Under the pieces are notes generated by a model. The model was not told the origin of the DNA. It worked only from the letters and a program-made list of their open reading frames with translations, and did no database searches. Positions 1 through 64,000 of a stretch of 64,000 bases of DNA are shown here, piece by piece. Every line of letters begins with the position of its first letter. Position 1 is the stretch's first letter. This DNA is from Peptococcaceae bacterium (lineage in GTDB: Bacteria; Bacillota; Desulfitobacteriia; Desulfitobacteriales; Syntrophobotulaceae). The position numbers were made by a program, and so were the translations under genes. Location: contig JAAYUV010000105.1 of NCBI GenBank assembly GCA_012517475.1, positions 1 through 64,000 on the forward strand. The letters run 5' to 3'.

Positions 1-101
1 AGTGGGGATTGCACTGCATTGCTCATAATATGAGGAAGATGGCAGTAATAATAACCGGATAGGAAAATTTGCAAATAATTTTTTGGAGTAAAAAGGTTAA
101 T

Positions 102-142
102 GGGGACGCGGCGAAACTAAAGTTTCGTTACGTCCCCTTTTT
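102..142 (+). terminator. Intrinsic terminator upstream of the methyltransferase locus
   Basis: GGGGACG (102-108) pairs with CGTCCCC (131-137). An inner CGAAAC/GTTTCG stem (112-117 with 122-127) closes on a short loop, and a run of T follows. It probably ends a transcript entering from the left edge. A possible -35 (TTGACA, 201-206) and AT-rich -10 lie between it and the next gene, but their spacing is short. Confidence 0.75.
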
Positions 143-267
143 CGTGTGTCAAAATGTGAGGATATGGAAGGCTTAAGAGAGATTTTTTATTTAGGATGTA
201 TTGACAACGACATAGTTTGTTATAAAATTAATATATACCTGTGTATACAGCGAAAGGAGAAAACAAA

Positions 268-1077
268 ATGATTATCATTGGGGAAAAAATTAATGGAACG
301 ATACCGGTTGTTAAGAAGGCAATAGAAGATAAGGATCAGGATTTTATTAAAAAACTGGCAATTGATCAAGCCGAGGCGGGAGCAGATTATCTGGACGTTT
401 GTGCCGGTACTATCCCTGAAATTGAAGTTGAAACATTAACATGGCTGATGGATATTGTACAGGGGACAGTTGAGACCCCTTTATGCATAGATAGTCCAAA
501 CCCCAGGACGATCGAAGCGGTCATACCATTTTCAAAAAAACCTGGGATCATTAATTCTGTTTCGGAAGAGGGAGATAAATGTGAGATTATTTATCCCTTG
601 TTGAAAGGGACCGACTGGCAGGTTATTGCTTTAACCTGTGATAATAACGGTATTCCCAAAGATACAGAAACCAGAATTGGGATTGCTGTAAAACTTGTTG
701 AAAAGGCCGGCCAGTATGGCATTGGCCCGGAACGAATCTTTATTGATCCCTTGGTTATTGCCTTAGCCACGGATAATCAATCCCTGCTGACTTTCATAGA
801 CACGATGAATAAGATTAAAGAAATATATCCAAAAGCCAGAATCACCTCAGGCCTAAGTAATATATCTTTCGGCATGCCCTTAAGAAAAGTTATTAATCAG
901 CATTTTTTGACGCATGCGGTTTTTTCCGGTATGGATTCGGCTATTATGGACCCGTGCAACAGGGATATGATAGCTTCCTTATTGGCAACTGAGGCTCTTA
1001 TGGGGCGTGATAGGAATTGCCGAAAATTTAACGATGCTTACAGAAAAGGAAAAATAGGACCCAAAAAAGAAGCCTAA
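268..1077 (+). CDS. Methyltetrahydrofolate (pterin):corrinoid methyltransferase, MeTr/MtrH-like
   Basis: This 269-residue protein of the dihydropteroate-synthase fold moves a methyl group between a reduced pterin and a corrinoid protein. Family marks are the IGEKING start, AGADYLDVCAG near residue 40, the DSPNP loop near 75, and TSGLSNISFG with the MPLRK stretch near 195-205. Length is normal and no lesion is visible. ATG 268 is chosen because AAAGGAG (253-259) sits just upstream; an earlier in-frame GTG at 241 precedes that site. It is of the type paired with corrinoid proteins and UroD- or MttB-type methyltransferases in Desulfitobacterium-like demethylation systems. The sequence cannot show whether the acceptor is H4folate or H4MPT, which matters because H4MPT genes lie nearby. 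Confidence 0.85.
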   Translation: MIIIGEKINGTIPVVKKAIEDKDQDFIKKLAIDQAEAGADYLDVCAGTIPEIEVETLTWLMDIVQGTVETPLCIDSPNPRTIEAVIPFSKKPGIINSVSEEGDKCEIIYPLLKGTDWQVIALTCDNNGIPKDTETRIGIAVKLVEKAGQYGIGPERIFIDPLVIALATDNQSLLTFIDTMNKIKEIYPKARITSGLSNISFGMPLRKVINQHFLTHAVFSGMDSAIMDPCNRDMIASLLATEALMGRDRNCRKFNDAYRKGKIGPKKEA

Positions 1078-1089
1078 TTGGTACTAAAA

Positions 1090-1795
1090 TTATATCAATC
1101 TATACGTGAAATTAAATACCAATTCTTCATAACTTTGTAGTTTGGGGGCAATAACCGGTTCGAGTTCCGGGGAAATCCCAGGATGTTCCGCTATATACTC
1201 TTTCCATGGTTTATAGTATTTTGATTTGAATTCAGGAATATCTATTTTTTCGGTTTTGCCGGGAGTACTATCGACTGGTGCAGGTTGGCCGGATTAGTTT
1301 AGCATCTATTTTACTATAGGCTTCAACATAATCCCAAAAAGATTTCACAGCTTTGGCGAAGATAAGGGAACGGGTAATGGGGTCGGTGTCAAGTTCGGGA
1401 TAAAGTCTGGGTAACACCTTTTCCATGACAAAATCATGCGGATTCTTAATATAGTCATCATATTCGTTTTGTTCAAGGGCAGATACTTCCGGATGCTGGA
1501 AAAAACCGCCCGAACCCATAACAAAGGCTCTGGAACCCATAATCTGAAGATGAGCAGGATATTGGGAGATGCCGGCAGGATAATTATCGGAGTAACTTAA
1601 TTGATAAGTTTTATCCATAGCTTCTTCAATATTTTGTAAGGTCCACTGGGTTTCGCCCAAAGGAAGACCGGCATATTGAATGCAGAGTTGGATGTAAAGA
1701 CTGGCGTGAATAGGAACTCTTTTAGGAATTATCCCATCGTAAGTATCCTCGAAAATTTGCCGTCTTTCTTGTGCTAATGCTTTTGGATCATTCAT
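1090..1795 (-). pseudogene. UroD-type corrinoid methyltransferase, internally deleted and frameshifted
   Basis: The reading frame starts at ATG 1795 and encodes about 170 N-terminal residues of a uroporphyrinogen-decarboxylase-like methyltransferase (MtaA/CmuA/MtvB superfamily). It then ends at a stop near 1268. In another frame, about 70 further codons (about 1090-1297) encode what looks like the C-terminal end of such a protein (PEFKSKYYKPW ... EELVFNFTYRLI). The middle, roughly 150-200 residues with most of the barrel, is missing. The start overlaps the end of the corrinoid protein gene upstream, so the two were once translationally coupled. The gene is judged broken. Confidence 0.7.
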
Positions 1796-2433
1796 TTATT
1801 TATCCACCTCTCGCAGATTTTGACCCCTTCGGCAGCATTTGTCGTAAAGGCATCGGCACCTATTTGTTTACAGGCTTCTTCTGTGACAGGATTTCCCCCA
1901 ATGATGATTTTAAGATTTTGACGCAGACCTGCTTCCTCCAGACTTTGTACGGTGTTTTTCATTGATTCCAATGCCAAAGTCAAGACACCGCTCATGCCCA
2001 CAATATCGGGTTTAACTTCTTTAACCTTTTCCACAAAGGCATGAGGTTTTTGGTCTATACCTAGATCATAGACTTCAAAACCTGCTGCTTCTGCCATACT
2101 TCTAAAAATATTCTTTCCGATATCATGTAGATCGCCTTCCACTGTCCCTAAAACAATTTTACCCGGTTTGGTGGAACTCGTGTTTCCGATAAAAGGCTTG
2201 AGTATTTCTATAGACTGAGTCAGCATTTCCCCGGCAAAAATGAGGTCTCCAACAAAGTATTCACCGGTTTCAAATAAATTTCCTATAATGGACATTCCTT
2301 GCTGGCAAGCATTGACTACTGACAGGGCTTCTTCTTCCGAGGGGTTGGATGCTACAAAGTCATTAATCATTGTTAACATGATATCTTCATCTAGTTGTCC
2401 GACTACTTCCGTTAAAACTTTCAAATCAATCAT
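1792..2433 (-). CDS. Corrinoid (B12-binding) methyl-carrier protein, MtaC/MttC-like
   Basis: This 213-residue protein has an N-terminal helical cap domain (about 1-90) and a B12-binding Rossmann domain. The cobalt-ligand motif GDLHDIGKNI (DxHxxG) is near residue 110 and a GG near the C-terminus completes the fold. It accepts methyl groups from a substrate-specific methyltransferase and hands them to a pterin-dependent one such as the gene at 268-1077. ATG 2433 is chosen for AAGGAG nine bases upstream; the frame is open further upstream, but that stretch is non-homologous. It appears intact although both flanking methyltransferase genes are broken. Confidence 0.88.
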   Translation of the reverse strand: MIDLKVLTEVVGQLDEDIMLTMINDFVASNPSEEEALSVVNACQQGMSIIGNLFETGEYFVGDLIFAGEMLTQSIEILKPFIGNTSSTKPGKIVLGTVEGDLHDIGKNIFRSMAEAAGFEVYDLGIDQKPHAFVEKVKEVKPDIVGMSGVLTLALESMKNTVQSLEEAGLRQNLKIIIGGNPVTEEACKQIGADAFTTNAAEGVKICERWINK

Positions 2434-2453
2434 GATTATATTCTCCTTTGTTT

Positions 2454-2932
2454 CTAAAATATTATTGAAAACCGGGTTAAAGTAAAAGAAAAATGAGATT
2501 CGTCCATCATTCGCTTGAAACTTGGCCACCATAACCTGGCAAAGTCTTTTTCACGCATAAAGGTAGGCATATGTAAAGGTAAAAAGACTGAGGAATACTC
2601 CATTGGCTTTGAAGGCATGCCTTTTTTGAAATAGGATAAAGGGCATCGCAGGCTTCGGCAACCTTATCCGGCATTCTCCTGACATCCATACTGATTTCTT
2701 TAAAGCCCCGAAGCTGGTCGGCCAAAAAGTCAAAGGGCGCTTCGGTAAACCCATTGGCTGATGGAGGCACTCCGGGTCCATAGCTGTATTTTTCAGTTAA
2801 TCTGTTGATGATATTGCCGGATACCCCAAAATTATGTTCGTAACCCATAAGGCTTATTGCCAGACTGAATGCCATATCAATTGGATTGCTTAAATCCAGG
2901 GCCTTATATTGTCTGGGGATAACTCTTTCCAC
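2454..2932 (-). pseudogene. Second UroD-type methyltransferase fragment with frameshift
   Basis: From about 2932 the frame encodes the middle of a UroD-like methyltransferase (NPIDMAF ... LTEKYSYGPG ... DVRRMPDKVAEA). The frame is lost at a run of six A near 2625. The adjacent frame carries on with family-like sequence (FLPLHMPTFMREKDFARLWWPSFKRMMDE) and stops at 2454. Both the N-terminal third and the C-terminal part are absent, and the putative GTG start has no ribosome site. It overlaps in homology with the fragment at 1090-1795, so these are remnants of two paralogues, not halves of one gene. Confidence 0.7.
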
Positions 2933-2996
2933 TAAACAACAAGTGTATAACCGTATCTACAAGTTGAGTTATAAAAAATACATAGGCATTTTTTAG

Positions 2997-3033
2997 TTTA
3001 TCATGTATTGTGAATTTTACAATACATGATAAA
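2997..3033. terminator. Perfect 15-bp inverted repeat between divergent fragments
   Basis: TTTATCATGTATTGT (2997-3011) and ACAATACATGATAAA (3019-3033) are exact reverse complements separated by 7 bases. The repeat lies between the divergent methyltransferase fragment and the activator gene. The stem is AT-rich and has no long T-tract, so an operator is as likely as a terminator. Confidence 0.45.
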
Positions 3034-3096
3034 TAGGTTTTTTAATATTGAACTCATGAAGAACTTGAGGTCCGGGTTGAGGAAGGAACTTCCCTG

Positions 3097-4368
3097 ATGC
3101 AGGCCGCAGCAGTGGGAGGCTTGCAGCTGGAAGGACCTTGCGGGGGCAAAGGAACCTGCGGCCAAAATGGGGATACTCTAGGGATCGCTTCTTCAACTAA
3201 CATGCAAAATATTTTTGGTTCTGATGTGGTTTCCCGTATAGAACATACCATTAGCGATCTACAAGGGTTGGACCAATTGCAAAAGCGGGCGGTTAAGACC
3301 ATAAATGATCTCATTGAAATGCTGAGCACGAAGACAGGCATCCTCTCCATGAATATCTATAAGGTTATGGCAGTGGAAAATACAACAATGGAACACCTTT
3401 TCCTGGGCTTAGACCCAAGGTATTTGGCCCGGGCACCTTTCACTCCGGTCATGACTCATCCGGTAGAGCTGGAAGCCCGGGAGATCGGACTGCGCGTCAA
3501 TCCTCATGCTGAAGTCTGTCTAATTCCCAATATTGCTGGTTATGTTGGAGGAGATACAACTTCAGCCATTATAGCTACTCGGGTTTATGAAAAATCAGGG
3601 ATTTACCTTATTGTAGACATTGGAACCAATGGGGAGATGGTTCTCTCAATTGACGGAAACATGCTGGCTTGTTCTACGGCCGCAGGTCCCGCTTTCGAAG
3701 GCGCCCAAATAAAATGCGGTATGAGAGCTGCTCCCGGAGCCATCGAAGGAGTTGTTTTTGACGGAGATATTTCCTTAAAAGTTATAGAAAATATAGTTCC
3801 TACCGGTATATGCGGCTCCGGTCTCCTTCAGGCCGTACAAGTAATGGTATCGACCGGGGTACTTCTTTCCGGCGGCAAAATGTTAAACAGGAAAGAAGCT
3901 GAGAAAAAGGGCCTTCCTTCATCCCTTATAGAGCGTCTTGGGGCGGATGAAAGCGGCAACTTTTTTGTTCTTTCCCACCCCGGCGGTATCCAGGAAGGAA
4001 TAATCATTACACAAGGGGATGTCCGGGCGCTGCAGCTTGCTAAAGGGGCTATACGCACCGGTATCGAAGTCTTGCTGAAAGAAGCAGGAATAACGGCCGG
4101 AGATATTACTCAGGTGTTGATGGCTGGAGCATTCGGTAACTACATAGATAAAGAAAGCGCACTTTCCCTTGGATTGCTGCCGAAAGTCGATCCGGAAAAA
4201 ATCTGCCTGGTTGGAAATGCTGCCGGGACCGGAGCGCAAATGGCGCTGCTGTCCGATAATTTTTGGGAAAAAGCATATGATGTTTCACAAAAGGTAAGGC
4301 ATATTGAATTATCCGGGCGTAAAGATTTTCATGAGATGTTTATGAAGTATCTTGGACTGCATTCTTAA
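3097..4368 (+). pseudogene. RACo-like corrinoid protein reductive activator, truncated and internally deleted
   Basis: RACo-type activators (about 600 residues) couple a [2Fe-2S] ferredoxin domain to an ASKHA ATPase domain and reduce inactive Co(II) corrinoid proteins. The first 20 codons here are ferredoxin-domain sequence (GPCGGKGTCG), with family-like codons (VRVEEGTSL) upstream of the ATG but no start codon before an in-frame stop. After CGQ the sequence jumps to the middle of the protein (FGSDVVSRI). The ASKHA part is intact: DIGTNGEM, STAAGPAFEGA, TGICGSGL, MAGAFGNY. At least 100 residues carrying the rest of the cluster ligands and the linker are gone. It is probably not active in electron transfer, although the ATPase domain could fold. 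Confidence 0.7.
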
Positions 4369-4390
4369 TGTTCAAAAGATGAAAATAATT

Positions 4391-4417
4391 TCCGCCTGTT
4401 ATGAGGCGGATTTTTTT
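4391..4417 (+). terminator. Intrinsic terminator after the activator gene
   Basis: TCCGCCT (4391-4397) and AGGCGGA (4404-4410) form a perfect 7-bp stem with a 6-base loop, followed by seven T. It separates the activator from asd. Confidence 0.85.
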
Positions 4418-4571
4418 AATATAAAATTAGGAAAATACAATAATTTATTGCAGTAAAAGCCTGATTGAATTATACTGTTAGGAAGGTTTTAATCACAACA
4501 AAAAAGTTTTGGACTATTAATATATAAATATCTTATAAAGATAGCAAATAATTTTAAGGGAAGTGGAGAAC

Positions 4572-5657
4572 ATGCAGGAAAAATTAAAAGTGGGTTTAAT
4601 CGGGGGAACAGGGTTAGTAGGGCAGAGGCTGGTTTCCCTTCTTCATAATCATCCCTGGTTTGAAATTGTTTCAGTTGCTGCAAGCGAACAATCCGCGGGC
4701 AAGAGTTATATCGAAGCGGTCGAACGGAGATGGAAGCTCCAAACAGCGATTCCTGAACATATTAAGGGATTAGTTGTAAAGAATGCTTCCCAGGTGGGTG
4801 AGTTCTGTGAGAATGTCGATTTTGTTTTTTGTGCAGTGGATATGAAAAAGGAAGACACAAAAGCACTTGAAGAGAATTATGTAAAAGCAGAAACTCCGGT
4901 GATATCATGCAATTCAGCCCATCGGATGGTTCCCGATGTTCCTATGGTTATTCCTGAGATAAACCCAGGGCATATTGAGATTATTGAGGAACAAAGAAAA
5001 CGTTTTGGAACGAAAAAAGGTTTTGTAGCAGTTAAGCCCAACTGCTCCATTCAAAGCTATGTTCCGCCGCTCCATGCCTTAATGGAATATAAACCAAAAT
5101 CTGTTTTAGCCTGTACTTATCAAGCCATTTCCGGCGCAGGAAAGAATTTTGCGGAATGGCCGGAAATGGTCGATAACGTCATCCCTTATATCGGCGGGGA
5201 AGAGGAGAAAAGTGAAAACGAACCTCTGAAAATTTGGGGAACGATCAAGGATGGCGTGATTAAGAATATTGAATCTCCCGTTATTACCACCCAATGTATT
5301 CGCGTTCCGGTAACGGATGGGCATTTGGCAGCAGTATTTGTATCTTTTGAGAAAAGACCAACCAAAGAGGCAATTATTGATTCCTGGAATAATTTCCGGG
5401 GAAAACCACAAATTCTTGGACTACCCAGCGCTCCCCAACCGTTTATGAAGTACTTTGACGAGGATAACAGGCCTCAGACAAAGCTTGACAGGGATTTCCA
5501 AAACGGTATGGGTGTGACCATGGGACGTCTAAGAGAAGACAGTGTTTATGATTATAAATTTGTTTGCCTTTCCCACAACGTTTTAAGGGGAGCGGCAGGA
5601 GGAGCGGTACTCATTGCCGAGCTTTTAAAAGCCGAGGGGTATTTACAGGCGAAATAA
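4572..5657 (+). CDS. asd: Aspartate-semialdehyde dehydrogenase, archaeal/fungal-type
   Basis: It reduces aspartyl phosphate to aspartate semialdehyde with NADPH, on the route to lysine, threonine, methionine and diaminopimelate. The protein has 361 residues. A nucleotide loop GGTGLVGQR lies near residue 15, the catalytic cysteine is in KPNCSIQ near 160, and GAAGGAV is near the C-terminus. The longer form with the VKPNCS context belongs to the archaeal/fungal subgroup. ATG 4572 is preferred because AAGGGA (4556-4561) is well spaced; an in-frame GTG at 4563 is too close. It is monocistronic by its surroundings and functionally unrelated to the flanking C1 genes. Confidence 0.9.
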   Translation: MQEKLKVGLIGGTGLVGQRLVSLLHNHPWFEIVSVAASEQSAGKSYIEAVERRWKLQTAIPEHIKGLVVKNASQVGEFCENVDFVFCAVDMKKEDTKALEENYVKAETPVISCNSAHRMVPDVPMVIPEINPGHIEIIEEQRKRFGTKKGFVAVKPNCSIQSYVPPLHALMEYKPKSVLACTYQAISGAGKNFAEWPEMVDNVIPYIGGEEEKSENEPLKIWGTIKDGVIKNIESPVITTQCIRVPVTDGHLAAVFVSFEKRPTKEAIIDSWNNFRGKPQILGLPSAPQPFMKYFDEDNRPQTKLDRDFQNGMGVTMGRLREDSVYDYKFVCLSHNVLRGAAGGAVLIAELLKAEGYLQAK

Positions 5658-5966
5658 AATTAATAATAATTTTTGTCAGGTTATACTTGAATTGACCACA
5701 GAGCATGGTCGAAATTGAATAATGACCTAGCATATACAAATGACTTCCCTCCTTGGTTTTTCGGGTTTGGTCACTTGAAAAATTCTTCACTTTGGGGGTG
5801 AAGTCGTTTTTTACCTGTAAAACCATTGGCTTTTCAGGATTAAATAAATTTGCAGAGATCTCAATTATATAAAGGAAATTAATAAAACAAATCGAATATA
5901 TGGGTGGACTGAAACCTCGTCTGTTTTACGATCTCTGTGAGGTATTTTTGTTAAAGGGGTGACCTT
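5658..5966. other. Intergenic region with a probable terminator
   Basis: No gene is seen in these 309 bases. CTTCAC and GTGAAG around 5787-5804 form a 6-bp stem followed by TCG and six T, a plausible end for asd. The remainder is AT-rich leader for the regulator gene, with AAAGGGGTGA as its ribosome site just before 5967. Confidence 0.5.
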
Positions 5967-7919
5967 ATGGAATTCCAATATCAGGCTTGGGAAACTTTTG
6001 TTAAAAAAGGGAAAATTAATGAAGCTACGTCATTAGTTAATCCCATTATCATGGCCTCTTGGACCCGCTGTAAAAATCGAAACCAGAATTCCGACGAGGC
6101 TGCTTCTTTACAATTGCCTCAAGAAGAAGTGCATCGGAGAAAAGAAGCTAACCGCAGTTTGATCAAGGTTGCCAAACCATTTCTGGAGGAATTATATAGT
6201 TTTGTAAAAGGCTCCGGTTTTGTCGTTGTTCTTCTGGATAAAGATGCTTGTATCTTAGAGATTTTAGGGGACCAGGATATTTTGCAAAGATTTAAGCATT
6301 TTCGTGTGGGGGAAATTTGGGACGAGGAAACCAAAGGCACCAATGCGATGGGTGTTGTAAAGATAGAAAAAATTCCCGTCCAGGTGTATGCTACGGAACA
6401 CTATGTCCTGGCAAATCACTGCATTACCTGTTCAGGGGCTCCCATTTTTGCCCCCAACGGGGAAATGATCGGAATACTGGATGTTTCCGGCGACTTTAAT
6501 AAAGTTCATATGCATACATTGGGAATGGTAGTTGCCGCTGAAAAGGCGATTGAAAATGAACTAAGACTTAAGGCTGCGAATGCAGAAGTGATTAAGTCTT
6601 ACAATAATGTGAATGCGATTATCGAAACCATTTCCGAAGGGATTATTTCTTTTGATGAAAATGGCCGGATAACCAATATGAACCCGGTAGCTCTAAGTAT
6701 TTTGAATATGGACCATTCCAATTATCAAGGGAAATTGCTCAAGAGTATTCTTCAGAATGAGGATATTCTCCATTACATTTTAAAAAGCGGCCGCAGTATT
6801 TTTGACCACGAGTTCATTCTGGAGAAAAATCACAAACAAGTCAGGTTTTTGTTTTCAGGACAGCCGATTATTGACCATACTAAAGAAATTTGTGGGGGAG
6901 TAGCCATTATCAGGGAAATCAAGAATGTGCACAGATTGATTAACCAGATGGTTGGAGCCAGAGCCCTGTTTACTTTTAGGGACATTATCGGCGAAAGCGA
7001 AAGCATAAAAAACTGTATCCGGATTGCTTTAGATATCGCAGACAGTACGTCTTCCATAATCTTACAAGGAGAAAGCGGAACAGGAAAAGAAATGTTTGCA
7101 CAGGCTATTCATAATGCCAGCAGTTTTTCTCATGGACCATTTATTGCCATCAACTGTGGGGCTATTCCCAGGGATTTGATCGAAAGCGAACTTTTTGGCT
7201 ATGAAGACGGTGCATTTACCGGAGCAAGAAGAGGGGGACGGGCCGGAAAATTTGAATTGGCCAATGACGGCACAATCTTCCTGGATGAGATCGGTGATAT
7301 GCCTTTTGATACTCAAGTATCGTTGTTACGTGTGCTTCAGGAAAAACAAGTAGTCCGAATAGGCGGTTACAAGCCCATCCCCATCAATGTCCGGGTCATT
7401 GCCGCAACAAATAAGGTTCTAAAAGAGGAAGTCCGTAAAGGAAACTTCAGGGAGGATCTCTTCTACCGCCTGAGTGTCATTAACATTAATGTACCTCCTC
7501 TTCGCAAAAGAGAAGGGGATGTTTTGCTGTTGGCCAAATACTATCTGAGAAAAGTATCTGTCATGTTGGGTTTCGAAGCAAGTGACTTGGAACCTCAAGC
7601 AGCCAATTCCCTTGAAAACTATGATTGGCCGGGAAACGTAAGGGAATTGGCAAATGCCATGGAAAGAGCCGTAAATCTTGCCAAAGGGAAAAACATTAAG
7701 TTGGAACACTTGCCCGAACATCTGCAAAAACTGGGGAATGGGGCAAAAAATAAGGGGACATCAAAAGAGTGTTTAGAAGAATTGGAAAAGGAAGTAATCC
7801 TCAATACTTTAGAATCTGTCGACTGGAATATTTCCAAAGGGTCTTCAATTTTGGGCATTGCCCGGAATACCCTTTATCGCAAAATGGATAAGTATGGAAT
7901 TGTAGCCAAAAATTATTAG
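5967..7919 (+). CDS. Sigma-54-dependent transcriptional activator with GAF-like and PAS sensor domains (AcoR type)
   Basis: This 650-residue enhancer-binding protein drives RNA polymerase-sigma54. Residues about 1-190 form an AcoR-like/GAF sensor region (WDEETKGTNAMG; a CITCSG pair of cysteines near 155). About 210-320 is a PAS domain (ISEGIISFDENGRI). About 345-575 is the AAA+ domain: Walker A GESGTGKE, the sigma54-contact loop GAFTGA, Walker B FLDEIGD, and the R-finger region FREDLFYRL. The C-terminus is a Fis-type helix-turn-helix (ILGIARNTLYRKM). It sits directly upstream of a good -24/-12 promoter at 8151-8167, so it probably activates the DUF2193-like and channel genes and perhaps other sigma-54 sites in the window. 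The ligand is unknown. Confidence 0.93.
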   Translation: MEFQYQAWETFVKKGKINEATSLVNPIIMASWTRCKNRNQNSDEAASLQLPQEEVHRRKEANRSLIKVAKPFLEELYSFVKGSGFVVVLLDKDACILEILGDQDILQRFKHFRVGEIWDEETKGTNAMGVVKIEKIPVQVYATEHYVLANHCITCSGAPIFAPNGEMIGILDVSGDFNKVHMHTLGMVVAAEKAIENELRLKAANAEVIKSYNNVNAIIETISEGIISFDENGRITNMNPVALSILNMDHSNYQGKLLKSILQNEDILHYILKSGRSIFDHEFILEKNHKQVRFLFSGQPIIDHTKEICGGVAIIREIKNVHRLINQMVGARALFTFRDIIGESESIKNCIRIALDIADSTSSIILQGESGTGKEMFAQAIHNASSFSHGPFIAINCGAIPRDLIESELFGYEDGAFTGARRGGRAGKFELANDGTIFLDEIGDMPFDTQVSLLRVLQEKQVVRIGGYKPIPINVRVIAATNKVLKEEVRKGNFREDLFYRLSVININVPPLRKREGDVLLLAKYYLRKVSVMLGFEASDLEPQAANSLENYDWPGNVRELANAMERAVNLAKGKNIKLEHLPEHLQKLGNGAKNKGTSKECLEELEKEVILNTLESVDWNISKGSSILGIARNTLYRKMDKYGIVAKNY

Positions 7920-7967
7920 GGATATCATTATAAATGATTTGTTTCTTAATTTTCCTTTTGCTTTTTG

Positions 7968-7988
7968 CTCTCCTTGGAGAGTTTTTTT
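7968..7988 (+). terminator. Intrinsic terminator after the sigma-54 activator
   Basis: CTCTCC and GGAGAG around 7968-7981 form a tight stem followed by seven T. Confidence 0.75.
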
Positions 7989-8031
7989 GTGCAGAAATGG
8001 AACAGTGTTAGATTTAATTACAGTAAGCAAA

Positions 8032-8055
8032 CCAAGCCAGAAGGCTTGGTTTTTT
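8032..8055 (+). terminator. Second intrinsic terminator
   Basis: CCAAGCC (8032-8038) pairs with GGCTTGG (8043-8049) across an AGAA loop, then six T. With the preceding terminator it isolates the downstream sigma-54 promoter from read-through. Confidence 0.8.
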
Positions 8056-8092
8056 GTTATAAAAATCCAATTGCTCAAAAAAGATACAAACA

Positions 8093-8110
8093 TCGAAAGG
8101 AGAATTTCGA
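8093..8110. promoter_or_regulatory. Inverted repeat, possible upstream activator site
   Basis: TCGAAA (8093-8098) and TTTCGA (8105-8110) flank a 6-base spacer about 40 bp upstream of the -24 element. Position and symmetry suit an enhancer for the adjacent Fis-type activator. The assignment is inferred. Confidence 0.3.
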
Positions 8111-8150
8111 GTGCAGTATAATAAACCCGCCTTTTGAGTTGATTTAAAAG

Positions 8151-8167
8151 TTGGCATGGAATTTGCT
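8151..8167 (+). promoter_or_regulatory. Sigma-54 (-24/-12) promoter
   Basis: TTGGCATGGAATTTGCT matches the sigma-54 consensus, with GG and GC exactly ten bases apart. It precedes the DUF2193-like gene by about 50 bases and follows the gene for a sigma-54 activator. Confidence 0.8.
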
Positions 8168-8215
8168 GCGTATACAGGTTACAGGTTCATATTACTTTTA
8201 TAGGAGGTATTTTTT

Positions 8216-9697
8216 ATGTCCAACGCCATTTACTCCAAGATGATCGCAGAAGCATTGGCAGCCCAAAAAGCAGATCTGAACGTCATCAAAGCCAAGAGAG
8301 GAGGTAAATTCAAAATCTCCGATGCCAAGCCCTACGTCGATGCAGTCAACGGCATGACCGCTGGGGAAGGGCAAAGTCCGGAAGTTATCCGACTTCATGT
8401 TGATTCGGTTAATGCCCACTATCAAATTTTTGAAAAGCTTACCGAGACAGTAACTCCGGAAGACGATCCGTTTGTCGAGCATTATCAGACTCCTGCTATC
8501 ATGGAAATTCTCTATGAACTGGACCCTGCTTTCCGTGGGGCAGTGGAAAAATTCATCAAAGCCCTTGCCGATAATGAGGCTCTGATCGGCAGGGAATCCA
8601 TCCGCCGGTACGGTGGTTTTTATGGGCCGACCGCAGTTGTAGATTTTGCATTTGTTCCCGGATCAACCAGCAATGTGGTCAATACTATTTTGCAGGGTCT
8701 GTCCATTGATAAAAAGTACAAACAAGCTATTTTATCCTCCAAGTCATGGGGCATGAACACTTCTTATGGCATCGGGGCGGCTTTTGCAGGTGCAATCGAG
8801 GCAGGCAAAACTGCGGAGCAAGCTGTTAAAGAAGAAATTAAAATGCTGCAACTGGTTTATGACAAGCCCATTGAAGCGCAGACAAAATTGATGACGGATG
8901 GCGGTCATACCTCCTTTGATGTCAAGAAATACATGGAGATGTACAAGGAGAGAATGCGTTCAGCCATTAAAGCCGCCGTTGATGCCGGTGTCCACTACGG
9001 AAATATTGTGACGGTTCCTGCCTATTGCGTAGGGGATGTAGCCCATCACATTGCCCAGTCCATGTTTAATATGGCTAAAGATGACGTGACCATGGCCATT
9101 ATGGAAGCCACAACGGATGTTATGGAGCAGACATTGAAAGCCGGTTTGGAACAAGGCTATAAGAGCGTCTACGATGTCCTAAGCGTGGCTACCGGTTCCA
9201 CAGCGGCAGCTGTTGCTTATATCCTGGAAAAAGACGGTTTCACCGTGCCGATGGTTGTGGATCTCCTGGCCAAGCGTTATACCAACTATGTTCAGAAATA
9301 CCCCAGCCGCGGTCCTGCTGCCGAGTTGCACAATGTCGACTTTATGGACATGATTTGGCGCGGAGCCCAGATCATTGATAAGGCGCCCAAGGGTGCCGGC
9401 GGAAAAATTAAAGGTATTCCTGTTCAACTGAGCGCGATTGATGCCAATGAGATTATCTCCAATCCGCAAAGGTATACCTATCCCGCTTGCGCAATAACGG
9501 TAAGGTTCTCGTCTCTTATGAGACTCGCTGATTTCCCGTGTCTCCTGACCAGTGAACCGGTCACCGCTACCCTTATGACAAATATCATTGCTTTAGATCC
9601 CAAGTCACCGGGTTCCCCTGCCAGAGTATGCAAAAACTGCGCAGTGACCAGCCTGATCAAACGTTGCGACTATTGCAACTGGAATTCGGCCGTATAA
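8216..9697 (+). CDS. DUF2193-like protein with C-terminal cysteine pairs, function unknown
   Basis: From memory, this 493-residue protein most resembles the DUF2193 family, known mainly from methanogenic archaea; the family call is tentative. It is soluble, with no signal or membrane segment. The body is alpha-helical in character (many AA/AG helices, YGGFYGPTAVVDFAFVPGS near 145). The C-terminus carries paired cysteines, CKNC and CDYC, separated by eight residues (near 475-490), which suggests a zinc or iron-sulfur site. AGGAGG lies 8-10 bases before ATG 8216. It has its own sigma-54 promoter and is followed by an MIP channel and then the H4MPT/methanofuran island. This position makes a role in C1 substrate entry plausible, but nothing in the sequence proves a reaction. 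Confidence 0.6.
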   Translation: MSNAIYSKMIAEALAAQKADLNVIKAKRGGKFKISDAKPYVDAVNGMTAGEGQSPEVIRLHVDSVNAHYQIFEKLTETVTPEDDPFVEHYQTPAIMEILYELDPAFRGAVEKFIKALADNEALIGRESIRRYGGFYGPTAVVDFAFVPGSTSNVVNTILQGLSIDKKYKQAILSSKSWGMNTSYGIGAAFAGAIEAGKTAEQAVKEEIKMLQLVYDKPIEAQTKLMTDGGHTSFDVKKYMEMYKERMRSAIKAAVDAGVHYGNIVTVPAYCVGDVAHHIAQSMFNMAKDDVTMAIMEATTDVMEQTLKAGLEQGYKSVYDVLSVATGSTAAAVAYILEKDGFTVPMVVDLLAKRYTNYVQKYPSRGPAAELHNVDFMDMIWRGAQIIDKAPKGAGGKIKGIPVQLSAIDANEIISNPQRYTYPACAITVRFSSLMRLADFPCLLTSEPVTATLMTNIIALDPKSPGSPARVCKNCAVTSLIKRCDYCNWNSAV

Positions 9698-9806
9698 TGA
9701 TTATTTGTAAAAAAAGGAAGGTGAAGGTGGTTAATTTTAACTGCCTTCCCACTTCCTAAAAAATGGATCACTATCAATACATTAGCAGATGAAGGGAGGA
9801 ATATCA

Positions 9807-10550
9807 ATGCCTTCAATAGCCAAAAAGTTTGTAGCAGAGCTGATTGGAACATGGATGCTTGTTCTTGTTGGAGCAGGCTCCGCTGCAGTCACTTTGATGA
9901 TTGCGGAGGGGGAAAGCAAAGCTTCTGCTTTTAATATCGGGATAGGCGCTTTAGGCGGACTGGGAGACTGGTTGTCGATCGGATTAGCCTTTGGCATTGT
10001 GATCACCGCAGCAATCTACATTTTTGGGCCTGTTTCCGGAGCCCATATGAATCCGGCAGTTACCATTGCTCTTTGGGCAGGTAAACGGTTCCCAACCAAA
10101 GAGTTGATTCCTTACCTTGTAGCGCAATTCGCCGGCGCAGCCCTTGGAGCCGCCACGCTGCTATCCATGCTCGGAAGCAAGGGAGCAACTGTAGGCGGGC
10201 TGGGTGCTCCGGGGCCTTTCCCGGGGATCACCCTGACCGGTGTATTTATTGCAGAGTTGGTCGGGACTTTTATCCTCATGTTAACGATTATGGGAATTGC
10301 CGTTGATAAAAGAGCCCCGCAAGGGTGGGCCGGCTTAGTCATTGGTCTTATTGTAGCTGGGCTCATTACCACCATGGGCAATATCTCAGGCCAGGGGATT
10401 AATCCGGCCCGTACTTTTGGACCGGTCTTAATAGACAGTCTGGCCGGGGGGCCTAATTGCTGGCCTAATTTTTGGATCTATCTGGTTGCCCCTATTATTG
10501 GAGCCATTCTGGCTGTTTTCATCTATGACACTTTTGTCAAGGAAGAATAG
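9807..10550 (+). CDS. MIP-family channel (aquaporin/glycerol facilitator type)
   Basis: This 247-residue membrane protein has six predicted transmembrane segments and the two family half-helix motifs: NPA in SGAHMNPAVTIA near residue 80, and NPAR in GQGINPARTFGP near 200. ATG 9807 follows GGGAGGA; an upstream in-frame ATG at 9789 precedes that site. It shares the transcription unit of the DUF2193-like gene, about 110 bases after it. Family members conduct water, glycerol and small neutral solutes. The setting suggests a small C1 compound such as methanol or formaldehyde, but this is inference. Confidence 0.9.
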   Translation: MPSIAKKFVAELIGTWMLVLVGAGSAAVTLMIAEGESKASAFNIGIGALGGLGDWLSIGLAFGIVITAAIYIFGPVSGAHMNPAVTIALWAGKRFPTKELIPYLVAQFAGAALGAATLLSMLGSKGATVGGLGAPGPFPGITLTGVFIAELVGTFILMLTIMGIAVDKRAPQGWAGLVIGLIVAGLITTMGNISGQGINPARTFGPVLIDSLAGGPNCWPNFWIYLVAPIIGAILAVFIYDTFVKEE

Positions 10551-10718
10551 TTTTTAAACCTCAGTCCACAACTTTCTCCCTATAGCTATTCGTTACGCCA
10601 TGCATTTTATATTGGGGCAGGCGGCAATTTGAAGCTTGCCCCTTCATAAAATACTTTCGCTGATATTCAATGTATTTATTTATTAATTCTAGTCCGACTT
10701 CAAAGGAGAGGTGCGAAT

Positions 10719-11681
10719 ATGGATAAGTTTTGGGTAAAAACCGGTGCGCGTTTGCATCTTGGCCAACTGGATCTAAACGGATCTTTAGGCCGTTTGTATG
10801 GAGGACTGGGATTAGCCATTGACCGGCCTCAGTTAGAGATTACCGCAGAAAAAAGCAGCAAATTATCTCTGATTGGGTCAGAGGAAAAAAGACTGGAAAT
10901 CATCTCGCGTAAATATTTGGAATACTATGATCTTCCCGGTGTGAAGATAGAGTTGGTTCAATCCTTGCCCAGCCATAGCGGGTTGGGTTCAGGTACACAG
11001 CTTTCTTTGGCACTGGGTTTTGCTATTACCCGGGTTTATGGATTACAACCTTCTTTATTGGAAATAGCCGGGGTTACGGACAGGGAAAGCAGCCGCTCCG
11101 GAATCGGCGTTGCGGCTTTTGAGCAAGGCGGCTTTCTGGTTGATGGAGGCAAGCCGGTCAATCCGATAGCTCCAAAATCCGTCTTTGATGTCCCCCCGAT
11201 TCTCGCCCGCATCCCCTTCCCCGAAGAATGGGCCATTATTTTGGCCTTACCGGATAAGGAAGACAAAATGTCCGGAGAAAAAGAGGAAAATGCGTTCCAG
11301 TCATTGCCGCCGATGGCGGAAGAGGTGTCGGCCACGATTTGCAGGCTTTTAGTGATGAAGCTTCTTCCCGGATTAATGGAGAAAGATTTGGAAAGCTTTG
11401 GTCAAGCCCTGATAGAGATTCAAAAGCAGGTAGGAACCTATTTCGCTCCGGTCCAGGGAGGATATTATGCTTCCGATCAAGGGTTCCGGGTTGCGGAATA
11501 TCTGCTGGCACAAGGGGCAACCGGGGTAGGTCAGAGCTCCTGGGGTCCGGCGGTTTACGGATTCATCACGCGGGAAAAACAAGACGGCTTACTGGAAAAG
11601 ACTCAAAAATTCTTAGGAGAAAAAGTCCGGGTTTGGGCGGTTTCAGGCAGAAATCAAGGGGCAAGCTGGGGCTGGAAATAG
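10719..11681 (+). CDS. mptG: Beta-ribofuranosylaminobenzene 5'-phosphate synthase
   Basis: This enzyme condenses p-aminobenzoate with PRPP, releasing CO2 and PPi, in the first committed step toward the arylamine of H4MPT. At 320 residues it has normal length for this GHMP-kinase-like family. It begins with the typical ARLHLGQLDLNG stretch (residues 8-20). The glycine-rich phosphate loop PSHSGLGSGTQ is near 88, and SRSGIGVAAFEQGGFLVDGG is near 125. AAAGGAGAGG precedes the ATG. It opens the long collinear H4MPT/methanofuran block. The genes for its substrate p-aminobenzoate (PabAB, PabC) are about 18 kb downstream on the same strand. Confidence 0.92.
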   Translation: MDKFWVKTGARLHLGQLDLNGSLGRLYGGLGLAIDRPQLEITAEKSSKLSLIGSEEKRLEIISRKYLEYYDLPGVKIELVQSLPSHSGLGSGTQLSLALGFAITRVYGLQPSLLEIAGVTDRESSRSGIGVAAFEQGGFLVDGGKPVNPIAPKSVFDVPPILARIPFPEEWAIILALPDKEDKMSGEKEENAFQSLPPMAEEVSATICRLLVMKLLPGLMEKDLESFGQALIEIQKQVGTYFAPVQGGYYASDQGFRVAEYLLAQGATGVGQSSWGPAVYGFITREKQDGLLEKTQKFLGEKVRVWAVSGRNQGASWGWK

Positions 11682-11718
11682 ACCGGCAGCATGAGATTGA
11701 AGTAGGGAGAAAAAAGAG

Positions 11719-12267
11719 ATGAGCAGAGAGGAATTACAACCAAGAATTGCGTGGGGGATTACGGGATCCGGACATTTTTTGTCTTCCTGTATGGAATTTT
11801 TACTGCGTCTGAAGAAGGTTGACATATTTCTCTCCAAAGCGGGGAAAGAGGTACTGCATTACTATAGTTGGTATGAACAGTTAACATCTTCCGGTCATCC
11901 CCTGATTTTGGATGCCAGCGTCAGCGGGCTACCTGTGACCGGACTGTATACGGGCAAATATGATCTGGTGGTCATTGCACCGGCCACTTCCAATACCATA
12001 GCTAAAATGGCATACGGGATCGCAGATAATCTTATTACCAATTTATTTGCCCATGCCGGGAAGTGCAGGATACCCACCCTCATTTTACCCTGTGATTCCG
12101 CTCCTGAGATTAAATCAACCACCCCGCAAGGAGAACAGGTGTCGGTCTATGCAAGAGAAATCGACAGAAAGAACATTGCCACTCTGGCAAATTGGGACCT
12201 GGTTACGCTTGCGGACACTCCTGAACACCTAAAAAAAGAAATAGAAAAAGTATATCTCGGAAGATAG
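11719..12267 (+). CDS. Flavoprotein, probable dihydromethanopterin reductase (DmrB/AfpA type)
   Basis: This 182-residue protein of the flavoprotein/decarboxylase fold has an early GITGSGH nucleotide loop, the IAPATSNTIAKMAYGIADNLITN flavin segment near residues 90-115, and PCDSAPEI near 130. Archaeal relatives reduce dihydromethanopterin to H4MPT using FMN. The position between mptG and the pterin-synthase-like gene supports this role, although electron-transfer flavoproteins of the same family exist. The ATG follows AGGGAG. It is separated from its neighbours by short gaps, as in an operon. Confidence 0.75.
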   Translation: MSREELQPRIAWGITGSGHFLSSCMEFLLRLKKVDIFLSKAGKEVLHYYSWYEQLTSSGHPLILDASVSGLPVTGLYTGKYDLVVIAPATSNTIAKMAYGIADNLITNLFAHAGKCRIPTLILPCDSAPEIKSTTPQGEQVSVYAREIDRKNIATLANWDLVTLADTPEHLKKEIEKVYLGR

Positions 12268-12279
12268 GGGTTGGTCCGG

Positions 12280-13644
12280 GTGGAAAAGTATCTGCTTATT
12301 ACCGGTCAAATTGCCCGGCGGGCTTTATCCAGGGTCGCTGAGGGAATAAAACATATAGACTTGGAGATCAAGTCCCTGGGTTGTACGGTGGCGGCCCTCA
12401 TGACTACCGGGTTTATTGCCAGGGAACTGGCCCGAGGGGATAAATTGGGCAGTGACGTAATCATTATCATTCCAGGCTTATGCCAGGGACCTCTGGAACC
12501 AATTATTGAGGGGACAGGATGTAAAGTGTTGAGGGGACCTAATGATTTGGTCGACTTGCCTGCATTTTTCCAAATCGGGCTAAAGGGAGAGCAGGAACAC
12601 GCTGACAACAATAGGAGTTGGCCCGTTCAGATTCTGGCGGAGATCGTTAACGCTCCGCGGATGACAGAAAAAGAGATCGTGGATAAAGCACTGTATTACA
12701 GGGAATGCGGAGCCGACATTATTGATCTGGGCGGAGACGTGGACCAACCGTTTCCCCGCCTGGGAGAAGTCATAAAGGTACTAAAAAGTTATGGATTTAC
12801 GGTGAGTGTCGACAGCCACCAAAAAGAAGACATATTGGCTGCCGATAAAGCCGGCGCGGAACTGATTTTAAGTTTTACCTCCAAGAATTTGGAGATTGCC
12901 AAGGATCTGACAAGTAAAGTAGTGGTCATCCCTGATGACGGGGAAAGTATGGAATCCTTGTATCGCAACATGGAAAAATTAAACCAATGGAATATTCCCT
13001 ACCTGGTCGACCCTATCCTGCCTCCTTTAACCATGGGTCTGGCAGAAGGGATTGGGCGTTATCTCCGGGTGGGAAAGGAATTTCCCGATTGTGAAATGCT
13101 CATGGGATTAGGGAATGTAACAGAACTGGCAGATGCGGACAGCACCGGTATTAATGCGCTCATGATGGGGATTGCGGGAGAGCTTCAGATTAATTACATC
13201 CTGACGACGGAAGTAAGCCACAGGGCGAAGGGAGCCGTACAAGAGGTCAATCTGGCACGCCGGCTGATCCGCAAGGCCATCTTTGAGCAAAGAGTTCCCA
13301 AACATTTGGATGAAAGCCTGTTGACCATCAAAGATCCGTCGGGAAATTCTTATGACAAAGCCGAGTTATACGCCATGCATCAGGTAATCCGGGATAGAAA
13401 TTACAGAATATTTGTCCATGATCAAATTTATGTTTTTAATGCCCATTCCTTTTATCAGGGAACTTCCGCCCGGGAAATATTCTCCAGATTGGATATTCAC
13501 GATCCCCGTCATGCCTTTTACCTGGGAGTAGAATTGGGAAAAGCGGAAACCGCCCTGCAGTTAGGAAAGAGATATGTTCAAGACAATCCCCTGCGCTGGG
13601 GTTATCTCGGTGAGGCTAACATGAGAAAGAAGGCCTTGGTATGA
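12280..13644 (+). CDS. Dihydropteroate-synthase-like protein of H4MPT gene clusters (DUF6513/MJ0107 type)
   Basis: A DHPS-like barrel occupies about residues 120-380 (AGAELILSF, GLGNVTELADADSTG, TTEVSHRAKGAVQEVNLARRL). It is preceded by a roughly 110-residue N-terminal domain that is characteristic of the archaeal and methylotroph H4MPT-cluster protein. The inferred job is coupling the pterin to the RFAP arylamine in H4MPT synthesis. GTG 12280 is chosen because AGGGG lies nine bases upstream; TTG 12271 abuts that site. The stop overlaps the start of the next gene (ATGA). Confidence 0.8.
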   Translation: MEKYLLITGQIARRALSRVAEGIKHIDLEIKSLGCTVAALMTTGFIARELARGDKLGSDVIIIIPGLCQGPLEPIIEGTGCKVLRGPNDLVDLPAFFQIGLKGEQEHADNNRSWPVQILAEIVNAPRMTEKEIVDKALYYRECGADIIDLGGDVDQPFPRLGEVIKVLKSYGFTVSVDSHQKEDILAADKAGAELILSFTSKNLEIAKDLTSKVVVIPDDGESMESLYRNMEKLNQWNIPYLVDPILPPLTMGLAEGIGRYLRVGKEFPDCEMLMGLGNVTELADADSTGINALMMGIAGELQINYILTTEVSHRAKGAVQEVNLARRLIRKAIFEQRVPKHLDESLLTIKDPSGNSYDKAELYAMHQVIRDRNYRIFVHDQIYVFNAHSFYQGTSAREIFSRLDIHDPRHAFYLGVELGKAETALQLGKRYVQDNPLRWGYLGEANMRKKALV

Positions 13645-14237
13645 TCCTTGAAGCGATTCTTTCTTCGGTCAGTGAAGATGGTAAAGTGAATTTTGCTCCG
13701 GTGGGGGTCCATGTTCCCGATGATACCTTCCGGCTTTCGGAAGTCAAAGAGATGGCGATGTTCCTCTATTCCGGATCGCATTCTTTTGCCAATCTTAAGG
13801 CAAAACCCGAGGGGGTCATCAATTTTACCGATGATGTGTTGAGTTTTGTAGATACGGCTCTTTTTTCCGCGTTACCCCAGACGGTTCCCTCTTACCGGGT
13901 TGCTCCTCCCAGAATGACTGGGGCTAAGGCGGTATGGGAATTTGCAGTGACTCGATTTGACGACTCAATCAAACCGGCAAAAGCCAATGGAAGGATCCTG
14001 TTTTTTGAAGAAACAGCCGGATTTACCGGTTTTTGCAGAGCTCACGGAATCATTTTAGAGGCGGCCATTATGGCGACCCGCCTGCAGTGGGTCCGGCCGG
14101 GGGAGATAGAGAAATCATGGCCGCTCTGGCAGGAAGTGGTGAAAAAGACCGGGGGAATCAGGGAACAAAAAGCCTTCCGTAAAATAAACGACTATCTTGT
14201 CCAAAAAGAAATTTCTATCCCAAACTCTTTGGAGTAA
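13641..14237 (+). CDS. DUF447-family flavin-binding-like protein of C1 clusters
   Basis: This 198-residue protein belongs to the DUF447 family, which recurs in H4MPT/methanofuran gene clusters of methylotrophs and methanogens. The N-terminal part has the split-barrel FMN-binding look (NFAPVGVHVPDDTF, SANLKAKPEGVINFTDDV-like stretch at 50-70). A helical RAHGIILEAAIMATRL segment lies near 135. It starts inside the upstream stop codon, so it is translationally coupled. A role in H4MPT or methanofuran synthesis is likely, but the reaction is not established. Confidence 0.8.
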   Translation: MILEAILSSVSEDGKVNFAPVGVHVPDDTFRLSEVKEMAMFLYSGSHSFANLKAKPEGVINFTDDVLSFVDTALFSALPQTVPSYRVAPPRMTGAKAVWEFAVTRFDDSIKPAKANGRILFFEETAGFTGFCRAHGIILEAAIMATRLQWVRPGEIEKSWPLWQEVVKKTGGIREQKAFRKINDYLVQKEISIPNSLE

Positions 14238-14251
14238 GAGGAGGACTTATT

Positions 14252-15115
14252 ATGAAAAAGATTTTGATCCACTTGGAATCCGATTCCCAGGCCAGTGTTT
14301 TTGACCAGATTACCGCCTACGATGCCGGAGTTGATCAGGTCCTGGCCTATGGCGGAGTGCGAATAGAAGAAGTAACCAATCTCGTCTATGGGGCCATGTT
14401 TACCCGGGGCGGGGAGGGACTGCGGAATACCGCAATTTTTATCGGCGGCACCCACGTTCCGACGGCAGAGGCTCTGATGAAAAAAGTACAGGATACCTTT
14501 TTTGGGGATGTCCGGGTTTCGGTCATGTTCGATGCCAATGGATCCAATACCACTGCGGCCGCTCTCGTTCATAAGATCGCTTTCGGCCGGAACCTCCATG
14601 GCAAAAAGGCCCTCGTTTTGGCAGGGACCGGTCCGGTGGGAATCCGGGCGGCGATTCTTCTGGCCAGGGAAGGGTGTGAAGTCTATCTTTCCTCACGCCA
14701 GATAGAGCGTGCCAGAGAAGTTGCAAAACATATCCTTGAAAACAACGGCGTTCAGGTGATCCCAGTCGAGATCAGCGGGGCAAAGGACGTTCCCGGAGTA
14801 TTGAATCAGGGAATAAACATTGCAGCCTGCTGCGGGGCACCCGGGGCTCAGATGCTTGATCTGCCAACCTGGTCCAAGGCGTCTTCCCTGGAAATTATCG
14901 CGGATATCAATGCCGTAAACCCCTTGGGGGTTGAAGGAATCAAAGTTACGGATAACGGGAAGGAACGGGAGGGCAAGATTCTTTATGGCGCCATTGCCAT
15001 CGGCAATTTAAAGATGAAGGTCCACCGTGCTTCGGTTCAGGCTTTATTTGAAAGCAACCGTCTGGTATTGGATTTTGACTCCATCTATGAATTGGCCAAG
15101 AAAACGGAGGCCTAA
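14252..15115 (+). CDS. mtdB: NAD(P)-dependent methylene-H4MPT dehydrogenase
   Basis: It interconverts methylene-H4MPT and methenyl-H4MPT with NAD(P). At 287 residues it has normal length. The N-terminal substrate region includes DQITAYDAGVDQVLAYGGV (16-35) and RGGEGLRNTAIFIGG (50-65). The Rossmann loop LAGTGPVGIRAA is near 130. It is the bacterial-style enzyme, not the F420-dependent archaeal Mtd, so the pathway here feeds nicotinamide pools. The ATG follows AGAGGAGG. The next gene begins one base after the stop. Confidence 0.92.
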   Translation: MKKILIHLESDSQASVFDQITAYDAGVDQVLAYGGVRIEEVTNLVYGAMFTRGGEGLRNTAIFIGGTHVPTAEALMKKVQDTFFGDVRVSVMFDANGSNTTAAALVHKIAFGRNLHGKKALVLAGTGPVGIRAAILLAREGCEVYLSSRQIERAREVAKHILENNGVQVIPVEISGAKDVPGVLNQGINIAACCGAPGAQMLDLPTWSKASSLEIIADINAVNPLGVEGIKVTDNGKEREGKILYGAIAIGNLKMKVHRASVQALFESNRLVLDFDSIYELAKKTEA

Positions 15116-15116
15116 A

Positions 15117-16331
15117 ATGATCCTTCTGGTAGGGGTAAGCGTAAGGGCTCTCATGGAATCAGCAGCAGAATCGGGATATGAGGCCATGGGAATAGATTAT
15201 TTTGGCGACATAGATGCCTGCCGGCAGGGAAAAACCATGAACCTGACTGTCGACTATGGCGTGAGACCTACCGTGAAAAACTTATTGGAAGTGGCCAAAA
15301 ACGTATCCTGCCGGAGCCTTATCTATGCTTCGGGACCGGAAAATGCCCCCGAACAATTGGATTATTGGGAAGAACGGGGCCTTTTAAAAGGCAATGGAGT
15401 GTCTGTTTTACGGAAAGTGCGTAATCCCCGGGAACTCCGCCGGAGTTTAGGACAGGTGGGGGCTAAAATGCCCGGGTTCTGTTCCGTTAAGGAATGGCGA
15501 TATCCCCCGAACAGAAAACGATGGCTTTTAAAACCTCTGAACAGGGGAGGGGGACATGGAATTCTTGCCCTCCCGGAGGAAAAAGAAGATGCCAACCGTT
15601 TGATTTCAGCCTTGCCGGATCCAACGCAATATATTATCCAAGAATTTATGTCAGGAATCCCGGGTTCGGTCTCTTTCCTGGCCAACGGACAGAAAGCGGT
15701 AGTCTTAGGCACCAGCCGCCAGCTTATCGGAAGCAGGGGGAAGGAGAGACCATTCCTTTACGAAGGAAATATCGTTCCTCTTGATCTCCGCGGGATGATG
15801 AATCCAAAGGACTTTGAGAAGGAAATCACAAAGATGGTTCAGCACATAACCAAGGATTTTGGCTTAAAAGGAATCAATACCCTGGATTTTATCGTCAACC
15901 GGGATGGGATTTGGGTTCTGGAAGTCAATCCCCGCTGGTCGGCTTCTGTGGAACTTATTGAAAAGGCTCTTGGAGAACGTTTATTTGCCTGTCACCTCGC
16001 TGCCTGTAACGGAGCCGATCTGGAGGGAATGACAGACCTCTTGAAGCGGATTCAAACCGCAAATACCCATACTTTTTGGGGAAAGCGCGTCGTTTATGCT
16101 CCTGAGTCCGGGGTGATCGTGCAGTGTGACGGGAATCAACTGGAGTATTTATACAGACAAGGGGTACGCGATATTCCCCGGAAAGACACAAAAATTGAAA
16201 AAGGGCAGCCTATCTGTTCGGTATTGACCAGCGGAGCCACCGACCGGCATTGTGAACTGAGATTAGGAGTTAAGGCCAAATGGGCGGGGCAATTCTTTGG
16301 ACAATGCGGAGTGATGGCGGTTGCCCGTTAA
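15117..16331 (+). CDS. ATP-grasp ligase of H4MPT clusters (COG2232 type)
   Basis: This 404-residue ATP-grasp protein is related to the carboligase-like COG2232 family found beside H4MPT genes. The N-terminal preATP domain begins MILLVGVSVRAL. The glycine loop KPLNRGGGHGI is near 140, IIQEFMSGIPGSVSF near 180, and the metal-binding VLEVNPRWSASVEL near 265. ATG 15117 follows GGAGG that overlaps the end of mtdB. It probably forms an amide bond in a cofactor side chain; the substrate is unassigned. Confidence 0.8.
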   Translation: MILLVGVSVRALMESAAESGYEAMGIDYFGDIDACRQGKTMNLTVDYGVRPTVKNLLEVAKNVSCRSLIYASGPENAPEQLDYWEERGLLKGNGVSVLRKVRNPRELRRSLGQVGAKMPGFCSVKEWRYPPNRKRWLLKPLNRGGGHGILALPEEKEDANRLISALPDPTQYIIQEFMSGIPGSVSFLANGQKAVVLGTSRQLIGSRGKERPFLYEGNIVPLDLRGMMNPKDFEKEITKMVQHITKDFGLKGINTLDFIVNRDGIWVLEVNPRWSASVELIEKALGERLFACHLAACNGADLEGMTDLLKRIQTANTHTFWGKRVVYAPESGVIVQCDGNQLEYLYRQGVRDIPRKDTKIEKGQPICSVLTSGATDRHCELRLGVKAKWAGQFFGQCGVMAVAR

Positions 16332-16368
16332 AGTTAAGAAATAGTTTGAGAATAAAGGGGGGAGGCCG

Positions 16369-16710
16369 ATGGGCAGTATTTCCGGATTATTGATTACTGT
16401 CCGCACAGGCCGGCAAGGGGCGGCGATGGAAAAAGGGAAATCCTCGACTGAGTATGTTCAGGAAATTTCCACCTTGGCGGTTTGTCCGGAAGATGTCGTT
16501 TCCCTGGGTTTGGGCGAGGACCAAAAGGCTGTTCTGAAAAGTTCAGCCGGAGAAATCACGGTGACGTGCCGTTCTGTGGAAGGGCCGCAAGGGATTTTCT
16601 TTCTACCGCTGGGGCCTTTAGCCAACCGGCTGATTGATGAAGAAACCCACGGGACGGGAGTTCCGGACTTTAAAGGGATTCCAGTAATCCTTTCACCCTT
16701 AGCTAACTGA
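16369..16710 (+). CDS. fwdD: Formylmethanofuran dehydrogenase subunit D (molybdopterin dinucleotide-binding)
   Basis: This 113-residue subunit corresponds to the C-terminal dinucleotide-binding domain of bis-MGD enzymes, split off as FwdD. It shows the N-terminal GLLITVRTGRQG, then VCPEDVVSLGLGEDQKAVLKSSAGE and a PLGPLANRL segment. Archaeal FwdD partners FwdB to enclose the Mo/W cofactor, whereas the Fhc complex of methylotrophic Proteobacteria lacks it. Its presence therefore argues for a redox-active enzyme. It lies 50 bases before fwdB. GGGGGGAGG precedes the start. Confidence 0.82.
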   Translation: MGSISGLLITVRTGRQGAAMEKGKSSTEYVQEISTLAVCPEDVVSLGLGEDQKAVLKSSAGEITVTCRSVEGPQGIFFLPLGPLANRLIDEETHGTGVPDFKGIPVILSPLAN

Positions 16711-16759
16711 CTGCTATGGAGAAGGCATGAACAATTCATTGGATCAAGGAGGAGAAGAA

Positions 16760-18088
16760 ATGACAGTAACCGTTCATGAAGATGTGGTTTGTGCGTTTTG
16801 TGGTTGTCTCTGTGACGACCTTCAAGTAGAGGTAGAAGATAATAAGATTACCAAAGTCAGCCATGTCTGCACGATAGGCCGGAATAAACTGATGCATTCC
16901 CAATCCGGTTTGGCCTCGCTCCGGGTAAACGGCAAAGAGACAAATTGGGAAGAGGCACTTTCGGAGGCGGCCGGTATTCTGGCCAGAGCTAAAGCTCCCC
17001 TGGTATACGGGTTGAGCAGTACCACAACGGAGGCCATCAGTGAAGCGGTTGCCCTGACGGAGCTCATCGGAGGGACGGTCGACAACCCGTCATCCTACTG
17101 ACACGGGCCGGGCGTTCTCGCCCGCCAGCAAGTTGGGCTGGCTTCATGTACTTTAGGAGAAGTAAAAAACCGGGCAGATCTTCTGATCTATTGGGGTGCA
17201 AATCCCATGGAGTCTCATATGCGCCATTTGAGCCGGTATTCTGCGATGTCCAAGGGACTCTATGCCTCTGAAGGGCGCAAAGGACGGAAAGTGGTGGTCA
17301 TCGACGTAAGGCCCACCCCAACCTCGAAGACTGCGGATCTCTTTCTTCAGGTCACACCCGGACAAGATTTTGAAATTGCCCATGTCCTCCGTTGTTTGAT
17401 CAAAAACATCCCGCTGGAAGGATTGACGGAAACAAGTCAAATAGGCGGTGTTCCTTTATCCCAATGGCGGGAATTGGCTGAAATGATGAAACAATGCCAT
17501 TATGGAGTGGTCATGTTTGGCATTGGCCTTACCCAGAGCCGGGGCAAGGACTTGAATGTTGAAGAGATTAATACTTTGGTCAGCGAATTAAACCGCTATA
17601 CCCGCTTTTATGCGATTGCCATGCGGGGACACGGCAATGTGAACGGAAGCAATCAGGTATTGGTTTGGCAGACCGGTTATCCTTTAGCGGTAAATTTTCA
17701 GCGCGGGTACCCCCGTTTTAATCCCGGGGAATTCAGTGTAGTGGATATGCTTACCCGCCAAGAGGTGGATGCGGCTTTGATTATTGCCACCGATCCCGGT
17801 GCCCATTTACCGCAGGCTGCGGTCCGTTATCTCCAAAGCATCCCGACCATTGTACTCGAACCGCATGAAAACTTAACCACTGATTGGGCCAATGTCGTGA
17901 TTCCTGTTGCTCCGGCCGGGGTGGGTGCCGAAGGAACATTTTACCGGATGGATAATGTCTCCCTGCGTCTGAAAAAATTAGTGGATTTTCCGGTCTCCTC
18001 TGACCGGGAAGTATTGCAATCGATCAAAGAAAGAGTAATTCAGCTCAAGGGTGATCTCCAGGATAAAGGAGAGAATAAACCATGTTGA
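16760..18088 (+). CDS. fwdB: Formylmethanofuran dehydrogenase catalytic subunit B, selenocysteine-containing
   Basis: FwdB holds the Mo/W bis-MGD and one [4Fe-4S] cluster and interconverts CO2 and formate, which FwdA joins to methanofuran. From ATG 16760 (AAGGAGGAG upstream) to 18088 the frame encodes 442 residues with one in-frame TGA at 17099-17101, codon 114. It is followed by HGPG, so the motif reads U-H-G-P, the site of the metal-ligating Cys/Sec in archaeal FwdB/FmdB (near residue 118). Cluster cysteines are visible at 11, 14, 18 and 37 (CAFCGCLC ... C). Homology runs on without a gap after the stop codon (YWGANPMESHMRH, RGHGNVNGSNQ, ATDPGAHLPQ). Ending at the TGA would leave 113 residues without an active site. 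The frame overlaps fwdA by 7 bases. Confidence 0.9.
17099..17142 (+). promoter_or_regulatory. UGA selenocysteine codon and candidate bacterial SECIS hairpins
   Basis: Two adjacent perfect 6-bp hairpins follow the UGA. The first is CGGGCG/CGCCCG (17109-17114 with 17119-17124) with a UUCU loop. The second is GCCAGC/GCTGGC (17124-17129 with 17137-17142) with a 7-base AAGUUGG loop, whose apex is about 28 bases from the UGA, within the usual bacterial SECIS window. They share G17124 and so cannot both form fully. The UGACACGGGCC start resembles the fdhF recoding site as I recall it. SelB binding is inferred. Confidence 0.65.
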
Positions 18089-19722
18089 AAATTGTAAACG
18101 GGCAGGTCTATGACCCCCTCAATGGGGTCAATGGGGAAGTCAGGGAGATTGTTATAGATCACGGAATGATTGTTGAACCTTCGCCCGACCAGAAAATCAG
18201 CGAAACCATCAATGCTTCCGGTTGCGTGGTGATGCCCGGCGGAATAGAAATCCACAGCCATATTGCGGGGGCAAAAGTAAACAGTGCCCGCAGCATGTGC
18301 CCGGAAGACCACTATGATCATTTTAAGGTGAGCACTGCCGGAATACGCTCCGGGACAGGGTATACCGTTCCAAGCACCTTCCTGACGGGTTATGAGTATT
18401 CCAGGCTGGGATATACCACTGCTTTTGAAGCAGCTGTCCCCCCCTTGGAGGCGCGGCATGCCCATGAAGAGCTGGAAGATACTCCGTTATTGGATTCCGG
18501 GATCTATACCCTGATGGGCAATAATTATATGATTATGAAAGTATTAAGCGAACAGGATGAAATTGGACGCCGGGAACGGCTGCGCGATCTGGTAACCTGG
18601 CTTTTGACAAGCAGCAAGGGTTATGCGGTGAAAGTGGTCAATCCGGGAGGGGTTGAAAGCTGGAAATGGAGTCAGGGGTCTGTGGACCTGGATACGAGGG
18701 TTCCTCCTTTCGGAATAGCTCCCAGGAAGCTGCTTCAGGAACTTGTTGAAGTTATTCGGGAATTAAAGCTGCCGCACGGACTGCATCTTCATGCCAACCA
18801 CCTGGGTGAAGCGGGTAATTTCATAACGACATTGGAAACCATGCGCACCCTGGAAGGATACCCTGTCCATTTTACCCACCTTCAATTTCATTCTTACGGG
18901 ATGACAAAAAAGGGAGGGATCCGGTCCGCAGCCCGGGAGATTGCCGAATATCTGAACGGTCATCCCGAATTTACCTGTGACATAGGTCAAATTGTCTTTG
19001 GGCCGGCGACCACGATGACTGCGGACTCTCCCATGCAATTCAGGCTTCATCAGATGACCGGGAACAAATGGATCAATTCCGATGTGGAAATGGAAACCGG
19101 GTCAGGGATTGTTCCCATGATGTACCGGCCTTCGGTTCTTTTCAATGCTATCCAATGGTGCATCGGTCTGGAATTGCTCTTACTCATTAAAAATCCCTGG
19201 CAGATTGTCTTGACAACGGACCATCCCAATGCCGGGCCTTTTACGTCCTATCCCCAAATTATCCGCTTACTGATGGATAGGGATTACCGTAACTCTGTTC
19301 TGGAGCAGCTCCACCCCAAGACAGTGAACTATACTCATCTCAGGGAGTTGGACAGGGAGTATTCTCTGGAGGAAATCGCCATCGTGACCCGTTCCGCTCC
19401 GGCCAGGGCTTTGGGGCTATCCCATAAAGGGCGGTTAGGAATCGGTGCTGAGGCGGATGTGGCGATTTATAGGATACAAGACGATAAAGAAAAAATGTTC
19501 GCCGGACCGGCCTATGTATTAAAGGGTGGTAAGGTCGTGGTACGCGACGGAGAAGTACTTCAGAGTTTTGCCGGCAAGAGACTGATCGTGGAGCCGGATG
19601 GCGCCAAAACATTGCTCCCGGATCTTGCCAGGAATTTTGCTGACTATTATTCCATTGAGTTAAGCAATTATGCTGTTCAGGATGAATATCTTTCACGTCC
19701 GGAGGTGATACCATGCATCTGA
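18082..19722 (+). CDS. fwdA: Formylmethanofuran dehydrogenase subunit A (amidohydrolase)
   Basis: This binuclear-metal amidohydrolase condenses formate with methanofuran, or hydrolyses formyl-MFR. The protein has 546 residues. Metal ligands are visible: HSH at 58-60, a carboxylatable lysine in AVKVVNPGG near 175, histidines in HLHANHLGE near 235 and THLQFHSYG near 265, and the catalytic aspartate in TTDHPNAGPF near 378. AAAGGAGAG lies before the start, which overlaps fwdB by 7 bases. The stop overlaps ftr by 10 bases. Such overlaps imply coupled synthesis of the complex. Confidence 0.93.
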   Translation: MLKIVNGQVYDPLNGVNGEVREIVIDHGMIVEPSPDQKISETINASGCVVMPGGIEIHSHIAGAKVNSARSMCPEDHYDHFKVSTAGIRSGTGYTVPSTFLTGYEYSRLGYTTAFEAAVPPLEARHAHEELEDTPLLDSGIYTLMGNNYMIMKVLSEQDEIGRRERLRDLVTWLLTSSKGYAVKVVNPGGVESWKWSQGSVDLDTRVPPFGIAPRKLLQELVEVIRELKLPHGLHLHANHLGEAGNFITTLETMRTLEGYPVHFTHLQFHSYGMTKKGGIRSAAREIAEYLNGHPEFTCDIGQIVFGPATTMTADSPMQFRLHQMTGNKWINSDVEMETGSGIVPMMYRPSVLFNAIQWCIGLELLLLIKNPWQIVLTTDHPNAGPFTSYPQIIRLLMDRDYRNSVLEQLHPKTVNYTHLRELDREYSLEEIAIVTRSAPARALGLSHKGRLGIGAEADVAIYRIQDDKEKMFAGPAYVLKGGKVVVRDGEVLQSFAGKRLIVEPDGAKTLLPDLARNFADYYSIELSNYAVQDEYLSRPEVIPCI

Positions 19723-20648
19723 ACGGAGTAGAAATCGAAGATACATTCGCGGAAGCTTTCACCATGCGTGCCGCCCGCCTCACTGTTACGGCCATCAATG
19801 AAGAATGGGCCCGGCATGCGGCTTTGGCTGCTACCGGGTTTGCCACCTCGGTCATCGGCTGTGGGGTGGAAGCGGGGACCGAAGGACCTTCACCTTATAC
19901 TCCGGACGGCAGGGCGGGAGTAGATTGTCTCTTTTTTGCCTCATCCAAGGATGAACTGGAGGCCAATCTTGTGAAGCGGGTTGGGCAGGCTGTCATGACT
20001 TCCCCGACCTCTGCCTGCTATGACGGAGAATTACCCGAATTCCCGGCAGATTTTGAAGGCTTCAGCAAGTTCCATATCGGAAGCAAACTTCGCTTCTTCG
20101 GAGACGGGTTTCAAGCCAGCAAAGTGATCGGGGATAAACGGTATTGGCGAATTCCGGTGATGGAAGGCGAGTTTTTGATCGGGGAAGAATTCACCATGGT
20201 CAAAGCGGTGGGGGGAGGAAATTTTCTGATCCTGGCCGAAAGCGTGGAATCCGCACTGAAAGCTTCGGAGGCCGCCGTCCGTAAGATGAAGGACATCCGT
20301 GGGATTATTCTCCCCTTTCCCGGGGGAGTGGTGCGGAGCGGCAGCAAGGTAGGATCAAAGTATAAATTTCTGACTGCATCCACCAATACCGCTTATTGTC
20401 CTACAATCCGGGGAAGGGTGGAAGAAAGCCGGCTGGAGGAAAATATTAATGCAGTCCTGGAGATTGTCATTGACGGGCTTACTGATCGGCTGGTCAGTCA
20501 GGCGATGGAGGCCGGGATCCGGGAAGCGGTAAAGGTACCCGGAGTCCGGCGGATTTCCGCCGGTAATTACGGAGGACGCTTAGGCAAATATCACTTTCAT
20601 CTCCATCAGATTTTGGGGTCATCCCTTGCAGGAGGTGAGGAAGTATGA
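19713..20648 (+). CDS. ftr: Formylmethanofuran:H4MPT N-formyltransferase
   Basis: It moves the formyl group between methanofuran and N5 of H4MPT (FhcD in methylotroph nomenclature). At 311 residues it has normal length. Family signatures include VEIEDTFAEAFTMRAAR (4-20), ATGFATSVIGCGVEAGTEG (45-63), TSPTSACYDG (95) and a CPTIRGRVEES segment near 230. CGGAGGTG precedes the ATG, which lies inside fwdA, and the stop overlaps the fwdC start (ATGA). Its placement inside the fwd genes mirrors the tight Fwd/Fhc-Ftr association in other organisms. Confidence 0.93.
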   Translation: MHLNGVEIEDTFAEAFTMRAARLTVTAINEEWARHAALAATGFATSVIGCGVEAGTEGPSPYTPDGRAGVDCLFFASSKDELEANLVKRVGQAVMTSPTSACYDGELPEFPADFEGFSKFHIGSKLRFFGDGFQASKVIGDKRYWRIPVMEGEFLIGEEFTMVKAVGGGNFLILAESVESALKASEAAVRKMKDIRGIILPFPGGVVRSGSKVGSKYKFLTASTNTAYCPTIRGRVEESRLEENINAVLEIVIDGLTDRLVSQAMEAGIREAVKVPGVRRISAGNYGGRLGKYHFHLHQILGSSLAGGEEV

Positions 20649-21511
20649 AAACCGAAATCACCCTTAGACTAAAGGAGCAGCCCTCTATTCCTGTGGAAGC
20701 GGAGAGCATCAACCCGGAAAACCTGAAGGGAAAAAGTCTGAAAGAAATCTATCATCTTCCCCTTTGGAGCGGCAACCGCCGGCAAAAACTGGAGGATTAT
20801 TTTGAAGTGGAGATCACGGAGTCAGGGGGAGAAGCTGAAGAAGCTAAAGTTCTCCAGTCTGAAGATAACCTGGCAAAGGTTGTCTTAGCGGGCGACTTGT
20901 CCCGGTTCAAACGTTTAGGACAGGGAATGGCCGCAGGAGAGATGGAGATCAGGGGCTCGGTCGGATTCCATGCCGGGGCCTCCATGCGGGGCGGAGTCCT
21001 CCGGATTAAAGGGAATGCCGCGGATTGGCTGGGTGCCCATATGGAGGGGGGACAAATTATGGTAGAAGGTTCTGCCGGGCATTTTGTGGGAGCTGCTTAC
21101 CGCGGCAAAACACAGGGAATGAGTGGAGGGACCATTCTGATCCGGGGAAGTGCTGGTCAGATGACAGGTTCAAGAATGAGACGGGGACTGATTGCCGTGG
21201 GAGGAGACTGCGGGGATGTCCCGGGTTTCAAGATGCTGGCCGGAACAATACTCATTTCCGGGGCTTGCGGAATCCGGGCCGGAGCCAATATGCGCAGGGG
21301 GACCATCGTGCTTTTACAACCAACCCGGCTGCTTCCTTCCTTTTATTATAATTGTTGTTACCGTCCTGTCTTCTGGGGAATATTGGTCCAGGAGCTACGG
21401 CAAAAAGGGTTCGAACTACCCCATGCTGATCAGGACTTTAGTTTTCAGCGTTTCAGCGGAGATGCCAATGAGGGGGGAAAGGGGGAAATTCTCATATGCC
21501 AATCCAATTAA
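20645..21511 (+). CDS. fwdC: Formylmethanofuran dehydrogenase subunit C
   Basis: This 288-residue subunit has a right-handed beta-helix like the C-terminal domain of glutamate synthase. Repeats of the G-x-x-G-A-x-M-x-x-G type run from about residue 95 to 225 (GFHAGASMRGG, DWLGAHMEGG, GSRMRRG, GIRAGANMRRG). It scaffolds the FwdA/FwdB interface. The C-terminal tail of about 65 residues has no repeat and ends in charged sequence. It overlaps ftr by 4 bases and mch by 16. Confidence 0.9.
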   Translation: MKTEITLRLKEQPSIPVEAESINPENLKGKSLKEIYHLPLWSGNRRQKLEDYFEVEITESGGEAEEAKVLQSEDNLAKVVLAGDLSRFKRLGQGMAAGEMEIRGSVGFHAGASMRGGVLRIKGNAADWLGAHMEGGQIMVEGSAGHFVGAAYRGKTQGMSGGTILIRGSAGQMTGSRMRRGLIAVGGDCGDVPGFKMLAGTILISGACGIRAGANMRRGTIVLLQPTRLLPSFYYNCCYRPVFWGILVQELRQKGFELPHADQDFSFQRFSGDANEGGKGEILICQSN

Positions 21512-22470
21512 CAGATATGATCCAGTTAAGTCCCAACCGGCAGGCTTTTCCTTATGTCAAGCAGTTAATGGAGCGTCCTGAACAACTCAAGGTGGAGATT
21601 CAAAAAATTGGCCAGTCAACCGTCATCGATTGCGGGATCAATGTTCCCGGCGGCTGGCAGGCGGGTGTACTATTCGCCAACATCTGTCTGGGCGGTCTGG
21701 CGGAAGTAACCATGCACTGGGCGGACTTCGGCGGGATACGCTGGCCTGCCGTGGAAGTGATCACCGATCATCCGGTTCGGGCTTGCATGGCCTCCCAGTA
21801 TGCCGGATGGTTTGTGAAAAAAGACAAATATTCGGCTATGGGTTCAGGACCTGCCCGTGCTGTCGTTCAGTCCGAAGAACTGTTTGAGAAATTAGGGTAT
21901 AAGGATTCGTCCGACCTGGCCATCCTTTGCCTGGAAGGCCGTAAGCTTCCTACGGAAGAGGCAGTGAAATGGATCGTGGAAAAATGCCGCTGCCCGGCAG
22001 AGAATCTCTATATTCTCATCGCCCCTACGGCCTCGACGGCAGGTTCGGTCCAGATAGCCGCACGTTCGGTGGAGACGGGTCTGCACAAGCTTATGGAACT
22101 GCGATATGACCTGGGTCTCATCGAGAGCGGGTGGGGGATTGCTCCTGTCCCGCCGGTAGCGGAGAATGACTTGGGAGCCTTGGGGCGAACCAACGATGCC
22201 ATCCTCTATGGTACGACTGTCCATTACGTTCTGGATGATGAGGATGAACATCTTCAGTCCTTGATTGATAAAGTCCCTTCGTCCAGCTCACGCGATTATG
22301 GCGTACTCTTCCAGAAATTATTCGAGCGCTACGGTAATTTTTATGATATCGACCCTTTGCTTTTTAGCCCGGCCCAGGTTTGGCTGAGCAATAAGAGAAG
22401 CGGACGCTCTTATCGTTCCGGCGAAATCCGTCCCGATCTCTTAACCCAATCCTTCAGGTTGGAATTGTAA
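21496..22470 (+). CDS. mch: Methenyl-H4MPT cyclohydrolase
   Basis: It interconverts 5-formyl-H4MPT and methenyl-H4MPT, linking Ftr to MtdB. At 324 residues it has normal length. Conserved stretches are VIDCGINVPGGWQAG (45-60), FGGIRWPAVEVITDHPVRACMASQYAGW (83-110), MGSGPARA (115) and APTASTAGSVQIAARSVET (175-195). Translation begins within fwdC, with no long ribosome site of its own. It is the last of six overlapping catalytic genes. Confidence 0.93.
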   Translation: MPIQLTDMIQLSPNRQAFPYVKQLMERPEQLKVEIQKIGQSTVIDCGINVPGGWQAGVLFANICLGGLAEVTMHWADFGGIRWPAVEVITDHPVRACMASQYAGWFVKKDKYSAMGSGPARAVVQSEELFEKLGYKDSSDLAILCLEGRKLPTEEAVKWIVEKCRCPAENLYILIAPTASTAGSVQIAARSVETGLHKLMELRYDLGLIESGWGIAPVPPVAENDLGALGRTNDAILYGTTVHYVLDDEDEHLQSLIDKVPSSSSRDYGVLFQKLFERYGNFYDIDPLLFSPAQVWLSNKRSGRSYRSGEIRPDLLTQSFRLEL

Positions 22471-22483
22471 AGGACAATGAGAG

Positions 22484-23422
22484 ATGGAAAGAAAACCTTT
22501 CTTCAAAAAAAAGCGGATAGGGATCCTTGGAACAGCCAAAGGGTCTCATGTTCAGACCATGTCCATCGTTTTACAAGGGTTGGGGGCCGAAATTACCCTG
22601 GTTGATCCGAAAAGACTGACTTCCTTCCTTCCCCAGTGCAGTACGGTATTTGCGGAAAGCGATGGATTGGTAACAAATTTGGAAGACCTGGACGCCTTGG
22701 TGGTACGGTCTCTCCCGGGCGGATCCTTGGAACAGGTGATTTACCGGGTAAATGTCCTTCACCACTTGGAAATACTCGGTTTAAAAGTGATCAACAATGC
22801 CTCGTTAATTGAGAAAACGGTAGATAAATTTTTCACCACCGCCTTATTGGCCAATGCCGGACTGCCGGTCCCCAAAACCATTGTCACCGAACGGTTCGAC
22901 CAGGCGATCGAAGCAGTAAGACAGATAGGTGCCGTTGTGGTCAAACCCGTTTTCGGTTCCCTGGGCAAAGGGATTGTTTTGGTCGAAGATCCGGATATTG
23001 CCCACAGAGTTTTCCGGGCACTCGAAATGGGGCGCTATATCTATTATCTTCAGGAATTCCTGCCAAATGGCAATGAAGACCTCCGTCTATTTGTCGTAGG
23101 AGGTCAAGTGGTTGGCGCGATGCGCCGTCGTGGCCAAAATTGGAAAACCAACATCGCCTGCGGGTCGACGGCTGAAACCTATAAACCTGAGAAGGAAATT
23201 GCCCAACTGGCTATCCGGACTGCTAATATCCTGAAAGCAGACTACCTGGGGGTAGATATCCTCATTAGCAATGGTACTCCCTATGTGATAGAAGCCAACG
23301 GAATTCCCGGCTGGACCGGGTTGCAGTCGGTAACTGAAGCAGATATCGCCGGTATTCTGGCGGAATATATCCTGGCGGAGATTAAAAAGCATGAATACAG
23401 AAATAAAAAACAAGGGGTTTAA
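22484..23422 (+). CDS. RimK-type ATP-grasp ligase, possible H4MPT:glutamate ligase (MptN-like)
   Basis: This 312-residue ATP-grasp protein has a VVKPVFGSLGKGI nucleotide loop (near 150), YYLQEFLPNGNEDLRLFVVGG (185-205), RRGQNWKTNIACGST (215-230) and VDILISNGTPYVIEANGIPGW metal ligands (260-280). This is the RimK/MptN layout. In methanogens MptN adds glutamate to H4MPT to make tetrahydrosarcinapterin, and methylotroph clusters carry a similar gene. The exact product here is unknown. The end overlaps the next gene by 32 bases. Confidence 0.78.
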   Translation: MERKPFFKKKRIGILGTAKGSHVQTMSIVLQGLGAEITLVDPKRLTSFLPQCSTVFAESDGLVTNLEDLDALVVRSLPGGSLEQVIYRVNVLHHLEILGLKVINNASLIEKTVDKFFTTALLANAGLPVPKTIVTERFDQAIEAVRQIGAVVVKPVFGSLGKGIVLVEDPDIAHRVFRALEMGRYIYYLQEFLPNGNEDLRLFVVGGQVVGAMRRRGQNWKTNIACGSTAETYKPEKEIAQLAIRTANILKADYLGVDILISNGTPYVIEANGIPGWTGLQSVTEADIAGILAEYILAEIKKHEYRNKKQGV

Positions 23423-24326
23423 CTGGAAAATGGCGTTGATGGCCCAAACTGCCTGCATATTGGAAGCGGACGCACCTAAAGTCGGCAACGTCAACCGATT
23501 TCATGATTTTGCCGATGCCTCCCTGGAGGATTTTCACTGCAGCGCTTTGGCCATTGGACGTCCATTCGGCTATCTGGAAAGGCTGGGAGTGGGAAAAACG
23601 GTTTACGATGCAGTAAAGGCCACCCGGAAAGTCGTTTTAACCAATACCAATCTTGGGATTATCCTGCTGCTTGCCCCTCTGGGGATGGCCTGGTGCCGGA
23701 TAAGATCCCGGAAAGATCCGGATTCCGGGAATCACGGGTCTCAGAAATCTTTGCCATTAGCCTTAAAACGGGAAATCGGAGAGGTTTTGCAAAGCCTTGG
23801 CGCAGAGGATACCCGCCATGTCTATCAGGCCATCCGCCTGGCCTCTCCCGCCGGGATGGGGGAAGTACAGCAATATGACGTGTTGCAGGAAGAATCTCCC
23901 CCCATTCCCTTACTGAAGGTTATGAAACTCGCGGCAGGGAGGGACCTGATCGCCAGGCAATACAGGGATGATTTTGAACTGGTTCTTGGTATAGGATATG
24001 AAGCATTGAATCATTCCCTGGAAAAAGGGTTAGCCTTGCCCCAAGCGATTGCCCATAGCCACCTGATTCTGCTGAGTCAGGTACAGGATTCTTTGATAAC
24101 CCGTAAGCTCGGTCCGGAGTGGGGCAGGGAAGTGCAAAAACGGGCGCGCTTTGTCTGGGAACAGGGAGGATGGCTTACTGCAAAGGGGCTGCAAGAAGTC
24201 CGGGAATTTGACAGCTGGTTACGGGGAGAAGGGCACAGCCTGAATCCCGGTACGACTGCCGACCTCATGGCGGCGATCATCTTGGTATACCTCATGGAGA
24301 ATGATCAGAAAAAAAGAAGGTGCTAA
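23391..24326 (+). CDS. CitG/MdcB-like (triphosphoribosyl-dephospho-CoA synthase family) protein of C1 clusters
   Basis: This 311-residue member of COG1767 has an N-terminal ADAPKVGNVNRFHDFADASLEDFHCSA segment (24-50), matching the family's PGNV...D motif, and NTNLGIILLLAPL near 85. Classical members attach ribosyl groups in citrate lyase prosthetic-group synthesis, but no citrate lyase genes are here. A cognate gene recurs in H4MPT/MFR clusters, so a ribosyl- or pterin-related transfer is inferred. It overlaps the preceding ligase gene by 32 bases, and its stop sits one base before mfnB. Confidence 0.75.
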   Translation: MNTEIKNKGFNWKMALMAQTACILEADAPKVGNVNRFHDFADASLEDFHCSALAIGRPFGYLERLGVGKTVYDAVKATRKVVLTNTNLGIILLLAPLGMAWCRIRSRKDPDSGNHGSQKSLPLALKREIGEVLQSLGAEDTRHVYQAIRLASPAGMGEVQQYDVLQEESPPIPLLKVMKLAAGRDLIARQYRDDFELVLGIGYEALNHSLEKGLALPQAIAHSHLILLSQVQDSLITRKLGPEWGREVQKRARFVWEQGGWLTAKGLQEVREFDSWLRGEGHSLNPGTTADLMAAIILVYLMENDQKKRRC

Positions 24327-24327
24327 C

Positions 24328-25131
24328 ATGTCATCACAAACAGCTCTCATGATCAGTGTCGTCAGTGGGAAAGAAACGCTTGCCGCCTTAGAGGGGGGAG
24401 CTGATATTATTGACGTCAAGAATCCCGCTGAAGGGGCCTTGGGGGCTCCGACCCCCGCCGCGGTACAGGACGTTTGTCTCAGATTGAAGGGGAGTAAACC
24501 TTTCAGCATTGCATTAGGGGAATTTCCCGGGAAGCCGTGCGCTGCGGCTTTGGCGGCCTTGGGCAGTGCTTTTTTCCGGCCGGATTTTGTCAAAATCGCT
24601 TTTATCCCCCATCATTCTCCTGAGGAAATCTGCAAAACGCTTCAGGAAATAAAAAAAAGCCTATCCATCATAGACTTCAAAAGAATTTCTTTAGTCTCCG
24701 TGGCTTATGCCGATACCCTCAGTTTTGCTTCCTGGAAACTGGAACGTTTTGCAGAGGCCTCCAGGGAAGGGGGGGCTGACGGGTGTCTGGTTGATACCTG
24801 GGAGAAAAAAAACAAGACACTCCTTGATTATTTACCTTTGGATGCAATCCAAAAATGGATTGGAGAATGTCATCGTCAGGAATTATTCTGCGGACTGGCG
24901 GGTTCGCTGAGTTTTGCCGACGTGGCCAGTATTAGCCGATTTGAGCCGGATATTATCGGGGTTAGATCGGCAGTCTGCGGGGGAGACCGCCTGGGTGGGA
25001 CAGTATCCGCTCCCAAAGTGAAAGCGCTTAAAGAAATAATTGACCGGAGAAAGCATGAGACGGAATACAGATCCCCCGACCGGTACCTACCTGCAAGAGG
25101 CCGGCAAGCCTTTCAGGATCTTGGCCATTGA
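24328..25131 (+). CDS. mfnB: 4-(hydroxymethyl)-2-furancarboxaldehyde-phosphate synthase
   Basis: MfnB builds the furan ring of methanofuran from two glyceraldehyde-3-phosphate molecules. The 267-residue TIM-barrel protein (DUF556) shows GGADIIDVKNPAEGALGAP, with the catalytic lysine at 31, FVKIAF near 90, and ADGCLVDTW near 150 with the likely second catalytic residue. ATG 24328 follows GAAGGTG and the preceding stop by one base. The last 104 bases are antisense to mfnE on the opposite strand; that C-terminal tail (about 25 residues) may be a read-on extension not needed for activity. Confidence 0.9.
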   Translation: MSSQTALMISVVSGKETLAALEGGADIIDVKNPAEGALGAPTPAAVQDVCLRLKGSKPFSIALGEFPGKPCAAALAALGSAFFRPDFVKIAFIPHHSPEEICKTLQEIKKSLSIIDFKRISLVSVAYADTLSFASWKLERFAEASREGGADGCLVDTWEKKNKTLLDYLPLDAIQKWIGECHRQELFCGLAGSLSFADVASISRFEPDIIGVRSAVCGGDRLGGTVSAPKVKALKEIIDRRKHETEYRSPDRYLPARGRQAFQDLGH

Positions 25132-25681
25132 TAAACCAAACCGGCATACCCATAGGTAATTGCTGACGGAAAAAAGGGTCAACATCCGGTTCCCATAACG
25201 AAGGATCCAGGTCCGTGCTTTTGACAAGAACCAGCATGGAACAGTCTATTCGTTTAGCCAGGTAGGCCGCAATGGAATCGGAGGTAACATCCCAGGAACG
25301 GGGAAGAGCGGCTTCGGGTACCTGGCTGAAAAATTTGGAGACTAAAAGGATTAGGGGCTTGCCAGGAGGAGTCAGGCCAGCCGGGATGAGTGGTTCCGTA
25401 TTCAATAAATAAGTCATCTCGCTGCCCGGGATAAACTCCCTGAGCAAGTAAGCGTATTGATCCATGGCCCCTAAGGCCATAAAATGGCAAGTCTCTTCGC
25501 CAAGTCCGAATTTTCTTCCGTATTCACGGACAAGATCGGCAAAGGGTCCCCCCCCTGCCACGATCAATAATGGATGTACCGAAGCATATGTGGCGATGAT
25601 ACTTCCGATACGTCGTAAAATATCTCCGTTATTATGATAAATTAAGCTGCCTCCAAGCTTAAGGATGATGGGTTTCGGCAT
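25028..25681 (-). CDS. mfnE: Amino-acid-kinase-family protein, [5-(aminomethyl)furan-3-yl]methyl phosphate kinase-like
   Basis: This 217-residue amino acid kinase fold protein has an N-terminal LKLGGSLIYHN phosphate loop, IVAGGGPFADLVREYGRKFGL near 42-62, and WDVTSDSIAAYLAKRI near 130. MfnE phosphorylates the aminomethyl-furan phosphate before coupling to the tyramine-glutamate arm. It is the only gene of the C1 island on the minus strand. It runs into mfnB with a 104-base tail-to-tail overlap and is divergent from mfnD, so it needs its own promoter. Confidence 0.85.
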   Translation of the reverse strand: MPKPIILKLGGSLIYHNNGDILRRIGSIIATYASVHPLLIVAGGGPFADLVREYGRKFGLGEETCHFMALGAMDQYAYLLREFIPGSEMTYLLNTEPLIPAGLTPPGKPLILLVSKFFSQVPEAALPRSWDVTSDSIAAYLAKRIDCSMLVLVKSTDLDPSLWEPDVDPFFRQQLPMGMPVWFINGQDPERLAGLLQVGTGRGICIPSHAFSGQLFL

Positions 25682-25785
25682 TTCCGTTATCCTCCGGCGA
25701 ATGATTTCTTACGAAAATAAAAGACGGAACTTAAGATTAACTTGATTAATTATAACAAAGAGTGATGCAAGATGGGGGTAATATT

Positions 25786-26805
25786 TTGAAGCTTTTTATC
25801 TTTGAGTATTTCGCATCCGGGATGAAGGAAAGTCATGAGCTTAAGAAGGCCGGATATGCCATGCTGGATGCTGTCCTTCGGGATTTTACCAGGATTCCGG
25901 AAATAAATATCATGACCATTTTTGACTACTCCCTGAAAGAGCGGGTTTTCCAGGATCCTCTCGCCCCGGGATTAGAAATTTTCTGGAGAAAAGGCCGGGA
26001 AGACGGGCAGAAATTGTTTGAAGAAATATTAATCAGATGTGAAGCGGTATTAATCATTGCCCCTGAGACAGCCGGTATTCTGGCCGAATTGACGGCTCTG
26101 GCCGAAAACAGGGGGAAGATCGTTCTGGGTTCATGTTCCAAAGCCTTGAACGTTACCTGTCATAAAGCCAAACTTCTGAGTCTGATGGGAAAGAAAGGTC
26201 TGCCCGTTCCCCGTTCGGATATTTTGCAGAAACCATTGGCTTCCGTTGCCAAGGCCCAAATCCTAGAAATGTTTTCTTACCCTTTGGTGATTAAGCCTGT
26301 TTGCGGGACGGGGGGAGAAGGAGTAAGACTGATTCAGACCGGAGAACAACTGGATAAGGTGGTTGAACAGTTAGCCACTATGGGGGAAGAGACATTTCTT
26401 GTTCAGGAATATATTCCGGGCCAGGCGGTAAGTGTCAGCCTCTTTGTTCTTGAAGGCAAAGTGCTGCCTCTAAGCTTAAACCGGCAAATCCTAAAGGATG
26501 AAGACGAGCTTGGTTTCCGGGGGATTACTGTTCCTTACGAACACTCCCTGGATCAGGATATTATAAAAATTGCTTCAGCAGCCTGTGAACAGGTGGAAGG
26601 ACTTAAAGGCTTTATCGGAGTGGATTTGGTGGCGGGTCCTGAGGGACCGGTTCTGATAGAGATCAACTCCCGGATCACGCTGGCTTATGTAGCCCTGAGA
26701 GAAGTGGTGTCCCGGAATTTGGCCGGGGACCTGCTGAACCTTTGTGTGGAAAACAGGGTCCCACCAAAGCCCGAGATTCAAGGAAGGTATACCTATCGGC
26801 TTTAG
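25786..26805 (+). CDS. mfnD: Tyramine--L-glutamate ligase (ATP-grasp)
   Basis: MfnD joins glutamate to tyramine through its gamma-carboxyl in methanofuran synthesis. The 339-residue ATP-grasp protein begins LKLFIFEYFASG, as archaeal MfnD does. The nucleotide loop VIKPVCGTGGEGV is near 175, VQEYIPGQAVSVSLF near 205, and the metal site VLIEINSRITLAYVAL near 290. TTG 25786 is preferred because GGGGG lies seven bases upstream and the homologous N-terminus begins there; in-frame ATGs at 25762 and 25765 would add an unconserved leader. It is divergent from mfnE. Confidence 0.88.
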   Translation: MKLFIFEYFASGMKESHELKKAGYAMLDAVLRDFTRIPEINIMTIFDYSLKERVFQDPLAPGLEIFWRKGREDGQKLFEEILIRCEAVLIIAPETAGILAELTALAENRGKIVLGSCSKALNVTCHKAKLLSLMGKKGLPVPRSDILQKPLASVAKAQILEMFSYPLVIKPVCGTGGEGVRLIQTGEQLDKVVEQLATMGEETFLVQEYIPGQAVSVSLFVLEGKVLPLSLNRQILKDEDELGFRGITVPYEHSLDQDIIKIASAACEQVEGLKGFIGVDLVAGPEGPVLIEINSRITLAYVALREVVSRNLAGDLLNLCVENRVPPKPEIQGRYTYRL

Positions 26806-26890
26806 CTTTGGGGTGGAAGCTTATACCCGGAAATTCCAATGATTCCTGCTTGATTAGAACCTTTAAAAAATGAAAAGGAGAGGATGGGCT

Positions 26891-27955
26891 TTGACTGGCA
26901 TACTGGGGCTGGATATCGGAGGCGCCAATACCAAAAGCTGTTCTTTGAGAATGGACAAAGGAGAAATCTCTATGGCAAGAGGAGCTTCCGTTTATCATGA
27001 AGTCTGGAGAAAGCCCGAAGGTCTGAGGGATGTCCTGATGGACCTGAGAGCTTCCATGATACAAGGAGACACAACGATAGAAGGCATTGCCCTGACCATG
27101 ACTGCCGAACTTTGTGACGGGTTTGAATCAAAAACGCAAGGAGTACTCTTTATCCTCGGGATGGTGGAAGAGGTTTTTGCAGATGTGCCTGTCTATGTCT
27201 GGACGACCCGGGGAGTCTTTGCCCATCCATGTGAAATAAGGAAAGAACCCTTGCAGGCGGCAGCCGCCAATTGGCTGGCGAGTGCCACGGCACTGGCCGG
27301 GAGTCCTTTTCTGGCGGGAAATCCGGTAATTTTTGCCGATATGGGAAGTACGACTACGGATATCCTCCCTTTGGCCTCCGGAAAAGTTTTAGCCAAAGGA
27401 AAAACAGATACGGAGCGTTTGCTTTACGGAGAGCTGCTCTACACAGGGACACTCCGAACGGGGGTACACTCCATTCTGGATGAAGTGTATCTGGAAGGGC
27501 ATTGTTGCCGGGTGGCTCACGAATACTTTGCGATCAGTGCGGACGCTTACCGGTTTTTAGGCCTGATCACCGAGACAGACTATGATGTTCCTACCCCGGA
27601 CGGAAAGAACCGCGATATCGATGCCTGTGCCAAACGGTTGGCTCGTGTGGTGGGAGCAGAACCGGAAGAAATCGGCATAAATAACATTTACAGCATTGCC
27701 CGGGCAGTCATGGAAAAGCAGACCAGACGAATTACGGACAATATCTTACGGATCATCTCCAGAAAAGATGTACCGGAACCGAAGCAATTGATTACAACAG
27801 GCCAAGGCAGTTTTATTCTGGGAGAGGTGGCCCGCCGCCTGGGATGGAAAGAAACACCCTGGTGGCAGATGATTCCCGGAGGATATGGACAACTGGCCAT
27901 GACCAGCTATGCCGTAGCCTGGTTACTCTACCGGCAAATCCAGAAAGAGATGTGA
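26891..27955 (+). CDS. mfnF: Hydantoinase/oxoprolinase-like methanofuran synthesis protein
   Basis: This 354-residue ASKHA-type protein of COG1548 begins ILGLDIGGANTK and contains TMTAELCDGFESK (60-72), NPVIFADMGSTTTDILPL (145-160) and TTGQGSF near 305. MfnF couples the furan diphosphate to the tyramine-glutamate moiety. TTG 26891 is chosen because GGAGAGG lies seven bases upstream; the in-frame ATG at 26870 precedes that site. It follows mfnD by 85 bases. MfnA (tyrosine decarboxylase) and MfnC (aminotransferase) are not seen in the window. Confidence 0.88.
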   Translation: MTGILGLDIGGANTKSCSLRMDKGEISMARGASVYHEVWRKPEGLRDVLMDLRASMIQGDTTIEGIALTMTAELCDGFESKTQGVLFILGMVEEVFADVPVYVWTTRGVFAHPCEIRKEPLQAAAANWLASATALAGSPFLAGNPVIFADMGSTTTDILPLASGKVLAKGKTDTERLLYGELLYTGTLRTGVHSILDEVYLEGHCCRVAHEYFAISADAYRFLGLITETDYDVPTPDGKNRDIDACAKRLARVVGAEPEEIGINNIYSIARAVMEKQTRRITDNILRIISRKDVPEPKQLITTGQGSFILGEVARRLGWKETPWWQMIPGGYGQLAMTSYAVAWLLYRQIQKEM

Positions 27956-27961
27956 TTCTAT

Positions 27962-28795
27962 GTGAAAAGACAATTTAAAATCATTCCCGTATTAGACCTG
28001 AAAGACGGCCTCGTCGTCCGTGGAATTCGGGGAGATCGAGCTAAATACCAACCGGTCCAGAGCAAACTTACGCCTTCTGCTGAGTTTTCAGATGTCCTGG
28101 AAGCCTTTCACACAGGGTTCGGCTTTGAAGAATTCTATATCGCCGACCTGGATGCACTGACCTCCGGCGGAGAAAGAAATCAACTCAGCCTGTTAGCCAA
28201 CAGGATTAAAACAAATAAACCACCGGTCTCTTTCATGGTAGATGCGGGCATCCGGGATGCAGCAGGTATTGCAGGTGTTGTTAAGGCAGGAGTCAAAAAA
28301 ATAGTTGTCGGTACGGAGACACTGCTTTCTCTGGAAGCCTTAAAGGAAATGGTTGCCGTCTATGACTCGCGGAGTCTGGTGGTCAGTATTGACATCAGGG
28401 GTACGGAGGTGATAAGCTCTTCTCCTGAGATTGCCCGGATGACTCCGGCTGGAGCGGTCAGGGAAATACGTAAAACGGGAATTCAGGATTTTATCCTGCT
28501 GCAGCTAGGCAAGGTGGGTACAGGAGAAGGATTAGACAAGCCCCTGATTCAAGAGTGCCTGTCTGTCCTGGCAGAAATGGACCGTTCTGATGTTACCCTT
28601 CTGGTCGGCGGAGGAATTTCCGGCTCCGAGGATTTAAAATGGCTGGCAGATCTCGGACTGGACGGAGCCCTTATAGCTTCCGTTTTGCATGATGGGAAAT
28701 TGGGGCCGGATACCGTCCGTGCTCTACAAGATTACACTATATACAAATCAAAACAAAAAACTAACGAGGCAAACGAATCAGGTTTAGAAGATTGA
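27962..28795 (+). CDS. HisA-like phosphoribosyl isomerase-fold protein of C1 clusters (COG1411)
   Basis: This 277-residue (beta/alpha)8 protein begins FKIIPVLDLKDGLVVRGIRGDRAKYQPV, the HisA-type start. It also has YIADLDALTSGGERN near 60, FMVDAGIRD near 88 and VGGGISGSEDLKWLADLGLDGALIASVLHDG near 220. It lacks the full HisA catalytic set by eye and sits beside no histidine genes. The family is a constant companion of H4MPT/methanofuran genes in methylotrophs and methanogens. GTG start at 27962, six bases after mfnF. Reaction unknown. Confidence 0.8.
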   Translation: MKRQFKIIPVLDLKDGLVVRGIRGDRAKYQPVQSKLTPSAEFSDVLEAFHTGFGFEEFYIADLDALTSGGERNQLSLLANRIKTNKPPVSFMVDAGIRDAAGIAGVVKAGVKKIVVGTETLLSLEALKEMVAVYDSRSLVVSIDIRGTEVISSSPEIARMTPAGAVREIRKTGIQDFILLQLGKVGTGEGLDKPLIQECLSVLAEMDRSDVTLLVGGGISGSEDLKWLADLGLDGALIASVLHDGKLGPDTVRALQDYTIYKSKQKTNEANESGLED

Positions 28796-28810
28796 TGGGG
28801 GGATATTGTT

Positions 28811-29257
28811 ATGATCAAAATAAATCCTGCAAATGAAAAAAAATTATATACCAACCAGGGTGAACCGAACGTATTGCCCGGTGACAAAGATTACCTGTTA
28901 AGATGGCTCATATCAAGGATCGAAACAGAAAAGCTTTCATTGAATATTACCCTGAACATCAAAGGAATTGTGATTTCAGGGAGTATTATCAGTGAAAAAG
29001 AATACTGCGAAAGACTGGTCCATTATCTGAATGATATTTCAGAAATCAAAGGAATAGCCCCAATGGGAAGAAATCACTGGGCGGAAACGAACAGGCAGGA
29101 CGCGGAACCTCTGCAAGAAGAATATATCCACCTGAAAAATGCCAAAATCTATTTTTCTTCTATTGATTCGGCTCCTTTGGATGAAGGGGTCCTTTGGCGG
29201 GGAAAATTATCCACGGTTGACGGCTTCATTCTTGGGCTTTTCCGCTCCTATCCGTAA
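28811..29257 (+). CDS. Small protein resembling gas-vesicle accessory GvpU
   Basis: This 148-residue soluble protein has NITLNIKGIVISGSIISEKEYCE (near 45-67) and IHLKNAKI ... GVLWRGKLSTVDGFILGLF at the C-terminus. These read like the GvpU family as I remember it. No other gas-vesicle gene is in the window, so a vesicle role is doubtful. It follows the HisA-like gene by 15 bases with GGGGGGAT as ribosome site, so it is co-transcribed with the C1 genes. The family call is tentative. Confidence 0.5.
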   Translation: MIKINPANEKKLYTNQGEPNVLPGDKDYLLRWLISRIETEKLSLNITLNIKGIVISGSIISEKEYCERLVHYLNDISEIKGIAPMGRNHWAETNRQDAEPLQEEYIHLKNAKIYFSSIDSAPLDEGVLWRGKLSTVDGFILGLFRSYP

Positions 29258-29299
29258 AGCATAGCACGAGCCGTCCAAATTCAAAAATGTGGTGAAGTT

Positions 29300-31372
29300 A
29301 TGATTTTTATCTTGGACAATTACGATTCATTTACATACAATTTATACCAGTATTTTGGGGAACTGGGTGAAGACGTGGTGGTCTTTCGCCCGGATGAAGG
29401 CACCATTTCCGGCATCCGTGCCCTGAACCCGGAATTGATCGTCATTTCTCCGGGGCCTTGTTCCCCAAATGAGGCAGTTTTTGCTTTGGAAGTAATTGAG
29501 GCTTTCAAAGAAAGCGTGCCGATTCTTGGAATTTGCCTTGGGCATCAGGCCATTGGCCAGGTTTTCGGAGGAAAAGTAGTCAAGGCCAGAACCCCGGTTC
29601 ATGGCAAAGTTTCAACAATCAGTCATGATGGGCAGGGGGTCTTTCTGGATCTTCCCCACCCTCTGAAAGTGACACGGTATCATTCTCTCGCCTTACAGAA
29701 GGACAGTCTTCCGGAAGAGGTATTGGTTACTGCCCAGACCCTTGACGGAGAAATTATGGGAATCCGCCATGCCCGTCTTCCTATCGAGGGCGTACAGTTT
29801 CACCCGGAGGCAATTCTGACCGAAAGCGGCTTAAAACTCCTGGAAAATGCGGTAAAAGCAGCCCGGCGGTGGAAGGCCCAACAGAGAAATGCCAAGGTAT
29901 GGCAGATTCGTCCGCTTGCACTATCTTTACCACCCCACAAGGTAATTTATGCTTTTAAAAATGCGGAAAGCCCGTTCTTCCTTGATAGCGGCGATCGGTA
30001 TGGAGAACTGGGGAAACACTCCTACCTGGGTGCCTTTCCATTCCTCAAAGTATGCGCTTTTAAGGATCATATGAAAATACAAAGGGGCGGGGAGGCTGAA
30101 TTAATCGTTGCTTTTCATTCCATGCAAAGCGCTCTGACGGTTTTGGACGATTTTCTGGCCAGATTCCAATTGCCCTTGGCATCTCCTTTCCCTTTTTCCG
30201 GGGGAGCCGTTGGATTTTTCAGTTACGATTTAAAAAATGAGATTGAGGATCTGCCGATAAGGGAAAAAAAGGACCTGGAGATTCCATTATGGACATTGGC
30301 CTGGTATGACGGGATTCTTGTTTATGAACATGAAACAGGAAGGTATTGGCTGACGGCCTGCGGGATGCAGGAAGACGGGGAAAATAATACGGGCCTTGCC
30401 CGGACCAGGATCGATACTCTGGAACAGATGGTCCGGGAGTTTGCCGACACATATTTCGCAGAGAAATGTCCGGTTGTATCCAATGATCATCCCTCTGCGC
30501 TTTCATTTGAGGAAGTCAGCAAAAGTGTTCCCAGGAAGCAGTATCTCAAGGATCTGCAAAAAGTGATCGACTATATTTATGCCGGAGACATCTACCAGGC
30601 TAATCTCAGCCAGAGTTTCAGTTTCAAATACCAAGGAGATTCTTGGGAGCTTTATTCCTCGTTACGCCGTAAGAATTCCGCACCGTTCTCCGCATTTCTG
30701 CCTTATCACGATTTTCAGATCCTTTCGACTTCACCGGAACGTTTTATAAGGATTACTGCGGAAGGGATAATACAAACACGGCCGATCAAGGGGACCCGCC
30801 CGAGGGGCAAGACCCCGGCAGAAGACCAGAAGCTGGCGGATGAACTCCTGAACAGTGAAAAGGACAGGGCTGAACTGACCATGATCGTAGATCTGGAACG
30901 AAATGACCTGGGAAGGGTTTGTCATTATGGAACAGTACAAACCAAAGAACTGATGAAGCTGGAGAAATATCCTGCTGTCTGGCATCTTGTTGCTACCATC
31001 GATGGAAGGTTGAAAAAAGGACTTAAACCCAGTGAGCTGCTCAGGGCAATTTTTCCCGGGGGATCGATCACTGGCGCTCCCAAGATCAGGGCTATGGAAA
31101 TCATTGATGAGCTGGAACCATACAATCGGGGAATATATACGGGAAGCATCGGCTATATTGGGTTTGACGGTGCCTGGGACCTGAATATTGTCATCCGGAC
31201 TATTTTGCTCAAAGACGGATTAGCTTACGTCCATGCCGGAGGGGGAATCGTGGCTGATTCTGTCCCGGCGGATGAGTATCAGGAAACAATCCATAAAGCG
31301 AGGAAATTGCTGGAAACTTTGGGGGTGGAACTGGACAGTGAATCAAGAGCAAAAAAGACATCAGCCAAGTGA
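29300..31372 (+). CDS. pabAB: Aminodeoxychorismate synthase, fused glutamine amidotransferase and chorismate-binding subunits
   Basis: This 690-residue fusion makes 4-amino-4-deoxychorismate for p-aminobenzoate. Residues 1-190 are a class I amidotransferase with PGPCSPNEA, nucleophile loop GICLGHQAIG (near 78) and QFHPEAILTESG (near 170). Residues about 215-680 are the chorismate-binding domain, with GGAVGFFSYDL, YAGDIYQANLSQ, TRPIKGTRPRG and MIVDLERNDLGR. The pABA feeds MptG (10719) for H4MPT as well as folate. It overlaps pabC by 35 bases. Confidence 0.9.
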   Translation: MIFILDNYDSFTYNLYQYFGELGEDVVVFRPDEGTISGIRALNPELIVISPGPCSPNEAVFALEVIEAFKESVPILGICLGHQAIGQVFGGKVVKARTPVHGKVSTISHDGQGVFLDLPHPLKVTRYHSLALQKDSLPEEVLVTAQTLDGEIMGIRHARLPIEGVQFHPEAILTESGLKLLENAVKAARRWKAQQRNAKVWQIRPLALSLPPHKVIYAFKNAESPFFLDSGDRYGELGKHSYLGAFPFLKVCAFKDHMKIQRGGEAELIVAFHSMQSALTVLDDFLARFQLPLASPFPFSGGAVGFFSYDLKNEIEDLPIREKKDLEIPLWTLAWYDGILVYEHETGRYWLTACGMQEDGENNTGLARTRIDTLEQMVREFADTYFAEKCPVVSNDHPSALSFEEVSKSVPRKQYLKDLQKVIDYIYAGDIYQANLSQSFSFKYQGDSWELYSSLRRKNSAPFSAFLPYHDFQILSTSPERFIRITAEGIIQTRPIKGTRPRGKTPAEDQKLADELLNSEKDRAELTMIVDLERNDLGRVCHYGTVQTKELMKLEKYPAVWHLVATIDGRLKKGLKPSELLRAIFPGGSITGAPKIRAMEIIDELEPYNRGIYTGSIGYIGFDGAWDLNIVIRTILLKDGLAYVHAGGGIVADSVPADEYQETIHKARKLLETLGVELDSESRAKKTSAK

Positions 31373-32144
31373 ATTTTCTGCCGGCGATCGGTTGGAACAC
31401 AGTATTTATGAAACCTTGAAGGTCACGGAGAAAGGCATAGAACTTCCATTAATCCATTGGGAAAGAATGAAAAACGGAGGACAAATCCTCGGAATTCAAG
31501 TGCCCAAATACCCGGAGTGGATCGAGCGCCTGCGAAAATATCTCGAAAATACTGCCTGTAAGGCTCCCTTTGCCCTAAGAGTATCTCTGTCACAGGCAAG
31601 GAAAGAATTTTCTCTGAACGATCAATCACCGCACTGGTCATTCAGCTGGAGGGAGATTCCTTACACAGCGGAGCAGTACCGGAAAGGGGTCAGGATCATT
31701 TTCCTGGAAGAGATCCGTCAGGACAGGTTTCCTTTAACCACAATCAAATCGCCCGATTATCTGAATACCGGGCCTGCGTTAAAAGAACTGGAAGCAAGGG
31801 ATGCTTTTGAAGGACTATGGTGCAACCCGCGGGGAGAAGTAGTTGAAGGAACGAGGAGCAATGTGTTTTTCGTGCGGGACGGAACAATCTGTACTCCGCC
31901 GGCATCCAGCGGCTGTCTGGCAGGAACTAGACGCAGGATTGTAAAGGATTTGGCCCTGAAGCTTAATATTCCTTTTCGGGACAAAGAAGTCTTTATGGAG
32001 GATCTGCTCCAAGCCGAAGAAGTATTCCTCACCAATGCCCTGATGGGGATTATGCCTGTCAGCCAGGTAGAAAATACGCCGGTCAGCCGATCGATATTTG
32101 ATGGGATTACCGCAGCCCTAATTCAATCCTATAAAGAAATTTAG
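31338..32144 (+). CDS. pabC: Aminodeoxychorismate lyase (class IV aminotransferase fold)
   Basis: It eliminates pyruvate from aminodeoxychorismate to give p-aminobenzoate. The 268-residue PLP fold-type IV protein carries LNTGPALKELEARDAFEGLWCNPRGEVVEGTRSNVFFVRDG (near 140-180), then ASSGCLAGTRRRIV and EEVFLTNALMGIMPV. The catalytic lysine lies in TTIKSPDYLNT. GTG 31338 inside pabAB is taken as start because the homologous region begins soon after and GGGGGTGGAA lies before it. The two genes are translationally coupled. Confidence 0.8.
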   Translation: MNQEQKRHQPSEFSAGDRLEHSIYETLKVTEKGIELPLIHWERMKNGGQILGIQVPKYPEWIERLRKYLENTACKAPFALRVSLSQARKEFSLNDQSPHWSFSWREIPYTAEQYRKGVRIIFLEEIRQDRFPLTTIKSPDYLNTGPALKELEARDAFEGLWCNPRGEVVEGTRSNVFFVRDGTICTPPASSGCLAGTRRRIVKDLALKLNIPFRDKEVFMEDLLQAEEVFLTNALMGIMPVSQVENTPVSRSIFDGITAALIQSYKEI

Positions 32145-32225
32145 AATCTAAACATTTAGAACCTAAAAGCGAAATGTTCTGTAGAGTTATATTATTTTGG
32201 ATGAGAAAAAATTGAGGTGATTCGA

Positions 32226-32795
32226 ATGCCGATGCGTATGGAAAAAATCGAAAATGCCGTAAGGGCTATTCTGGAATCCGTCGGAGAAGACCCGGACAGA
32301 GAAGGACTAAAGGACACCCCAAAGAGGGTCGCACGATTTTATCAAGAGGCTTTTGCAGGGCTGCACGAAGACCCGAGCCAGTATCTAACGATTCAATTTT
32401 CCGAAAACCATGAAGAAATGATCATCGTCAAGGATATTCCGATTTATTCCATGTGTGAACATCACCTGCTTCCTTTTGTAGGCCAAGCCCATATCGCCTA
32501 CATTCCCTGTCACGGGAAAATCACCGGGCTGTCCAAGCTGGCCAGGGTCGCTGAAGCTTATGCCCGAAGACCTCAGCTTCAGGAACGTCTGACCAGCCAA
32601 ATCGCCGATACGGTGGAAAACATCCTGGAGGCCAGAGGGGTGCTGGTAGTTATTGAAGCGGAACATATGTGCATGACAATCCGGGGAATCAAAAAGCCGG
32701 GATCAAAGACGGTTACTTCGGCTGTAAGAGGTATCTTTCAAACAAGTTCTGCAACACGGGCGGAAGCCTTTTCGCTGATCATGAGCCAGAAATAG
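32226..32795 (+). CDS. folE: GTP cyclohydrolase I
   Basis: It converts GTP to dihydroneopterin triphosphate, the pterin precursor of folate and potentially of H4MPT. The 189-residue protein carries the type IA zinc ligands in [10 protein letters not shown] (near 70) and the second cysteine in [11 protein letters not shown] (near 140), plus GLSKLARV near 100. ATG 32226 follows GAGGTGA by five bases. It comes shortly after pabC, so pterin and pABA supply are grouped with the C1 island. Confidence 0.92.
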
Positions 32796-32820
32796 AACGA
32801 TACATATGGAGGTTGAAGTA

Positions 32821-33600
32821 TTGAGCGAAAATTATCTTTATCGAACAGTTTGCAAGCATGACTGCGGTAAGAGGGAAGTCGTAAAAGATCTCATTGTTCG
32901 GGAATTCCCTCTTACCTTATTTGTTAATGAAAGAGAAATTGTCACCATGGTCTGCTCCCCCAATGATCTCAAGGAATTGGGTGTCGGTTTCTTATTGAGC
33001 GAAGGCTTAATTCAGAATTCCAAGAATATTGTAGAGTTAGAATGTCAGGAGAGTGAAGGGTTGCTCCACATTCGAATCTACCCTGAGCCCTCAAATACGA
33101 ATAGCTTTTTAAGAAGAAACATCGCCAGTTGCTGTGGGAAAGGCAGGGCAGGGCTTTATTTTATTAATGATGCCAGACAGGTCAAAGAAGTGAAGGCTTC
33201 AGGCTGTTTCACAAAAAATCTACTTCTCCGGCACATGTCATGGCTGGAAAAAAACGCAAGGAGTTTCCGCCTGACAGGCGGGGTCCATAGTGCTGCACTG
33301 GCTAACGATAGAATTTTATTAATGGCGGAAGATATCGGGAGACATAATGCCGTAGACAAAGTATTAGGGGCATTGTGTCTCCAGGGAATGGAGACTGCAG
33401 ACACCTGCCTCCTTTTAAGTGGCAGGGTATCTTCCGAAATCGTAATCAAAGCGGCCAGGGCCAACATCCCGCTCATGCTGTCTAAAGGTGCCCCTACGGA
33501 TTTAGCAATCGACCTGGCGGAAGATTTAAATATTACCCTGATCGGGTTTGCCAGGGAAAACAGGCTGAATATCTATTCCCATCCGGAGAGAGTCAGATAA
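32821..33600 (+). CDS. fdhD: FdhD-type sulfur carrier for molybdoenzyme maturation
   Basis: FdhD moves sulfur to the Mo/W bis-MGD cofactor before insertion into formate dehydrogenase-type enzymes. The 259-residue protein has the IASCCGKGRAGL cysteine loop near 100, then GGVHSAAL, AEDIGRHNAVDKVLGALC and LLSGRVSSEIVIKAA. TTG 32821 follows GGAGG by eight bases; ATG 32806 precedes that site. No formate dehydrogenase gene is in the window, so the Sec-containing FwdB is a reasonable client. That pairing is inference. Confidence 0.88.
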   Translation: MSENYLYRTVCKHDCGKREVVKDLIVREFPLTLFVNEREIVTMVCSPNDLKELGVGFLLSEGLIQNSKNIVELECQESEGLLHIRIYPEPSNTNSFLRRNIASCCGKGRAGLYFINDARQVKEVKASGCFTKNLLLRHMSWLEKNARSFRLTGGVHSAALANDRILLMAEDIGRHNAVDKVLGALCLQGMETADTCLLLSGRVSSEIVIKAARANIPLMLSKGAPTDLAIDLAEDLNITLIGFARENRLNIYSHPERVR

Positions 33601-33744
33601 TTTAATGATTCTTATCCTCTATACCTGAGGAGGCTTTTCTGTGATTGCTTCGAAACGGAATATCCTGCCCGGACAGATGGGGATCACTCAAGAAACTTGC
33701 AAGGGTCGAAAAAAGAACAATTGGATAAACATCAAAAAATCGGA

Positions 33745-34281
33745 TCACCACCGGCAAAACTGGACAAGGGCTTGGTTAAAGAGCCGAATATGGACCTTTT
33801 CATCCAGAATAATGCGGTGGAGTATGGCTTGGATGTTTGGATCGTCTATAGAACGGATATGCTTTTGGTACTCTTCTATCGCTTTATATTCCGCGTCGAT
33901 ATCCGCTTTTAACTGTTCGCATAAATTTGTTCCATAATAAATGTAATTTCCTGACCAGAATTGGCCGGATGTACTGTAAGACCCTCGGATAACGGGGTTG
34001 CCTCCAAGTTTTTTGATAAGATCGGCCAGCATCTCCATGTGCCTCATTTCGGTAATTGATACGTTTTCCAAAAGCTCTCCCAGTTTTTCATCTATTTCTT
34101 TAAAATAAAAATGATGATAAAGGTATTGGCTGACAGCCGTGAATTCACTGATTACGCCTGCATAATCATCCATTAATAATTCTGCATAGTGTAAATTGGC
34201 AGCCTGGACTTTAATTTCAGGATAAGGGGAGGGATCAGCGTAACCGGCTCTATAATGGATGTCGCATTTTGAATGATTCAT
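33745..34281 (-). CDS. Ferritin-like diiron protein
   Basis: This 178-residue four-helix protein has ferritin-like iron ligands: E in AGVISEFTAVSQYLYHH near 45, ExRHxE in TEMRHMEMLADL near 77, E in DAEYKAIEEYQKHI near 130, and DEKVHIRLF near 163. It could be bacterioferritin-, rubrerythrin- or Mn-catalase-like. AGGAGG precedes the ATG. It is convergent with fdhD and divergent from the HD gene, so it is outside the C1 operon. Confidence 0.75.
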   Translation of the reverse strand: MNHSKCDIHYRAGYADPSPYPEIKVQAANLHYAELLMDDYAGVISEFTAVSQYLYHHFYFKEIDEKLGELLENVSITEMRHMEMLADLIKKLGGNPVIRGSYSTSGQFWSGNYIYYGTNLCEQLKADIDAEYKAIEEYQKHIRSIDDPNIQAILHRIILDEKVHIRLFNQALVQFCRW

Positions 34282-34411
34282 AAAACAACCTCCTGCAAAG
34301 ATATCCTTATATGTTATATTGGGCAGGAAGGCATTCCATGCAAAACTCTTTGGGAAAGTGATATAATCTTGATGTGGAAATGATGATTCATAGAAGAGGT
34401 AAACGGTATCA

Positions 34412-35089
34412 ATGGAAAAGATGGAAGAAAAATACGAGAAATTAAAGGAAATTGTTTATAAGGAGCTATCTTACGCAGCCCATGATCTGGATCATGTCAT
34501 GCGGGTTTATCATTATTGTTTATACTTTGCCGAGGAAGAAAAGGAGGCAGATCCGAAAGTTTTGATCCCTGCCGCATTGTTGCATGATATTGCTCGAAAA
34601 CAGGAAGATGAAGATCCTACGGGGAAAATCGATCACGCAGTACTTGGGGCTGAGCTGGCTGAAAAGATCCTTAGAGATTTGCATTTTGAACCCTTATTGA
34701 TTGAGAAAATAAAAAAATGTATCCGGGCTCACCGGTTCAGAAGCGGCTATTCTCCGGATACGATAGAGGCCAAAATCCTTTTTGATGCAGACAAATTAGA
34801 TGTTATTGGAGCAGTAGGAATAGCCCGTTCTTATATGCTGGCGGGCCAGCATGGGGAAAGAATGTACAGTGATATCCCAATTGCCGAGTATATGAAAGAA
34901 AATGTTGGCGAAAACGGAAGAATAAAAGATGTGACAAAGCATACGATGAATTTGGAGTATGAATTAAAACTAAAAATGATCCCGCAAAGGCTTTTTACTG
35001 AAAGGGCCAAGAAAATTGCTGAAAAAAGAATAGACTATATGGAAAATTTTTTTGATACACTCAGGAACGAAATTGCGGGGAAAAATTAA
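34412..35089 (+). CDS. HD-domain phosphohydrolase
   Basis: This 225-residue metal-dependent phosphohydrolase of the HD superfamily has H in HDLDHVMRV (near 25-33), HD in ALLHDIARK (near 62), a downstream IRAHRF (near 105) and D in FDADKLDVIGAVG (near 130). It resembles the YedJ-type HD proteins. A cyclic-phosphate role in pterin synthesis, as for archaeal MptB, is conceivable because that enzyme is also an HD protein, but there is no direct evidence. AGAAGAGG lies some way upstream of the ATG. Confidence 0.7.
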   Translation: MEKMEEKYEKLKEIVYKELSYAAHDLDHVMRVYHYCLYFAEEEKEADPKVLIPAALLHDIARKQEDEDPTGKIDHAVLGAELAEKILRDLHFEPLLIEKIKKCIRAHRFRSGYSPDTIEAKILFDADKLDVIGAVGIARSYMLAGQHGERMYSDIPIAEYMKENVGENGRIKDVTKHTMNLEYELKLKMIPQRLFTERAKKIAEKRIDYMENFFDTLRNEIAGKN

Positions 35090-35436
35090 ATATTTGATCC
35101 GCACAATATATCAATGCAATTACACAAAAGTGATAAATCCTTAACAAATTTGGGAAAAGTTTACGAGAGTGAGCCTTAGCTGAAGAGCTCATTCTTTATT
35201 TTTATTTCTTTTTCATAACCACAATATAGCAGGGCGATTTGAAATATTGCTTTATTTATGCCCGGTTTCTCTCTTTGGAGTGAATAGTATTTGTTCAGTG
35301 AATAAAACTTGATCACTTTTGAGGTTTTGGCATGAGATATGCAAATAAATAAAAGTACAAATTAATATATCCTTCGATTAAACAAACCGAAGGGTTAAGC
35401 GACATATTTACTAATTTTCATTTGGAGGAATAAATT
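35090..35436. other. Intergenic region with terminator-like stem and sigma-54 motif
   Basis: No gene is seen. GAGTGAGC and GCTCATTC around 35166-35194 form a stem followed by a T-rich run, likely ending the HD gene transcript. A sigma-54 motif lies at 35327-35343. CCTTCG/CGAAGG near 35371-35393 forms a small inverted repeat in the leader. Confidence 0.5.
35327..35343 (+). promoter_or_regulatory. Sigma-54 (-24/-12) promoter candidate
   Basis: TTGGCATGAGATATGCA has the invariant GG and GC ten bases apart. It lies about 95 bases before the molybdopterin oxidoreductase fragment. Confidence 0.65.
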
Positions 35437-36715
35437 ATGTGCTTTATCTTGAATACTTTGGCTAAGAAAAAAAGTAAGATGTCTGTCACTTCCGGAAACC
35501 ATTTACCACCCGGACCGGATACTCTATCCTATGAAGCGTATCGGAAAAAAAGGCGTCAACAAATGGGAATCAAAGAAGAAACCCTGGTCAATGCTGCCCG
35601 GGCTTTTGCTAAAGCCGGTAATTCCAGCATCCAGTGGGGCGTAGCCCTGGATATGAACTGGAACGGTCTTCAGGCCATCCAAGGGGTTCTTTACCTGATG
35701 ACATTAACCGGCAACCTAGACGTTCCGGGCGGCAATACACTGGCGGAACCTGCCAGCTTTATGGGCAAATGGCGCTATGATACCCATATGCAAATTCCGG
35801 AAGAAATCTATGAAAATCGTATCGGCAATAAGGAATTCCCATTCTTCAATTATGGTTTGATGGCCTGCAGCCCGGATAACACGTTGGAATACTTTGAACT
35901 GCAGCAACCCTATCCGGTCAAAATGGTTTGGTCCAACAGCCAAAACCCGCTGGCCAATGCGGCACCGGTTCCCAAACGCTGGTATGAGGCTTTTAAGAAA
36001 ATCGAGTTCTGGGTAAGCCAGGAAGTCTTTATGACCCCGACCGTTTCCGCATATGCCGACATTGTCCTGCCGGTCGCGACATTCGCCGAACATGACGGCA
36101 TTGTCATTCCGCACTTTGGCCGCAATTCCGCTTTTCTTGGTGCTGTCAACCATTGTATTGAGCGGGTCGGGGAATGCAAGTCTGACCTGGAAATCTGCTT
36201 TGACTTAGGGAAACGTTTAAATCCCAAAGCCTGGCCTTGGGAAACAGTATCCGATTTCTTTACCGAACAGATTCAGTCCAAAACAGGATTAACCTATCCT
36301 GAATTGCAGGATAAAGTCGTCCAGCAGCAAAAATATGTCTACAAAAAATATGAAAAAGGGATGCTGTGCGCTGACGGAGAACCGGGCTTCCAGACACTGA
36401 CCGGTCTGATTGAATTAAAGGCTACCGTGTTTGAAGACTGGGGCGAAGATCCGCTGCCATATTTTAAAGAACCGCCCCACAGTCCGTACAGCACTCCGGA
36501 ATTGTACGCGGAATATCCGTTAGTCCTTACTACCGGCGGCAGGAAGTTTACTTCCTTCCATTCTGAACACCGGCAAATTCCTTCTTTAAGACAAATTACC
36601 CCCTGGCCAACAGTTGAGATTCATCCCGATACGGCAGAGGATTTGTGTCATGCAAGCTGAATACGCCTCCCCCGAAGGAAGAGCCGGATATTCCGTAAGG
36701 CTTACTTTATGTTTA
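35437..36715 (+). pseudogene. Molybdopterin oxidoreductase (DMSO reductase family), C-terminal remnant
   Basis: The frame starts with MCF and a short unrelated stretch, then picks up a bis-MGD oxidoreductase from its middle: SSIQWGVALDMNWNGLQAIQGV, TGNLDVPGGN, WSNSQNPLANAAP, SAYADIVLPVATFAEHDG and TGGRKFTSFHSEHRQIPSLRQITPWPTVEIHP. The N-terminal Fe-S and active-site parts (over 300 residues) are missing. At 36645-36660 the frame shifts (EDLCHAS stop), while the next frame continues YASPEGRAGYSVRL before dying out, so the dinucleotide domain is also cut. GGAGG is present before the ATG, but the product cannot be active. Confidence 0.75.
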
Positions 36716-36731
36716 TTAACGGAAATGAAAC

Positions 36732-36766
36732 AAGACACTGGAAAAGTGAAATCCAGTGTCTTTTGT
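36732..36766. terminator. Bidirectional intrinsic terminator
   Basis: AAGACACTGGA (36732-36742) pairs with TCCAGTGTCTT (36752-36762) over a 9-base loop, with T-rich flanks both ways. It sits between the convergent oxidoreductase remnant and the aminotransferase gene. Confidence 0.8.
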
Positions 36767-36777
36767 CTTAGAAGATA

Positions 36778-37944
36778 TTATATATTCTTTTCAACCACTT
36801 GTATCAAATTCTTTGCTACGTATTCACAGTCAGATAAAGATAGTGTGGAATAAAGGGGCAGGGTAATTTCATTGGCATATTGCGCATAAGCGTTAGGATA
36901 ATGATCGATTTGATACCCTAGCGACCTATAGTAGGTAAACATGGGAATAGGTATATAATGTACATTTGTAGAAATACCGAAATCTGCCAATTCCTTAATT
37001 GCGTTATCCCTTTTCTCTTCGGGTAAACCCTTTATTCTTAAGAGGTAAAGATGATAAGAGCTTTCCGCATAGTCATTCTTAGAGGGAGGAAGAATAGCCC
37101 ATTCCTTTTCGGATAGAATTTCGTTATATAAATTAGACAGTTTTCTCCTTTTATCTAACATTGTCTCATAACGTTCGAGCTGTGCTAGGCCAATCGCAGC
37201 GCTAATATCGGTCATATTGCATTTAAGGCCGTCCGTCAAAATATCGTACTTCCAGGCTCCTGCTTTCATTTTAGTCAGTGCATCTTTGGACTGGCCGTTT
37301 AAAGAAGAATACTTGAATTCTTTTGCCAGGTCCCGGCCTTTATCGCCGAAAGTGATAATTCCTCCCTCTGCAGTTGTCAGGTTTTTGACTGCGTGAAAGG
37401 AAAAAACATGGAAGTCAAATTGTTTTCCTACACGTTCTCCGTTATAGCGGGCCCCGATCGAATGCGCTGAATCAGAGATTAATAAGATATCCTCCCTGTT
37501 TTTGAGTTTAACAATTTCTTTTATCTGGTCAAAGTTCACAGGGAATCCGCCGATATCCACTGTTAATATTACTTTTGTTCTGGGTGTTATGGCATTAAGT
37601 ATTAGTTCAGGGTCCATAAAAAAGCTGTCTTTTTCCAGATCAACAAAGCGGGGTTTTATCCCCCTGTGCATTGAAGCATTGGAAGTAGCAACATAGGTAT
37701 AAGGGGTAGTGATAATCTCATCATCCCCGCCAATATTAAACACTTTTAATATCAAGTCCAAACCCTGTGAATTACTTGCCACGGCTACCGCGTTTTCAGC
37801 CGAACAATATTCCTTAATCTTTTCTTCAAATAAACCAACCCTGGGGCCGCTGGTTATCCAGCCTGATTTTAAAACCTCAGTGACCATATCGATTTCTCTT
37901 TGAGAAATATCAGGCGGGGAAAAAGGAATCGTGTGTTTTGTCAT
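36778..37944 (-). CDS. DegT/DnrJ/EryC1 family PLP-dependent aminotransferase
   Basis: At 388 residues this is full length for the sugar aminotransferase family. It has SGWITSGPRVGLFEEKIKEYC near the start, TTPYTYVATSNA near 80, ISDSAHSIGARYNG near 155 and the PLP lysine in FSFHAVKNLTTAEGG near 185. The C-terminal half has the usual HYIPIPMFTYYRSLGY stretch. The substrate is probably a nucleotide keto-sugar for surface polysaccharide, but no sugar genes are adjacent. It is unlikely to be MfnC by family, and appears intact although both neighbours are broken genes. Confidence 0.85.
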   Translation of the reverse strand: MTKHTIPFSPPDISQREIDMVTEVLKSGWITSGPRVGLFEEKIKEYCSAENAVAVASNSQGLDLILKVFNIGGDDEIITTPYTYVATSNASMHRGIKPRFVDLEKDSFFMDPELILNAITPRTKVILTVDIGGFPVNFDQIKEIVKLKNREDILLISDSAHSIGARYNGERVGKQFDFHVFSFHAVKNLTTAEGGIITFGDKGRDLAKEFKYSSLNGQSKDALTKMKAGAWKYDILTDGLKCNMTDISAAIGLAQLERYETMLDKRRKLSNLYNEILSEKEWAILPPSKNDYAESSYHLYLLRIKGLPEEKRDNAIKELADFGISTNVHYIPIPMFTYYRSLGYQIDHYPNAYAQYANEITLPLYSTLSLSDCEYVAKNLIQVVEKNI

Positions 37945-38338
37945 CCGTAATCAACCCTTCTTTTCTTACTACCTATATTTGAGTAATTAATTTACAAATT
38001 CCAATGAAAGATTTCCATTGCTTGTTTATATATGGGTATTATAATTCAAATTTTGGATAGATCATAGTGTCAGTTCTCCGATTACTATTTTTGGAGCTTT
38101 TACAATAGTGAAAAATTATTTTCATTCTTGTAAAAAGCAAGGCCTTTTTGTTTCAGTTTATTAACTATTTTACCGTAAACCTGCCGTAATAATCAGGCTG
38201 TAAGAAAAATTTATTCTTGGTATATTAAATGCATTTAAGAAAGTATGAATTGAGAAAAGGTTTATGGAGAGACAAGTTGGTTATTATACCTAAAAAAAAG
38301 TACCTTAATTCAATAATAAAGGCAGGAGGTGTAGGAGA
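37945..38338. other. Intergenic region with weak sigma-54-like motif
   Basis: AT-rich, with no gene seen. TTGGTATATTAAATGCA (38217-38233) has GG and GC ten bases apart but a poor -24 box (GGTAT). GCAGGAGG before 38339 is the ribosome site of the small zinc-ribbon gene. Confidence 0.4.
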
Positions 38339-38497
38339 ATGTGTTTTCGTCCACCCAGTGCAGGTAAAGCAATTAAATGTCCAAGTTGTGGTGCTTTGAA
38401 CCCTTCAATTGCAAAGAATTGTGTGAAATGTAAGACTGATTTATCTCAAGCTAAAGAAGAAATGAACAAAGAAGAAAATAACAAAGAAGATAAATAA
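38339..38497 (+). CDS. Small zinc-ribbon protein
   Basis: This 52-residue protein (MCFRPPSAGK start) has two cysteine pairs, CPSC and CVKC, separated by 12 residues, typical of a zinc ribbon. A highly charged Lys/Glu tail follows. AGGAGG lies ten bases before the ATG. It is just upstream of the MFS remnant. The MCF start recurs in the oxidoreductase remnant at 35437, suggesting that a similar small gene once stood there. Function unknown. Confidence 0.7.
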   Translation: MCFRPPSAGKAIKCPSCGALNPSIAKNCVKCKTDLSQAKEEMNKEENNKEDK

Positions 38498-38512
38498 TTT
38501 TAACTGAAAAAT

Positions 38513-39741
38513 TTCTTATTCCAGGGACTTGTATTATACGGTGAACCCGTTGTAAACAGTTATATGATTGTTCACACCGGGATGGGGAGAAGTATCCTTG
38601 GTGCAGGAACCGCATTATTTATGCTTTTTCAGGGATTATCAGGTCCTTTTGTCGGAAGGACGATCAAAAAAAGCGGAATCAAAGCAACGATTATTTTAGG
38701 GGCAATTTTGGTTGCAGTTTCATCAATCCTTATGGGGACTATTGTCGGTTCAGCCTGGCAGTATCTTATCTGTTTCGGAGTTATTTCCGGACTGGGGATT
38801 GGTTTCAGCGGTATGTTCTCCGTCCAATCCGGTATCACCTATTGGTTTCGGGAAAGACGCGCTTTTGCTATGTCGATTGCGTTGACCGGAGCCGGTCTGG
38901 GAGGGTTTACAGCCGGCAATGTACTCAATGGGATTATCACAATGACCGGCGACTGGAGAATGGCCTGGCATTTTATTACGTTAACATGTGTTGTTACAGT
39001 TATCATCGCATTACTATTCGTGGTGAACAGGCCTGAAGATCTGGGGCAAATCCCTGATGGCAGCATTTATGAAAAAACAGAGAATTCCTCAGAGAAAAGG
39101 CTTAGGCCGCGTATATAAAACCACGGTTGATGTAAACATGTCGGAAGTCATGAAGGATAAAAGGGTATGGTTTATCATTATTGCTTTATTAGCGCTTAGG
39201 TTTACGTATTCCATGTGTATCGCCCATGCGATTTTTCATTTATTCGACAAAGGTATCCCTCAAGCCGTTTTAGCAACTGCAGTGGGAACAATGACCCTTT
39301 TCAGTGTTTTCGGGAGGCTTGGCGCAGGTGCACTTGGAGACCGGATTGAGCCCCGAATTGTATGGATAGGCGGAATGCTGGTATTTATTGTAGGTTTCCT
39401 TAGTTTGATGTTTGCCCAATCAGCTTGGATGGCTATTCTATTTTCAATTTGTGTCGGTATGGGGTTTGGATCTTTCCTATGTGTGTTCAGCTGCGATGAT
39501 AGGAAATTACTATGGCGTAAATACTTTTCCTCTTGTAATGGGAGTTGTTTTTCCCTTCCAGATGGTGGTCGGCGCTATTGCCCCCTTCTCGGCCGGTTTA
39601 ATCTATGATCTGACCAATAGCTATTTTATATCCTTCTCTATTGGTCTTGCGGTCATGATCGTCGGTACATTGGCGGTAATGTTCGCAATACCTCCCGAAT
39701 ATGACAGAAAAGAAGATTCGGTACAGACCATAGCCACGTAG
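38513..39741 (+). pseudogene. MFS transporter (oxalate/formate antiporter type), frameshifted remnant
   Basis: Three consecutive frames together encode most of an OFA-type MFS permease: LYGEPVVNSYM ... LFMLFQGLSGPFVG (38.5-38.7 kb), GVISGLGIGFSGMFSVQSGITYWF, GRLGAGALGDRIEPR (39.3 kb), and FPLVMGVVFPFQMVVGAIAPFSAGLIYDLTN (39.6 kb). Frame changes occur near 39105 and near 39480. The normal N-terminus with a start codon is missing: sequence resembling transmembrane segment 1 begins directly after an in-frame stop. At least three lesions make it non-functional unless they are sequencing errors. Confidence 0.75.
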
Positions 39742-39765
39742 CAGATCAATAAAAAGCTCTTATGA

Positions 39766-39795
39766 AAATCCTTATTTCGATAAGGATTTTTTTTT
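39766..39795 (+). terminator. Intrinsic terminator after the MFS remnant
   Basis: AAATCCTTAT (39766-39775) and ATAAGGATTT (39780-39789) form a perfect 10-bp stem with a TTCG tetraloop, followed by T. Confidence 0.88.
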
Positions 39796-40135
39796 GTGAG
39801 AATAGTTAGTTTAACACGGATGAAAACCTATTTGCATTTCTGAAAGAGTAGATACATAAACGAAAAAAATTTTCTTTTTCTTAACAGCGCTTTTTTGAAT
39901 TTTTGGATATGAGCATACAGGAACAGGCTTATTTTGCTATTATGGCCCGCATAACCCGGTTGGCACAATTTATGCAAATTGAATATACGATTCCTTATTC
40001 AATGATCTATTCTGTTTTACATGTAAACGATTGCGGTTAAAAAAGCAGGGAGGGGGCTAATAAGAAATTCAATTCGCGATGGAAAAATAAAATCATCACA
40101 CACGGTTACTAGAATTTTTTAAAGGAGAAGAGATA
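39796..40135. other. Intergenic leader of the oxidoreductase fragment
   Basis: Apart from the sigma-54 motif at 39960-39976 and an AAAGGAGAAG ribosome site before 40136, nothing is recognised in this AT-rich stretch. Confidence 0.4.
39960..39976 (+). promoter_or_regulatory. Sigma-54 (-24/-12) promoter
   Basis: TTGGCACAATTTATGCA carries the full TTGGCAC -24 box and GC ten bases after GG. It is about 160 bases upstream of the molybdopterin oxidoreductase fragment. Confidence 0.75.
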
Positions 40136-40459
40136 ATGGCTGATTACAAAGAGTTTTTAGACAGTATTAATCGGAAACTCTATCATGAAGGAGAATGGCG
40201 GTGGCAAGAGGGGGAATATACAGTTACCCGTTCGCACCAATATACTGCTCCCGGATGCCATAATTCCTGCGGTATCCTTCTTTATACGAAAGACGGAAAA
40301 CTGGAAAAGGTAGAAGGAGATCCTCTTAATCCGTTTAATAACGGCAAGCTGTGTATGAGGTGTCAAAACCTGGCCGAAGCTGTTAACCATCCCGACCGAT
40401 TAAAATACCCCATGAAAAGGGTTGGTGAAAAACCAAAGGGCTTAAAGACTTGGGACTGA
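40136..40459 (+). pseudogene. Molybdopterin oxidoreductase, N-terminal fragment
   Basis: The first about 103 codons encode the N-terminal [4Fe-4S] domain of a bis-MGD oxidoreductase: CHNSCGILLY near 42, KVEGDPLNPFNNGKLCMRCQNLAEAVNHPDRLKYPMKRVG. The family sequence stops at GEKPKG. The DNA then continues directly as the middle of moaA, so the frame ends five codons later. Over 600 residues of the enzyme are missing. A good ribosome site and sigma-54 promoter are retained. Confidence 0.8.
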
Positions 40460-41136
40460 CCACCAATGGAATTTTACTGAAGGATTATGCCTATGCCCTG
40501 AAAAAAGCCGGTTTAACAAGAGTCAATGTCAGCCTGGACAGTCTTGATGAGGCAAAATATAAAACAATAACGAGATGCGGCAGCGTGACATCTGTTTTTG
40601 AGGGTATCAAAGCGGCAAAAGAGGCTAAACTATTCCCGTTGAAACTTAATGTTGTCTTAATAGGAGGATTCAACGATAATGAAATAGAAGATTTTATTAA
40701 TTTAACCGTAGAAGAAGATATCGAAGTAAGGTTTATCGAACTGATGCCTTTAGGAGAAGCAAGCAGTTGGGATAAGAAGCATTTCTTGCCGAGTACCGAA
40801 ATTATTAAAAGGGTCCCCAGACTTATTCCTATGCCCTTTAAGGGGCATGGCAGTGTTGCCCGTCTTTACAAATTGCCGAACAGCAAGGGTAAAGTTGGCA
40901 TTATCAGTCCGTTAAGCAGTCACTTTTGCAACTATTGCAACAGGATCAGAATAACCCCCGATGGTAAGCTGAAACCCTGTTTGCATTCCAATATAGAAAT
41001 CGATATTCGCGATTATGGCGAAGAAAATATAGAAAAATTTATTATTGACGGAATCCGGGCAAAGCCATTTAGGCATTGCATCCAAAACGAGGATTTTATC
41101 CCGGTAACAAGGAATATGCATGAAATTGGAGGATAA
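40438..41136 (+). pseudogene. moaA: Cyclic pyranopterin monophosphate synthase, 5'-truncated
   Basis: The frame carries MoaA from about family residue 90 to the end: GLTTNGILLKDYAYALKKAG, VNVSLDSLDEAKY, RFIELMPLGEASSW, and the C-terminal cluster region FCNYCNRIRITPDGKLKPCL. The radical-SAM CxxxCxxC and the first ~85 residues are missing, replaced by the oxidoreductase fragment. No proper start or ribosome site is present, so this copy cannot act. Since intact moaC, mogA, mobB and ModABC follow, a second moaA elsewhere is expected if Moco enzymes function. Confidence 0.82.
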
Positions 41137-41137
41137 A

Positions 41138-41626
41138 ATGAACCAGCTTACACATTTTAACGAAGAAGGCAGGGCCAAAATGGTTGATGTAAGCCACAAA
41201 GCGGAAACAGTGAGAATTGCCGTGGCGCGGGGGGAAATCAGGATGAAACCGGAGACACTTGCCCTGATTAAGGACAAGGCTCTAGCCAAAGGGGATGTGT
41301 TAGCCGTCTCGCAGGTTGCGGCAATCATGGGCGCCAAAAAGACTTCGGAAATTATCCCGATGTGTCACCCCTTATTTTTATCGGGAATTGATGTATCCTT
41401 TTACCTGAATGAAGCGGAAAGCAAGGTTGAAATCAGGGCGGAAGTCAAAAACACCGGACAGACAGGAGTAGAAATGGAAGCGTTGACGGCTGTTTCCATT
41501 GCCGCCCTAACCATTTACGATATGTGCAAAGCTGCAGAGAAGGATATGGTAATCAGTAATATTCACCTGGCCAGTAAGTCGGGCGGGAAAAGCGGTGAGT
41601 ACATCAGAAAGGAATTTAACCCGTAA
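41138..41626 (+). CDS. moaC: Cyclic pyranopterin monophosphate synthase accessory protein
   Basis: MoaC completes conversion of the MoaA product into cyclic pyranopterin monophosphate. At 162 residues it has normal length. Signatures are [36 protein letters not shown] near 78 and [24 protein letters not shown] near 112. ATG 41138 follows TTGGAGG. It directly follows the truncated moaA, as in an original moaA-moaC operon. Confidence 0.93.
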
Positions 41627-41685
41627 CGTTTTTCTTATTCCTTATGATTTTGGTTATATGGTAACGAAGCTAAAGGGGGAATACG

Positions 41686-42183
41686 ATGATTACAATAGGA
41701 ATTTTAACTGCCAGTGACAAAGGTTCTGTGGGCGAGAGACAAGATCTGAGCGGAGCGGCGATCAGGGAGATTGTAGAGCAAGCAGGCTGGAAAGTTCAAA
41801 CCATGGAAATTGTGCCGGATGAGAAAGATATAATCCAGGGGAAATTGATCCAGTATGCTGACGATCTGGGTTTGGATATCGTATTTACTACGGGCGGAAC
41901 AGGATTCTCCCCGAGAGACGTAACCCCGGAAGCGACCTTGGCGGTAGTTGACAGGTTAGTCCCGGGAATCCCCGAAGCCATGCGTCTGGAAAGTCTGAAA
42001 ATAACCCCAAGAGCCATGCTCTCCAGAGCTGCGGCCGGAATCAGGGGCAGGACCATTATCATCAATCTTCCCGGAAGCCCGAAAGGGGTCAGGGAGTGTT
42101 TGAACGTTGTGTTTCCGTCTCTTCAGCATGGGGTGGATATTCTCAAAGGCAATACCGGGGAGTGTGCAGAACCAGTCAAATAA
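41686..42183 (+). CDS. mogA: MogA/MoaB-type molybdopterin adenylyltransferase
   Basis: It adenylates molybdopterin ahead of metal insertion. At 165 residues it has normal length. It shows TTGGTGFSPRDVTPEATLAV near 65-85, a GIPEAMR segment near 97, and IINLPGSPKGVRECLNVV near 125. AAGGGGGAA precedes the ATG. It lies between moaC and mobB in a Moco operon. MogA and MoaB are hard to separate by sequence alone. Confidence 0.88.
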   Translation: MITIGILTASDKGSVGERQDLSGAAIREIVEQAGWKVQTMEIVPDEKDIIQGKLIQYADDLGLDIVFTTGGTGFSPRDVTPEATLAVVDRLVPGIPEAMRLESLKITPRAMLSRAAAGIRGRTIIINLPGSPKGVRECLNVVFPSLQHGVDILKGNTGECAEPVK

Positions 42184-42197
42184 AGGGATGATTAACG

Positions 42198-42773
42198 GTG
42201 GGGGAAGTATTACCGGTGAAAATTAGCCAAAATAGTGACATTGAAAATTTACGTGTGGTGACGGAAAAATCCAAGCTGGCCGATGTTCCGGTGGTCTGTT
42301 TTGTGGCCGGAAAGTCCGGAACCGGAAAAACAACTCTCCTGGAGAAAGTGATCCGGGAAATGGTTGGGCGCGGTTATGAAGTGGGAACCATCAAAAGCGA
42401 CACGCATGGATTTGAGATGGATCAGCCGGGAAAAGACACCTGGCGATTTGCTGAAGCGGGTGCTAAAGCAACCGCAATTATTGGGCCCGGCAAATATGCG
42501 CTCATCCAGAAGACGCAGGAAAAAAAAGATCTTGATACCGTAGCATCCTTCATTCAGGGAGTAGATATTATTCTCGTCGAAGGCTATAAAGGGGCGGACA
42601 AACCGAAAATCGAAGTCGTAAGGCGGGAAAAGGGAACGGAAATTGTCTCTTCCCGTGAAAACCTGATTGCTGTTGTTACCGATGTGGAAGGGCTTTCCAT
42701 CGAGGTTCCTGTTTTGAATATCAACGATGTTGAAGGAGTAGCCGATTTGCTCATAAAAAAATATTTATCCTGA
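42198..42773 (+). CDS. mobB: Molybdopterin-guanine dinucleotide biosynthesis GTPase
   Basis: This P-loop GTP-binding protein assists MobA in making MGD, the cofactor form used by formylmethanofuran and formate dehydrogenases. The 191-residue protein has Walker A VAGKSGTGKTTLL near 40, TIKSDTHGFEMDQPGKDTWRFAEAGA near 65-90, and VEGYKGADKPKIEVVR near 133. GTG start with AAAGGGATG upstream. A leader of about 30 residues precedes the P-loop domain. Confidence 0.88.
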   Translation: MGEVLPVKISQNSDIENLRVVTEKSKLADVPVVCFVAGKSGTGKTTLLEKVIREMVGRGYEVGTIKSDTHGFEMDQPGKDTWRFAEAGAKATAIIGPGKYALIQKTQEKKDLDTVASFIQGVDIILVEGYKGADKPKIEVVRREKGTEIVSSRENLIAVVTDVEGLSIEVPVLNINDVEGVADLLIKKYLS

Positions 42774-42840
42774 TTTGGATAAATATAAAGACATAAAGAC
42801 ATACAAGTATTATTTTTCAAAGCTATTGGAGGTATGGGTT

Positions 42841-43275
42841 ATGGCAAAAGTATTGTCGATTAATATCAGCGAAGAAAAAGGTGTTCCTAAGAAGGAGATA
42901 GAGAAAGGATATTTTCAAGTCAATCACGGACTTGTTGGAGATGCCCACGCCGGAGAATGGCACAGGCAAGTAAGTCTGCTTGGAATTGAGAGTGTAGATA
43001 AAGTGAAAGCCATGGGCCTGCCTGACCTGGAGATGGGGAGTTTTGCCGAGAATATTACGACAGAAGGGATCATTCTTTACGAACTGCCCATTGGAACCAA
43101 ACTTCAGGTTGGGGAAACCACAATGGAAGTTACGCAGATTGGCAAAGAATGCCACCACGGGTGCGCAATCCGGCAAAAAACCGGAGATTGTGTGATGCCC
43201 AGGGAAGGGATCTTTACAAAGGTTCTTACTCCGGGATGGGTTAAGCCCGGGGACAGCATTGAAGTTATATCATAA
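42841..43275 (+). CDS. MOSC-domain protein
   Basis: This 144-residue single MOSC domain protein has GLVGDAHAGEWHRQVSLL (near 28-45), GSFAENITTEGI (near 70) and the cysteine in IGKECHHGCAI near 105. MOSC proteins carry sulfur or bind molybdenum cofactor. Its place at the end of the moa/mob block suits Moco handling. GGAGGTATGGG precedes the ATG. The last 11 bases overlap the opposite-strand regulator. Confidence 0.85.
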   Translation: MAKVLSINISEEKGVPKKEIEKGYFQVNHGLVGDAHAGEWHRQVSLLGIESVDKVKAMGLPDLEMGSFAENITTEGIILYELPIGTKLQVGETTMEVTQIGKECHHGCAIRQKTGDCVMPREGIFTKVLTPGWVKPGDSIEVIS

Positions 43276-44218
43276 TTTTCCCCATCTGGGAAACATCATA
43301 GCCGCCTAATCCTTCTATCTCATTACGGTAGGTGGAAGAGCGAATGATTTGGAGCAAGGCCTGAAAATGCGGTTTCATTTGGTCTTCCTGCCTGATCACA
43401 AGATCGTAGCGTTCTTTCTGCAGGGGAATAAATTCCAGGCCCGGAACCTGCATAGCAACTTTTTCTATGCCTATTCCTACATCGGCCTCTTTTCGCGCAA
43501 CCTTGCTGGCAACCGACATATGGCTCATTTCTACGTCATCATATCCATTGATTAAATGCCAGGGGATTTTTTCTATCTGAAGTTTTTCATCCAAAAGAAC
43601 CCTGGCGCCCGAACCGTGTTCCCTGTTGATAAAACGGACATCCGGACGGGCGAGATCTGACCAGGACGAAATTTTTTTAGGGTTGCCGGAAGCAACAAAA
43701 AACCCTTCATAACGATAGACCAGATTGATTACTGTTGTCGGGTGACCTGGAAGCAGCCGGCGAATATAAGGCAGATTATAATCATCTGTATCCCGGTCCC
43801 AGAGATGAGTGGTAACCGCATTAGCCTGTCCCTTATACAGCGCTATTAAACCATCCATACTGCCTATGTAGTTACGCAGGAATTTAATATTGGGGAAGTG
43901 CTTGGTGAGGTGGCGGGTAAGAATATCTAATATGATGTCTTGCCCGCATATTACTAATCCGTTATTAATATCAGGTTCAGAGGGGGGCATTGTTTTGCCG
44001 GGGGAATTGGTAAGGGGTAAATCAGAAATATCGGGTCCTTGACTAAGGCTTTTGCCTTTTTGTTTATAAGACGTAATATCGGACTCTTCAATTCGTACCT
44101 TTCGCCCTACACGATAGGCGCCCAATTCCCCGCGCTTAATGAGCTCGTATACCGTATATTTGGAGATTTTCAATATTTTAGCGACTTCTTCAGGCGTATA
44201 GGTAGTGTTGTCAGACAA
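43265..44218 (-). CDS. Helix-turn-helix/periplasmic-binding-like regulator, probably molybdate or Moco responsive (COG1910 type)
   Basis: An N-terminal excisionase-type DNA-binding domain (YTPEEVAKILKISKYTVYELIKRGELGAYRVGRKVRI, about 10-45) is joined by a linker to a type II binding-protein-like domain (about 85-315: GQDIILDILTRHL, TTHLWDRDTDDYN, FINREHGSGARVLLDE, EADVGIGIEKVA). Such fusions sit beside molybdate genes. It is divergent from modA, with a 9-bp inverted repeat between them. TTG 44218 is preferred because AAAGGTG lies nine bases upstream; GTG 44230 abuts that site. Confidence 0.82.
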   Translation of the reverse strand: MSDNTTYTPEEVAKILKISKYTVYELIKRGELGAYRVGRKVRIEESDITSYKQKGKSLSQGPDISDLPLTNSPGKTMPPSEPDINNGLVICGQDIILDILTRHLTKHFPNIKFLRNYIGSMDGLIALYKGQANAVTTHLWDRDTDDYNLPYIRRLLPGHPTTVINLVYRYEGFFVASGNPKKISSWSDLARPDVRFINREHGSGARVLLDEKLQIEKIPWHLINGYDDVEMSHMSVASKVARKEADVGIGIEKVAMQVPGLEFIPLQKERYDLVIRQEDQMKPHFQALLQIIRSSTYRNEIEGLGGYDVSQMGKIMI

Positions 44219-44282
44219 CTGAGACCACACCTTTCTTTTAAAACTATTTAAATGATATTATAGCATAGGAGCCAACCTGCTT

Positions 44283-44308
44283 AAACATAAGCTTTTTCAC
44301 TTATGTTT
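44283..44308. promoter_or_regulatory. Candidate operator between regulator and modA
   Basis: AAACATAAG (44283-44291) and CTTATGTTT (44300-44308) are perfect inverted repeats with an 8-base spacer in the divergent intergenic region. They suit binding by a dimeric helix-turn-helix regulator. The assignment is inferred. Confidence 0.4.
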
Positions 44309-44492
44309 TCTGCCGGTTAAAATAAAAGTATTCTCCATAAAAAATGAATTATATTTAGTTTAGTTAGTAGTAGTTTGGTATTGATTGGAGTATAAAGTGG
44401 CTGTATAATAAATTATGTGAGTTACAGTTAGTTTATATTTGGTCTTACCTAAAGGAATGTTGATGCTTTGAGAAAGAAATGGAGGTACTGAG

Positions 44493-45296
44493 ATGAAAAG
44501 AAGAGGCATGTTGTTGGTTATTGTAATGGTATGTTTGCTTTTGGCGGGCTGCAGCAATTCGCCAAGTACAACGGCTGCGACGAATGCAAACAAAGCAGCC
44601 GAACCTGCAAAGAAAGAAATTCTTGTTTCTGCAGCTGCCAGCTTGAAAAACCCTATGACGGAAATCGAAAAGGTATATGAAGAGAAGAATACGGGGATTA
44701 ATCTGACATTTAATTTTAACTCTTCAGGTTCTTTGCAAACGCAGATTGAGCAAGGCGCACCTGCCGATATCTTCCTCTCCGCCGGCAAATCACAAATGGA
44801 TGCCCTGGAACAAAAAAATCTTTTGGCAAGCGGTACCCGGTCTGACTTCGCGGCCAATGATCTGGTTCTGGTTGTAGGGGAGAAGAATACGAGCATTAAA
44901 AGCTTTCAGGATCTTACAAAAGCAGATAAAATAAGTATTGGAACTCCGGAAAGCGTACCTGCGGGGAAATACGCCCAGGAAGCGTTAACCAAGATGAAAC
45001 TTTGGGATTCCTTAAAACCTAAAATGGTGTTGGCAAAGGATGTAACGCAAGTACTTACTTATGTCGAAAGCGAAAATGTGCAGGCTGGTATCGTTTATGG
45101 CTCAGATGCCCATGAATCGAAAAAAGTTCGGGTTGTTGCGACTGCGCCGGCCGATAGTCACAGCCCGATAGTTTACCCGGGAAGCGTAATTGCTTCAAGT
45201 AAAAACCAGACCGAAGCCAAGGCTTTCCTGCAATTTATTAATAGTCCGGAAGGACAGGCAATCCTTGTTAAATACGGATTTAAAGCCAATAAATAA
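44493..45296 (+). CDS. modA: Molybdate ABC transporter substrate-binding lipoprotein
   Basis: This 267-residue secreted lipoprotein has signal sequence LLVIVMVCLLLAGC with the lipobox cysteine near 22. The binding domain carries VSAAASLKNPMTEIEKVYEE (45-65), FNSSGSLQTQIEQGAPADIFLSAG (75-98) and IGTPESVPAGKYAQEAL (near 150). It delivers molybdate, or tungstate, to ModB. GAAATGGAGG precedes the ATG. It is first in modABC and supplies metal for the bis-MGD enzymes. Confidence 0.93.
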   Translation: MKRRGMLLVIVMVCLLLAGCSNSPSTTAATNANKAAEPAKKEILVSAAASLKNPMTEIEKVYEEKNTGINLTFNFNSSGSLQTQIEQGAPADIFLSAGKSQMDALEQKNLLASGTRSDFAANDLVLVVGEKNTSIKSFQDLTKADKISIGTPESVPAGKYAQEALTKMKLWDSLKPKMVLAKDVTQVLTYVESENVQAGIVYGSDAHESKKVRVVATAPADSHSPIVYPGSVIASSKNQTEAKAFLQFINSPEGQAILVKYGFKANK

Positions 45297-45404
45297 AAAT
45301 TTATTGTGAATATATTGAAGGCACGATATACTTACTATCGTTTACGGTACTATTTGCCGGCATGTAATTAAATTTTTCGAGATTAGGAATTAAGGAAGAG
45401 AAGA

Positions 45405-46097
45405 ATGGGTTTTGATTATACGCCAATTATTTTGTCATTAAAAGTGGCTGTTGTTGCAGTTGCGATCGTAGTTCTTACCGGAATTCCCCTGGCCGGCCTC
45501 ATGGCCAGGCGTAATTTCCCGGGAAAAGATGTATTAGAATCCGTCTTCACTTTGCCTTTAGTACTTCCCCCTTCCGTAGTAGGATTTATTTTACTTTGGC
45601 TGTTTGGAAAGAATGGGCCGTTGGGTCAATTTCTTGCCCATTATTTTCATATCAGTGTTGTTTTTCATCTGGCAGGGGCTGTGATTGCAGCGGCGGTAGT
45701 ATCCTTTCCCCTGATGTATCAATCAGCCAAAGCCTCGATTGAGAGCGTTGACCGGACATTGGAAAATGCTGCGCGTACGTTGGGCGCAAGCGAACTGCGT
45801 ATCTTTTTCAGCGTTACTTTACCTCTGTCCTGGTCAGGAATTGTTTCAGGTTTTATTCTTTCCTTTGCCCGTTCCCTGGGTGAATTTGGAGCAACGCTCA
45901 TGGTCGCGGGCAATATTCCCGGAAGGACTCAAACTATGCCGATAGCAATTTTTATGGCCAATGAAAGCGGAGACTTTAGAACAGGATTTATTCTTGTCTT
46001 GATTATGACGATTTTTAGTTTCCTGGTTGTATTTTGGCTGAACCGCTGGTCAAAGAAACAGCAAAGAGGTCTTATGCCGGATGAAGGGATTGAATAA
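45405..46097 (+). CDS. modB: Molybdate ABC transporter permease
   Basis: This 230-residue protein has five to six transmembrane segments. The inner-membrane ABC signature is near 140-160 (ENAARTLGASELRIFFSVTLPLSWSGI, with the EAA-loop glycine), and the ModB start is LPLVLPPSVVGFILLWLFG. It follows modA by about 110 bases, and modC starts three bases after its stop. It is intact. Confidence 0.92.
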   Translation: MGFDYTPIILSLKVAVVAVAIVVLTGIPLAGLMARRNFPGKDVLESVFTLPLVLPPSVVGFILLWLFGKNGPLGQFLAHYFHISVVFHLAGAVIAAAVVSFPLMYQSAKASIESVDRTLENAARTLGASELRIFFSVTLPLSWSGIVSGFILSFARSLGEFGATLMVAGNIPGRTQTMPIAIFMANESGDFRTGFILVLIMTIFSFLVVFWLNRWSKKQQRGLMPDEGIE

Positions 46098-46100
46098 AAA

Positions 46101-46751
46101 GTGCTTAAGGCAGATTTCTTGGTTCCATTAAGACACTTTGACGTAGAAGCTGATATTGAGGTTTCTAACGAAATATTGGTTCTGGTAGGACCTTCGGGTT
46201 CGGGGAAAACGACGATTTTAAGATGTCTGGCCGGCCTTAAAAAACCTTCCCGGGGAACAATCCGGATCAACAACCGAATTGTTTACAGCGGGCAGGACAG
46301 GATTAACCTTCCCTCCCGGGAGAGAAAAGTAGGTTATGTTTTTCAGGAATATGCTCTTTTTCCTCATATGACGGTCAAAAAAAATGTAATGTATGGTCTT
46401 TCCAGGGAAACGAGAAAATCAAAACCCCATATGGTTGAGGAATTTTTAGACATGATGGGAATCCATCATCTTCATGATCGTTATCCCAGGCAAATTTCAG
46501 GAGGTGAGAAACAAAGGGTAGCTTTAGCCAGGGCTCTGGTGACGGAGCCGGAAATTATGCTGCTGGATGAGCCTTTATCTGCCCTGGACCAGGAAATCAG
46601 AAGCGAATTACAGCAGGAACTAAAAAAGATACAGCGTCAGTGGAAAATTCCGTTTGTTTTAGTTACTCACGATATGAATGAAGCGGAAATATTAGGTGAT
46701 CAAATCATCAAGATCAATCAAGGAAAATTAACAGTGTTGAAACAACCTTGA
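46101..46751 (+). CDS. modC: Molybdate ABC transporter ATP-binding protein, short form
   Basis: This 216-residue ATPase has Walker A VGPSGSGKTTILR (near 31), a Q-loop near YVFQEYALFPHM, signature ISGGEKQRVALARAL (near 135) and Walker B IMLLDEPLSALD. It lacks the C-terminal Mop domain of the classical 350-residue ModC, so molybdate feedback through that domain is absent. GTG start with a weak ribosome site suggests coupling to modB. A Moco-type riboswitch follows directly. Confidence 0.88.
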   Translation: MLKADFLVPLRHFDVEADIEVSNEILVLVGPSGSGKTTILRCLAGLKKPSRGTIRINNRIVYSGQDRINLPSRERKVGYVFQEYALFPHMTVKKNVMYGLSRETRKSKPHMVEEFLDMMGIHHLHDRYPRQISGGEKQRVALARALVTEPEIMLLDEPLSALDQEIRSELQQELKKIQRQWKIPFVLVTHDMNEAEILGDQIIKINQGKLTVLKQP

Positions 46752-46868
46752 AACGATTACTCCGAGCCGCCTTCCTAAGGATATTCTTTTCTATGGAAGA
46801 CGGTCTGGGCCTTAAAAGGTTCACGGGGCAGACTTGGAAACGGGTATGCCTTCACATTGGAAAAGGAG
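46752..46868 (+). ncRNA. Moco-type riboswitch candidate
   Basis: A long imperfect hairpin (CCGAGCCGCCTTCC paired with GGAAGACGGTCTGG, 46762-46807) contains a textbook 11-nt tetraloop receptor: CCTAAG at 46774-46779 and TATGG at 46792-46796. A second stem, GGCA/TGCC (46827-46850), is capped by a GAAA tetraloop (46837-46840). Docking of GAAA into such a receptor is a known feature of the Moco RNA motif. AAAAGGAG follows at 46861. The location at the end of moa-mob-mod genes supports the call. Confidence 0.6.
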
Positions 46869-46878
46869 TGTTATTACA

Positions 46879-46998
46879 ATGAATACGACGAAAGATTTTT
46901 GTTTAAAAAGAAATGTAAGGACTATAATACTGCAGCATGCAATTCCCTTTGCTATCCCTATACCGAGCTTTATGGAAAAAGAACGAAGTTCGAACTGA
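46879..46998 (+). other. Short frame after the riboswitch, probable remnant
   Basis: An ATG at 46879 has AAAAGGAG ten bases upstream but opens only 39 codons with no recognised domain. A second frame from 46857 runs to 47063, with cysteines and a CYPYTELYGK stretch, but lacks a placed start. The region most likely holds the 5' remains of the gene once controlled by the riboswitch. Confidence 0.3.
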
Positions 46999-47063
46999 GA
47001 ACGAAGGCAAATATTGGGCGAGAACTTGGAAAAGTTACGGAAGAGATAGCGTTGTGGAAATAG

Positions 47064-47273
47064 GATATCTTGATATTGGTGCAACCATTATAATTTGGCT
47101 TTCGTTCTGGTAGGCATGTACCAAAAATACGAGACAGGCATAAAATTTTTTAAAATCGGGTAATCCCCGACTTTCTTGTCTCCTTTTCACTCCTTGTTTC
47201 ATAAATATATAGTGGCGCTTGTACCAGGATGGTTGTATGATCCTAAAAAAATAAGAAACAGGGGATGAGTTTT
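47064..47273. other. Intergenic region with a stem-loop
   Basis: GAGACA (near 47130) and TGTCTC (near 47178) enclose a smaller TCGGG/CCCGA stem, followed by a T-rich run, possibly a terminator. Nothing else is recognised before the next ribosome site. Confidence 0.35.
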
Positions 47274-47486
47274 ATGAGCACAAATTTCTTTAATGGCTTC
47301 ATTGTGGGAATTGGGAGCGGGGATTACTATTTCTCAAATCATCTTGAACCGATATTGGATTTTACAAATAAAATCTTGATCGTGGAAAATAATCACCTCG
47401 TAAAATTAAGCAAAAGGGGTATCAGCATTCTGGACTCGGCAGGAAAGAGAAAAGAAACAATCCTAATGGAAATAAATAAGAATTAA
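47274..47486 (+). CDS. Small protein of unknown function
   Basis: This 70-residue protein has no recognised domain. ATG 47274 is chosen because AGGGG lies nine bases upstream; ATG 47265 abuts that site. The sequence has NGFIVGIGSGDYYFSNHLEPILDFTNKILIVENNHLVKL and a basic C-terminus. It is predicted soluble and shares no operon with neighbours, since a bidirectional terminator follows immediately. Confidence 0.5.
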   Translation: MSTNFFNGFIVGIGSGDYYFSNHLEPILDFTNKILIVENNHLVKLSKRGISILDSAGKRKETILMEINKN

Positions 47487-47507
47487 AAAAGGCCATGTGG
47501 CCTTTTT
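47486..47507. terminator. Bidirectional intrinsic terminator
   Basis: AAAAAGGCC and GGCCTTTTT flank an ATGT loop, serving the small plus-strand gene and the minus-strand dltD-like gene. Confidence 0.85.
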
Positions 47508-47521
47508 AATTTTTAGTAGCG

Positions 47522-48712
47522 TTATTGGGAAAAATAAGAAGAAAGTGCTTCGTTCACATAGATCCAGCCTTTCCATCCTACATGCATTCCATCCTGGAGA
47601 AAATACCGGTCATACTCATGACCGGAAAAATCAGCCAGACTGAAGCCATAAGAAGAAACCATCTGCCGAATATTCTCATAATATTGTTCACGGTTACTTT
47701 TGTCGAATCCGCTATAGTCATACCATCTTCCGTTGACCGGGATACTGATAAAAAGAGGTTTTATCCCTTGTTCCCTGCATAGTTCCAGTAGTTTTGCAAA
47801 ATCCTGATACTCCGGGGAATTAAGAAAAGACTGGTCCTTTAGATGTCCTTGAAGACCGGAGACTTTATCCCGGACGAAACGGTCATAATACTTGTTATCC
47901 ATATAAAACTCATTGTTATTGGCTCGTTCCATTCCCATTTTTTCGGCCGCCTTTTTAGCGGCGTCCCAATCTGTACTCTTGGAACTTTGCTCAGCTGTGA
48001 CGATATGGGCTTTAATCTTTGTCCGTTTAGAGAGGATCTGATACGCTGTTACCTTGTCCTTCAGGGATAACAATTGCAATTTAAGACGATAAAACGGCTC
48101 CATGATTCCAAAAACAAAACGGGAAGCTAAGGTGTCACGATTATATAAATAGTTGAATACCTTCACTTCTGTTGTATCCGCCCTGCGTTCAATCATGCGC
48201 CCTACCCTCTGCGCGACATAGTGTTTAAGCGAGGGACTGATTTTATCGTTAAGCATAAAAGCCAAATACTGTTGTTCAGAAAAATTCATATTAAAATTAT
48301 CTATGGCCAGGCCGGTTTTGGAAAACCATTGGGGTGAGAGGATCAGGGCAACTTTTTTTCCGTTAAGGGTATCCCCGAGGGCTCCGTAATCCATAATCTG
48401 AATGAGACTCTGGCAATATCCACGGCCGATAAGATTTACCTGTATACCACGGTTTTCAGAAAGGAAATGTAAAGGGTGATAGGGATTCTCAATATTTGTA
48501 AGTTCGGATGAGCCATAAAGGGGTATACTGTTGCTTTGTTCAATCGCAGTTTTTTGAAGGATAATACCTTGGATTTTATGGACGTCAAGACTATCGCCAA
48601 AAGCGGGATAGTAAAGCTCGTTCACTTTGGCTGACAGGATTTTGTCTGCAATATTTAAGGAAGAAAAACCAACTGCTGCGGCAATCATGAGAGAAATCAC
48701 TTTTTTTATCAC
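47522..48712 (-). CDS. dltD: DltD-like protein (D-alanyl transfer to teichoic acid)
   Basis: This 396-residue membrane-anchored SGNH-type protein has an N-terminal hydrophobic segment (VISLMIAAAVGFSSL). IPLYGSSELT holds the nucleophile serine near 67, and a C-terminal DGMHVGWKGW carries the DxxH pair. DltD acts outside the membrane in D-alanylation of teichoic acids. GTG 48712 follows AGGAGG. The usual partners dltA, dltB and dltC are absent on both sides, so this copy stands alone. A related acyl-transfer role is possible. Confidence 0.8.
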   Translation of the reverse strand: MIKKVISLMIAAAVGFSSLNIADKILSAKVNELYYPAFGDSLDVHKIQGIILQKTAIEQSNSIPLYGSSELTNIENPYHPLHFLSENRGIQVNLIGRGYCQSLIQIMDYGALGDTLNGKKVALILSPQWFSKTGLAIDNFNMNFSEQQYLAFMLNDKISPSLKHYVAQRVGRMIERRADTTEVKVFNYLYNRDTLASRFVFGIMEPFYRLKLQLLSLKDKVTAYQILSKRTKIKAHIVTAEQSSKSTDWDAAKKAAEKMGMERANNNEFYMDNKYYDRFVRDKVSGLQGHLKDQSFLNSPEYQDFAKLLELCREQGIKPLFISIPVNGRWYDYSGFDKSNREQYYENIRQMVSSYGFSLADFSGHEYDRYFLQDGMHVGWKGWIYVNEALSSYFSQ

Positions 48713-48880
48713 AGCTTTGCAGTACCTCCTATCACATGAACTGGTCAAGACTTAGTGCAAATGATCGGACAGATTCTCTACATTCTTATGTATTTTATCA
48801 CAAAGAAAATTGAGAATATAGATCCGTTACTTGCTGGCAATAATTACCTTGCCGGCTGCCGGGAACAGTCTGAAAGAGAA

Positions 48881-48909
48881 AACCTGCTTCAATTTTCATG
48901 AAGCAGGTT
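48881..48909 (-). terminator. Intrinsic terminator of the TrpX-like gene
   Basis: AACCTGCTTCA (48881-48891) and TGAAGCAGGTT (48899-48909) form an 11-bp stem. Read on the minus strand it is followed by a T-rich stretch, downstream of the gene ending at 48953. Confidence 0.8.
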
Positions 48910-48952
48910 ATTTCCACAGAAAGAGGCTTATGATCGGACAAAAGCTGGAATA

Positions 48953-49957
48953 CTATTTAACAAAGGTTGCTTTTTTGGTATATTCTTCAGGCAAAGTAAT
49001 GCCAAGAGCCTTCTGGGTTTCGCTGTTAATTACAACTTTAAGGTCTTTGTGATACTCAATGGGCGTATCAGCGGGTTTTGCGCCTTTAAGAACTCTGACT
49101 GCCATTTGGCCTGCCTGATACCCATGGATCTTATAGTCAATTCCGATACTGATCAGGCATCCGCCTTGAACCTGGCTGTCTTCGGCAACAATCGTCGGGA
49201 TTTTGTGATCAATAGCTACTTTGGAAAGAGAGTTAATGGAGGTTGCAACCGTATTGTCTGTGATTACATAATAGGCGTCAATTTTCTTGCCGGCGAGGGT
49301 TTGAGCGGCTTGCAATACTTCACTGCTGTTGGTTATCGGAGCGGTAACAATTTCAAAACCAAGTTTGGTTCCGTATTCCTTGGCTTTGTCCACTTGGACC
49401 TGGGAATTGACTTCGCTGGTGTTATAAATAATTCCGATTTTCTTGGCATTGGGAACAACCTTTTTCATCATTTCAAATTGAGCATCAAATGGATTAAGGT
49501 CGCTAACTCCGGTAACATTGGTTCCCGGTTTATCAAGACTTTTTACTATTTTGGCAGCAACAGGATCGGTAACGGCTCCGAAAACGATCGGAATGTCAGC
49601 TGTGCTGGCAGCAACGGCCTGGGTAGCTGTAGTTGTGATAGAAATGATGAGATCGTCTTTATCTCCAACAAATTTCTTGGCAATATTATTGAGGGTATTG
49701 GGATCACCCTGGGCATTTTGGTAATCGATCACAATATTCTTTCCCTGTTCGAAACCGTTGGCTTTAAGGGCTTCGAGCATACCTTCCCTCACATAGTCCA
49801 AAGAAGGATGTTCTACTAATTGGATAAGCCCAACTTTATATACCTTTTCTTGAGGTGCAGGGCTGCCGGCAGGTTTACTGGAGGCCGATGAACAACCGCT
49901 GATAGCGACACTCAGGATTAATAATAAACTTAGTAATACTGCAAAATACTTTTTCAT
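48953..49957 (-). CDS. trpX: ABC transporter substrate-binding lipoprotein, TrpX-like (COG2984)
   Basis: This 334-residue lipoprotein has signal LLSLLLILSVAISGC (lipobox cysteine near 21). The type I binding domain includes GLIQLVEHPSLDYVREGMLEAL (near 45-66), TTTATQAVAASTADIPIVFGAVTDPV and GTNVTGVSDLNPFDAQFEMMKK. Related proteins bind tryptophan or tyrosine, and the T-box leader upstream has a UGG (Trp) specifier, which supports tryptophan. The expected permease and ATPase genes do not follow; dltD does. ATG 49957 follows GAGGAG. Confidence 0.85.
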   Translation of the reverse strand: MKKYFAVLLSLLLILSVAISGCSSASSKPAGSPAPQEKVYKVGLIQLVEHPSLDYVREGMLEALKANGFEQGKNIVIDYQNAQGDPNTLNNIAKKFVGDKDDLIISITTTATQAVAASTADIPIVFGAVTDPVAAKIVKSLDKPGTNVTGVSDLNPFDAQFEMMKKVVPNAKKIGIIYNTSEVNSQVQVDKAKEYGTKLGFEIVTAPITNSSEVLQAAQTLAGKKIDAYYVITDNTVATSINSLSKVAIDHKIPTIVAEDSQVQGGCLISIGIDYKIHGYQAGQMAVRVLKGAKPADTPIEYHKDLKVVINSETQKALGITLPEEYTKKATFVK

Positions 49958-50159
49958 TTTTTTATCTCCTCTCAATGATAAATAAAAATGGTTTTATTCG
50001 ATTTTCGATTTTCAAAGCTGCTTTTGGAGTTCACTTCATCAGATTCTTCATATTGTCGGAAGCGTTATTTATCAATATATCTGGCCGAAGCCACCAGCCA
50101 GGGTTATCCATAGGCATTCCCCCCATGTATATCATTTTTCGCAGGTTTCAATAAAGAAT

Positions 50160-50460
50160 TGAAAATAAAAAACCCCCGTCCCAAAAAGGACGGAGGATTA
50201 TCCGCGGTGCCACCTTCGTTGCTTTCAAAAATACAACAGTATTTCTAAAAGCATCTCTACCGGATACGGAGAAAGTATTTTCTCGATATCCTGTCTCTGT
50301 AACGGGAAACCCCCGGCAACACCTACTTGCGGAAAAACTCCGGGTTCAGATTGCAGCTCTGAGATCCATTCAATCCGAGAACCTGTATCAGACTTTCACC
50401 GTCTCTGACTCGCTGGAACATTTTACGGGGATTTACTATTTCTCATCATTGCTTTCAAAA
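50160..50460 (-). ncRNA. T-box leader, tryptophan specifier
   Basis: Read on the minus strand, a stem I region (about 50460-50330) leads to a specifier loop with GAA-UGG-A at about 50371-50365, just before the TCTC that pairs with GAGA upstream. The hallmark T-box GGTGGCACCGCGG lies at 50214-50202. It is followed by the terminator CCTCCGTCC/GGACGGGGG and six T (about 50197-50165). Uncharged tRNA-Trp would switch on the TrpX-like gene, about 200 bases further on. Confidence 0.9.
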
Positions 50461-50528
50461 ATTATTAAGTTTATGGTCGTAATTTTACTATTAAAAAAAG
50501 GAATGGTCAATAGTCTGTAGAAAATAAT

Positions 50529-51044
50529 TTAAGAATGATTTCCTGCGAGATATTCCTGTCCTCTTTCCAGATAACGTTTTGCCAGGGAATGCAGAGACAG
50601 AATTTCCTCGCCGGTCAATTCCCTCACGACTTTAGCAGGGGATCCCATGATAAGAGAATTTGGAGGGAATTTTTTTCTTTCCGGAACAAGTGAACCTGCT
50701 CCAACCAAACAATTTTCTCCAATTTCTGCATCATTTAAAATAATGGAACCCATTCCGATGAGGCTTCCTTTGCAGATCTTGCAACCATGTAGGACACAGG
50801 AATGACCCACAGAGACATCATCCTCTATGATAATAGGTTGGCCTGGATTCACATGAATAAGACTCAGATCCTGGATATTGGTTCTTTTTCCGATGGTGAT
50901 GGAATCGATATCTCCCCGAAGAACGCAGTTGAACCAAATGCTGGAGTACTCACCGATACTTACTTTACCGATTACTTTGGCACCATCGGCGATAAAGACT
51001 TTTTCTCCAATGAGAGGGGTATTGCCTTGGTATTGTATAATCAT
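50529..51044 (-). CDS. Gamma-class carbonic anhydrase-like hexapeptide-repeat protein
   Basis: This 171-residue left-handed beta-helix protein has hexapeptide repeats from about residue 12 to 130. VLRGDIDSITIGKRTNIQDLSLIHV is near 45-70, VGHSCVLHGCKI (metal histidines) near 84-95, and GMGSIILNDAEIGENCLVGAG near 100. The three zinc histidines of the family are present. ATG 51044 follows AAAGGAG. It may be a carbonic anhydrase or a related acetyltransferase-like protein of the YrdA/PaaY group. Confidence 0.85.
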   Translation of the reverse strand: MIIQYQGNTPLIGEKVFIADGAKVIGKVSIGEYSSIWFNCVLRGDIDSITIGKRTNIQDLSLIHVNPGQPIIIEDDVSVGHSCVLHGCKICKGSLIGMGSIILNDAEIGENCLVGAGSLVPERKKFPPNSLIMGSPAKVVRELTGEEILSLHSLAKRYLERGQEYLAGNHS

Positions 51045-51163
51045 CAACAGGGGCTCCTTTCGCAAATCGATAATCGAATGATATGCAGGTATTATTCCGA
51101 CAGAGGTTATTATAAAGTTACCAAGCCACTTTTGTCCATTTAAAATCTGGGAGGTAATGCAAT

Positions 51164-52312
51164 TTGAATTACAGGATATTGGGAAAGACCGGGGAAAAGG
51201 TATCTGTGCTGGGTTTTGGATGTATGCGTTTACCGGTTATTGGCGGGGACATGAAAAACATCAATATATCCGAAACAACCCGGATGATCCGCTATGCCAT
51301 TGACCATGGCGTGAATTATATTGACACCGCTTTCATTTACCATGGGTGCAAATCGGAAGAAGCGGTAGCCCAGGCTCTGCGGGATGGTTACAGGGAAAAG
51401 GTTTTTCTGGCTACAAAACTTCCTGTATGGAATGTTAATAATTATGAGGATATGGAAAGACTTTTAGATAAGCAGCTTAGTAACCTGGAAACAGAATGTA
51501 TTGATTTTTATTTGGTTCATTCCCTTAACCGGAGTTACTGGGCTAAGCTGGTAGGTTTGGGGCTCTTTGATTTTCTGCGGTCCGCCAAGGATAAGGGAAA
51601 AGTAAAACACCTGGGTTTTTCCTTCCATGATGATTATGATGTGTTCCAAAAGATTGTAGATAGTTTTCCCTGGTCATTTTGTCAAATTCAGTATAATTAT
51701 CTTGATGAAAACTTCCAGGCAGGGAAAAAGGGACTTGAGTACGCCGCTAAATCCGGTCTCGGAGTTGTCATTATGGAACCCCTTAGGGGAGGTTCATTGG
51801 CCAACGGACTTACCCCTCAAGCCAAAGAAATCATTGAACAGGCCCCTATGAAAAAGGATCCTGCGGAATGGGCCTTGCGCTGGGTTTGGAATCATTCCGA
51901 AGTTGGGGTGGTCTTAAGCGGCATGACGGAAATGAACCATGTCATAGCCAATGTACAGTATGCAGAGCAAAGTGAAGTCTCGTTGACACCCGAAGAGAAG
52001 GATGTCATCAGTTCCGTGCAAAGGACTTATCTGGATAAAAGACAAATAAGCTGCACCGCCTGCAAGTACTGTATGCCCTGCCCCTCGGGAGTAGATATTC
52101 CCCAGTGTTTCGAATATTATAACAGGGCCCATATGATGGAAAATGTCAAAGCGGCACGATTCTGGTATAACAGGATTTCCAAAGCATCCAACTGCACGGA
52201 GTGCGGCCAGTGTGAGACCCATTGCCCGCAGAATATCCCGATCAAGGATAAGCTTAAAGAAGTTGCCGGATTATTTGAGACGGACGATGCGATTCAAAGT
52301 CCTGCCGGATAA
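51164..52312 (+). CDS. Aldo/keto reductase with C-terminal ferredoxin-like [4Fe-4S] domain
   Basis: Residues 1-270 are an aldo/keto reductase barrel (GFGCMRLPVIGGD, YIDTAFIYHGCKSEEAV, FYLVHSLNRSYW, GFSFHDDYDVFQ). Residues about 295-370 carry two cysteine groups, CTACKYCMPCPSGVDIP and CTECGQCETHCPQNIPI, for [4Fe-4S] clusters. This architecture is common in clostridia. The physiological substrate is not known. TTG start with GGGAGG upstream. Confidence 0.9.
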   Translation: MNYRILGKTGEKVSVLGFGCMRLPVIGGDMKNINISETTRMIRYAIDHGVNYIDTAFIYHGCKSEEAVAQALRDGYREKVFLATKLPVWNVNNYEDMERLLDKQLSNLETECIDFYLVHSLNRSYWAKLVGLGLFDFLRSAKDKGKVKHLGFSFHDDYDVFQKIVDSFPWSFCQIQYNYLDENFQAGKKGLEYAAKSGLGVVIMEPLRGGSLANGLTPQAKEIIEQAPMKKDPAEWALRWVWNHSEVGVVLSGMTEMNHVIANVQYAEQSEVSLTPEEKDVISSVQRTYLDKRQISCTACKYCMPCPSGVDIPQCFEYYNRAHMMENVKAARFWYNRISKASNCTECGQCETHCPQNIPIKDKLKEVAGLFETDDAIQSPAG

Positions 52313-52374
52313 TGACAGGCCTTACTAAGCATAAACAACCGGAATTTGTTATCGAACAGAGGAGAACTTTTGTA

Positions 52375-53751
52375 ATGAAATTGCGGTTTTGGCTTGCCCT
52401 ATGGGTAGGAAAAATCATGAGTATCACAATAAAGGTATTGGGCAGAAAAGGGACAACCTTTCCCGGTGTTGTTGCCGGAAAGATCTGCCCGCAAATCATC
52501 GGGCTTCTGGCCGCTTCATACCGGGACGGAACAGTTATCATTACAGGAACCAACGGCAAGACCACAAGCAATAACCTGTTAGCATCCATCCTGAATGCTG
52601 CCGGAAAAAAAGTAACATTCAACCGGGAAGGGGCAAACATGTTAACAGGGATTGCCGGAGCACTCCTGCAAAATGCCTCTTTTACGGGAACCCCCCGGGC
52701 TTCTCTCCTCCTGCTGGAGGTAGACGAAGCGACCATACCTGCTTTATGCAAACAGGTCACTCCCCGTTTGGCGGTCATTACGAACTTCTTTCGCGATCAA
52801 CTGGATAGGTATGGAGAATTGGACACTACGGTGAAACTTGTAAAAGACTCCCTTCCTGCAGAAACAGAATTGATTCTCAATGCCGATGACCCTTTAGTAG
52901 CCCAAATCGGTACAAGCCGCAGCGGCGTCTATTATTACGGGGTACGTTCTCTTCCGGTTAGTAAGGAAGAAAGCAGCGAAACCAGGGAGGGAAGATACTG
53001 CGCACATTGCGGAAATGAGCTTTGCTATGAGCTCTTTCATTATGGCCAGCTCGGAATTTATGAATGCCGGAATTGCGGGTTCAAGCGTCCAACTCCCTTT
53101 ATAGAAGCTCAGGAAGCCAGCCAGGATGAGAACGGGATCTCTTTCCGGATAGATGGGGATTATCGTGTTGCGCTCCAGGGCTATTACAATTTATATAATG
53201 CCCTTGCCGCTTTTTGTGCTGCAGACCGCCTGGGAATAGAAAGAAAGGATATCCGCCGGGGACTTCTCGAATTTGTATCGGATGCCGGAAGGATGGAACA
53301 GTTTGCCCTGAAGAATTGTGATGTGACCCTTACTTTGGTCAAAAATCCAACGGGGTTTAACCAGGTACTCCACACGCTGGCGGATATGAAAAAATCTTTG
53401 CGCCTTCTGATTGCGATCAATGATTTAGCTGCTGACGGCCGAGATATCTCCTGGCTGTGGGATGTGGATTTTGAAATCCTTGCTTCTGAGGAATTGGATA
53501 TCCGACAGCTGGTTTGTTCGGGGTTAAGGGCAGAAGATATGGCTTTACGATTAAAATATGCGGGAATACCGGAAGGAAAAATCCTTATTGAGCATTCACT
53601 GGAAAAAGCGGTGGAACTTTTGGAGACGTACAGCCCTGTAAAAGAGGAAGCACTTTTTATCTTGCCTACCTATACTGTTCTTTTCCCCATGAGGGCGATC
53701 CTCGTAGGGAAAAAGACCGGCAGGAACCAGGTTAAGGGGGAAAGCGCATGA
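52375..53751 (+). CDS. murT: Lipid II isoglutaminyl synthase, Mur-ligase-like subunit
   Basis: MurT with GatD amidates the D-glutamate of lipid II. The 458-residue Mur ligase has P-loop TGTNGKTTSNNLLA near 58, NREGANMLTGIAGAL near 82 and EVDEATIP near 112. A zinc-ribbon insert with CAHC and CRNC lies near 205-230. ATG 52375 follows GAGGAG. The stop overlaps gatD by 4 bases, implying coupled translation. Confidence 0.92.
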   Translation: MKLRFWLALWVGKIMSITIKVLGRKGTTFPGVVAGKICPQIIGLLAASYRDGTVIITGTNGKTTSNNLLASILNAAGKKVTFNREGANMLTGIAGALLQNASFTGTPRASLLLLEVDEATIPALCKQVTPRLAVITNFFRDQLDRYGELDTTVKLVKDSLPAETELILNADDPLVAQIGTSRSGVYYYGVRSLPVSKEESSETREGRYCAHCGNELCYELFHYGQLGIYECRNCGFKRPTPFIEAQEASQDENGISFRIDGDYRVALQGYYNLYNALAAFCAADRLGIERKDIRRGLLEFVSDAGRMEQFALKNCDVTLTLVKNPTGFNQVLHTLADMKKSLRLLIAINDLAADGRDISWLWDVDFEILASEELDIRQLVCSGLRAEDMALRLKYAGIPEGKILIEHSLEKAVELLETYSPVKEEALFILPTYTVLFPMRAILVGKKTGRNQVKGESA

Positions 53752-54479
53752 GACTGGTCATTTATCATCTTTATCCGGATTTGCTTGATCTTTACGGGGA
53801 CAGGGGGAATATTCTGGCCTTGTCCGCCCGGTGCAGATGGCGGGGAATAGAGGTTGATATCCGGAGGGTAACTTTAGGGGATCCCATTGATTTTTCCCAG
53901 GCGGACATACTTTTTTTAGGAGGGGGTTCCGACAGGGAACAAAGCCTGCTGGTAGAAGATCTTGGCTCCAGGGCAAAAGAACTGGCGGATTCTATCGAAG
54001 ATGGATTGGTGATCCTAACCATCTGCGGCGGGTATCAGCTGCTTGGTCAATATTATCAGACCGGCGAAGGGAAAAAGATACCCGGTTTAAAAATTCTTGA
54101 TTTATATACAATTGCCGGCAGCAAAAGATTAATTGGTAATGTCGTAGCCGAAATGAATGAGGAAGTTTTCTCTTTAAATACCCTTGTCGGTTTTGAAAAT
54201 CATTCCGGAAAAACTTACCTTGGGCCTGGATTACAGCCTTTGGCAAAGATTATCAGGGGTTATGGCAATAACGGAGAAGACAAACAAGAGGGAGTACGGT
54301 ATAAAAATGTCCTGGGGACCTACCTGCACGGGCCGTTGTTGCCTAAGAATCCTCACATTGCAGACTGGATGATCTTATCGGCTCTGAAAAGAAAAGGCTT
54401 AGGTGACTCACTTGCCTTATTGGACGATACCATGGAAATAAATGCGCATCGTGCTATCATCGCCAGATTTAAAGAATAG
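53748..54479 (+). CDS. gatD: Lipid II isoglutaminyl synthase, glutamine amidotransferase subunit
   Basis: This 243-residue class I amidotransferase of the CobB/CobQ-like type has LYGDRGNILALSARCRWRGI near 16-35, FLGGGSDREQ near 56, the nucleophile cysteine in LTICGGYQLLG near 93, and the catalytic histidine in TYLHGPLLPKNPHIADW near 190. It supplies ammonia to MurT. It completes the murT-gatD pair seen throughout Gram-positive bacteria. Confidence 0.93.
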   Translation: MRLVIYHLYPDLLDLYGDRGNILALSARCRWRGIEVDIRRVTLGDPIDFSQADILFLGGGSDREQSLLVEDLGSRAKELADSIEDGLVILTICGGYQLLGQYYQTGEGKKIPGLKILDLYTIAGSKRLIGNVVAEMNEEVFSLNTLVGFENHSGKTYLGPGLQPLAKIIRGYGNNGEDKQEGVRYKNVLGTYLHGPLLPKNPHIADWMILSALKRKGLGDSLALLDDTMEINAHRAIIARFKE

Positions 54480-54597
54480 GCACGTTTTAGCTATTTTTTA
54501 AAATTAAGTGCATCATATATATATATACTTTTCCGGATAAATAAAATTGTCTGTCCCATATAGTTGGAAAATAATTCCTTGCAAATAGGTTGTCTGT

Positions 54598-54633
54598 CCC
54601 TCCTTTTTCATGAATATATTTGAAAAAGGAGGG
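54598..54633 (+). promoter_or_regulatory. Hairpin sequestering a Shine-Dalgarno
   Basis: CCCTCCTTTTTCA (54598-54610) is perfectly complementary to TGAAAAAGGAGGG (54621-54633), which contains the ribosome site of the next gene at ATG 54641. The 13-bp stem would hide the site unless opened. A TTGTCTGTCCC sequence occurs twice just upstream (about 54547 and 54590). Confidence 0.6.
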
Positions 54634-54640
54634 ATTTATT

Positions 54641-55390
54641 ATGAAAGAGAACCTAGTTGAAATCAGACCCGGATACTTCCTTAATAAAAATGACCCTCAA
54701 TATTGGCGAAAACGACTGAAACATTTGCCGAACGATTCAAAGGCTATGTATCATGTCGGGGTTGAAACCGGGAAGAATGCGGAAGAATATCTGGCGATTT
54801 ACAAGCAAACAGGGAATAAAAAAGATTTAACCTTATCCCAAAAAAAACAAAAGGAAGCCCTCTCTCTTTTGAAAAAATCTTCTGCTAACGGCTATTTACT
54901 GGCCAGATCGGAAATTCTCCGGCTGGAGGAAATGGATATTATAGACAATAAAAACAAAATTCCCAAATCGAATTTCCCGTATAAAGCAGGTCTGTTTTGC
55001 ATTATAATCGGTGCTTTGCTTGCCGGTGGTCTGTTTCTGGCATTGAAGAACCGCATCACCAATGTAACGATCATTCCGCACTATTCAACTTTCATGAAAA
55101 CGAACACCCTGGTGGTTCCTTATGAAGTGAAAAAGGAAAAGCCAAAGCCAGCTCAGATTCCTGATTTGGCTTATAAGGAGCGGATTATTGAAACCAATAC
55201 GACAGATGAAAATAAATTGGCAAATATTTTGGTCAATACGGTAATGGAAGAATACAAAAATAATAATTCAAATCCTGTCAAAGTAGTTGCAAATATAACC
55301 AACTCTAACTCTTCCGTACCCGGAAAACTATCTCACGACACTACCCATGGAACCGCATTCCATGAAAAATACGGTTGTCTCCAAAGGTGA
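54641..55390 (+). CDS. Membrane-anchored N-terminal part of an L,D-transpeptidase
   Basis: This 249-residue product has a cytoplasmic helical region (about 1-110: tetratricopeptide-like AMYHVGVETGKNAEEYLAIYKQ, then EALSLLKKSSANGYLLA), one transmembrane helix (FCIIIGALLAGGLFLAL, near 125-141) and an outer linker rich in Asn, Thr and Lys. The last 44 bases overlap the next frame, which encodes the YkuD catalytic domain. A single frame change near 55350-55390 would fuse the two into one anchored enzyme. This is either a frameshift or a coupled split gene. Confidence 0.65.
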   Translation: MKENLVEIRPGYFLNKNDPQYWRKRLKHLPNDSKAMYHVGVETGKNAEEYLAIYKQTGNKKDLTLSQKKQKEALSLLKKSSANGYLLARSEILRLEEMDIIDNKNKIPKSNFPYKAGLFCIIIGALLAGGLFLALKNRITNVTIIPHYSTFMKTNTLVVPYEVKKEKPKPAQIPDLAYKERIIETNTTDENKLANILVNTVMEEYKNNNSNPVKVVANITNSNSSVPGKLSHDTTHGTAFHEKYGCLQR

Positions 55391-55985
55391 TCAACAAGGG
55401 GGGTGGATATACTGCCCCCAGGACATTTCCTCATGCCAGAACGAAAGACAACTTCTTGATATCATAAGACAATCACTTCAGCCCAACATCAATATAAACG
55501 GTTCGATTCCTTTCTCTCCGCTAACCCTGATAATAAATAAAAAAAAATACACTTTGTCCGTAATCTCGGGCAATACCGTGCTGCGTAAATACACGGTAGG
55601 ATTAGGTGCGGATAATTCTACCCCGGAGGGAGTATTTTACGTCGATAAAAAGATAATGAATCCCGATAAGGAAGTGCCCTTGATATCCAATGTTTTTGGC
55701 ACCAGAGGCCTTCAGTTTTCCAACCCTTATTATGCGATACACGGGACAAACGATAATCAAAGTATTGGTTCAGCCAGATCTCATGGCTGTATTCGCTTAA
55801 CCAATCATGACGTCAATGACCTGTATGCTACCGTTCCGCTCTATACGGAAGTGATTATCTCCCCAACGAATGATGATCAGACTTTTTCTCAATTGAACTT
55901 GCAAAATAACCCAAAACAGTTCTATGATACTTCAGATAATATGAAAGAACAAAATAAGCAAGGGGACATTCCCTGGGAAACATAA
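55347..55985 (+). CDS. L,D-transpeptidase catalytic (YkuD) domain
   Basis: This 212-residue frame contains the YkuD fold: LIINKKKYTLSVISGN near 62, YTVGLGADNSTPEGVFYVDKK near 85, YYAIHGTND near 130, and the catalytic SHGCIRL with its cysteine near 146. Such enzymes cross-link peptidoglycan through diaminopimelate. It has no signal of its own, so it depends on the preceding frame for export if the two are joined. No clear ribosome site is seen before ATG 55347. Confidence 0.8.
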   Translation: MEPHSMKNTVVSKGDQQGGWIYCPQDISSCQNERQLLDIIRQSLQPNININGSIPFSPLTLIINKKKYTLSVISGNTVLRKYTVGLGADNSTPEGVFYVDKKIMNPDKEVPLISNVFGTRGLQFSNPYYAIHGTNDNQSIGSARSHGCIRLTNHDVNDLYATVPLYTEVIISPTNDDQTFSQLNLQNNPKQFYDTSDNMKEQNKQGDIPWET

Positions 55986-56068
55986 AAAAATAAGTATAGT
56001 TTCCATAATTTTCAAACAAAATAATTAAGCAAATCGTGTAAATTGGCATGTACAACACGGAGAGTTCG

Positions 56069-56098
56069 TTGACACTTTTATGTTGAGATCGCTATAAT
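56069..56098 (+). promoter_or_regulatory. Sigma-A promoter of the mazEF operon
   Basis: TTGACA (56069-56074) and TATAAT (56093-56098) match both consensus boxes with an 18-base spacer, 46 bases before the antitoxin start. Confidence 0.85.
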
Positions 56099-56143
56099 AG
56101 AGTAGGATTGGTTTCGTTATATGTGTACTAGGAGGTGCCTGAC

Positions 56144-56431
56144 TTGGCAGAAACTAGACGTATTGTTGTTTGTTTGCCGGAGAGCATTATTGAAGAAGTT
56201 GATGACATCGTTTTAAACGAGAAGAAAAACCGTAGCGACTTCATCAGAGAGGCAATCTACAGTGTTTTATTGGAAAGGCGAAGAGCAGGAATACGCGAGC
56301 AAATGCGTCAGGGATATGTAGAAATGGCGCAGATCAATCTTACTTTGGCTAAAGATTTGTGCCAAGCTGAAGAAGAAGCCACGATTTGTTATGAAAGGAA
56401 ATTGGCTTGGAGTGTCGGGTATGAGTATTAA
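56144..56431 (+). CDS. mazE: MazE/EndoAI-type antitoxin (ribbon-helix-helix)
   Basis: This 95-residue antitoxin has an N-terminal ribbon-helix-helix domain ([35 protein letters not shown]) and a C-terminal acidic/helical toxin-binding tail. It binds DNA as a dimer and neutralises the adjacent RNase. TTG 56144 is chosen for AGGAGG eight bases upstream. It overlaps the toxin gene by 11 bases. Confidence 0.9.
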
Positions 56432-56771
56432 ACGCGGGGAAATCTTTTATGCGGAATTAAACCCCGTTATAGGTTCTGAGCAGGGAGGTACACGTCCTGT
56501 TTTAGTGATTCAGAATGATATCGGAAATCAATATAGTCCTACAACGATTATTGCTGCAATAACATCTCAGATTTCCAAGGCAAAGCTTCCCACGCATGTT
56601 GAAGTGAAAGCGAAAAGAAGTGGCTTGGAAAGAGATTCAGTCATCTTGACAGAACAAATCAGAACAATCGATAAAAGCCGCTTGAAAGAGAAGGTTGCTG
56701 TTTTAGATGAAGAAGTGATGCTCAGGGTGGATGAAGCGATAGAAATAAGCCTTGGGTTGACTGAGATTTAA
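56421..56771 (+). CDS. mazF: MazF/EndoA (NdoA) endoribonuclease toxin
   Basis: This 116-residue PemK/MazF mRNA interferase has [33 protein letters not shown] (3-36), [21 protein letters not shown] (42-62) and [16 protein letters not shown] (near 73-90). The catalytic Arg and Thr are in the GGTRPV and TEQIRTIDK motifs. The chromosomal Firmicute form with its antitoxin is usually part of stress control and not a mobile module. It starts inside mazE. Confidence 0.93.
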
Positions 56772-56874
56772 TGTATTCTTGTTTTAATCAAATTACATAA
56801 TTCAGTAACAACTCAGCGTGTAAGGACTTCCACTTAAACGCTGATTTTGTTATTTTAGCTGGAGGTATTTGAAA

Positions 56875-59013
56875 TTGGATCTTATTGAAGTGATTGCAAA
56901 AGAACTGGGGTTAAAAACACGTCAAGTTGTAGACACCGTAAAACTCCTTGATGATGGGAATACCATTCCTTTTATTGCCCGTTACCGTAAAGAAGCAACC
57001 GGTGAACTTGATGAAACTATTCTCCGGACCATGGTTGAAAGACTGGAATACTTAAGAAATCTCGAGAAGAGAAAGGAAGAGGTTCTCAGGCTCATTGATG
57101 AACAAGGTAAGCTGGATGAGGAATTGAAAACAAAGATCGAAAGAGCGGTCAAACTTCAGGAAGTTGAGGATCTTTACCGGCCATACAAACAGAAGAAAAG
57201 AACCCGGGCTTCCATTGCAAAAGAAAAGGGATTAGAGCCGTTAGCGAAATGGATCGTGAGCCAACCGGTAAAAGGGAATCCGAATGAAGAAGCGATTCAA
57301 TATATCAATTCGGAGCTTGGGGTCGAAACAATAGAAGACGCTATCCATGGGGCCTTGGATATTATTGCGGAGGAAGTATCCGATGATGCTGATGTAAGAA
57401 AGATTGTCCGGAACAAGACCTATGAATTGGGAGACATCTGTGCCAAAGCGAAGAAAGAAGAGCGATCGCCTTATGAGATGTACTACGATTACCGGGAACC
57501 TGTTCGCAGGATACCTCCTCATAGAATCTTAGCTTTAAATAGAGGAGAAAAAGAAGAATTCCTCACTGTAGGAATAGAAATTGAACCGGAGAAAATTCTC
57601 GCATTAATGGAAATGAGATACCTCAAAGGGGGGCCATGCCAAGATTTGATGCAGAGGGCTTTGCAGGATGCCTATAAGCGCCTTATTGCTCCCTCTATTG
57701 AAAGGGAGATCAGGGCGGAAATTACTAACCGGGCGGGAGAGCAGGCTGTAAAGGTTTTTGCCGCAAATCTGCGGCAGCTTTTGCTTCAGCCTCCTGTCAG
57801 GGGGAAAGTAATCCTGGGAATTGACCCCGGCTATCGGACCGGATGTAAATGGGCTTTAATCAATGATACCGGAAAGCTATCCGGAGTAGGAGTAATTTAT
57901 CCGCATCCCCCTCAGAACAAAAAGGAAGAAGCCAAAAAAGATATTCATAGGATTATTCGTGAAAACGGAGTACATATTATTGCGGTCGGAAACGGCACAG
58001 CTTCCAGGGAAACTGAGGAAATGGTTGCGGAATTAATCCAGGAACATAATTTGCCGCTGGAATATATTATTGTCAGTGAAGCCGGTGCTTCGGTTTATTC
58101 TGCTTCGCCCCTTGCCAAAGAAGAGTTTCCTGATTTCGATCTTTCACTGCGGAGTGCGGTCTCGATAGCCCGCAGGCTGCAGGATCCCCTGGCTGAGCTC
58201 GTAAAAATTGACCCCAAGTCAATCGGAGTTGGACAATACCAGCACGATATTCAGCCCAAAATATTGGAAGGTTCTTTGGGAGGGGTCGTGGAATCTTGTG
58301 TGAACACGGTAGGTGTTGATTTAAATACAGCTTCTCCGGCAATATTAAAGTTTGTTTCCGGGCTTAACAGTACGGTAGCAAAGAATATTGTCATGTTCAG
58401 GGAAAAAAACGGCAAATTTAAACGCAGGGAGGACCTGAAGAAAGTTCCCAGGTTGGGGGAACAGACCTATATTCAATGTGCAGGTTTCATTCGCCTGCCG
58501 GATGGGGAAAATAACCTTGAGAATACTCCGGTTCATCCGGAATCCTATGGTCTGGCTGTTAAAATTTTAGAGAAGGCGGGTTTTTCCGAGGCAGATTTGA
58601 AAACCAAAACAGGACAAATCCGTTCCGCTCTTTCTTCTTTTCATCCTGAAGACTTGGCTAAGGAACTTCAGGCAGGAATTCCTACCGTGAAAGATATTAT
58701 TGAAGCCCTGCAAAGGCCGGGAAGAGACCCTAGAGAAGATTTGCCCCGACCGCTTTTACGTAAAGATATCACCAGGCTGGAGGATCTTCGCCAAGGTATG
58801 ATCCTGGAGGGAACAGTAAGAAATATTGTGGATTTTGGGATTTTCGTTGATATTGGTTTAAAGAATGATGGTCTTGTTCATATTTCACAACTCAGAGACC
58901 AATATGTCAGACACCCTATGGAAGTTGCTTCAGTCGGAGATATCGTAAGGGTCAGGGTCTTGCAGATTGATGTGGAAAGAGGAAGAGTGGGGCTTTCCAT
59001 GAAAGAAATCTAA
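56875..59013 (+). CDS. tex: Tex family RNA-binding transcription accessory protein
   Basis: This 712-residue protein has the Tex architecture: N-terminal helical domain (IPFIARYRKEATGELDET near 30), a YqgF-like RNase H fold (IDPGYRTGCKWALIND near 320), helix-hairpin-helix repeats (VGVDLNTASPAILKFVSGLN near 480-500), and a C-terminal S1 domain (GMILEGTVRNIVDFGIFVDIGLKNDGLVHISQL near 640). TTG 56875 follows GGAGG by nine bases. It is a conserved housekeeping gene. Confidence 0.95.
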   Translation: MDLIEVIAKELGLKTRQVVDTVKLLDDGNTIPFIARYRKEATGELDETILRTMVERLEYLRNLEKRKEEVLRLIDEQGKLDEELKTKIERAVKLQEVEDLYRPYKQKKRTRASIAKEKGLEPLAKWIVSQPVKGNPNEEAIQYINSELGVETIEDAIHGALDIIAEEVSDDADVRKIVRNKTYELGDICAKAKKEERSPYEMYYDYREPVRRIPPHRILALNRGEKEEFLTVGIEIEPEKILALMEMRYLKGGPCQDLMQRALQDAYKRLIAPSIEREIRAEITNRAGEQAVKVFAANLRQLLLQPPVRGKVILGIDPGYRTGCKWALINDTGKLSGVGVIYPHPPQNKKEEAKKDIHRIIRENGVHIIAVGNGTASRETEEMVAELIQEHNLPLEYIIVSEAGASVYSASPLAKEEFPDFDLSLRSAVSIARRLQDPLAELVKIDPKSIGVGQYQHDIQPKILEGSLGGVVESCVNTVGVDLNTASPAILKFVSGLNSTVAKNIVMFREKNGKFKRREDLKKVPRLGEQTYIQCAGFIRLPDGENNLENTPVHPESYGLAVKILEKAGFSEADLKTKTGQIRSALSSFHPEDLAKELQAGIPTVKDIIEALQRPGRDPREDLPRPLLRKDITRLEDLRQGMILEGTVRNIVDFGIFVDIGLKNDGLVHISQLRDQYVRHPMEVASVGDIVRVRVLQIDVERGRVGLSMKEI

Positions 59014-59063
59014 GAAACAAAGCAATAGATAGGGGATTCGGGGAAACAGGAGGATATTACGAC

Positions 59064-60278
59064 ATGAGTCATCAAGCAAAGATCATTGCCAATGGCAATA
59101 TTAAAACGATGGTTGACGGTAAGGAATTCTGCGGAAGTATTCTGATAACTGGGAGCAAAATTTCCAGGATCGTTAAACATCCTGTTCAGGAATTTCATGA
59201 AACAGAAATACTGGCCCTATTTGGTTTTAGTCCGGATCAAAACGTCGGAATTATCAATGCAACGGGAAAATGGGTCCTTCCCGGATTTATCGATGCCCAT
59301 TGCCATGTGGGTATCGGCGAAGAAATTTACCGTTATGAAGGGGACGATCTGAACGAGATGACCGATCCCCTGACTCCTGAATTGCGGGCAATCGACGGAA
59401 TTAACCCGGAAGATGAAGGTTTCCGGGATGCACGCTTGGGAGGAATAACCGCCGCCTTTACCTGTCCGGGCAGTGCCAATGTGGTTGGGGGAACAGGGGT
59501 TGTTGTCAAAACCTCCGGAAGGATCGTGGAAGAAATGATTGTCCGGGATCCTGCCGGGTTAAAGATTGCTTTTGGGGAGAACCCTAAATCCGTCTATGGT
59601 GAACAAAAAAAGATGCCAATGACCCGGATGGGTACGGCGGCTTTGCTTCGACAAGCCTTTGTTGATGCCCTGAACTATAGGGAAAAGCTGGAGCAAGGTA
59701 AAAACGATCCTGAAAAGCTTCCGGAGCGTGATCTGGGATTAGAGACCATTAATCTTGTCCTGGAGAAGAAAATTCCTCTCAGGGCGCATGCCCACAGAGC
59801 AGATGATATTATGACAGCGATTCGGATTGCACGGGAATTTGAAGTGGATCTTGTACTGGAACATTGTACGGAAGGTCATAAGATTGCTGATCTTCTCAAA
59901 GAATATGGTTATCCTGCTGTAGTAGGTCCTTCTCTCATTAATCGTTCCAAAGTGGAGCTCAAGGATAAGACCTTTGAAACCCCAGGTATCTTAGCCCGTG
60001 CAGGAGTGAAGGTAGCTATCATGACAGACCATTCCGTCACACCGATAGAATATTTGCCCCTTTGTGCTGCTTTAGCCGTCCGGAACGGAATGAATGAAGA
60101 AGACGCACTAAAAGCAATTACACTCTGGCCTGCGGAAATCCTGGGTATAGACGAACGGTTGGGATCAATCGAAGAAGGAAAAGATGCAGATATTGTGGTC
60201 TGGGAGGGGAAGCCCTTAAGCCTTGATGCTGCTCCTCAGGTTGTTCTAATTAACGGAAAAATAGTAAAACCGGAGTGA
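59064..60278 (+). CDS. Amidohydrolase-family metal-dependent hydrolase
   Basis: This 404-residue imidazolonepropionase/dihydroorotase-like protein has the first metal motif GFIDAHCHVG near 72, an H in RAHAHRADD near 240, LEHCTEGHKI near 265, and the catalytic aspartate in IMTDHSVTP near 320. A typical small beta-sandwich surrounds the barrel. AGGAGG precedes the ATG. Substrate unknown. It leads directly into tsaE with a 3-base gap. Confidence 0.88.
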   Translation: MSHQAKIIANGNIKTMVDGKEFCGSILITGSKISRIVKHPVQEFHETEILALFGFSPDQNVGIINATGKWVLPGFIDAHCHVGIGEEIYRYEGDDLNEMTDPLTPELRAIDGINPEDEGFRDARLGGITAAFTCPGSANVVGGTGVVVKTSGRIVEEMIVRDPAGLKIAFGENPKSVYGEQKKMPMTRMGTAALLRQAFVDALNYREKLEQGKNDPEKLPERDLGLETINLVLEKKIPLRAHAHRADDIMTAIRIAREFEVDLVLEHCTEGHKIADLLKEYGYPAVVGPSLINRSKVELKDKTFETPGILARAGVKVAIMTDHSVTPIEYLPLCAALAVRNGMNEEDALKAITLWPAEILGIDERLGSIEEGKDADIVVWEGKPLSLDAAPQVVLINGKIVKPE

Positions 60279-60281
60279 AAT

Positions 60282-60743
60282 ATGGCAGAACATGTGTATA
60301 AAACCTCCAGCCCGGAGGAGACAATTCGCTTGGGACAAAACCTTGCACGAACATTAAACGGCGGAGAAATTATTTGCCTGTACGGAGACCTTGGCGCCGG
60401 AAAGACCGTTTTGGCCAAGGGACTTGGGGTAGGTTTGGGAGTTAAACAGGAGATCACAAGTCCTACATTTACTTTGATTCAAGAATACCCTACAAGCAAT
60501 GAAAAAATAGCGTTTGTTCATATGGATCTCTATAGGCTGCAGCACCCTGAGGAAGCGGAAATTATTGGGGTTACCGATTATTTCAGAGATGATTGCATTT
60601 GTTTGATTGAATGGCCTGAGATTATTTCCGACTTCATACCGAACGACAGGATAGAGATCGTAATTCAAGGCAGCGGAGAGCTTCAGCGTTCAATTATTTT
60701 TAATACAAATTACAGTGAGGATTATGAAATATCTAACGATTGA
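60282..60743 (+). CDS. tsaE: tRNA threonylcarbamoyladenosine synthesis ATPase
   Basis: This 153-residue P-loop ATPase has Walker A LYGDLGAGKTVLAKGL near 36, SPTFTLIQEY near 66, a VHMDLYRL segment near 84 and IEWPEII near 113. It works with TsaB and TsaD in t6A37 formation. It overlaps tsaB by 20 bases. Confidence 0.92.
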   Translation: MAEHVYKTSSPEETIRLGQNLARTLNGGEIICLYGDLGAGKTVLAKGLGVGLGVKQEITSPTFTLIQEYPTSNEKIAFVHMDLYRLQHPEEAEIIGVTDYFRDDCICLIEWPEIISDFIPNDRIEIVIQGSGELQRSIIFNTNYSEDYEISND

Positions 60744-61440
60744 TACGACGACAAAAATAACAGCCCTTTCTCTGGCTGACCAAGGGAAGATCGTAAGCGA
60801 GGGTTTCTTACATACAGGTAAAACGCATTCGGAGAGACTTATTCCGATGTTGGACCAAATGCTTCATGCTGCTGACTGGAAGCTTGAGGAATTAGGGTTT
60901 ATCGGGGTAGTACGCGGACCGGGATCTTTTACAGGGATCAGAATCGGAATTGCAACAGCACAGGGCTTAGCTCAGGTTCTAAAAATTCCCTTGCGGGGAA
61001 TCACCTCCCTTGATACTTTGGCTTGGGCGGGTTATGGCAGGGAAGAGGAAACCGTGGTTATTCTGGATGCCCGTAAGAATGAGTGGTATTATGCCCGGTA
61101 CAAGTGGCTGGACAAGAGGCAAACCTTGGAAGGTCCCAAGGCAGTTAACCCCGAACAGTTAATTTGTGAATTAGACAGACGGAATAGACGCTATTATTTT
61201 GTTGGTGATGCAGTTCCCGGGGCTCAGCAATTTATCAAGGCAGCTCTTGGAGAAAAAGCCATAATCCCTTTGGAATATCAATACTTACCCAGGGGAGCTT
61301 ATGCAGCTTGGGAAACATGGGAGCAATGGCAGGAAACAGGAGAAGTTTCTATTCGCGATTTCAGCACGGTAGAACCATTATACATCCGCCTTTCCGAAGC
61401 GGAAGTAAATTTCAGGAAAAAACATCTGGAGGATTCATAA
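60724..61440 (+). CDS. tsaB: tRNA threonylcarbamoyladenosine synthesis scaffold protein
   Basis: This 238-residue ASKHA-fold protein begins YLTIDTTTKITALSL and has GKTHSERLIPMLDQML near 32 and VVRGPGSFTGIRIGIATAQGLA near 60. It pairs with TsaD. ATG 60724 follows GTGAGG; an in-frame GTG at 60715 is part of that site. It lies in the tsaE-tsaB-rimI-tsaD order typical of Firmicutes. Confidence 0.92.
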   Translation: MKYLTIDTTTKITALSLADQGKIVSEGFLHTGKTHSERLIPMLDQMLHAADWKLEELGFIGVVRGPGSFTGIRIGIATAQGLAQVLKIPLRGITSLDTLAWAGYGREEETVVILDARKNEWYYARYKWLDKRQTLEGPKAVNPEQLICELDRRNRRYYFVGDAVPGAQQFIKAALGEKAIIPLEYQYLPRGAYAAWETWEQWQETGEVSIRDFSTVEPLYIRLSEAEVNFRKKHLEDS

Positions 61441-61497
61441 TCAGGATAAAGACTCAGAACATAAGATGAAAAGAATAATGTTATCCAGGTGGTAAAA

Positions 61498-61989
61498 ATG
61501 CAAAATAAAGTACGGGAAAAACAAAATATCCCTGAAGCGATTTCCAAGGTAGCAATCATTAGGCCAATGACTTTAGAGGACATTCCAACGATTGTCGCAA
61601 TAGAAGAAGTATCGTTTCCTACGCCTTGGACGGCAGAGTCTTTTGCTTCAGAGCTTAAGGATAATTATTTAGCGCGTTATTTTTGTCTGGTACTGGACGG
61701 AAATGTGATCGGCTATATGGGTCTTTGGATTGTGATGGGGGAGGCTCATGTTACCAATATTGCCATCTGGCCAGGATGCCGCGGGCAAGGATGGGGAGAA
61801 CATCTTTTGGGCAATGTAATGCAAAAAATGCTTTCATCAGGGGTGCTGCGGATTACGCTGGAAGTTAGAGTATCCAATAAAACCGCGCAGAATCTCTACA
61901 GCAAGTTAGGATTTAAGCCGGCAGGATTACGCAAGAAATATTATTCTGATAACCAAGAAGATGCTATTATCATGTGGGCCAGCCTTTAA
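61498..61989 (+). CDS. rimI: Ribosomal-protein-alanine N-acetyltransferase
   Basis: This 163-residue GNAT protein has RPMTLEDIPTIVAIEEVSFPTPWTAESF near 22-50, the acetyl-CoA loop in AIWPGCRGQGWGEHLL near 92-107, and LEVRVSNKTAQNLYSKLGF near 122. ATG 61498 follows AGGTGG. It lies between tsaB and tsaD, its usual place. Confidence 0.9.
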   Translation: MQNKVREKQNIPEAISKVAIIRPMTLEDIPTIVAIEEVSFPTPWTAESFASELKDNYLARYFCLVLDGNVIGYMGLWIVMGEAHVTNIAIWPGCRGQGWGEHLLGNVMQKMLSSGVLRITLEVRVSNKTAQNLYSKLGFKPAGLRKKYYSDNQEDAIIMWASL

Positions 61990-62014
61990 GGCTGGCCTCT
62001 CTGGAGGAATCGAT

Positions 62015-63034
62015 TTGGACAACCTGAAAGAAAGTATAATCCTGGGGATCGAAACAAGCTGTGATGAGACTTCCGCTGCTGTACTGGCCAATGGCAGAGA
62101 GCTCAGAAGTCATATCATTTCTTCCCAGGTGGGAACACATCAGAAATACGGAGGTGTCGTTCCGGAGATTGCCTCAAGGGAGCATTGTCTTCATATCCGT
62201 GAAGTTATTCAGCAGGCCATGCAGGAGGCTGGAGTTGATTTTGCAGATATCTCAGCGATTGCAGTAACCTACGGGCCCGGACTTGTAGGGTCCCTTTTGG
62301 TGGGGGTTGCAGCGGCCAAAGCAATGGCTTACGCGGCAAGGGTTCCATTAATAGCGGTTAATCATCTGGAAGGACATATTTACGCTAATTTTCTGGAACA
62401 TCAGGATTTGGAGTTTCCGCTTCTCGCTCTTTTGGCATCCGGGGGGCATACCCATCTTATTCTTTTTCGGGGACACCTGGATTATGAAGTGTTAGGAAGA
62501 ACAAGGGATGATGCAGCGGGAGAGGCATTTGACAAAGTTGCAAGGACTTTGGGATTGGGATATCCCGGAGGTCCGTACATACAAAAGGCGGCAGCAAGCG
62601 GCAACCCCAAAGCTTTTGATTTTCCAAGGGCATGGTTGGAAGCAGGGAGTTTGGATTTTAGTTTCAGCGGTTTAAAATCGGCTGTTCTCAATACATTGAA
62701 TACTGCCAAAATGAAAGGGGAAGTGTTAAATACCTCCGATCTTGCGGCATCCTTTCAGCTTGCCGCAGTCGATGTCCTGGTGCAGAAATCTCTCAGAGCT
62801 TTAGAACTGTACCCGGCAAAAACCTTTGCACTCGCCGGGGGAGTAGCGGCAAATGCCATGTTGCGGGAACTTCTAAAAAAAGAAATGGCAATGCAAAACG
62901 TGCGGTTCGTATATCCCTCTCCAACTCTTTGTACAGATAATGGGGCAATGATAGCGATTGCCGGATATTACAGATTTATTGCAGGCAAGCATGCTTCATG
63001 GAAGTTAAATGCCGTTCCGGGTTTAAATCTCTGA
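62015..63034 (+). CDS. tsaD: tRNA N6-adenosine threonylcarbamoyltransferase
   Basis: This 339-residue enzyme transfers threonylcarbamoyl to A37. It has GIETSCDETSAAVLANG near 10, the metal ligands in NHLEGHIYAN near 110, LLASGGHTHLI near 132, and a GGVAANAMLRELL segment near 270. TTG 62015 follows GGAGGA; an upstream extension of the frame lies inside rimI and is not conserved. Confidence 0.95.
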   Translation: MDNLKESIILGIETSCDETSAAVLANGRELRSHIISSQVGTHQKYGGVVPEIASREHCLHIREVIQQAMQEAGVDFADISAIAVTYGPGLVGSLLVGVAAAKAMAYAARVPLIAVNHLEGHIYANFLEHQDLEFPLLALLASGGHTHLILFRGHLDYEVLGRTRDDAAGEAFDKVARTLGLGYPGGPYIQKAAASGNPKAFDFPRAWLEAGSLDFSFSGLKSAVLNTLNTAKMKGEVLNTSDLAASFQLAAVDVLVQKSLRALELYPAKTFALAGGVAANAMLRELLKKEMAMQNVRFVYPSPTLCTDNGAMIAIAGYYRFIAGKHASWKLNAVPGLNL

Positions 63035-63464
63035 AGTTCTTCGAATAAAACAGATGGATGGATTAATTTGTTTATCCGGTTCATTTCAAAATAAATAATA
63101 AAGTATTAAAAATATACTTATCGACAAAATCGGGCCGAAACAATTAAAGATTAAATGAAAAAAACAAATTCCAGTTATCCACAACCATTGTGGATAATGT
63201 GGATAAACCAAGGAAAAAACAAGTAGTTTTAGACCTGAGGTTGGGGATAATTCATTTGCAAAAAAGAACTTATATGGTGTTTTAAAAAAATAATTTCAAT
63301 AATCAACGCTGAGCTTGTCGTAAATTGGGTTTATAATGTAGAAAAAAGCAGAAAAGATTATTTTGTCTTAATAAGATTTTTATTGTATGATGATAGGTTT
63401 TATATAATGATGCCCAGAATCAAAAAGAATTTTGTAACAATCTAGAGCAGGAGGAGAAAAAGAA
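63035..63464. other. Intergenic region with DnaA-box cluster
   Basis: AT-rich and without a gene. Three perfect DnaA boxes lie at 63175-63206. GCAGGAGGAG before 63465 is the ribosome site of the next gene. No clear terminator is seen after tsaD. Confidence 0.5.
63175..63206. promoter_or_regulatory. Cluster of three perfect DnaA boxes
   Basis: TTATCCACA occurs at 63175-63183. Its reverse complement TGTGGATAA occurs at 63189-63197 and again at 63198-63206. All three match the consensus 9-mer exactly, within 32 bases of AT-rich intergenic DNA. No dnaA or dnaN gene is in the window. Confidence 0.8.
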
Positions 63465-64000
63465 TTGGCAATTTTGATAGGTTGTATCGCTTTAGGCGTT
63501 TTTTTTGGATGGAATAGACTTTTACCCCAAAAGATTCTGGCGATGAGTGGGAAGATTATCACCTTAGCGATTATGTTTCTTTTAATCACCATGGGCCTTC
63601 GAATCGGGCTGGATAAAGAAACCCTGGGTAATCTGGGGCAATATGGACTGCAAGCCTTTTGTTTTGCACTCATGACAATACTCTTTAGCCTGGGGACTGT
63701 CTCTCTGCTTGAAAGAGTACTTGCTGGAAATCTGGAAATTCCGGCAGCGGGCAAACTGGAAGTAAAACCGGAATCTCAGGCACACCCTTACCGAATGACA
63801 ATAATCATCATAGGAGCATTTTTTTTGGGTGTTTTGCTTGGCTTTTTTGTTGTTCCGGCGAGTATAAATGCGATTTTGCCAACCCTGACCACTTGGGCCT
63901 TGAATTTTACTCTTTTTACGGTTGGAATTGATCTCGGTTTGAATAAAGAGATGTGGAAACAGTTTATAACTATTGGCCGTTACGTTTTTCTTGCCCCTTT
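63465..64000 (+). CDS. lysO: Lysine exporter LysO-like membrane protein, partial
   Basis: The frame opens at TTG 63465 (AGGAGGAG upstream) and stays open to the window edge, giving 178 residues. It has hydrophobic segments near 2-20, 30-45, 62-82, 108-128 and 137-155, and the DUF340/LysO hallmarks TMGLRIGLDKE near 42 and FTVGIDLGLNKEMW near 150. LysO exports lysine. The C-terminus lies outside the window. Confidence 0.75.
   Translation, partial: MAILIGCIALGVFFGWNRLLPQKILAMSGKIITLAIMFLLITMGLRIGLDKETLGNLGQYGLQAFCFALMTILFSLGTVSLLERVLAGNLEIPAAGKLEVKPESQAHPYRMTIIIIGAFFLGVLLGFFVVPASINAILPTLTTWALNFTLFTVGIDLGLNKEMWKQFITIGRYVFLAP

Follow-up and report, generated by a model that had tools for sequence, protein, structure and literature searches.

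The fwdB gene in the 64,000-nucleotide stretch of DNA analysed here (the window) is predicted to encode a bacterial formylmethanofuran dehydrogenase subunit B (FwdB) that contains selenocysteine (Sec) specified by a bacterial-type SECIS (bSECIS), which looks new. The gene lies in an island at ~5,967-33,600 in which Pfam and NCBIfam profiles identified the genes for H4MPT/methanofuran C1 catalysis, known chiefly from methanogenic archaea, and for most of the carrier biosynthesis. We consider it probable that the island is a sigma-54-controlled, horizontally spread operon oxidising formaldehyde-level C1 units to CO2 via H4MPT and methanofuran, beside genes for folate and CODH/ACS.

Gene content of the island

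The island extends from a sigma-54 activator gene to fdhD and is longer than the 10,719-28,795 given in an earlier note on this DNA. Every gene named in that note was found at its given place using Pfam and NCBIfam profiles, but its unit omitted the sigma-54 activator, DUF2193 and AqpM genes upstream and the GvpU-like, pabAB, pabC, folE and fdhD genes downstream. The selenocysteine codon and the DUF2193-AqpM-sigma-54 operon head, which we judge the interesting parts, were likewise absent from it.

All genes are on the plus strand unless stated otherwise. The first genes behind the operon head are mptG, for the beta-RFAP synthase of H4MPT biosynthesis (10,719-11,681; TIGR00144, 207 bits, cut-off 113.5), and those for an AfpA/DmrB-like flavoprotein that is a dihydromethanopterin reductase candidate (11,719-12,267; PF02441, with TIGR02699 and TIGR02700 below their cut-offs), a dihydropteroate-synthase-like protein (12,271-13,644; TIGR00284, 1.1e-64, below cut-off; DUF6513 and PterinBD-DUF4346) and a DUF447 protein (13,641-14,237; PF04289, PF20766). 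They are followed by mtdB, encoding an NAD(P)-type methylene-H4MPT dehydrogenase (14,252-15,115; PF09176, 7e-31), an ATP-grasp (COG2232-like) ligase gene with an ATG start at 15,117 (15,117-16,331; PF02655), fwdD (16,369-16,710; NF042908, 6.6e-18, below cut-off) and fwdB (16,727-18,088). Three further catalytic genes pass their profile cut-offs, namely fwdA (18,082-19,722; TIGR03121, 729.8 bits), fwdC (20,645-21,511; TIGR03122, 273.3 bits) and mch (21,496-22,470; TIGR03120, 373.7 bits), as does ftr (19,713-20,648) with both PRK02114 (418.7 bits) and TIGR03119 (396.2 bits). Downstream are genes for an MptN-like RimK-family ligase (22,484-23,422; 233 bits with NF040720, under the equivalog cut-off, and above that of rimK_fam) and a CitG-like protein (23,391-24,326; PF01874, 3.7e-61), mfnB (24,301-25,131; PF04476, 1.3e-59), an mfnE-like amino-acid kinase gene (PF00696, 5.4e-12), an mfnD-like ATP-grasp gene (25,762-26,805; NF040722, 1.6e-36, below cut-off; PF18301, PF02655), mfnF, for an H4MPT-linked C1 protein (26,870-27,955; TIGR03123, 303 bits, above cut-off), and a gene for a HisA/HisF-related protein (27,962-28,795; TIGR00734, 1.4e-35). 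The mfnE-like gene was rightly reported as present but runs along the minus strand (25,028-25,681), an inversion repeated in a second copy of the island.

The distal members include a pabAB fusion, for the pABA of H4MPT (29,300-31,372; PF00117 and PF00425), a pabC-like class IV aminotransferase gene of uncertain start (31,233-32,144; PF01063, 2e-44), folE, for GTP cyclohydrolase I (32,217-32,795; PF01227, 3.4e-78), and fdhD, for a formate dehydrogenase-type Mo/W sulfuration protein (32,806-33,600; PF02634, 7.4e-78), which is retained in the second copy. These genes would supply pABA, dihydroneopterin triphosphate and Mo/W sulfuration, and their association with the island appears to be new. 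To call the module complete, as had been done, is too strong: the genes identified in the window do not include those for FwdE, the electron-carrier subunits FwdF and FwdG, MfnA or MfnC, and Fae and Mer are missing genome-wide.

The source genome is a draft of 115 contigs with an estimated contamination of 3.78%. Genes near 1.2-3 kb and 35-41 kb of the window appear broken. The earlier worry that the contig might be chimeric is answered, because the gene order recurs in isolates and a closed chromosome (Desulfosporosinus lacus DSM 15449, Moorella sulfitireducens and the closed chromosome of Ca. Formimonas warabiya) and once more within the same genome bin, on contig C89. The main text of the Ca. 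Formimonas warabiya papers does not mention these proteins.

Predicted selenocysteine and bSECIS of fwdB

Although fwdB is present as reported, it is not a plain single ORF: an in-frame TGA, the predicted selenocysteine codon (NPSSY-U-HGP), is located at 17,099-17,101. Read through this one TGA, the product matched TIGR03129 at full length (profile positions 1-421) with 534.5 bits against a cut-off of 327.8, and matched the FwdB of PDB entries 8rja (4e-127) and 5t5i (8e-121). The CAFCGCLC motif of the N-terminal 4Fe-4S cysteines and the U/CHGP motif align with 8rja. The TGA falls at the metal-ligand Cys/Sec position of solved FwdB, aligned with the ligand Cys of other FwdB, with homologous sequence on both sides and an open frame of 328 residues beyond it. 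Ordinary gene callers split fwdB, and bacterial Fwd may therefore be under-counted.

A bSECIS is a hairpin in the coding sequence ~16-37 nt after the UGA. The apical hairpin GCCAGC-AAGTTGG-GCTGGC at 17,124-17,142 has a 6-bp stem and its apical loop ~29-35 nt after the UGA, in keeping with this spacing. The TGA and downstream hairpin are common to nine bacterial fwdB genes (eight distinct Firmicute genes and one from a Solidesulfovibrio bin), in all of which the stem is kept, with base-pair cells paired in 54/54 cases. Plain shuffling gave no significant signal for the hairpin (z ~-1); codon-constrained and synonymous-conservation tests were used in its place. Synonymous identity over the 16 codons after the TGA was 80%, compared to a mean of 41% elsewhere, and was matched by 0/404 other windows. 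In the codon-constrained folding, the eight Firmicute Sec genes beat their synonymous recodings (0-21 of 500 as strong), in contrast to the Cys copy from the same genome, which was unstructured (493/500). Covariation alone is weak because only one pair has changed on both sides, and the predicted SECIS is instead supported by synonymous conservation and the Sec/Cys contrast. The same genome has selB (C109:24019-25119) and tRNA-Sec (C109:31838-31931), whose products would insert Sec at the TGA, guided by the hairpin.

In the FwdB tree, all bacterial sequences, including actinobacterial FwdB carrying Cys, form one clade (100/100) separate from the archaeal sequences sampled. On this phylogeny, Sec is predicted to have been gained once, inside the bacterial clade, and the Cys of the FwdB in the second island of the bin is a predicted reversion. 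Contig C89 was also considered as a BRH_c7a-like contaminant, and was found to have only ~75% DNA identity to the BRH_c7a record. That a single cell has both a Sec and a Cys isoenzyme is a provisional reading since C89 may be a contaminant from another relative. A gain of Sec inside the bacterial clade would mean that selenium entered the CO2-handling FwdB in a bacterial lineage distinct from the archaeal FwdB sampled, which is relevant to the published view that the ancestral ligand of the enzyme family was Sec (PMC7331816).

The operon head

The operon appears to start with DUF2193 and AqpM genes behind a conserved sigma-54 promoter, an arrangement that looks new. The sigma-54-dependent activator (PAS, AAA and Fis HTH; 5,967-7,919; PF00158, 4.3e-68) is the likely operon switch, and its gene is immediately 5' of DUF2193 in many Firmicute islands. 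The putative -24/-12 promoter, TGGCATGGAATTTGCT (8,152-8,167, plus strand), matches 11/12 consensus positions, a score reached by 0.08% of shuffled sequences, and scores of 9-12 were found at 16/16 related non-Halanaerobium Firmicute loci tested.

The DUF2193 protein (8,216-9,697) is a full-length match to PF09959 (1.5e-249; 829 bits against a cut-off of 25), and invariant residues were identified across 50 homologues. No relatives by sequence were found in PDB or Pfam, and its AlphaFold model (pLDDT 86) had no fold match at E 0.001 with Foldseek or at Z>=5 with VIA-align, which does not by itself make it a new fold. The nearest solved relatives of the adjoining aquaporin (9,789-10,550; two NPA motifs) are AqpM (2evu/2f2b, 2.8e-87; 3ne2, 2.8e-86). 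The two genes adjoin in bacteria and likewise form a conserved pair in methanogenic archaea, where no other consistent DUF2193 partner was found among the neighbours. DUF2193 occurs in 11/398 genomes of the phylum, eight of which are among the 12 with a full FwdB (Fisher p = 5e-12). Four FwdB-positive genomes have no DUF2193 match, and DUF2193 is therefore not essential to every such pathway.

Pathway, direction and alternatives

Fae (PF08714) and Mer (TIGR03555) were absent from 13/13 genomes, while a control search found Fae in two archaea. DUF2193 thus becomes a candidate for C1 entry. A small neutral C1 compound would enter the cell, possibly via the AqpM channel, and DUF2193 or spontaneous condensation would give methylene-H4MPT, which MtdB, Mch and Ftr would convert to formyl-methanofuran. 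Hydrolysis by FwdA would release formate, which FwdBD together with FwdC would oxidise to CO2; the Mo/W centre responsible would have selenocysteine as its protein ligand. The folate branch already exists in these hosts, as Fhs was found in most of the 13 genomes (Halanaerobium with end fragments only) and ACS in 9/13. Inducible C1 oxidation alongside the folate Wood-Ljungdahl pathway is the most likely role, for which we infer the flux direction, the substrate and the part played by DUF2193-AqpM.

The module could instead run in reverse, with Fwd reducing CO2 with ferredoxin and methylene units feeding biosynthesis, or acetogenesis by a route that, unlike formate plus Fhs, needs no ATP. Methanogens use Fwd, a reversible enzyme, to reduce CO2 (PMC10100899), and ACS was present in all Firmicute Sec-type genomes tested. 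However, with Mer (methylene-H4MPT reductase) in none of the 13 genomes the archaeal Wood-Ljungdahl methyl branch is incomplete and ends at methylene-H4MPT, the NAD(P)-type MtdB counts toward oxidation, and a sigma-54-inducible promoter would be expected for a substrate used on occasion rather than for central CO2 fixation; we regard reverse flux as unlikely. It is very improbable that, as in the Fhc complex of aerobic methylotrophs, FwdA simply releases formate from formyl-methanofuran and FwdB is a dead scaffold, in which case the TGA would be a tolerated stop. FhcB is such a scaffold without Mo/W (PMC10100899), the Ftr-FwdABC order resembles that of fhc islands, and FwdE/F/G were not seen. 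Against this, nine genes have the TGA at the ligand position together with a conserved hairpin, the product aligns with solved FwdB at the N-terminal cysteine motif, at HGP and at MRGH, fwdD and fdhD are retained, and the frame stays open for 328 residues past the TGA. The broken-looking genes near 1.2-3 kb and 35-41 kb and the draft state and estimated contamination of the genome would suit an assembly artefact or a decayed pseudogene, which we find scarcely credible: independent genomes, including isolates and a closed chromosome, share the island and the TGA and refute the artefact reading of the latter, the ORFs are otherwise intact, and synonymous constraint behind the TGA is strong.

The function of the operon head is more evenly balanced. 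Tentatively, DUF2193 may be a Fae-independent enzyme that loads a small AqpM-delivered C1 compound onto H4MPT in methanogenic archaea and anaerobic bacteria, the bacteria using a home-grown selenocysteine FwdB. There is a nearly even chance that the pair serves H4MPT organisms in another way, for example by supplying CO2/H2S or handling metals. The pair is present in many methanogens whose C1 units enter by other routes, in one methanogen AqpM rose when CO2 was limiting at high pressure (PMC12727201), and DUF2193 is up on pyrite in M. voltae (PMC9431491). Conversely, DUF2193 in the sampled Firmicute phylum is almost restricted to H4MPT-island genomes, where it is promoter-proximal, and the missing Fae also counts against a non-entry role. 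The pair is a testable candidate for a missing H4MPT step in methanogens and anaerobic bacteria, and D. lacus DSM 15449 and M. sulfitireducens are among the named organisms that have it.

Distribution and probable transfer

The host is a Firmicute, as had been supposed, its genome being placed in the same order as D. lacus. The island was found in 6/73 genomes of this order, and the Sec type in two Moorella-type genomes among 22 of their class. Its G+C (0.47-0.53) is above that of the flank (0.40-0.46 for most of 54-64 kb), as noted earlier, and GC3 in the island core is ~0.46-0.58. The patchy distribution and higher G+C fit horizontal transfer. The earlier idea that a working pathway was transferred agrees with a working-looking module in a Firmicute and its patchy spread, but there is no support for a recent transfer directly from an archaeon, bacterial FwdB being one clade apart from the archaeal sequences.

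Comparison with known systems

Methylotroph fhc islands cluster homologues of Ftr, FwdA/B/C, Mch, MtdB and MptG with carrier-biosynthesis and several odd genes. The Firmicute island has the same clustered gene set, but its FwdB keeps the Mo/W ligand Cys/Sec, FwdD is present and Fae, the C1 entry of the aerobic-methylotroph system, is absent. It also has a DUF2193-AqpM-sigma-54 head, and its hosts are anaerobes that have folate genes and, in most cases, ACS. An H4MPT/methanofuran island in Firmicutes, the headline of the earlier note, is not new, because the literature already lists Firmicutes with these genes, including fwdD and Afp (PMC5020050), and bacterial FwdB (PMC10100899). The accessible part of PMC5020050 is silent on selenocysteine and SECIS, on DUF2193-AqpM and on the sigma-54 promoter.

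In archaea, Methanopyrus and Methanococcales have a Sec FwdB, and a single organism can have both the Sec and the Cys isoenzyme (Vorholt 1997, cited in PMC13188914). The Firmicute enzyme is likewise predicted to have a Mo/W subunit with Sec in a UHxP motif. In contrast to the archaeal system, its predicted SECIS is inside the coding sequence just after the UGA, Sec was probably gained within the bacterial clade, FwdE/F/G were not seen, and the operon is that of a Firmicute. Hakuba Actinobacteria have a fwdDBA-ftr-fwdC operon in genomes without H4MPT biosynthesis genes (PMC7325909). The two share the core order, the lack of any FwdE/F/G seen and bacterial hosts with the Wood-Ljungdahl pathway, whereas the Firmicute island has its own H4MPT biosynthesis genes.

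A predicted selenocysteine in bacterial FwdB

The gene for formylmethanofuran dehydrogenase subunit B, fwdB (16727..18088, + strand), is split into two in the ORF list. On readthrough its sole interruption is a TGA at 17,099-17,101 (context NPSSY-U-HGP), which aligns with the Cys/Sec ligand of Mo/W in solved FwdB. When loci were read directly, eight distinct Firmicute genes and one Solidesulfovibrio sequence from a metagenome bin proved to carry the TGA; stop-counting genome searches returned FwdB with one TGA in two genomes, G372 and G303, and with zero in most other Firmicutes. The predicted bSECIS hairpin 3' of the TGA (17,124-17,142; GCCAGC-AAGTTGG-GCTGGC) is paired in 9/9 Sec genes. The eight Firmicute Sec sequences outperformed at least 479 of 500 synonymous recodings in folding, and the Cys copy on C89, another contig of the same genome, folded worse than nearly all of its recodings. 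Synonymous codon identity over the 16 codons after the TGA was 80% among Sec genes; 404 other windows averaged 41%, and the highest reached 67%. Both selB and tRNA-Sec are located on contig C109 of this genome, ~7 kb apart. The TGA is almost certainly a selenocysteine codon, a well-supported prediction.

Extent and recurrence of the island

The earlier note had listed the genes of an H4MPT/methanofuran C1 island and judged it richer in G+C than the 54-64 kb flank. Pfam and NCBIfam verified essentially all named genes, and the G+C contrast was confirmed (0.47-0.53 versus 0.40-0.46 across most of the flank). FwdA, Ftr, FwdC, Mch and the H4MPT-linked protein TIGR03123 exceeded curated NCBIfam cut-offs and MptG its subfamily cut-off; matches of the MptN-, MfnD-, AfpA-like and DHPS-like genes fell under strict equivalog cut-offs. 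The island spans from a sigma-54 activator (5,967) to fdhD (33,600). Its front part includes DUF2193 (8216..9697, +) and an AqpM-type aquaporin (9789..10550, +), and its rear part pabAB, pabC, folE and fdhD. Inside the island, a small protein at 28811-29257 matches NCBIfam GvpU (gas vesicle accessory) and is retained in the C89 copy and in Gracilibacter sp. BRH_c7a.

A chimeric contig as the island's source is ruled out because the gene order recurs: C89 bears a second island in identical order, its proteins 50-95% identical to the window's, and the front half is found in Desulfosporosinus lacus, Moorella sulfitireducens and the closed Ca. Formimonas warabiya chromosome. C89 itself may be a binning error. 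In BRH_c7a (locus L059, 15.1-15.9 kb) the DUF2193-AqpM-mptG island lacks the fwd-ftr-mch core, an mtdB fragment being followed immediately by citG/mfnE fragments, through either natural deletion or misassembly. At locus L055 of genome G218 (8.2-13.4 kb), fwdDBA has an ftr homologue on either side, all in a single cluster that lacks DUF2193.

Genes at 1.2-3 kb and 35-41 kb appear broken, so sequence past fdhD calls for caution. Molybdopterin oxidoreductase pieces lie several kb apart (35437-36660 and 40136-41136), the N-terminal piece leads directly into a moaA that is missing its own N-terminal part, and an MFS gene (38.5-39.6 kb) is frame-broken; decay, rearrangement or local misassembly could each account for this. 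A T-box leader lies at 50183-50458 (-).

Control and metabolic direction

A -24/-12 sigma-54 promoter (8,152-8,167; 11/12 consensus) lies 64 bases ahead of DUF2193, and each of the 16 related non-Halanaerobium Firmicute loci examined has one scoring 9-12/12. In most of the archaeal loci sampled, too, DUF2193 is adjacent to AqpM. DUF2193 occurs in 11 of 398 genomes of the phylum, eight of them among the 12 with full FwdB (p = 5e-12, ignoring relatedness of genomes); of the remaining three, one carries a partial FwdB on the contig that holds DUF2193. The AlphaFold model of DUF2193 is all helical (pLDDT 86), with no informative match found. Position and co-occurrence make DUF2193 a candidate entry enzyme, at the level of a guess. 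A rumen Methanobrevibacter MAG carries DUF2193 with an internal stop codon (locus L121, 10001-11497).

Fae and Mer were both missing from all 13 island-bearing genomes searched. Most have formate-tetrahydrofolate ligase (the Halanaerobium genome gave only end-fragment matches) and nine have acetyl-CoA synthase. On these findings the module covers methylene-to-CO2 only and lies alongside a folate branch. A reductive direction is possible; this span beside the folate branch and the inducible control both point rather to an optional C1 compound being oxidised. A Moco (molybdenum/tungsten) riboswitch (46748-46884, +) directly downstream of modABC, close to moaC/mogA/mobB, is consistent with the Mo/W need of Fwd. 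Upstream of the island, 241-4368 holds a methyl-corrinoid system (MtrH-like methyltransferase, corrinoid protein, RACo) whose neighbours are apparently split or truncated.

History of FwdB and comparison with known systems

A maximum-likelihood tree built from 48 FwdB grouped all 26 bacterial sequences into a single clade (100/100), separate from 22 archaeal sequences. The nine Sec sequences and the Cys C89 copy formed one clade (100/99), sister to a Cys relative. The simplest reading is that Sec was gained once within bacteria and lost once on C89. The archaeal sequences in the tree were all of the non-Sec type, and the bacterial clade is what makes a gain independent of archaeal Sec FwdB probable. 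A published survey gives the same direction for FwdB, archaea to bacteria, and this later study found 149 bacterial FwdB (PMC10100899); an earlier one reported zero in its dataset (PMC7331816). No prior description of bacterial Sec FwdB was found in the open-access papers searched. H4MPT/MF genes, fwdD included, were already given for Firmicutes in PMC5020050, and a 2026 selenoprotein review treats Sec FwdB for methanogenic archaea (PMC13188914).

What the first reader, a model, noticed from the sequence alone, without database searches (positions are those of the whole stretch)
16760..18088. Selenocysteine-containing formylmethanofuran dehydrogenase (FwdB) in a bacterium
Seen: one in-frame TGA at codon 114 of an otherwise continuous FwdB frame, followed at once by HGP. 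Known: archaeal FwdB/FmdB carries the Mo/W-ligating Cys or Sec in a (C/U)HGP motif near residue 118. Inferred: the TGA is recoded. Downstream hairpins at 17109-17124 and 17124-17142 suit a bacterial SECIS, and no other lesion lies in the gene. I know Sec-FwdB only from methanogens; a bacterial version with a bacterial SECIS would be unusual.
Basis: partly seen in the sequence, partly recalled or inferred. Interest (0 to 1): 0.95.

Follow-up and report, generated by a model that had tools for sequence, protein, structure and literature searches.

The report
Selenium-containing CO2/formyl enzyme in bacteria
The gene for a one-carbon enzyme best known from methane-making archaea carries, in this anaerobic bacterium and its relatives, an internal stop codon that is almost certainly read as selenocysteine at the metal-binding site; this form was long credited to methanogens, though one bacterial case had been reported before.

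Summary
fwdB (16760-18088) has one in-frame TGA (17099-17101) exactly where archaeal FwdB has the W/Mo-ligating Cys. The rest of the frame is under purifying selection, and TGA is also the gene's normal stop.

The genome has selA, selB, selD (a UGA form and a Cys form) and a tRNA-Sec with anticodon TCA, plus a UGA-containing formate dehydrogenase. Nine distinct FwdB genes carry TGA at this codon, including isolates and one complete genome, from Desulfosporosinus, Gracilibacter, Formimonas, Moorella and a Solidesulfovibrio MAG. In them the 15 codons after TGA are the most synonymously conserved stretch of the gene. This is a bacterial, in-gene SECIS.

The window genome carries a second, parallel operon whose FwdB has Cys. 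On the tree that Cys copy and Cys copies of Synergistaceae sit inside the Sec clade; the two such Synergistaceae genomes tested lack selA and a clear tRNA-Sec.

Not wholly new: Sec-FwdB is proven in methanogens, and a 2016 paper (PMC4807772) reported Sec-FmdB in a planctomycete and two unclassified bacteria. New here, as far as searched: a Bacillota-centred clade, its conserved SECIS, and paired Sec/Cys full-pathway operons.

The parts
16760..18088 (+). fwdB, formylmethanofuran dehydrogenase subunit B, 442 aa with Sec at 114
   Evidence: TIGR03129 538.8 bits, cut-off 327.8; PDB FwdB 5t5i, 8rja
17099..17101 (+). in-frame UGA, codon 114, read as selenocysteine; aligns with the W/Mo-ligating Cys118 of solved FwdB
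17102..17146 (+). codons 115-129, the most synonymously conserved 15-codon stretch of the gene in nine Sec forms
17109..17124 (+). SECIS hairpin 1: stem GGGC/GCCC (plus C-G closing pair), loop GUUNUS
17124..17142 (+). SECIS hairpin 2: stem GCCAGC/GCUGGC, loop with invariant GU; one pair C-G to U-A or U-G in relatives
16369..16710 (+). fwdD
   Evidence: NF042908 65 bits, below its cut-off 175
18082..19722 (+). fwdA (amidohydrolase subunit, metal-binding motifs present)
   Evidence: TIGR03121 729.8 bits
19713..20648 (+). ftr, formylmethanofuran:H4MPT formyltransferase
   Evidence: TIGR03119
20645..21511 (+). fwdC
   Evidence: TIGR03122
21496..22470 (+). mch, methenyl-H4MPT cyclohydrolase
   Evidence: TIGR03120
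14252..15115 (+). probable methylene-H4MPT dehydrogenase (MtdB-like; name by context)
   Evidence: only weak dehydrogenase-fold matches; conserved position in the Bacillota operons compared
10719..13644 (+). H4MPT synthesis genes: beta-RFAP synthase, AfpA/dihydromethanopterin reductase-like flavoprotein, DHPS-like protein
22484..27955 (+). MptN-, CitG-, MfnB-, MfnD- and MfnF-like genes (methanopterin and methanofuran synthesis)
   Evidence: most are below NCBIfam cut-offs
8151..8167 (+). sigma-54-type promoter upstream of DUF2193, the head of the cluster
   Evidence: 1 match, 0.13 expected by chance; same motif before the Cys operon
5967..7919 (+). sigma-54 activator with PAS domain
   Evidence: PF00158

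Best explanation
This is a genuine bacterial selenoprotein: the catalytic subunit of a formylmethanofuran dehydrogenase. Shown: the fwdB frame has UGA at codon 114, in a genome that encodes SelA, SelB, SelD and tRNA-Sec. Inferred: SelB carrying Sec-tRNA-Sec binds the hairpin element right behind the UGA (17109-17142) and Sec is inserted. Inferred from homology: Sec114 ligates W/Mo of a bis-MGD cofactor next to the [4Fe-4S] cluster held by Cys11/14/18/37. FwdB and FwdD then interconvert CO2 and formate, FwdA joins or removes formate at methanofuran, and Ftr and Mch pass the C1 unit to and from H4MPT. In this organism the pathway probably runs oxidatively from methylene-H4MPT to CO2. The genome also holds a parallel Cys operon, most likely a selenium-independent isoenzyme.
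For: Single TGA aligned with the active-site Cys. Nine distinct TGA genes in isolates, a complete genome and MAGs of two phyla. selB, tRNA-Sec (64.5 bits, anticodon TCA), selA and selD found. All other Sec-FwdB genomes tested have tRNA-Sec of at least 64.9 bits and selA; the two tested Synergistaceae with Cys copies nested in the Sec clade have neither. Codon conservation after the UGA in Sec forms only. Hairpins complete in all nine, never both in Cys forms. pN/pS about 0.12 after the TGA. Other UGA selenoprotein genes in the genome: selD and fdhA on the same contig, each followed by a GGUCU-loop hairpin. Whole Fwd-Ftr-Mch cluster and a parallel Cys operon.
Against: No protein data. Neither hairpin matches the textbook bacterial SECIS fully (rule recalled, not looked up): the loop of hairpin 1 starts 13 nt after UGA, a little close, and the loop of hairpin 2 (29-35 nt) does not begin with G in this gene, unlike the GGUCU loops of the genome's fdhA and selD. 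Covariation rests on one pair and does not beat shuffling (111 of 500). Synonymous-recoding fold tests per gene range from P 0.002 to 0.46. One relative (SbF1 MAG, L063) has AGA (Arg) at the site.
Confidence: 0.96

Rival explanations
1. The TGA is a sequencing or assembly error, or a fresh nonsense mutation that makes a pseudogene.
For: The window genome is a 115-contig assembly, and a Cys paralogue exists that could make this copy dispensable.
Against: The same codon is TGA in eight further distinct genes, including isolates and a complete genome. Coding sequence after the TGA is under purifying selection. A conserved RNA element follows.
Confidence: 0.01
2. UGA is read through or reassigned to another amino acid (for example Trp), or the frame is made as two pieces with a restart at ATG 17207.
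For: A 293-aa downstream ORF starts at 17207.
Against: TGA ends fwdB itself and seven neighbouring cluster genes, and Trp is TGG in this gene. The site is the metal-ligand position, Cys in most relatives. The stretch just after the UGA, before 17207, is conserved both as protein and at synonymous sites.
Confidence: 0.01
3. The UGA is decoded as Sec, but the enzyme used in the cell is mainly the Cys isoform of the second operon; the Sec copy is minor or conditional. (A refinement of the best explanation, not an exclusive alternative.)
For: A parallel Cys operon is in the genome, with the same type of sigma-54 promoter. Selenium-dependent switching between Sec and Cys forms is known in methanogens (M. 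kandleri, cited in PMC4807772; M. maripaludis, abstract of PMC11097638).
Against: Desulfosporosinus lacus has two Sec copies and no Cys copy detected; Gracilibacter, D. metallidurans and the Moorella-group genomes have only a Sec copy detected. No expression data.
Confidence: 0.25

Closest known systems
Selenocysteine FwdB/FwuB of methanogens (Methanopyrus kandleri, Methanococcus maripaludis, Methanocaldococcus jannaschii)
   Same: Same subunit family, same Sec position in the UHGP motif; a Cys isoenzyme can coexist, as in M. kandleri
   Different: Bacterial host with SelA-type machinery and a SECIS inside the gene right behind the UGA; archaeal SECIS elements lie in untranslated regions (own knowledge) and there is no 3' UTR here, since fwdA overlaps the end of fwdB
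Sec-FmdB of planctomycete P2 and two unclassified bacteria (PMC4807772, 2016)
   Same: Bacterial Sec form of the same subunit, fmdD-B-A-C operon, and Sec and Cys copies in one genome
   Different: Different phylum. Here a clade across several Bacillota lineages plus a Desulfovibrionaceae MAG, with the conserved RNA element shown and whole pathway operons duplicated.
W-dependent FwdB of Methanothermobacter wolfeii (PDB 5t5i)
   Same: Alignment over the full length; Sec114 opposite Cys118; Fe-S cysteines conserved
   Different: Cys in place of Sec; no polyferredoxin FwdF or FwdG gene found in this cluster
Bacterial Sec formate dehydrogenase with in-gene SECIS (own fdhA, L097)
   Same: UGA followed by His and an immediate downstream hairpin; same genome and decoding machinery
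   Different: fdhA SECIS has a GGUCU loop at 19-23 nt; the fwdB element has two hairpins with GUU-type loops

Membership tests
FwdB/FmdB (TIGR03129) | Match to the curated family model over its full length | tested here: met
   538.8 bits against cut-off 327.8, model 1-421 of 421
FwdB/FmdB (TIGR03129) | N-terminal [4Fe-4S] cysteines | tested here: met
   C11, C14, C18, C37 invariant in 15 bacterial and archaeal FwdB
FwdB/FmdB (TIGR03129) | Cys or Sec metal ligand in (C/U)HGP | tested here: met
   UGA at the position of Cys118 of 5t5i and Cys of the own paralogue
FwdB/FmdB (TIGR03129) | Partner subunits FwdA, FwdC, FwdD in an operon | tested here: met
   FwdD is below its model's cut-off (65 of 175 bits)
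FwdB/FmdB (TIGR03129) | CO2 reduction or formylmethanofuran oxidation activity | not testable with these tools
   needs enzyme assay
Bacterial Fhc formyltransferase/hydrolase complex (FhcB without metal site) | Loss of the metal site in subunit B | tested here: not met
   all four Fe-S cysteines and the Cys/Sec ligand position are present
Bacterial selenoprotein gene | In-frame UGA at a Cys-equivalent redox or metal site | tested here: met
Bacterial selenoprotein gene | Genome encodes SelA, SelB, SelD and tRNA-Sec | tested here: met
Bacterial selenoprotein gene | SECIS hairpin immediately downstream of UGA | tested here: met
   conserved beyond coding in nine Sec forms and absent as a pair from Cys forms
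Bacterial selenoprotein gene | Textbook SECIS geometry (loop about 16-37 nt from UGA with G among its first bases) | tested here: inconclusive
   hairpin 1 has G first in its loop but starts at 13 nt; hairpin 2 is in range but its loop starts with AA here; bSECISearch was not available
Bacterial selenoprotein gene | Selenium actually present in the protein | not testable with these tools
   needs mass spectrometry or 75Se labelling

The most novel reading that the evidence does not exclude
Selenocysteine in FwdB arose anew inside Bacteria from a Cys ancestor, with a two-hairpin SECIS of its own type. It then spread with a complete methanofuran/H4MPT operon through several Bacillota lineages and into Desulfovibrionaceae, and reverted to Cys where the selenium machinery was lost. 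Some genomes keep Sec and Cys versions of the whole operon as selenium-dependent and selenium-independent isoenzymes.
Probability: 0.45. Interest if true: 0.65.

Novelty: new member of a known kind. Interest (0 to 1): 0.52.

Why it matters
FwdB has been read as an archaeal methanogenesis enzyme, and a 2026 review of prokaryotic selenoproteins still describes it for methanogenic archaea. A bacterial Sec-FwdB clade, partly in isolates (Desulfosporosinus lacus, D. metallidurans, Moorella sulfitireducens), makes it testable whether selenium improves CO2/formyl chemistry in the same scaffold, since Sec and Cys versions of the whole pathway sit in one genome. Standard gene calling splits such genes at the UGA, so the pathway is easily missed in anaerobic C1 metabolism of Bacillota, including the dichloromethane fermenter Formimonas.

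Tried and rejected
Sequencing error, pseudogene, UGA reassignment and split translation were considered and rejected. Fold energy alone (z -1.33) and pair covariation (111 of 500 shuffles as high) were not significant on their own; the sequences are too alike. Two strict SECIS readings were compared (hairpin 1 or hairpin 2 as the SelB contact) and could not be separated. Papers on strain DCMF were searched for FwdB or selenium: none mentioned. Peng et al. 2016 on bacterial selenoproteomes does not name FwdB in its main text. A literature search combining Peptococcaceae, acetogens and methanopterin found nothing. A structure of DUF2193 was predicted but is too poor to search with (mean pLDDT 62.5). 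Archaeal Sec-FwdB sequences were not retrieved, so the origin of Sec was judged only against Cys archaeal and bacterial rows. The planctomycete P2 sequence was likewise not available.

Full report
What was seen. The frame 16760-18088 encodes FwdB, 442 residues, interrupted once, by TGA at codon 114 (17099-17101), in the string NPSSY-U-HGPG. The same gene ends with TGA, and seven neighbouring cluster genes also end with it, so TGA is an ordinary stop in this organism. The protein matches the curated FwdB model at 538.8 bits over its whole length and aligns with solved FwdB chains; residue 114 falls on Cys118 of the 5t5i chain, the metal ligand (own knowledge and PMC7331816). The cysteines C11, C14, C18 and C37 are invariant in an alignment of bacterial and archaeal FwdB. 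This distinguishes it from FhcB of the aerobic C1 pathway, which lacks the metal cofactor (PMC10100899).

Is the TGA real? The window's order was searched (74 genomes). TGA at the same codon was found in Gracilibacter sp. BRH_c7a, in Desulfosporosinus lacus (two copies) and in D. metallidurans (names). A scan of one genome per species added the complete genome of Candidatus Formimonas warabiya, Moorella sulfitireducens and a Solidesulfovibrio MAG of another phylum. A phylum sample added a second, distinct gene from the Moorella group. In all there are nine distinct genes. After the TGA the gene is under purifying selection, with pN/pS about 0.12 against the nearest relative. Error and pseudogene are excluded for the group.

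Machinery. The genome holds selB, tRNA-Sec of 64.5 bits with anticodon TCA, selA and two selD genes, one of them with its own UGA. A formate dehydrogenase with UGA lies on the same contig just beyond the window. The other genomes with Sec-FwdB that were tested also have tRNA-Sec (64.9 bits or more) and selA. The two tested Synergistaceae genomes whose Cys-type FwdB sits inside the Sec clade have no selA and no tRNA-Sec above the curated score. The SbF1 MAG, whose codon is AGA (Arg), keeps the RNA element and selA, but its best tRNA-Sec match, 48.2 bits, is at the level of the secondary matches in other genomes. It may be a recent loss or an assembly fault.

The RNA element. Among the nine Sec genes, codons 115-129 are the most conserved synonymous stretch of the whole gene: mean pairwise codon identity 0.81 against 0.41 elsewhere, reached by none of 20,000 permutations. 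Cys-type relatives show 0.41 in both. No Cys-type gene has both; only the AGA gene does. A pattern built from them hits only TGA-type FwdB loci among the 117 fetched, which is partly circular since the pattern came from these genes. One pair of hairpin 2 changes C-G to U-A and to U-G. Covariation is otherwise too sparse to count, and energy tests per gene are weak; the case rests on codon conservation. The own fdhA and selD genes have GGUCU-loop hairpins behind their UGA (loops read by eye from the printed sequence). The fwdB element differs in loop sequence and has two hairpins, so which one SelB grips is open.

Context. fwdB lies in a long cluster: beta-RFAP synthase, flavoprotein, DHPS-like, an unassigned gene (13641), MtdB-like dehydrogenase, ATP-grasp, fwdD, fwdB, fwdA, ftr, fwdC, mch, then genes like mptN, mfnB, mfnD and mfnF. 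Several assignments are below curated cut-offs and rest on gene order. The FwdA metal-binding motifs are present. The cluster is preceded by a sigma-54-type promoter at 8151-8167 and a PAS/sigma-54 activator gene. A second, near-complete copy lies on another contig of the same genome, about 72% identical in DNA, with the same promoter motif, and its FwdB has Cys. The two contigs are close in G+C (0.45 and 0.41), but a binning error cannot be excluded for either; the assembly has 3.8% estimated contamination.

History. On a tree of 35 FwdB proteins the Sec rows form a group within which the own Cys paralogue, Synergistaceae Cys copies and the Arg copy are nested. Next outside are Cys-type Bacillota, then archaeal Cys rows. 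The simplest reading is one gain of Sec in Bacteria, later loss to Cys, and transfer between lineages.

Function. By homology, the complex couples CO2/formate chemistry at the Sec-W/Mo site with formyl transfer to methanofuran, and Ftr and Mch link it to H4MPT. The oxidative direction is inferred from the presence of an MtdB-like dehydrogenase and the absence of methanogenesis genes in the cluster.

Prior knowledge. Sec-FwdB is experimentally known from methanogens. The 2026 and 2022 reviews list it, and the 2026 one describes it for methanogenic archaea. A 2016 planctomycete paper already reported a bacterial Sec-FmdB, including Sec and Cys forms in one genome. A 2023 study recognised bacterial FwdB acquired from archaea. 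The finding is therefore a well-supported new bacterial group of a known kind. Its distinctive parts are the conserved in-gene SECIS, the duplicated Sec and Cys operons, and the match between loss of Sec and loss of the selenium machinery.

Noticed in passing
window 8216-9697 and L054 1546-3027: DUF2193 (no known function, no PDB relative by sequence) heads both operons and is 95% identical between them, while the other genes are 56-83%; it also lies near FwdB in two Synergistaceae. Suggests gene conversion and a role in the same C1 pathway.
   Followed up: partly
window 35437-36660 and 40136-40459: Pieces of molybdopterin oxidoreductases: a C-terminal formate-dehydrogenase-like part and a separate short Fe4S4 N-terminal domain, with unrelated genes between them; possibly a broken or rearranged gene.
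   Followed up: no
window 46748-46884: Moco (molybdenum/tungsten) riboswitch, 62.7 bits, downstream of solute-binding/transport-like and Moco synthesis genes that could supply FwdB.
   Followed up: no
L063 (Desulfosporosinus sp. SbF1 MAG): FwdB with AGA (Arg) in place of TGA but the hairpin element retained: a fossil SECIS or an assembly fault.
   Followed up: partly
window 28811-29257: Protein matching gas vesicle accessory protein GvpU (94.7 bits) next to the methanofuran genes.
   Followed up: no
window 50183-50458 (minus strand): T-box leader, 117.8 bits.
   Followed up: no
window 3097-4368: Protein related to corrinoid activation protein AcsV (309 bits, below the cut-off), upstream of the cluster.
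   Followed up: no
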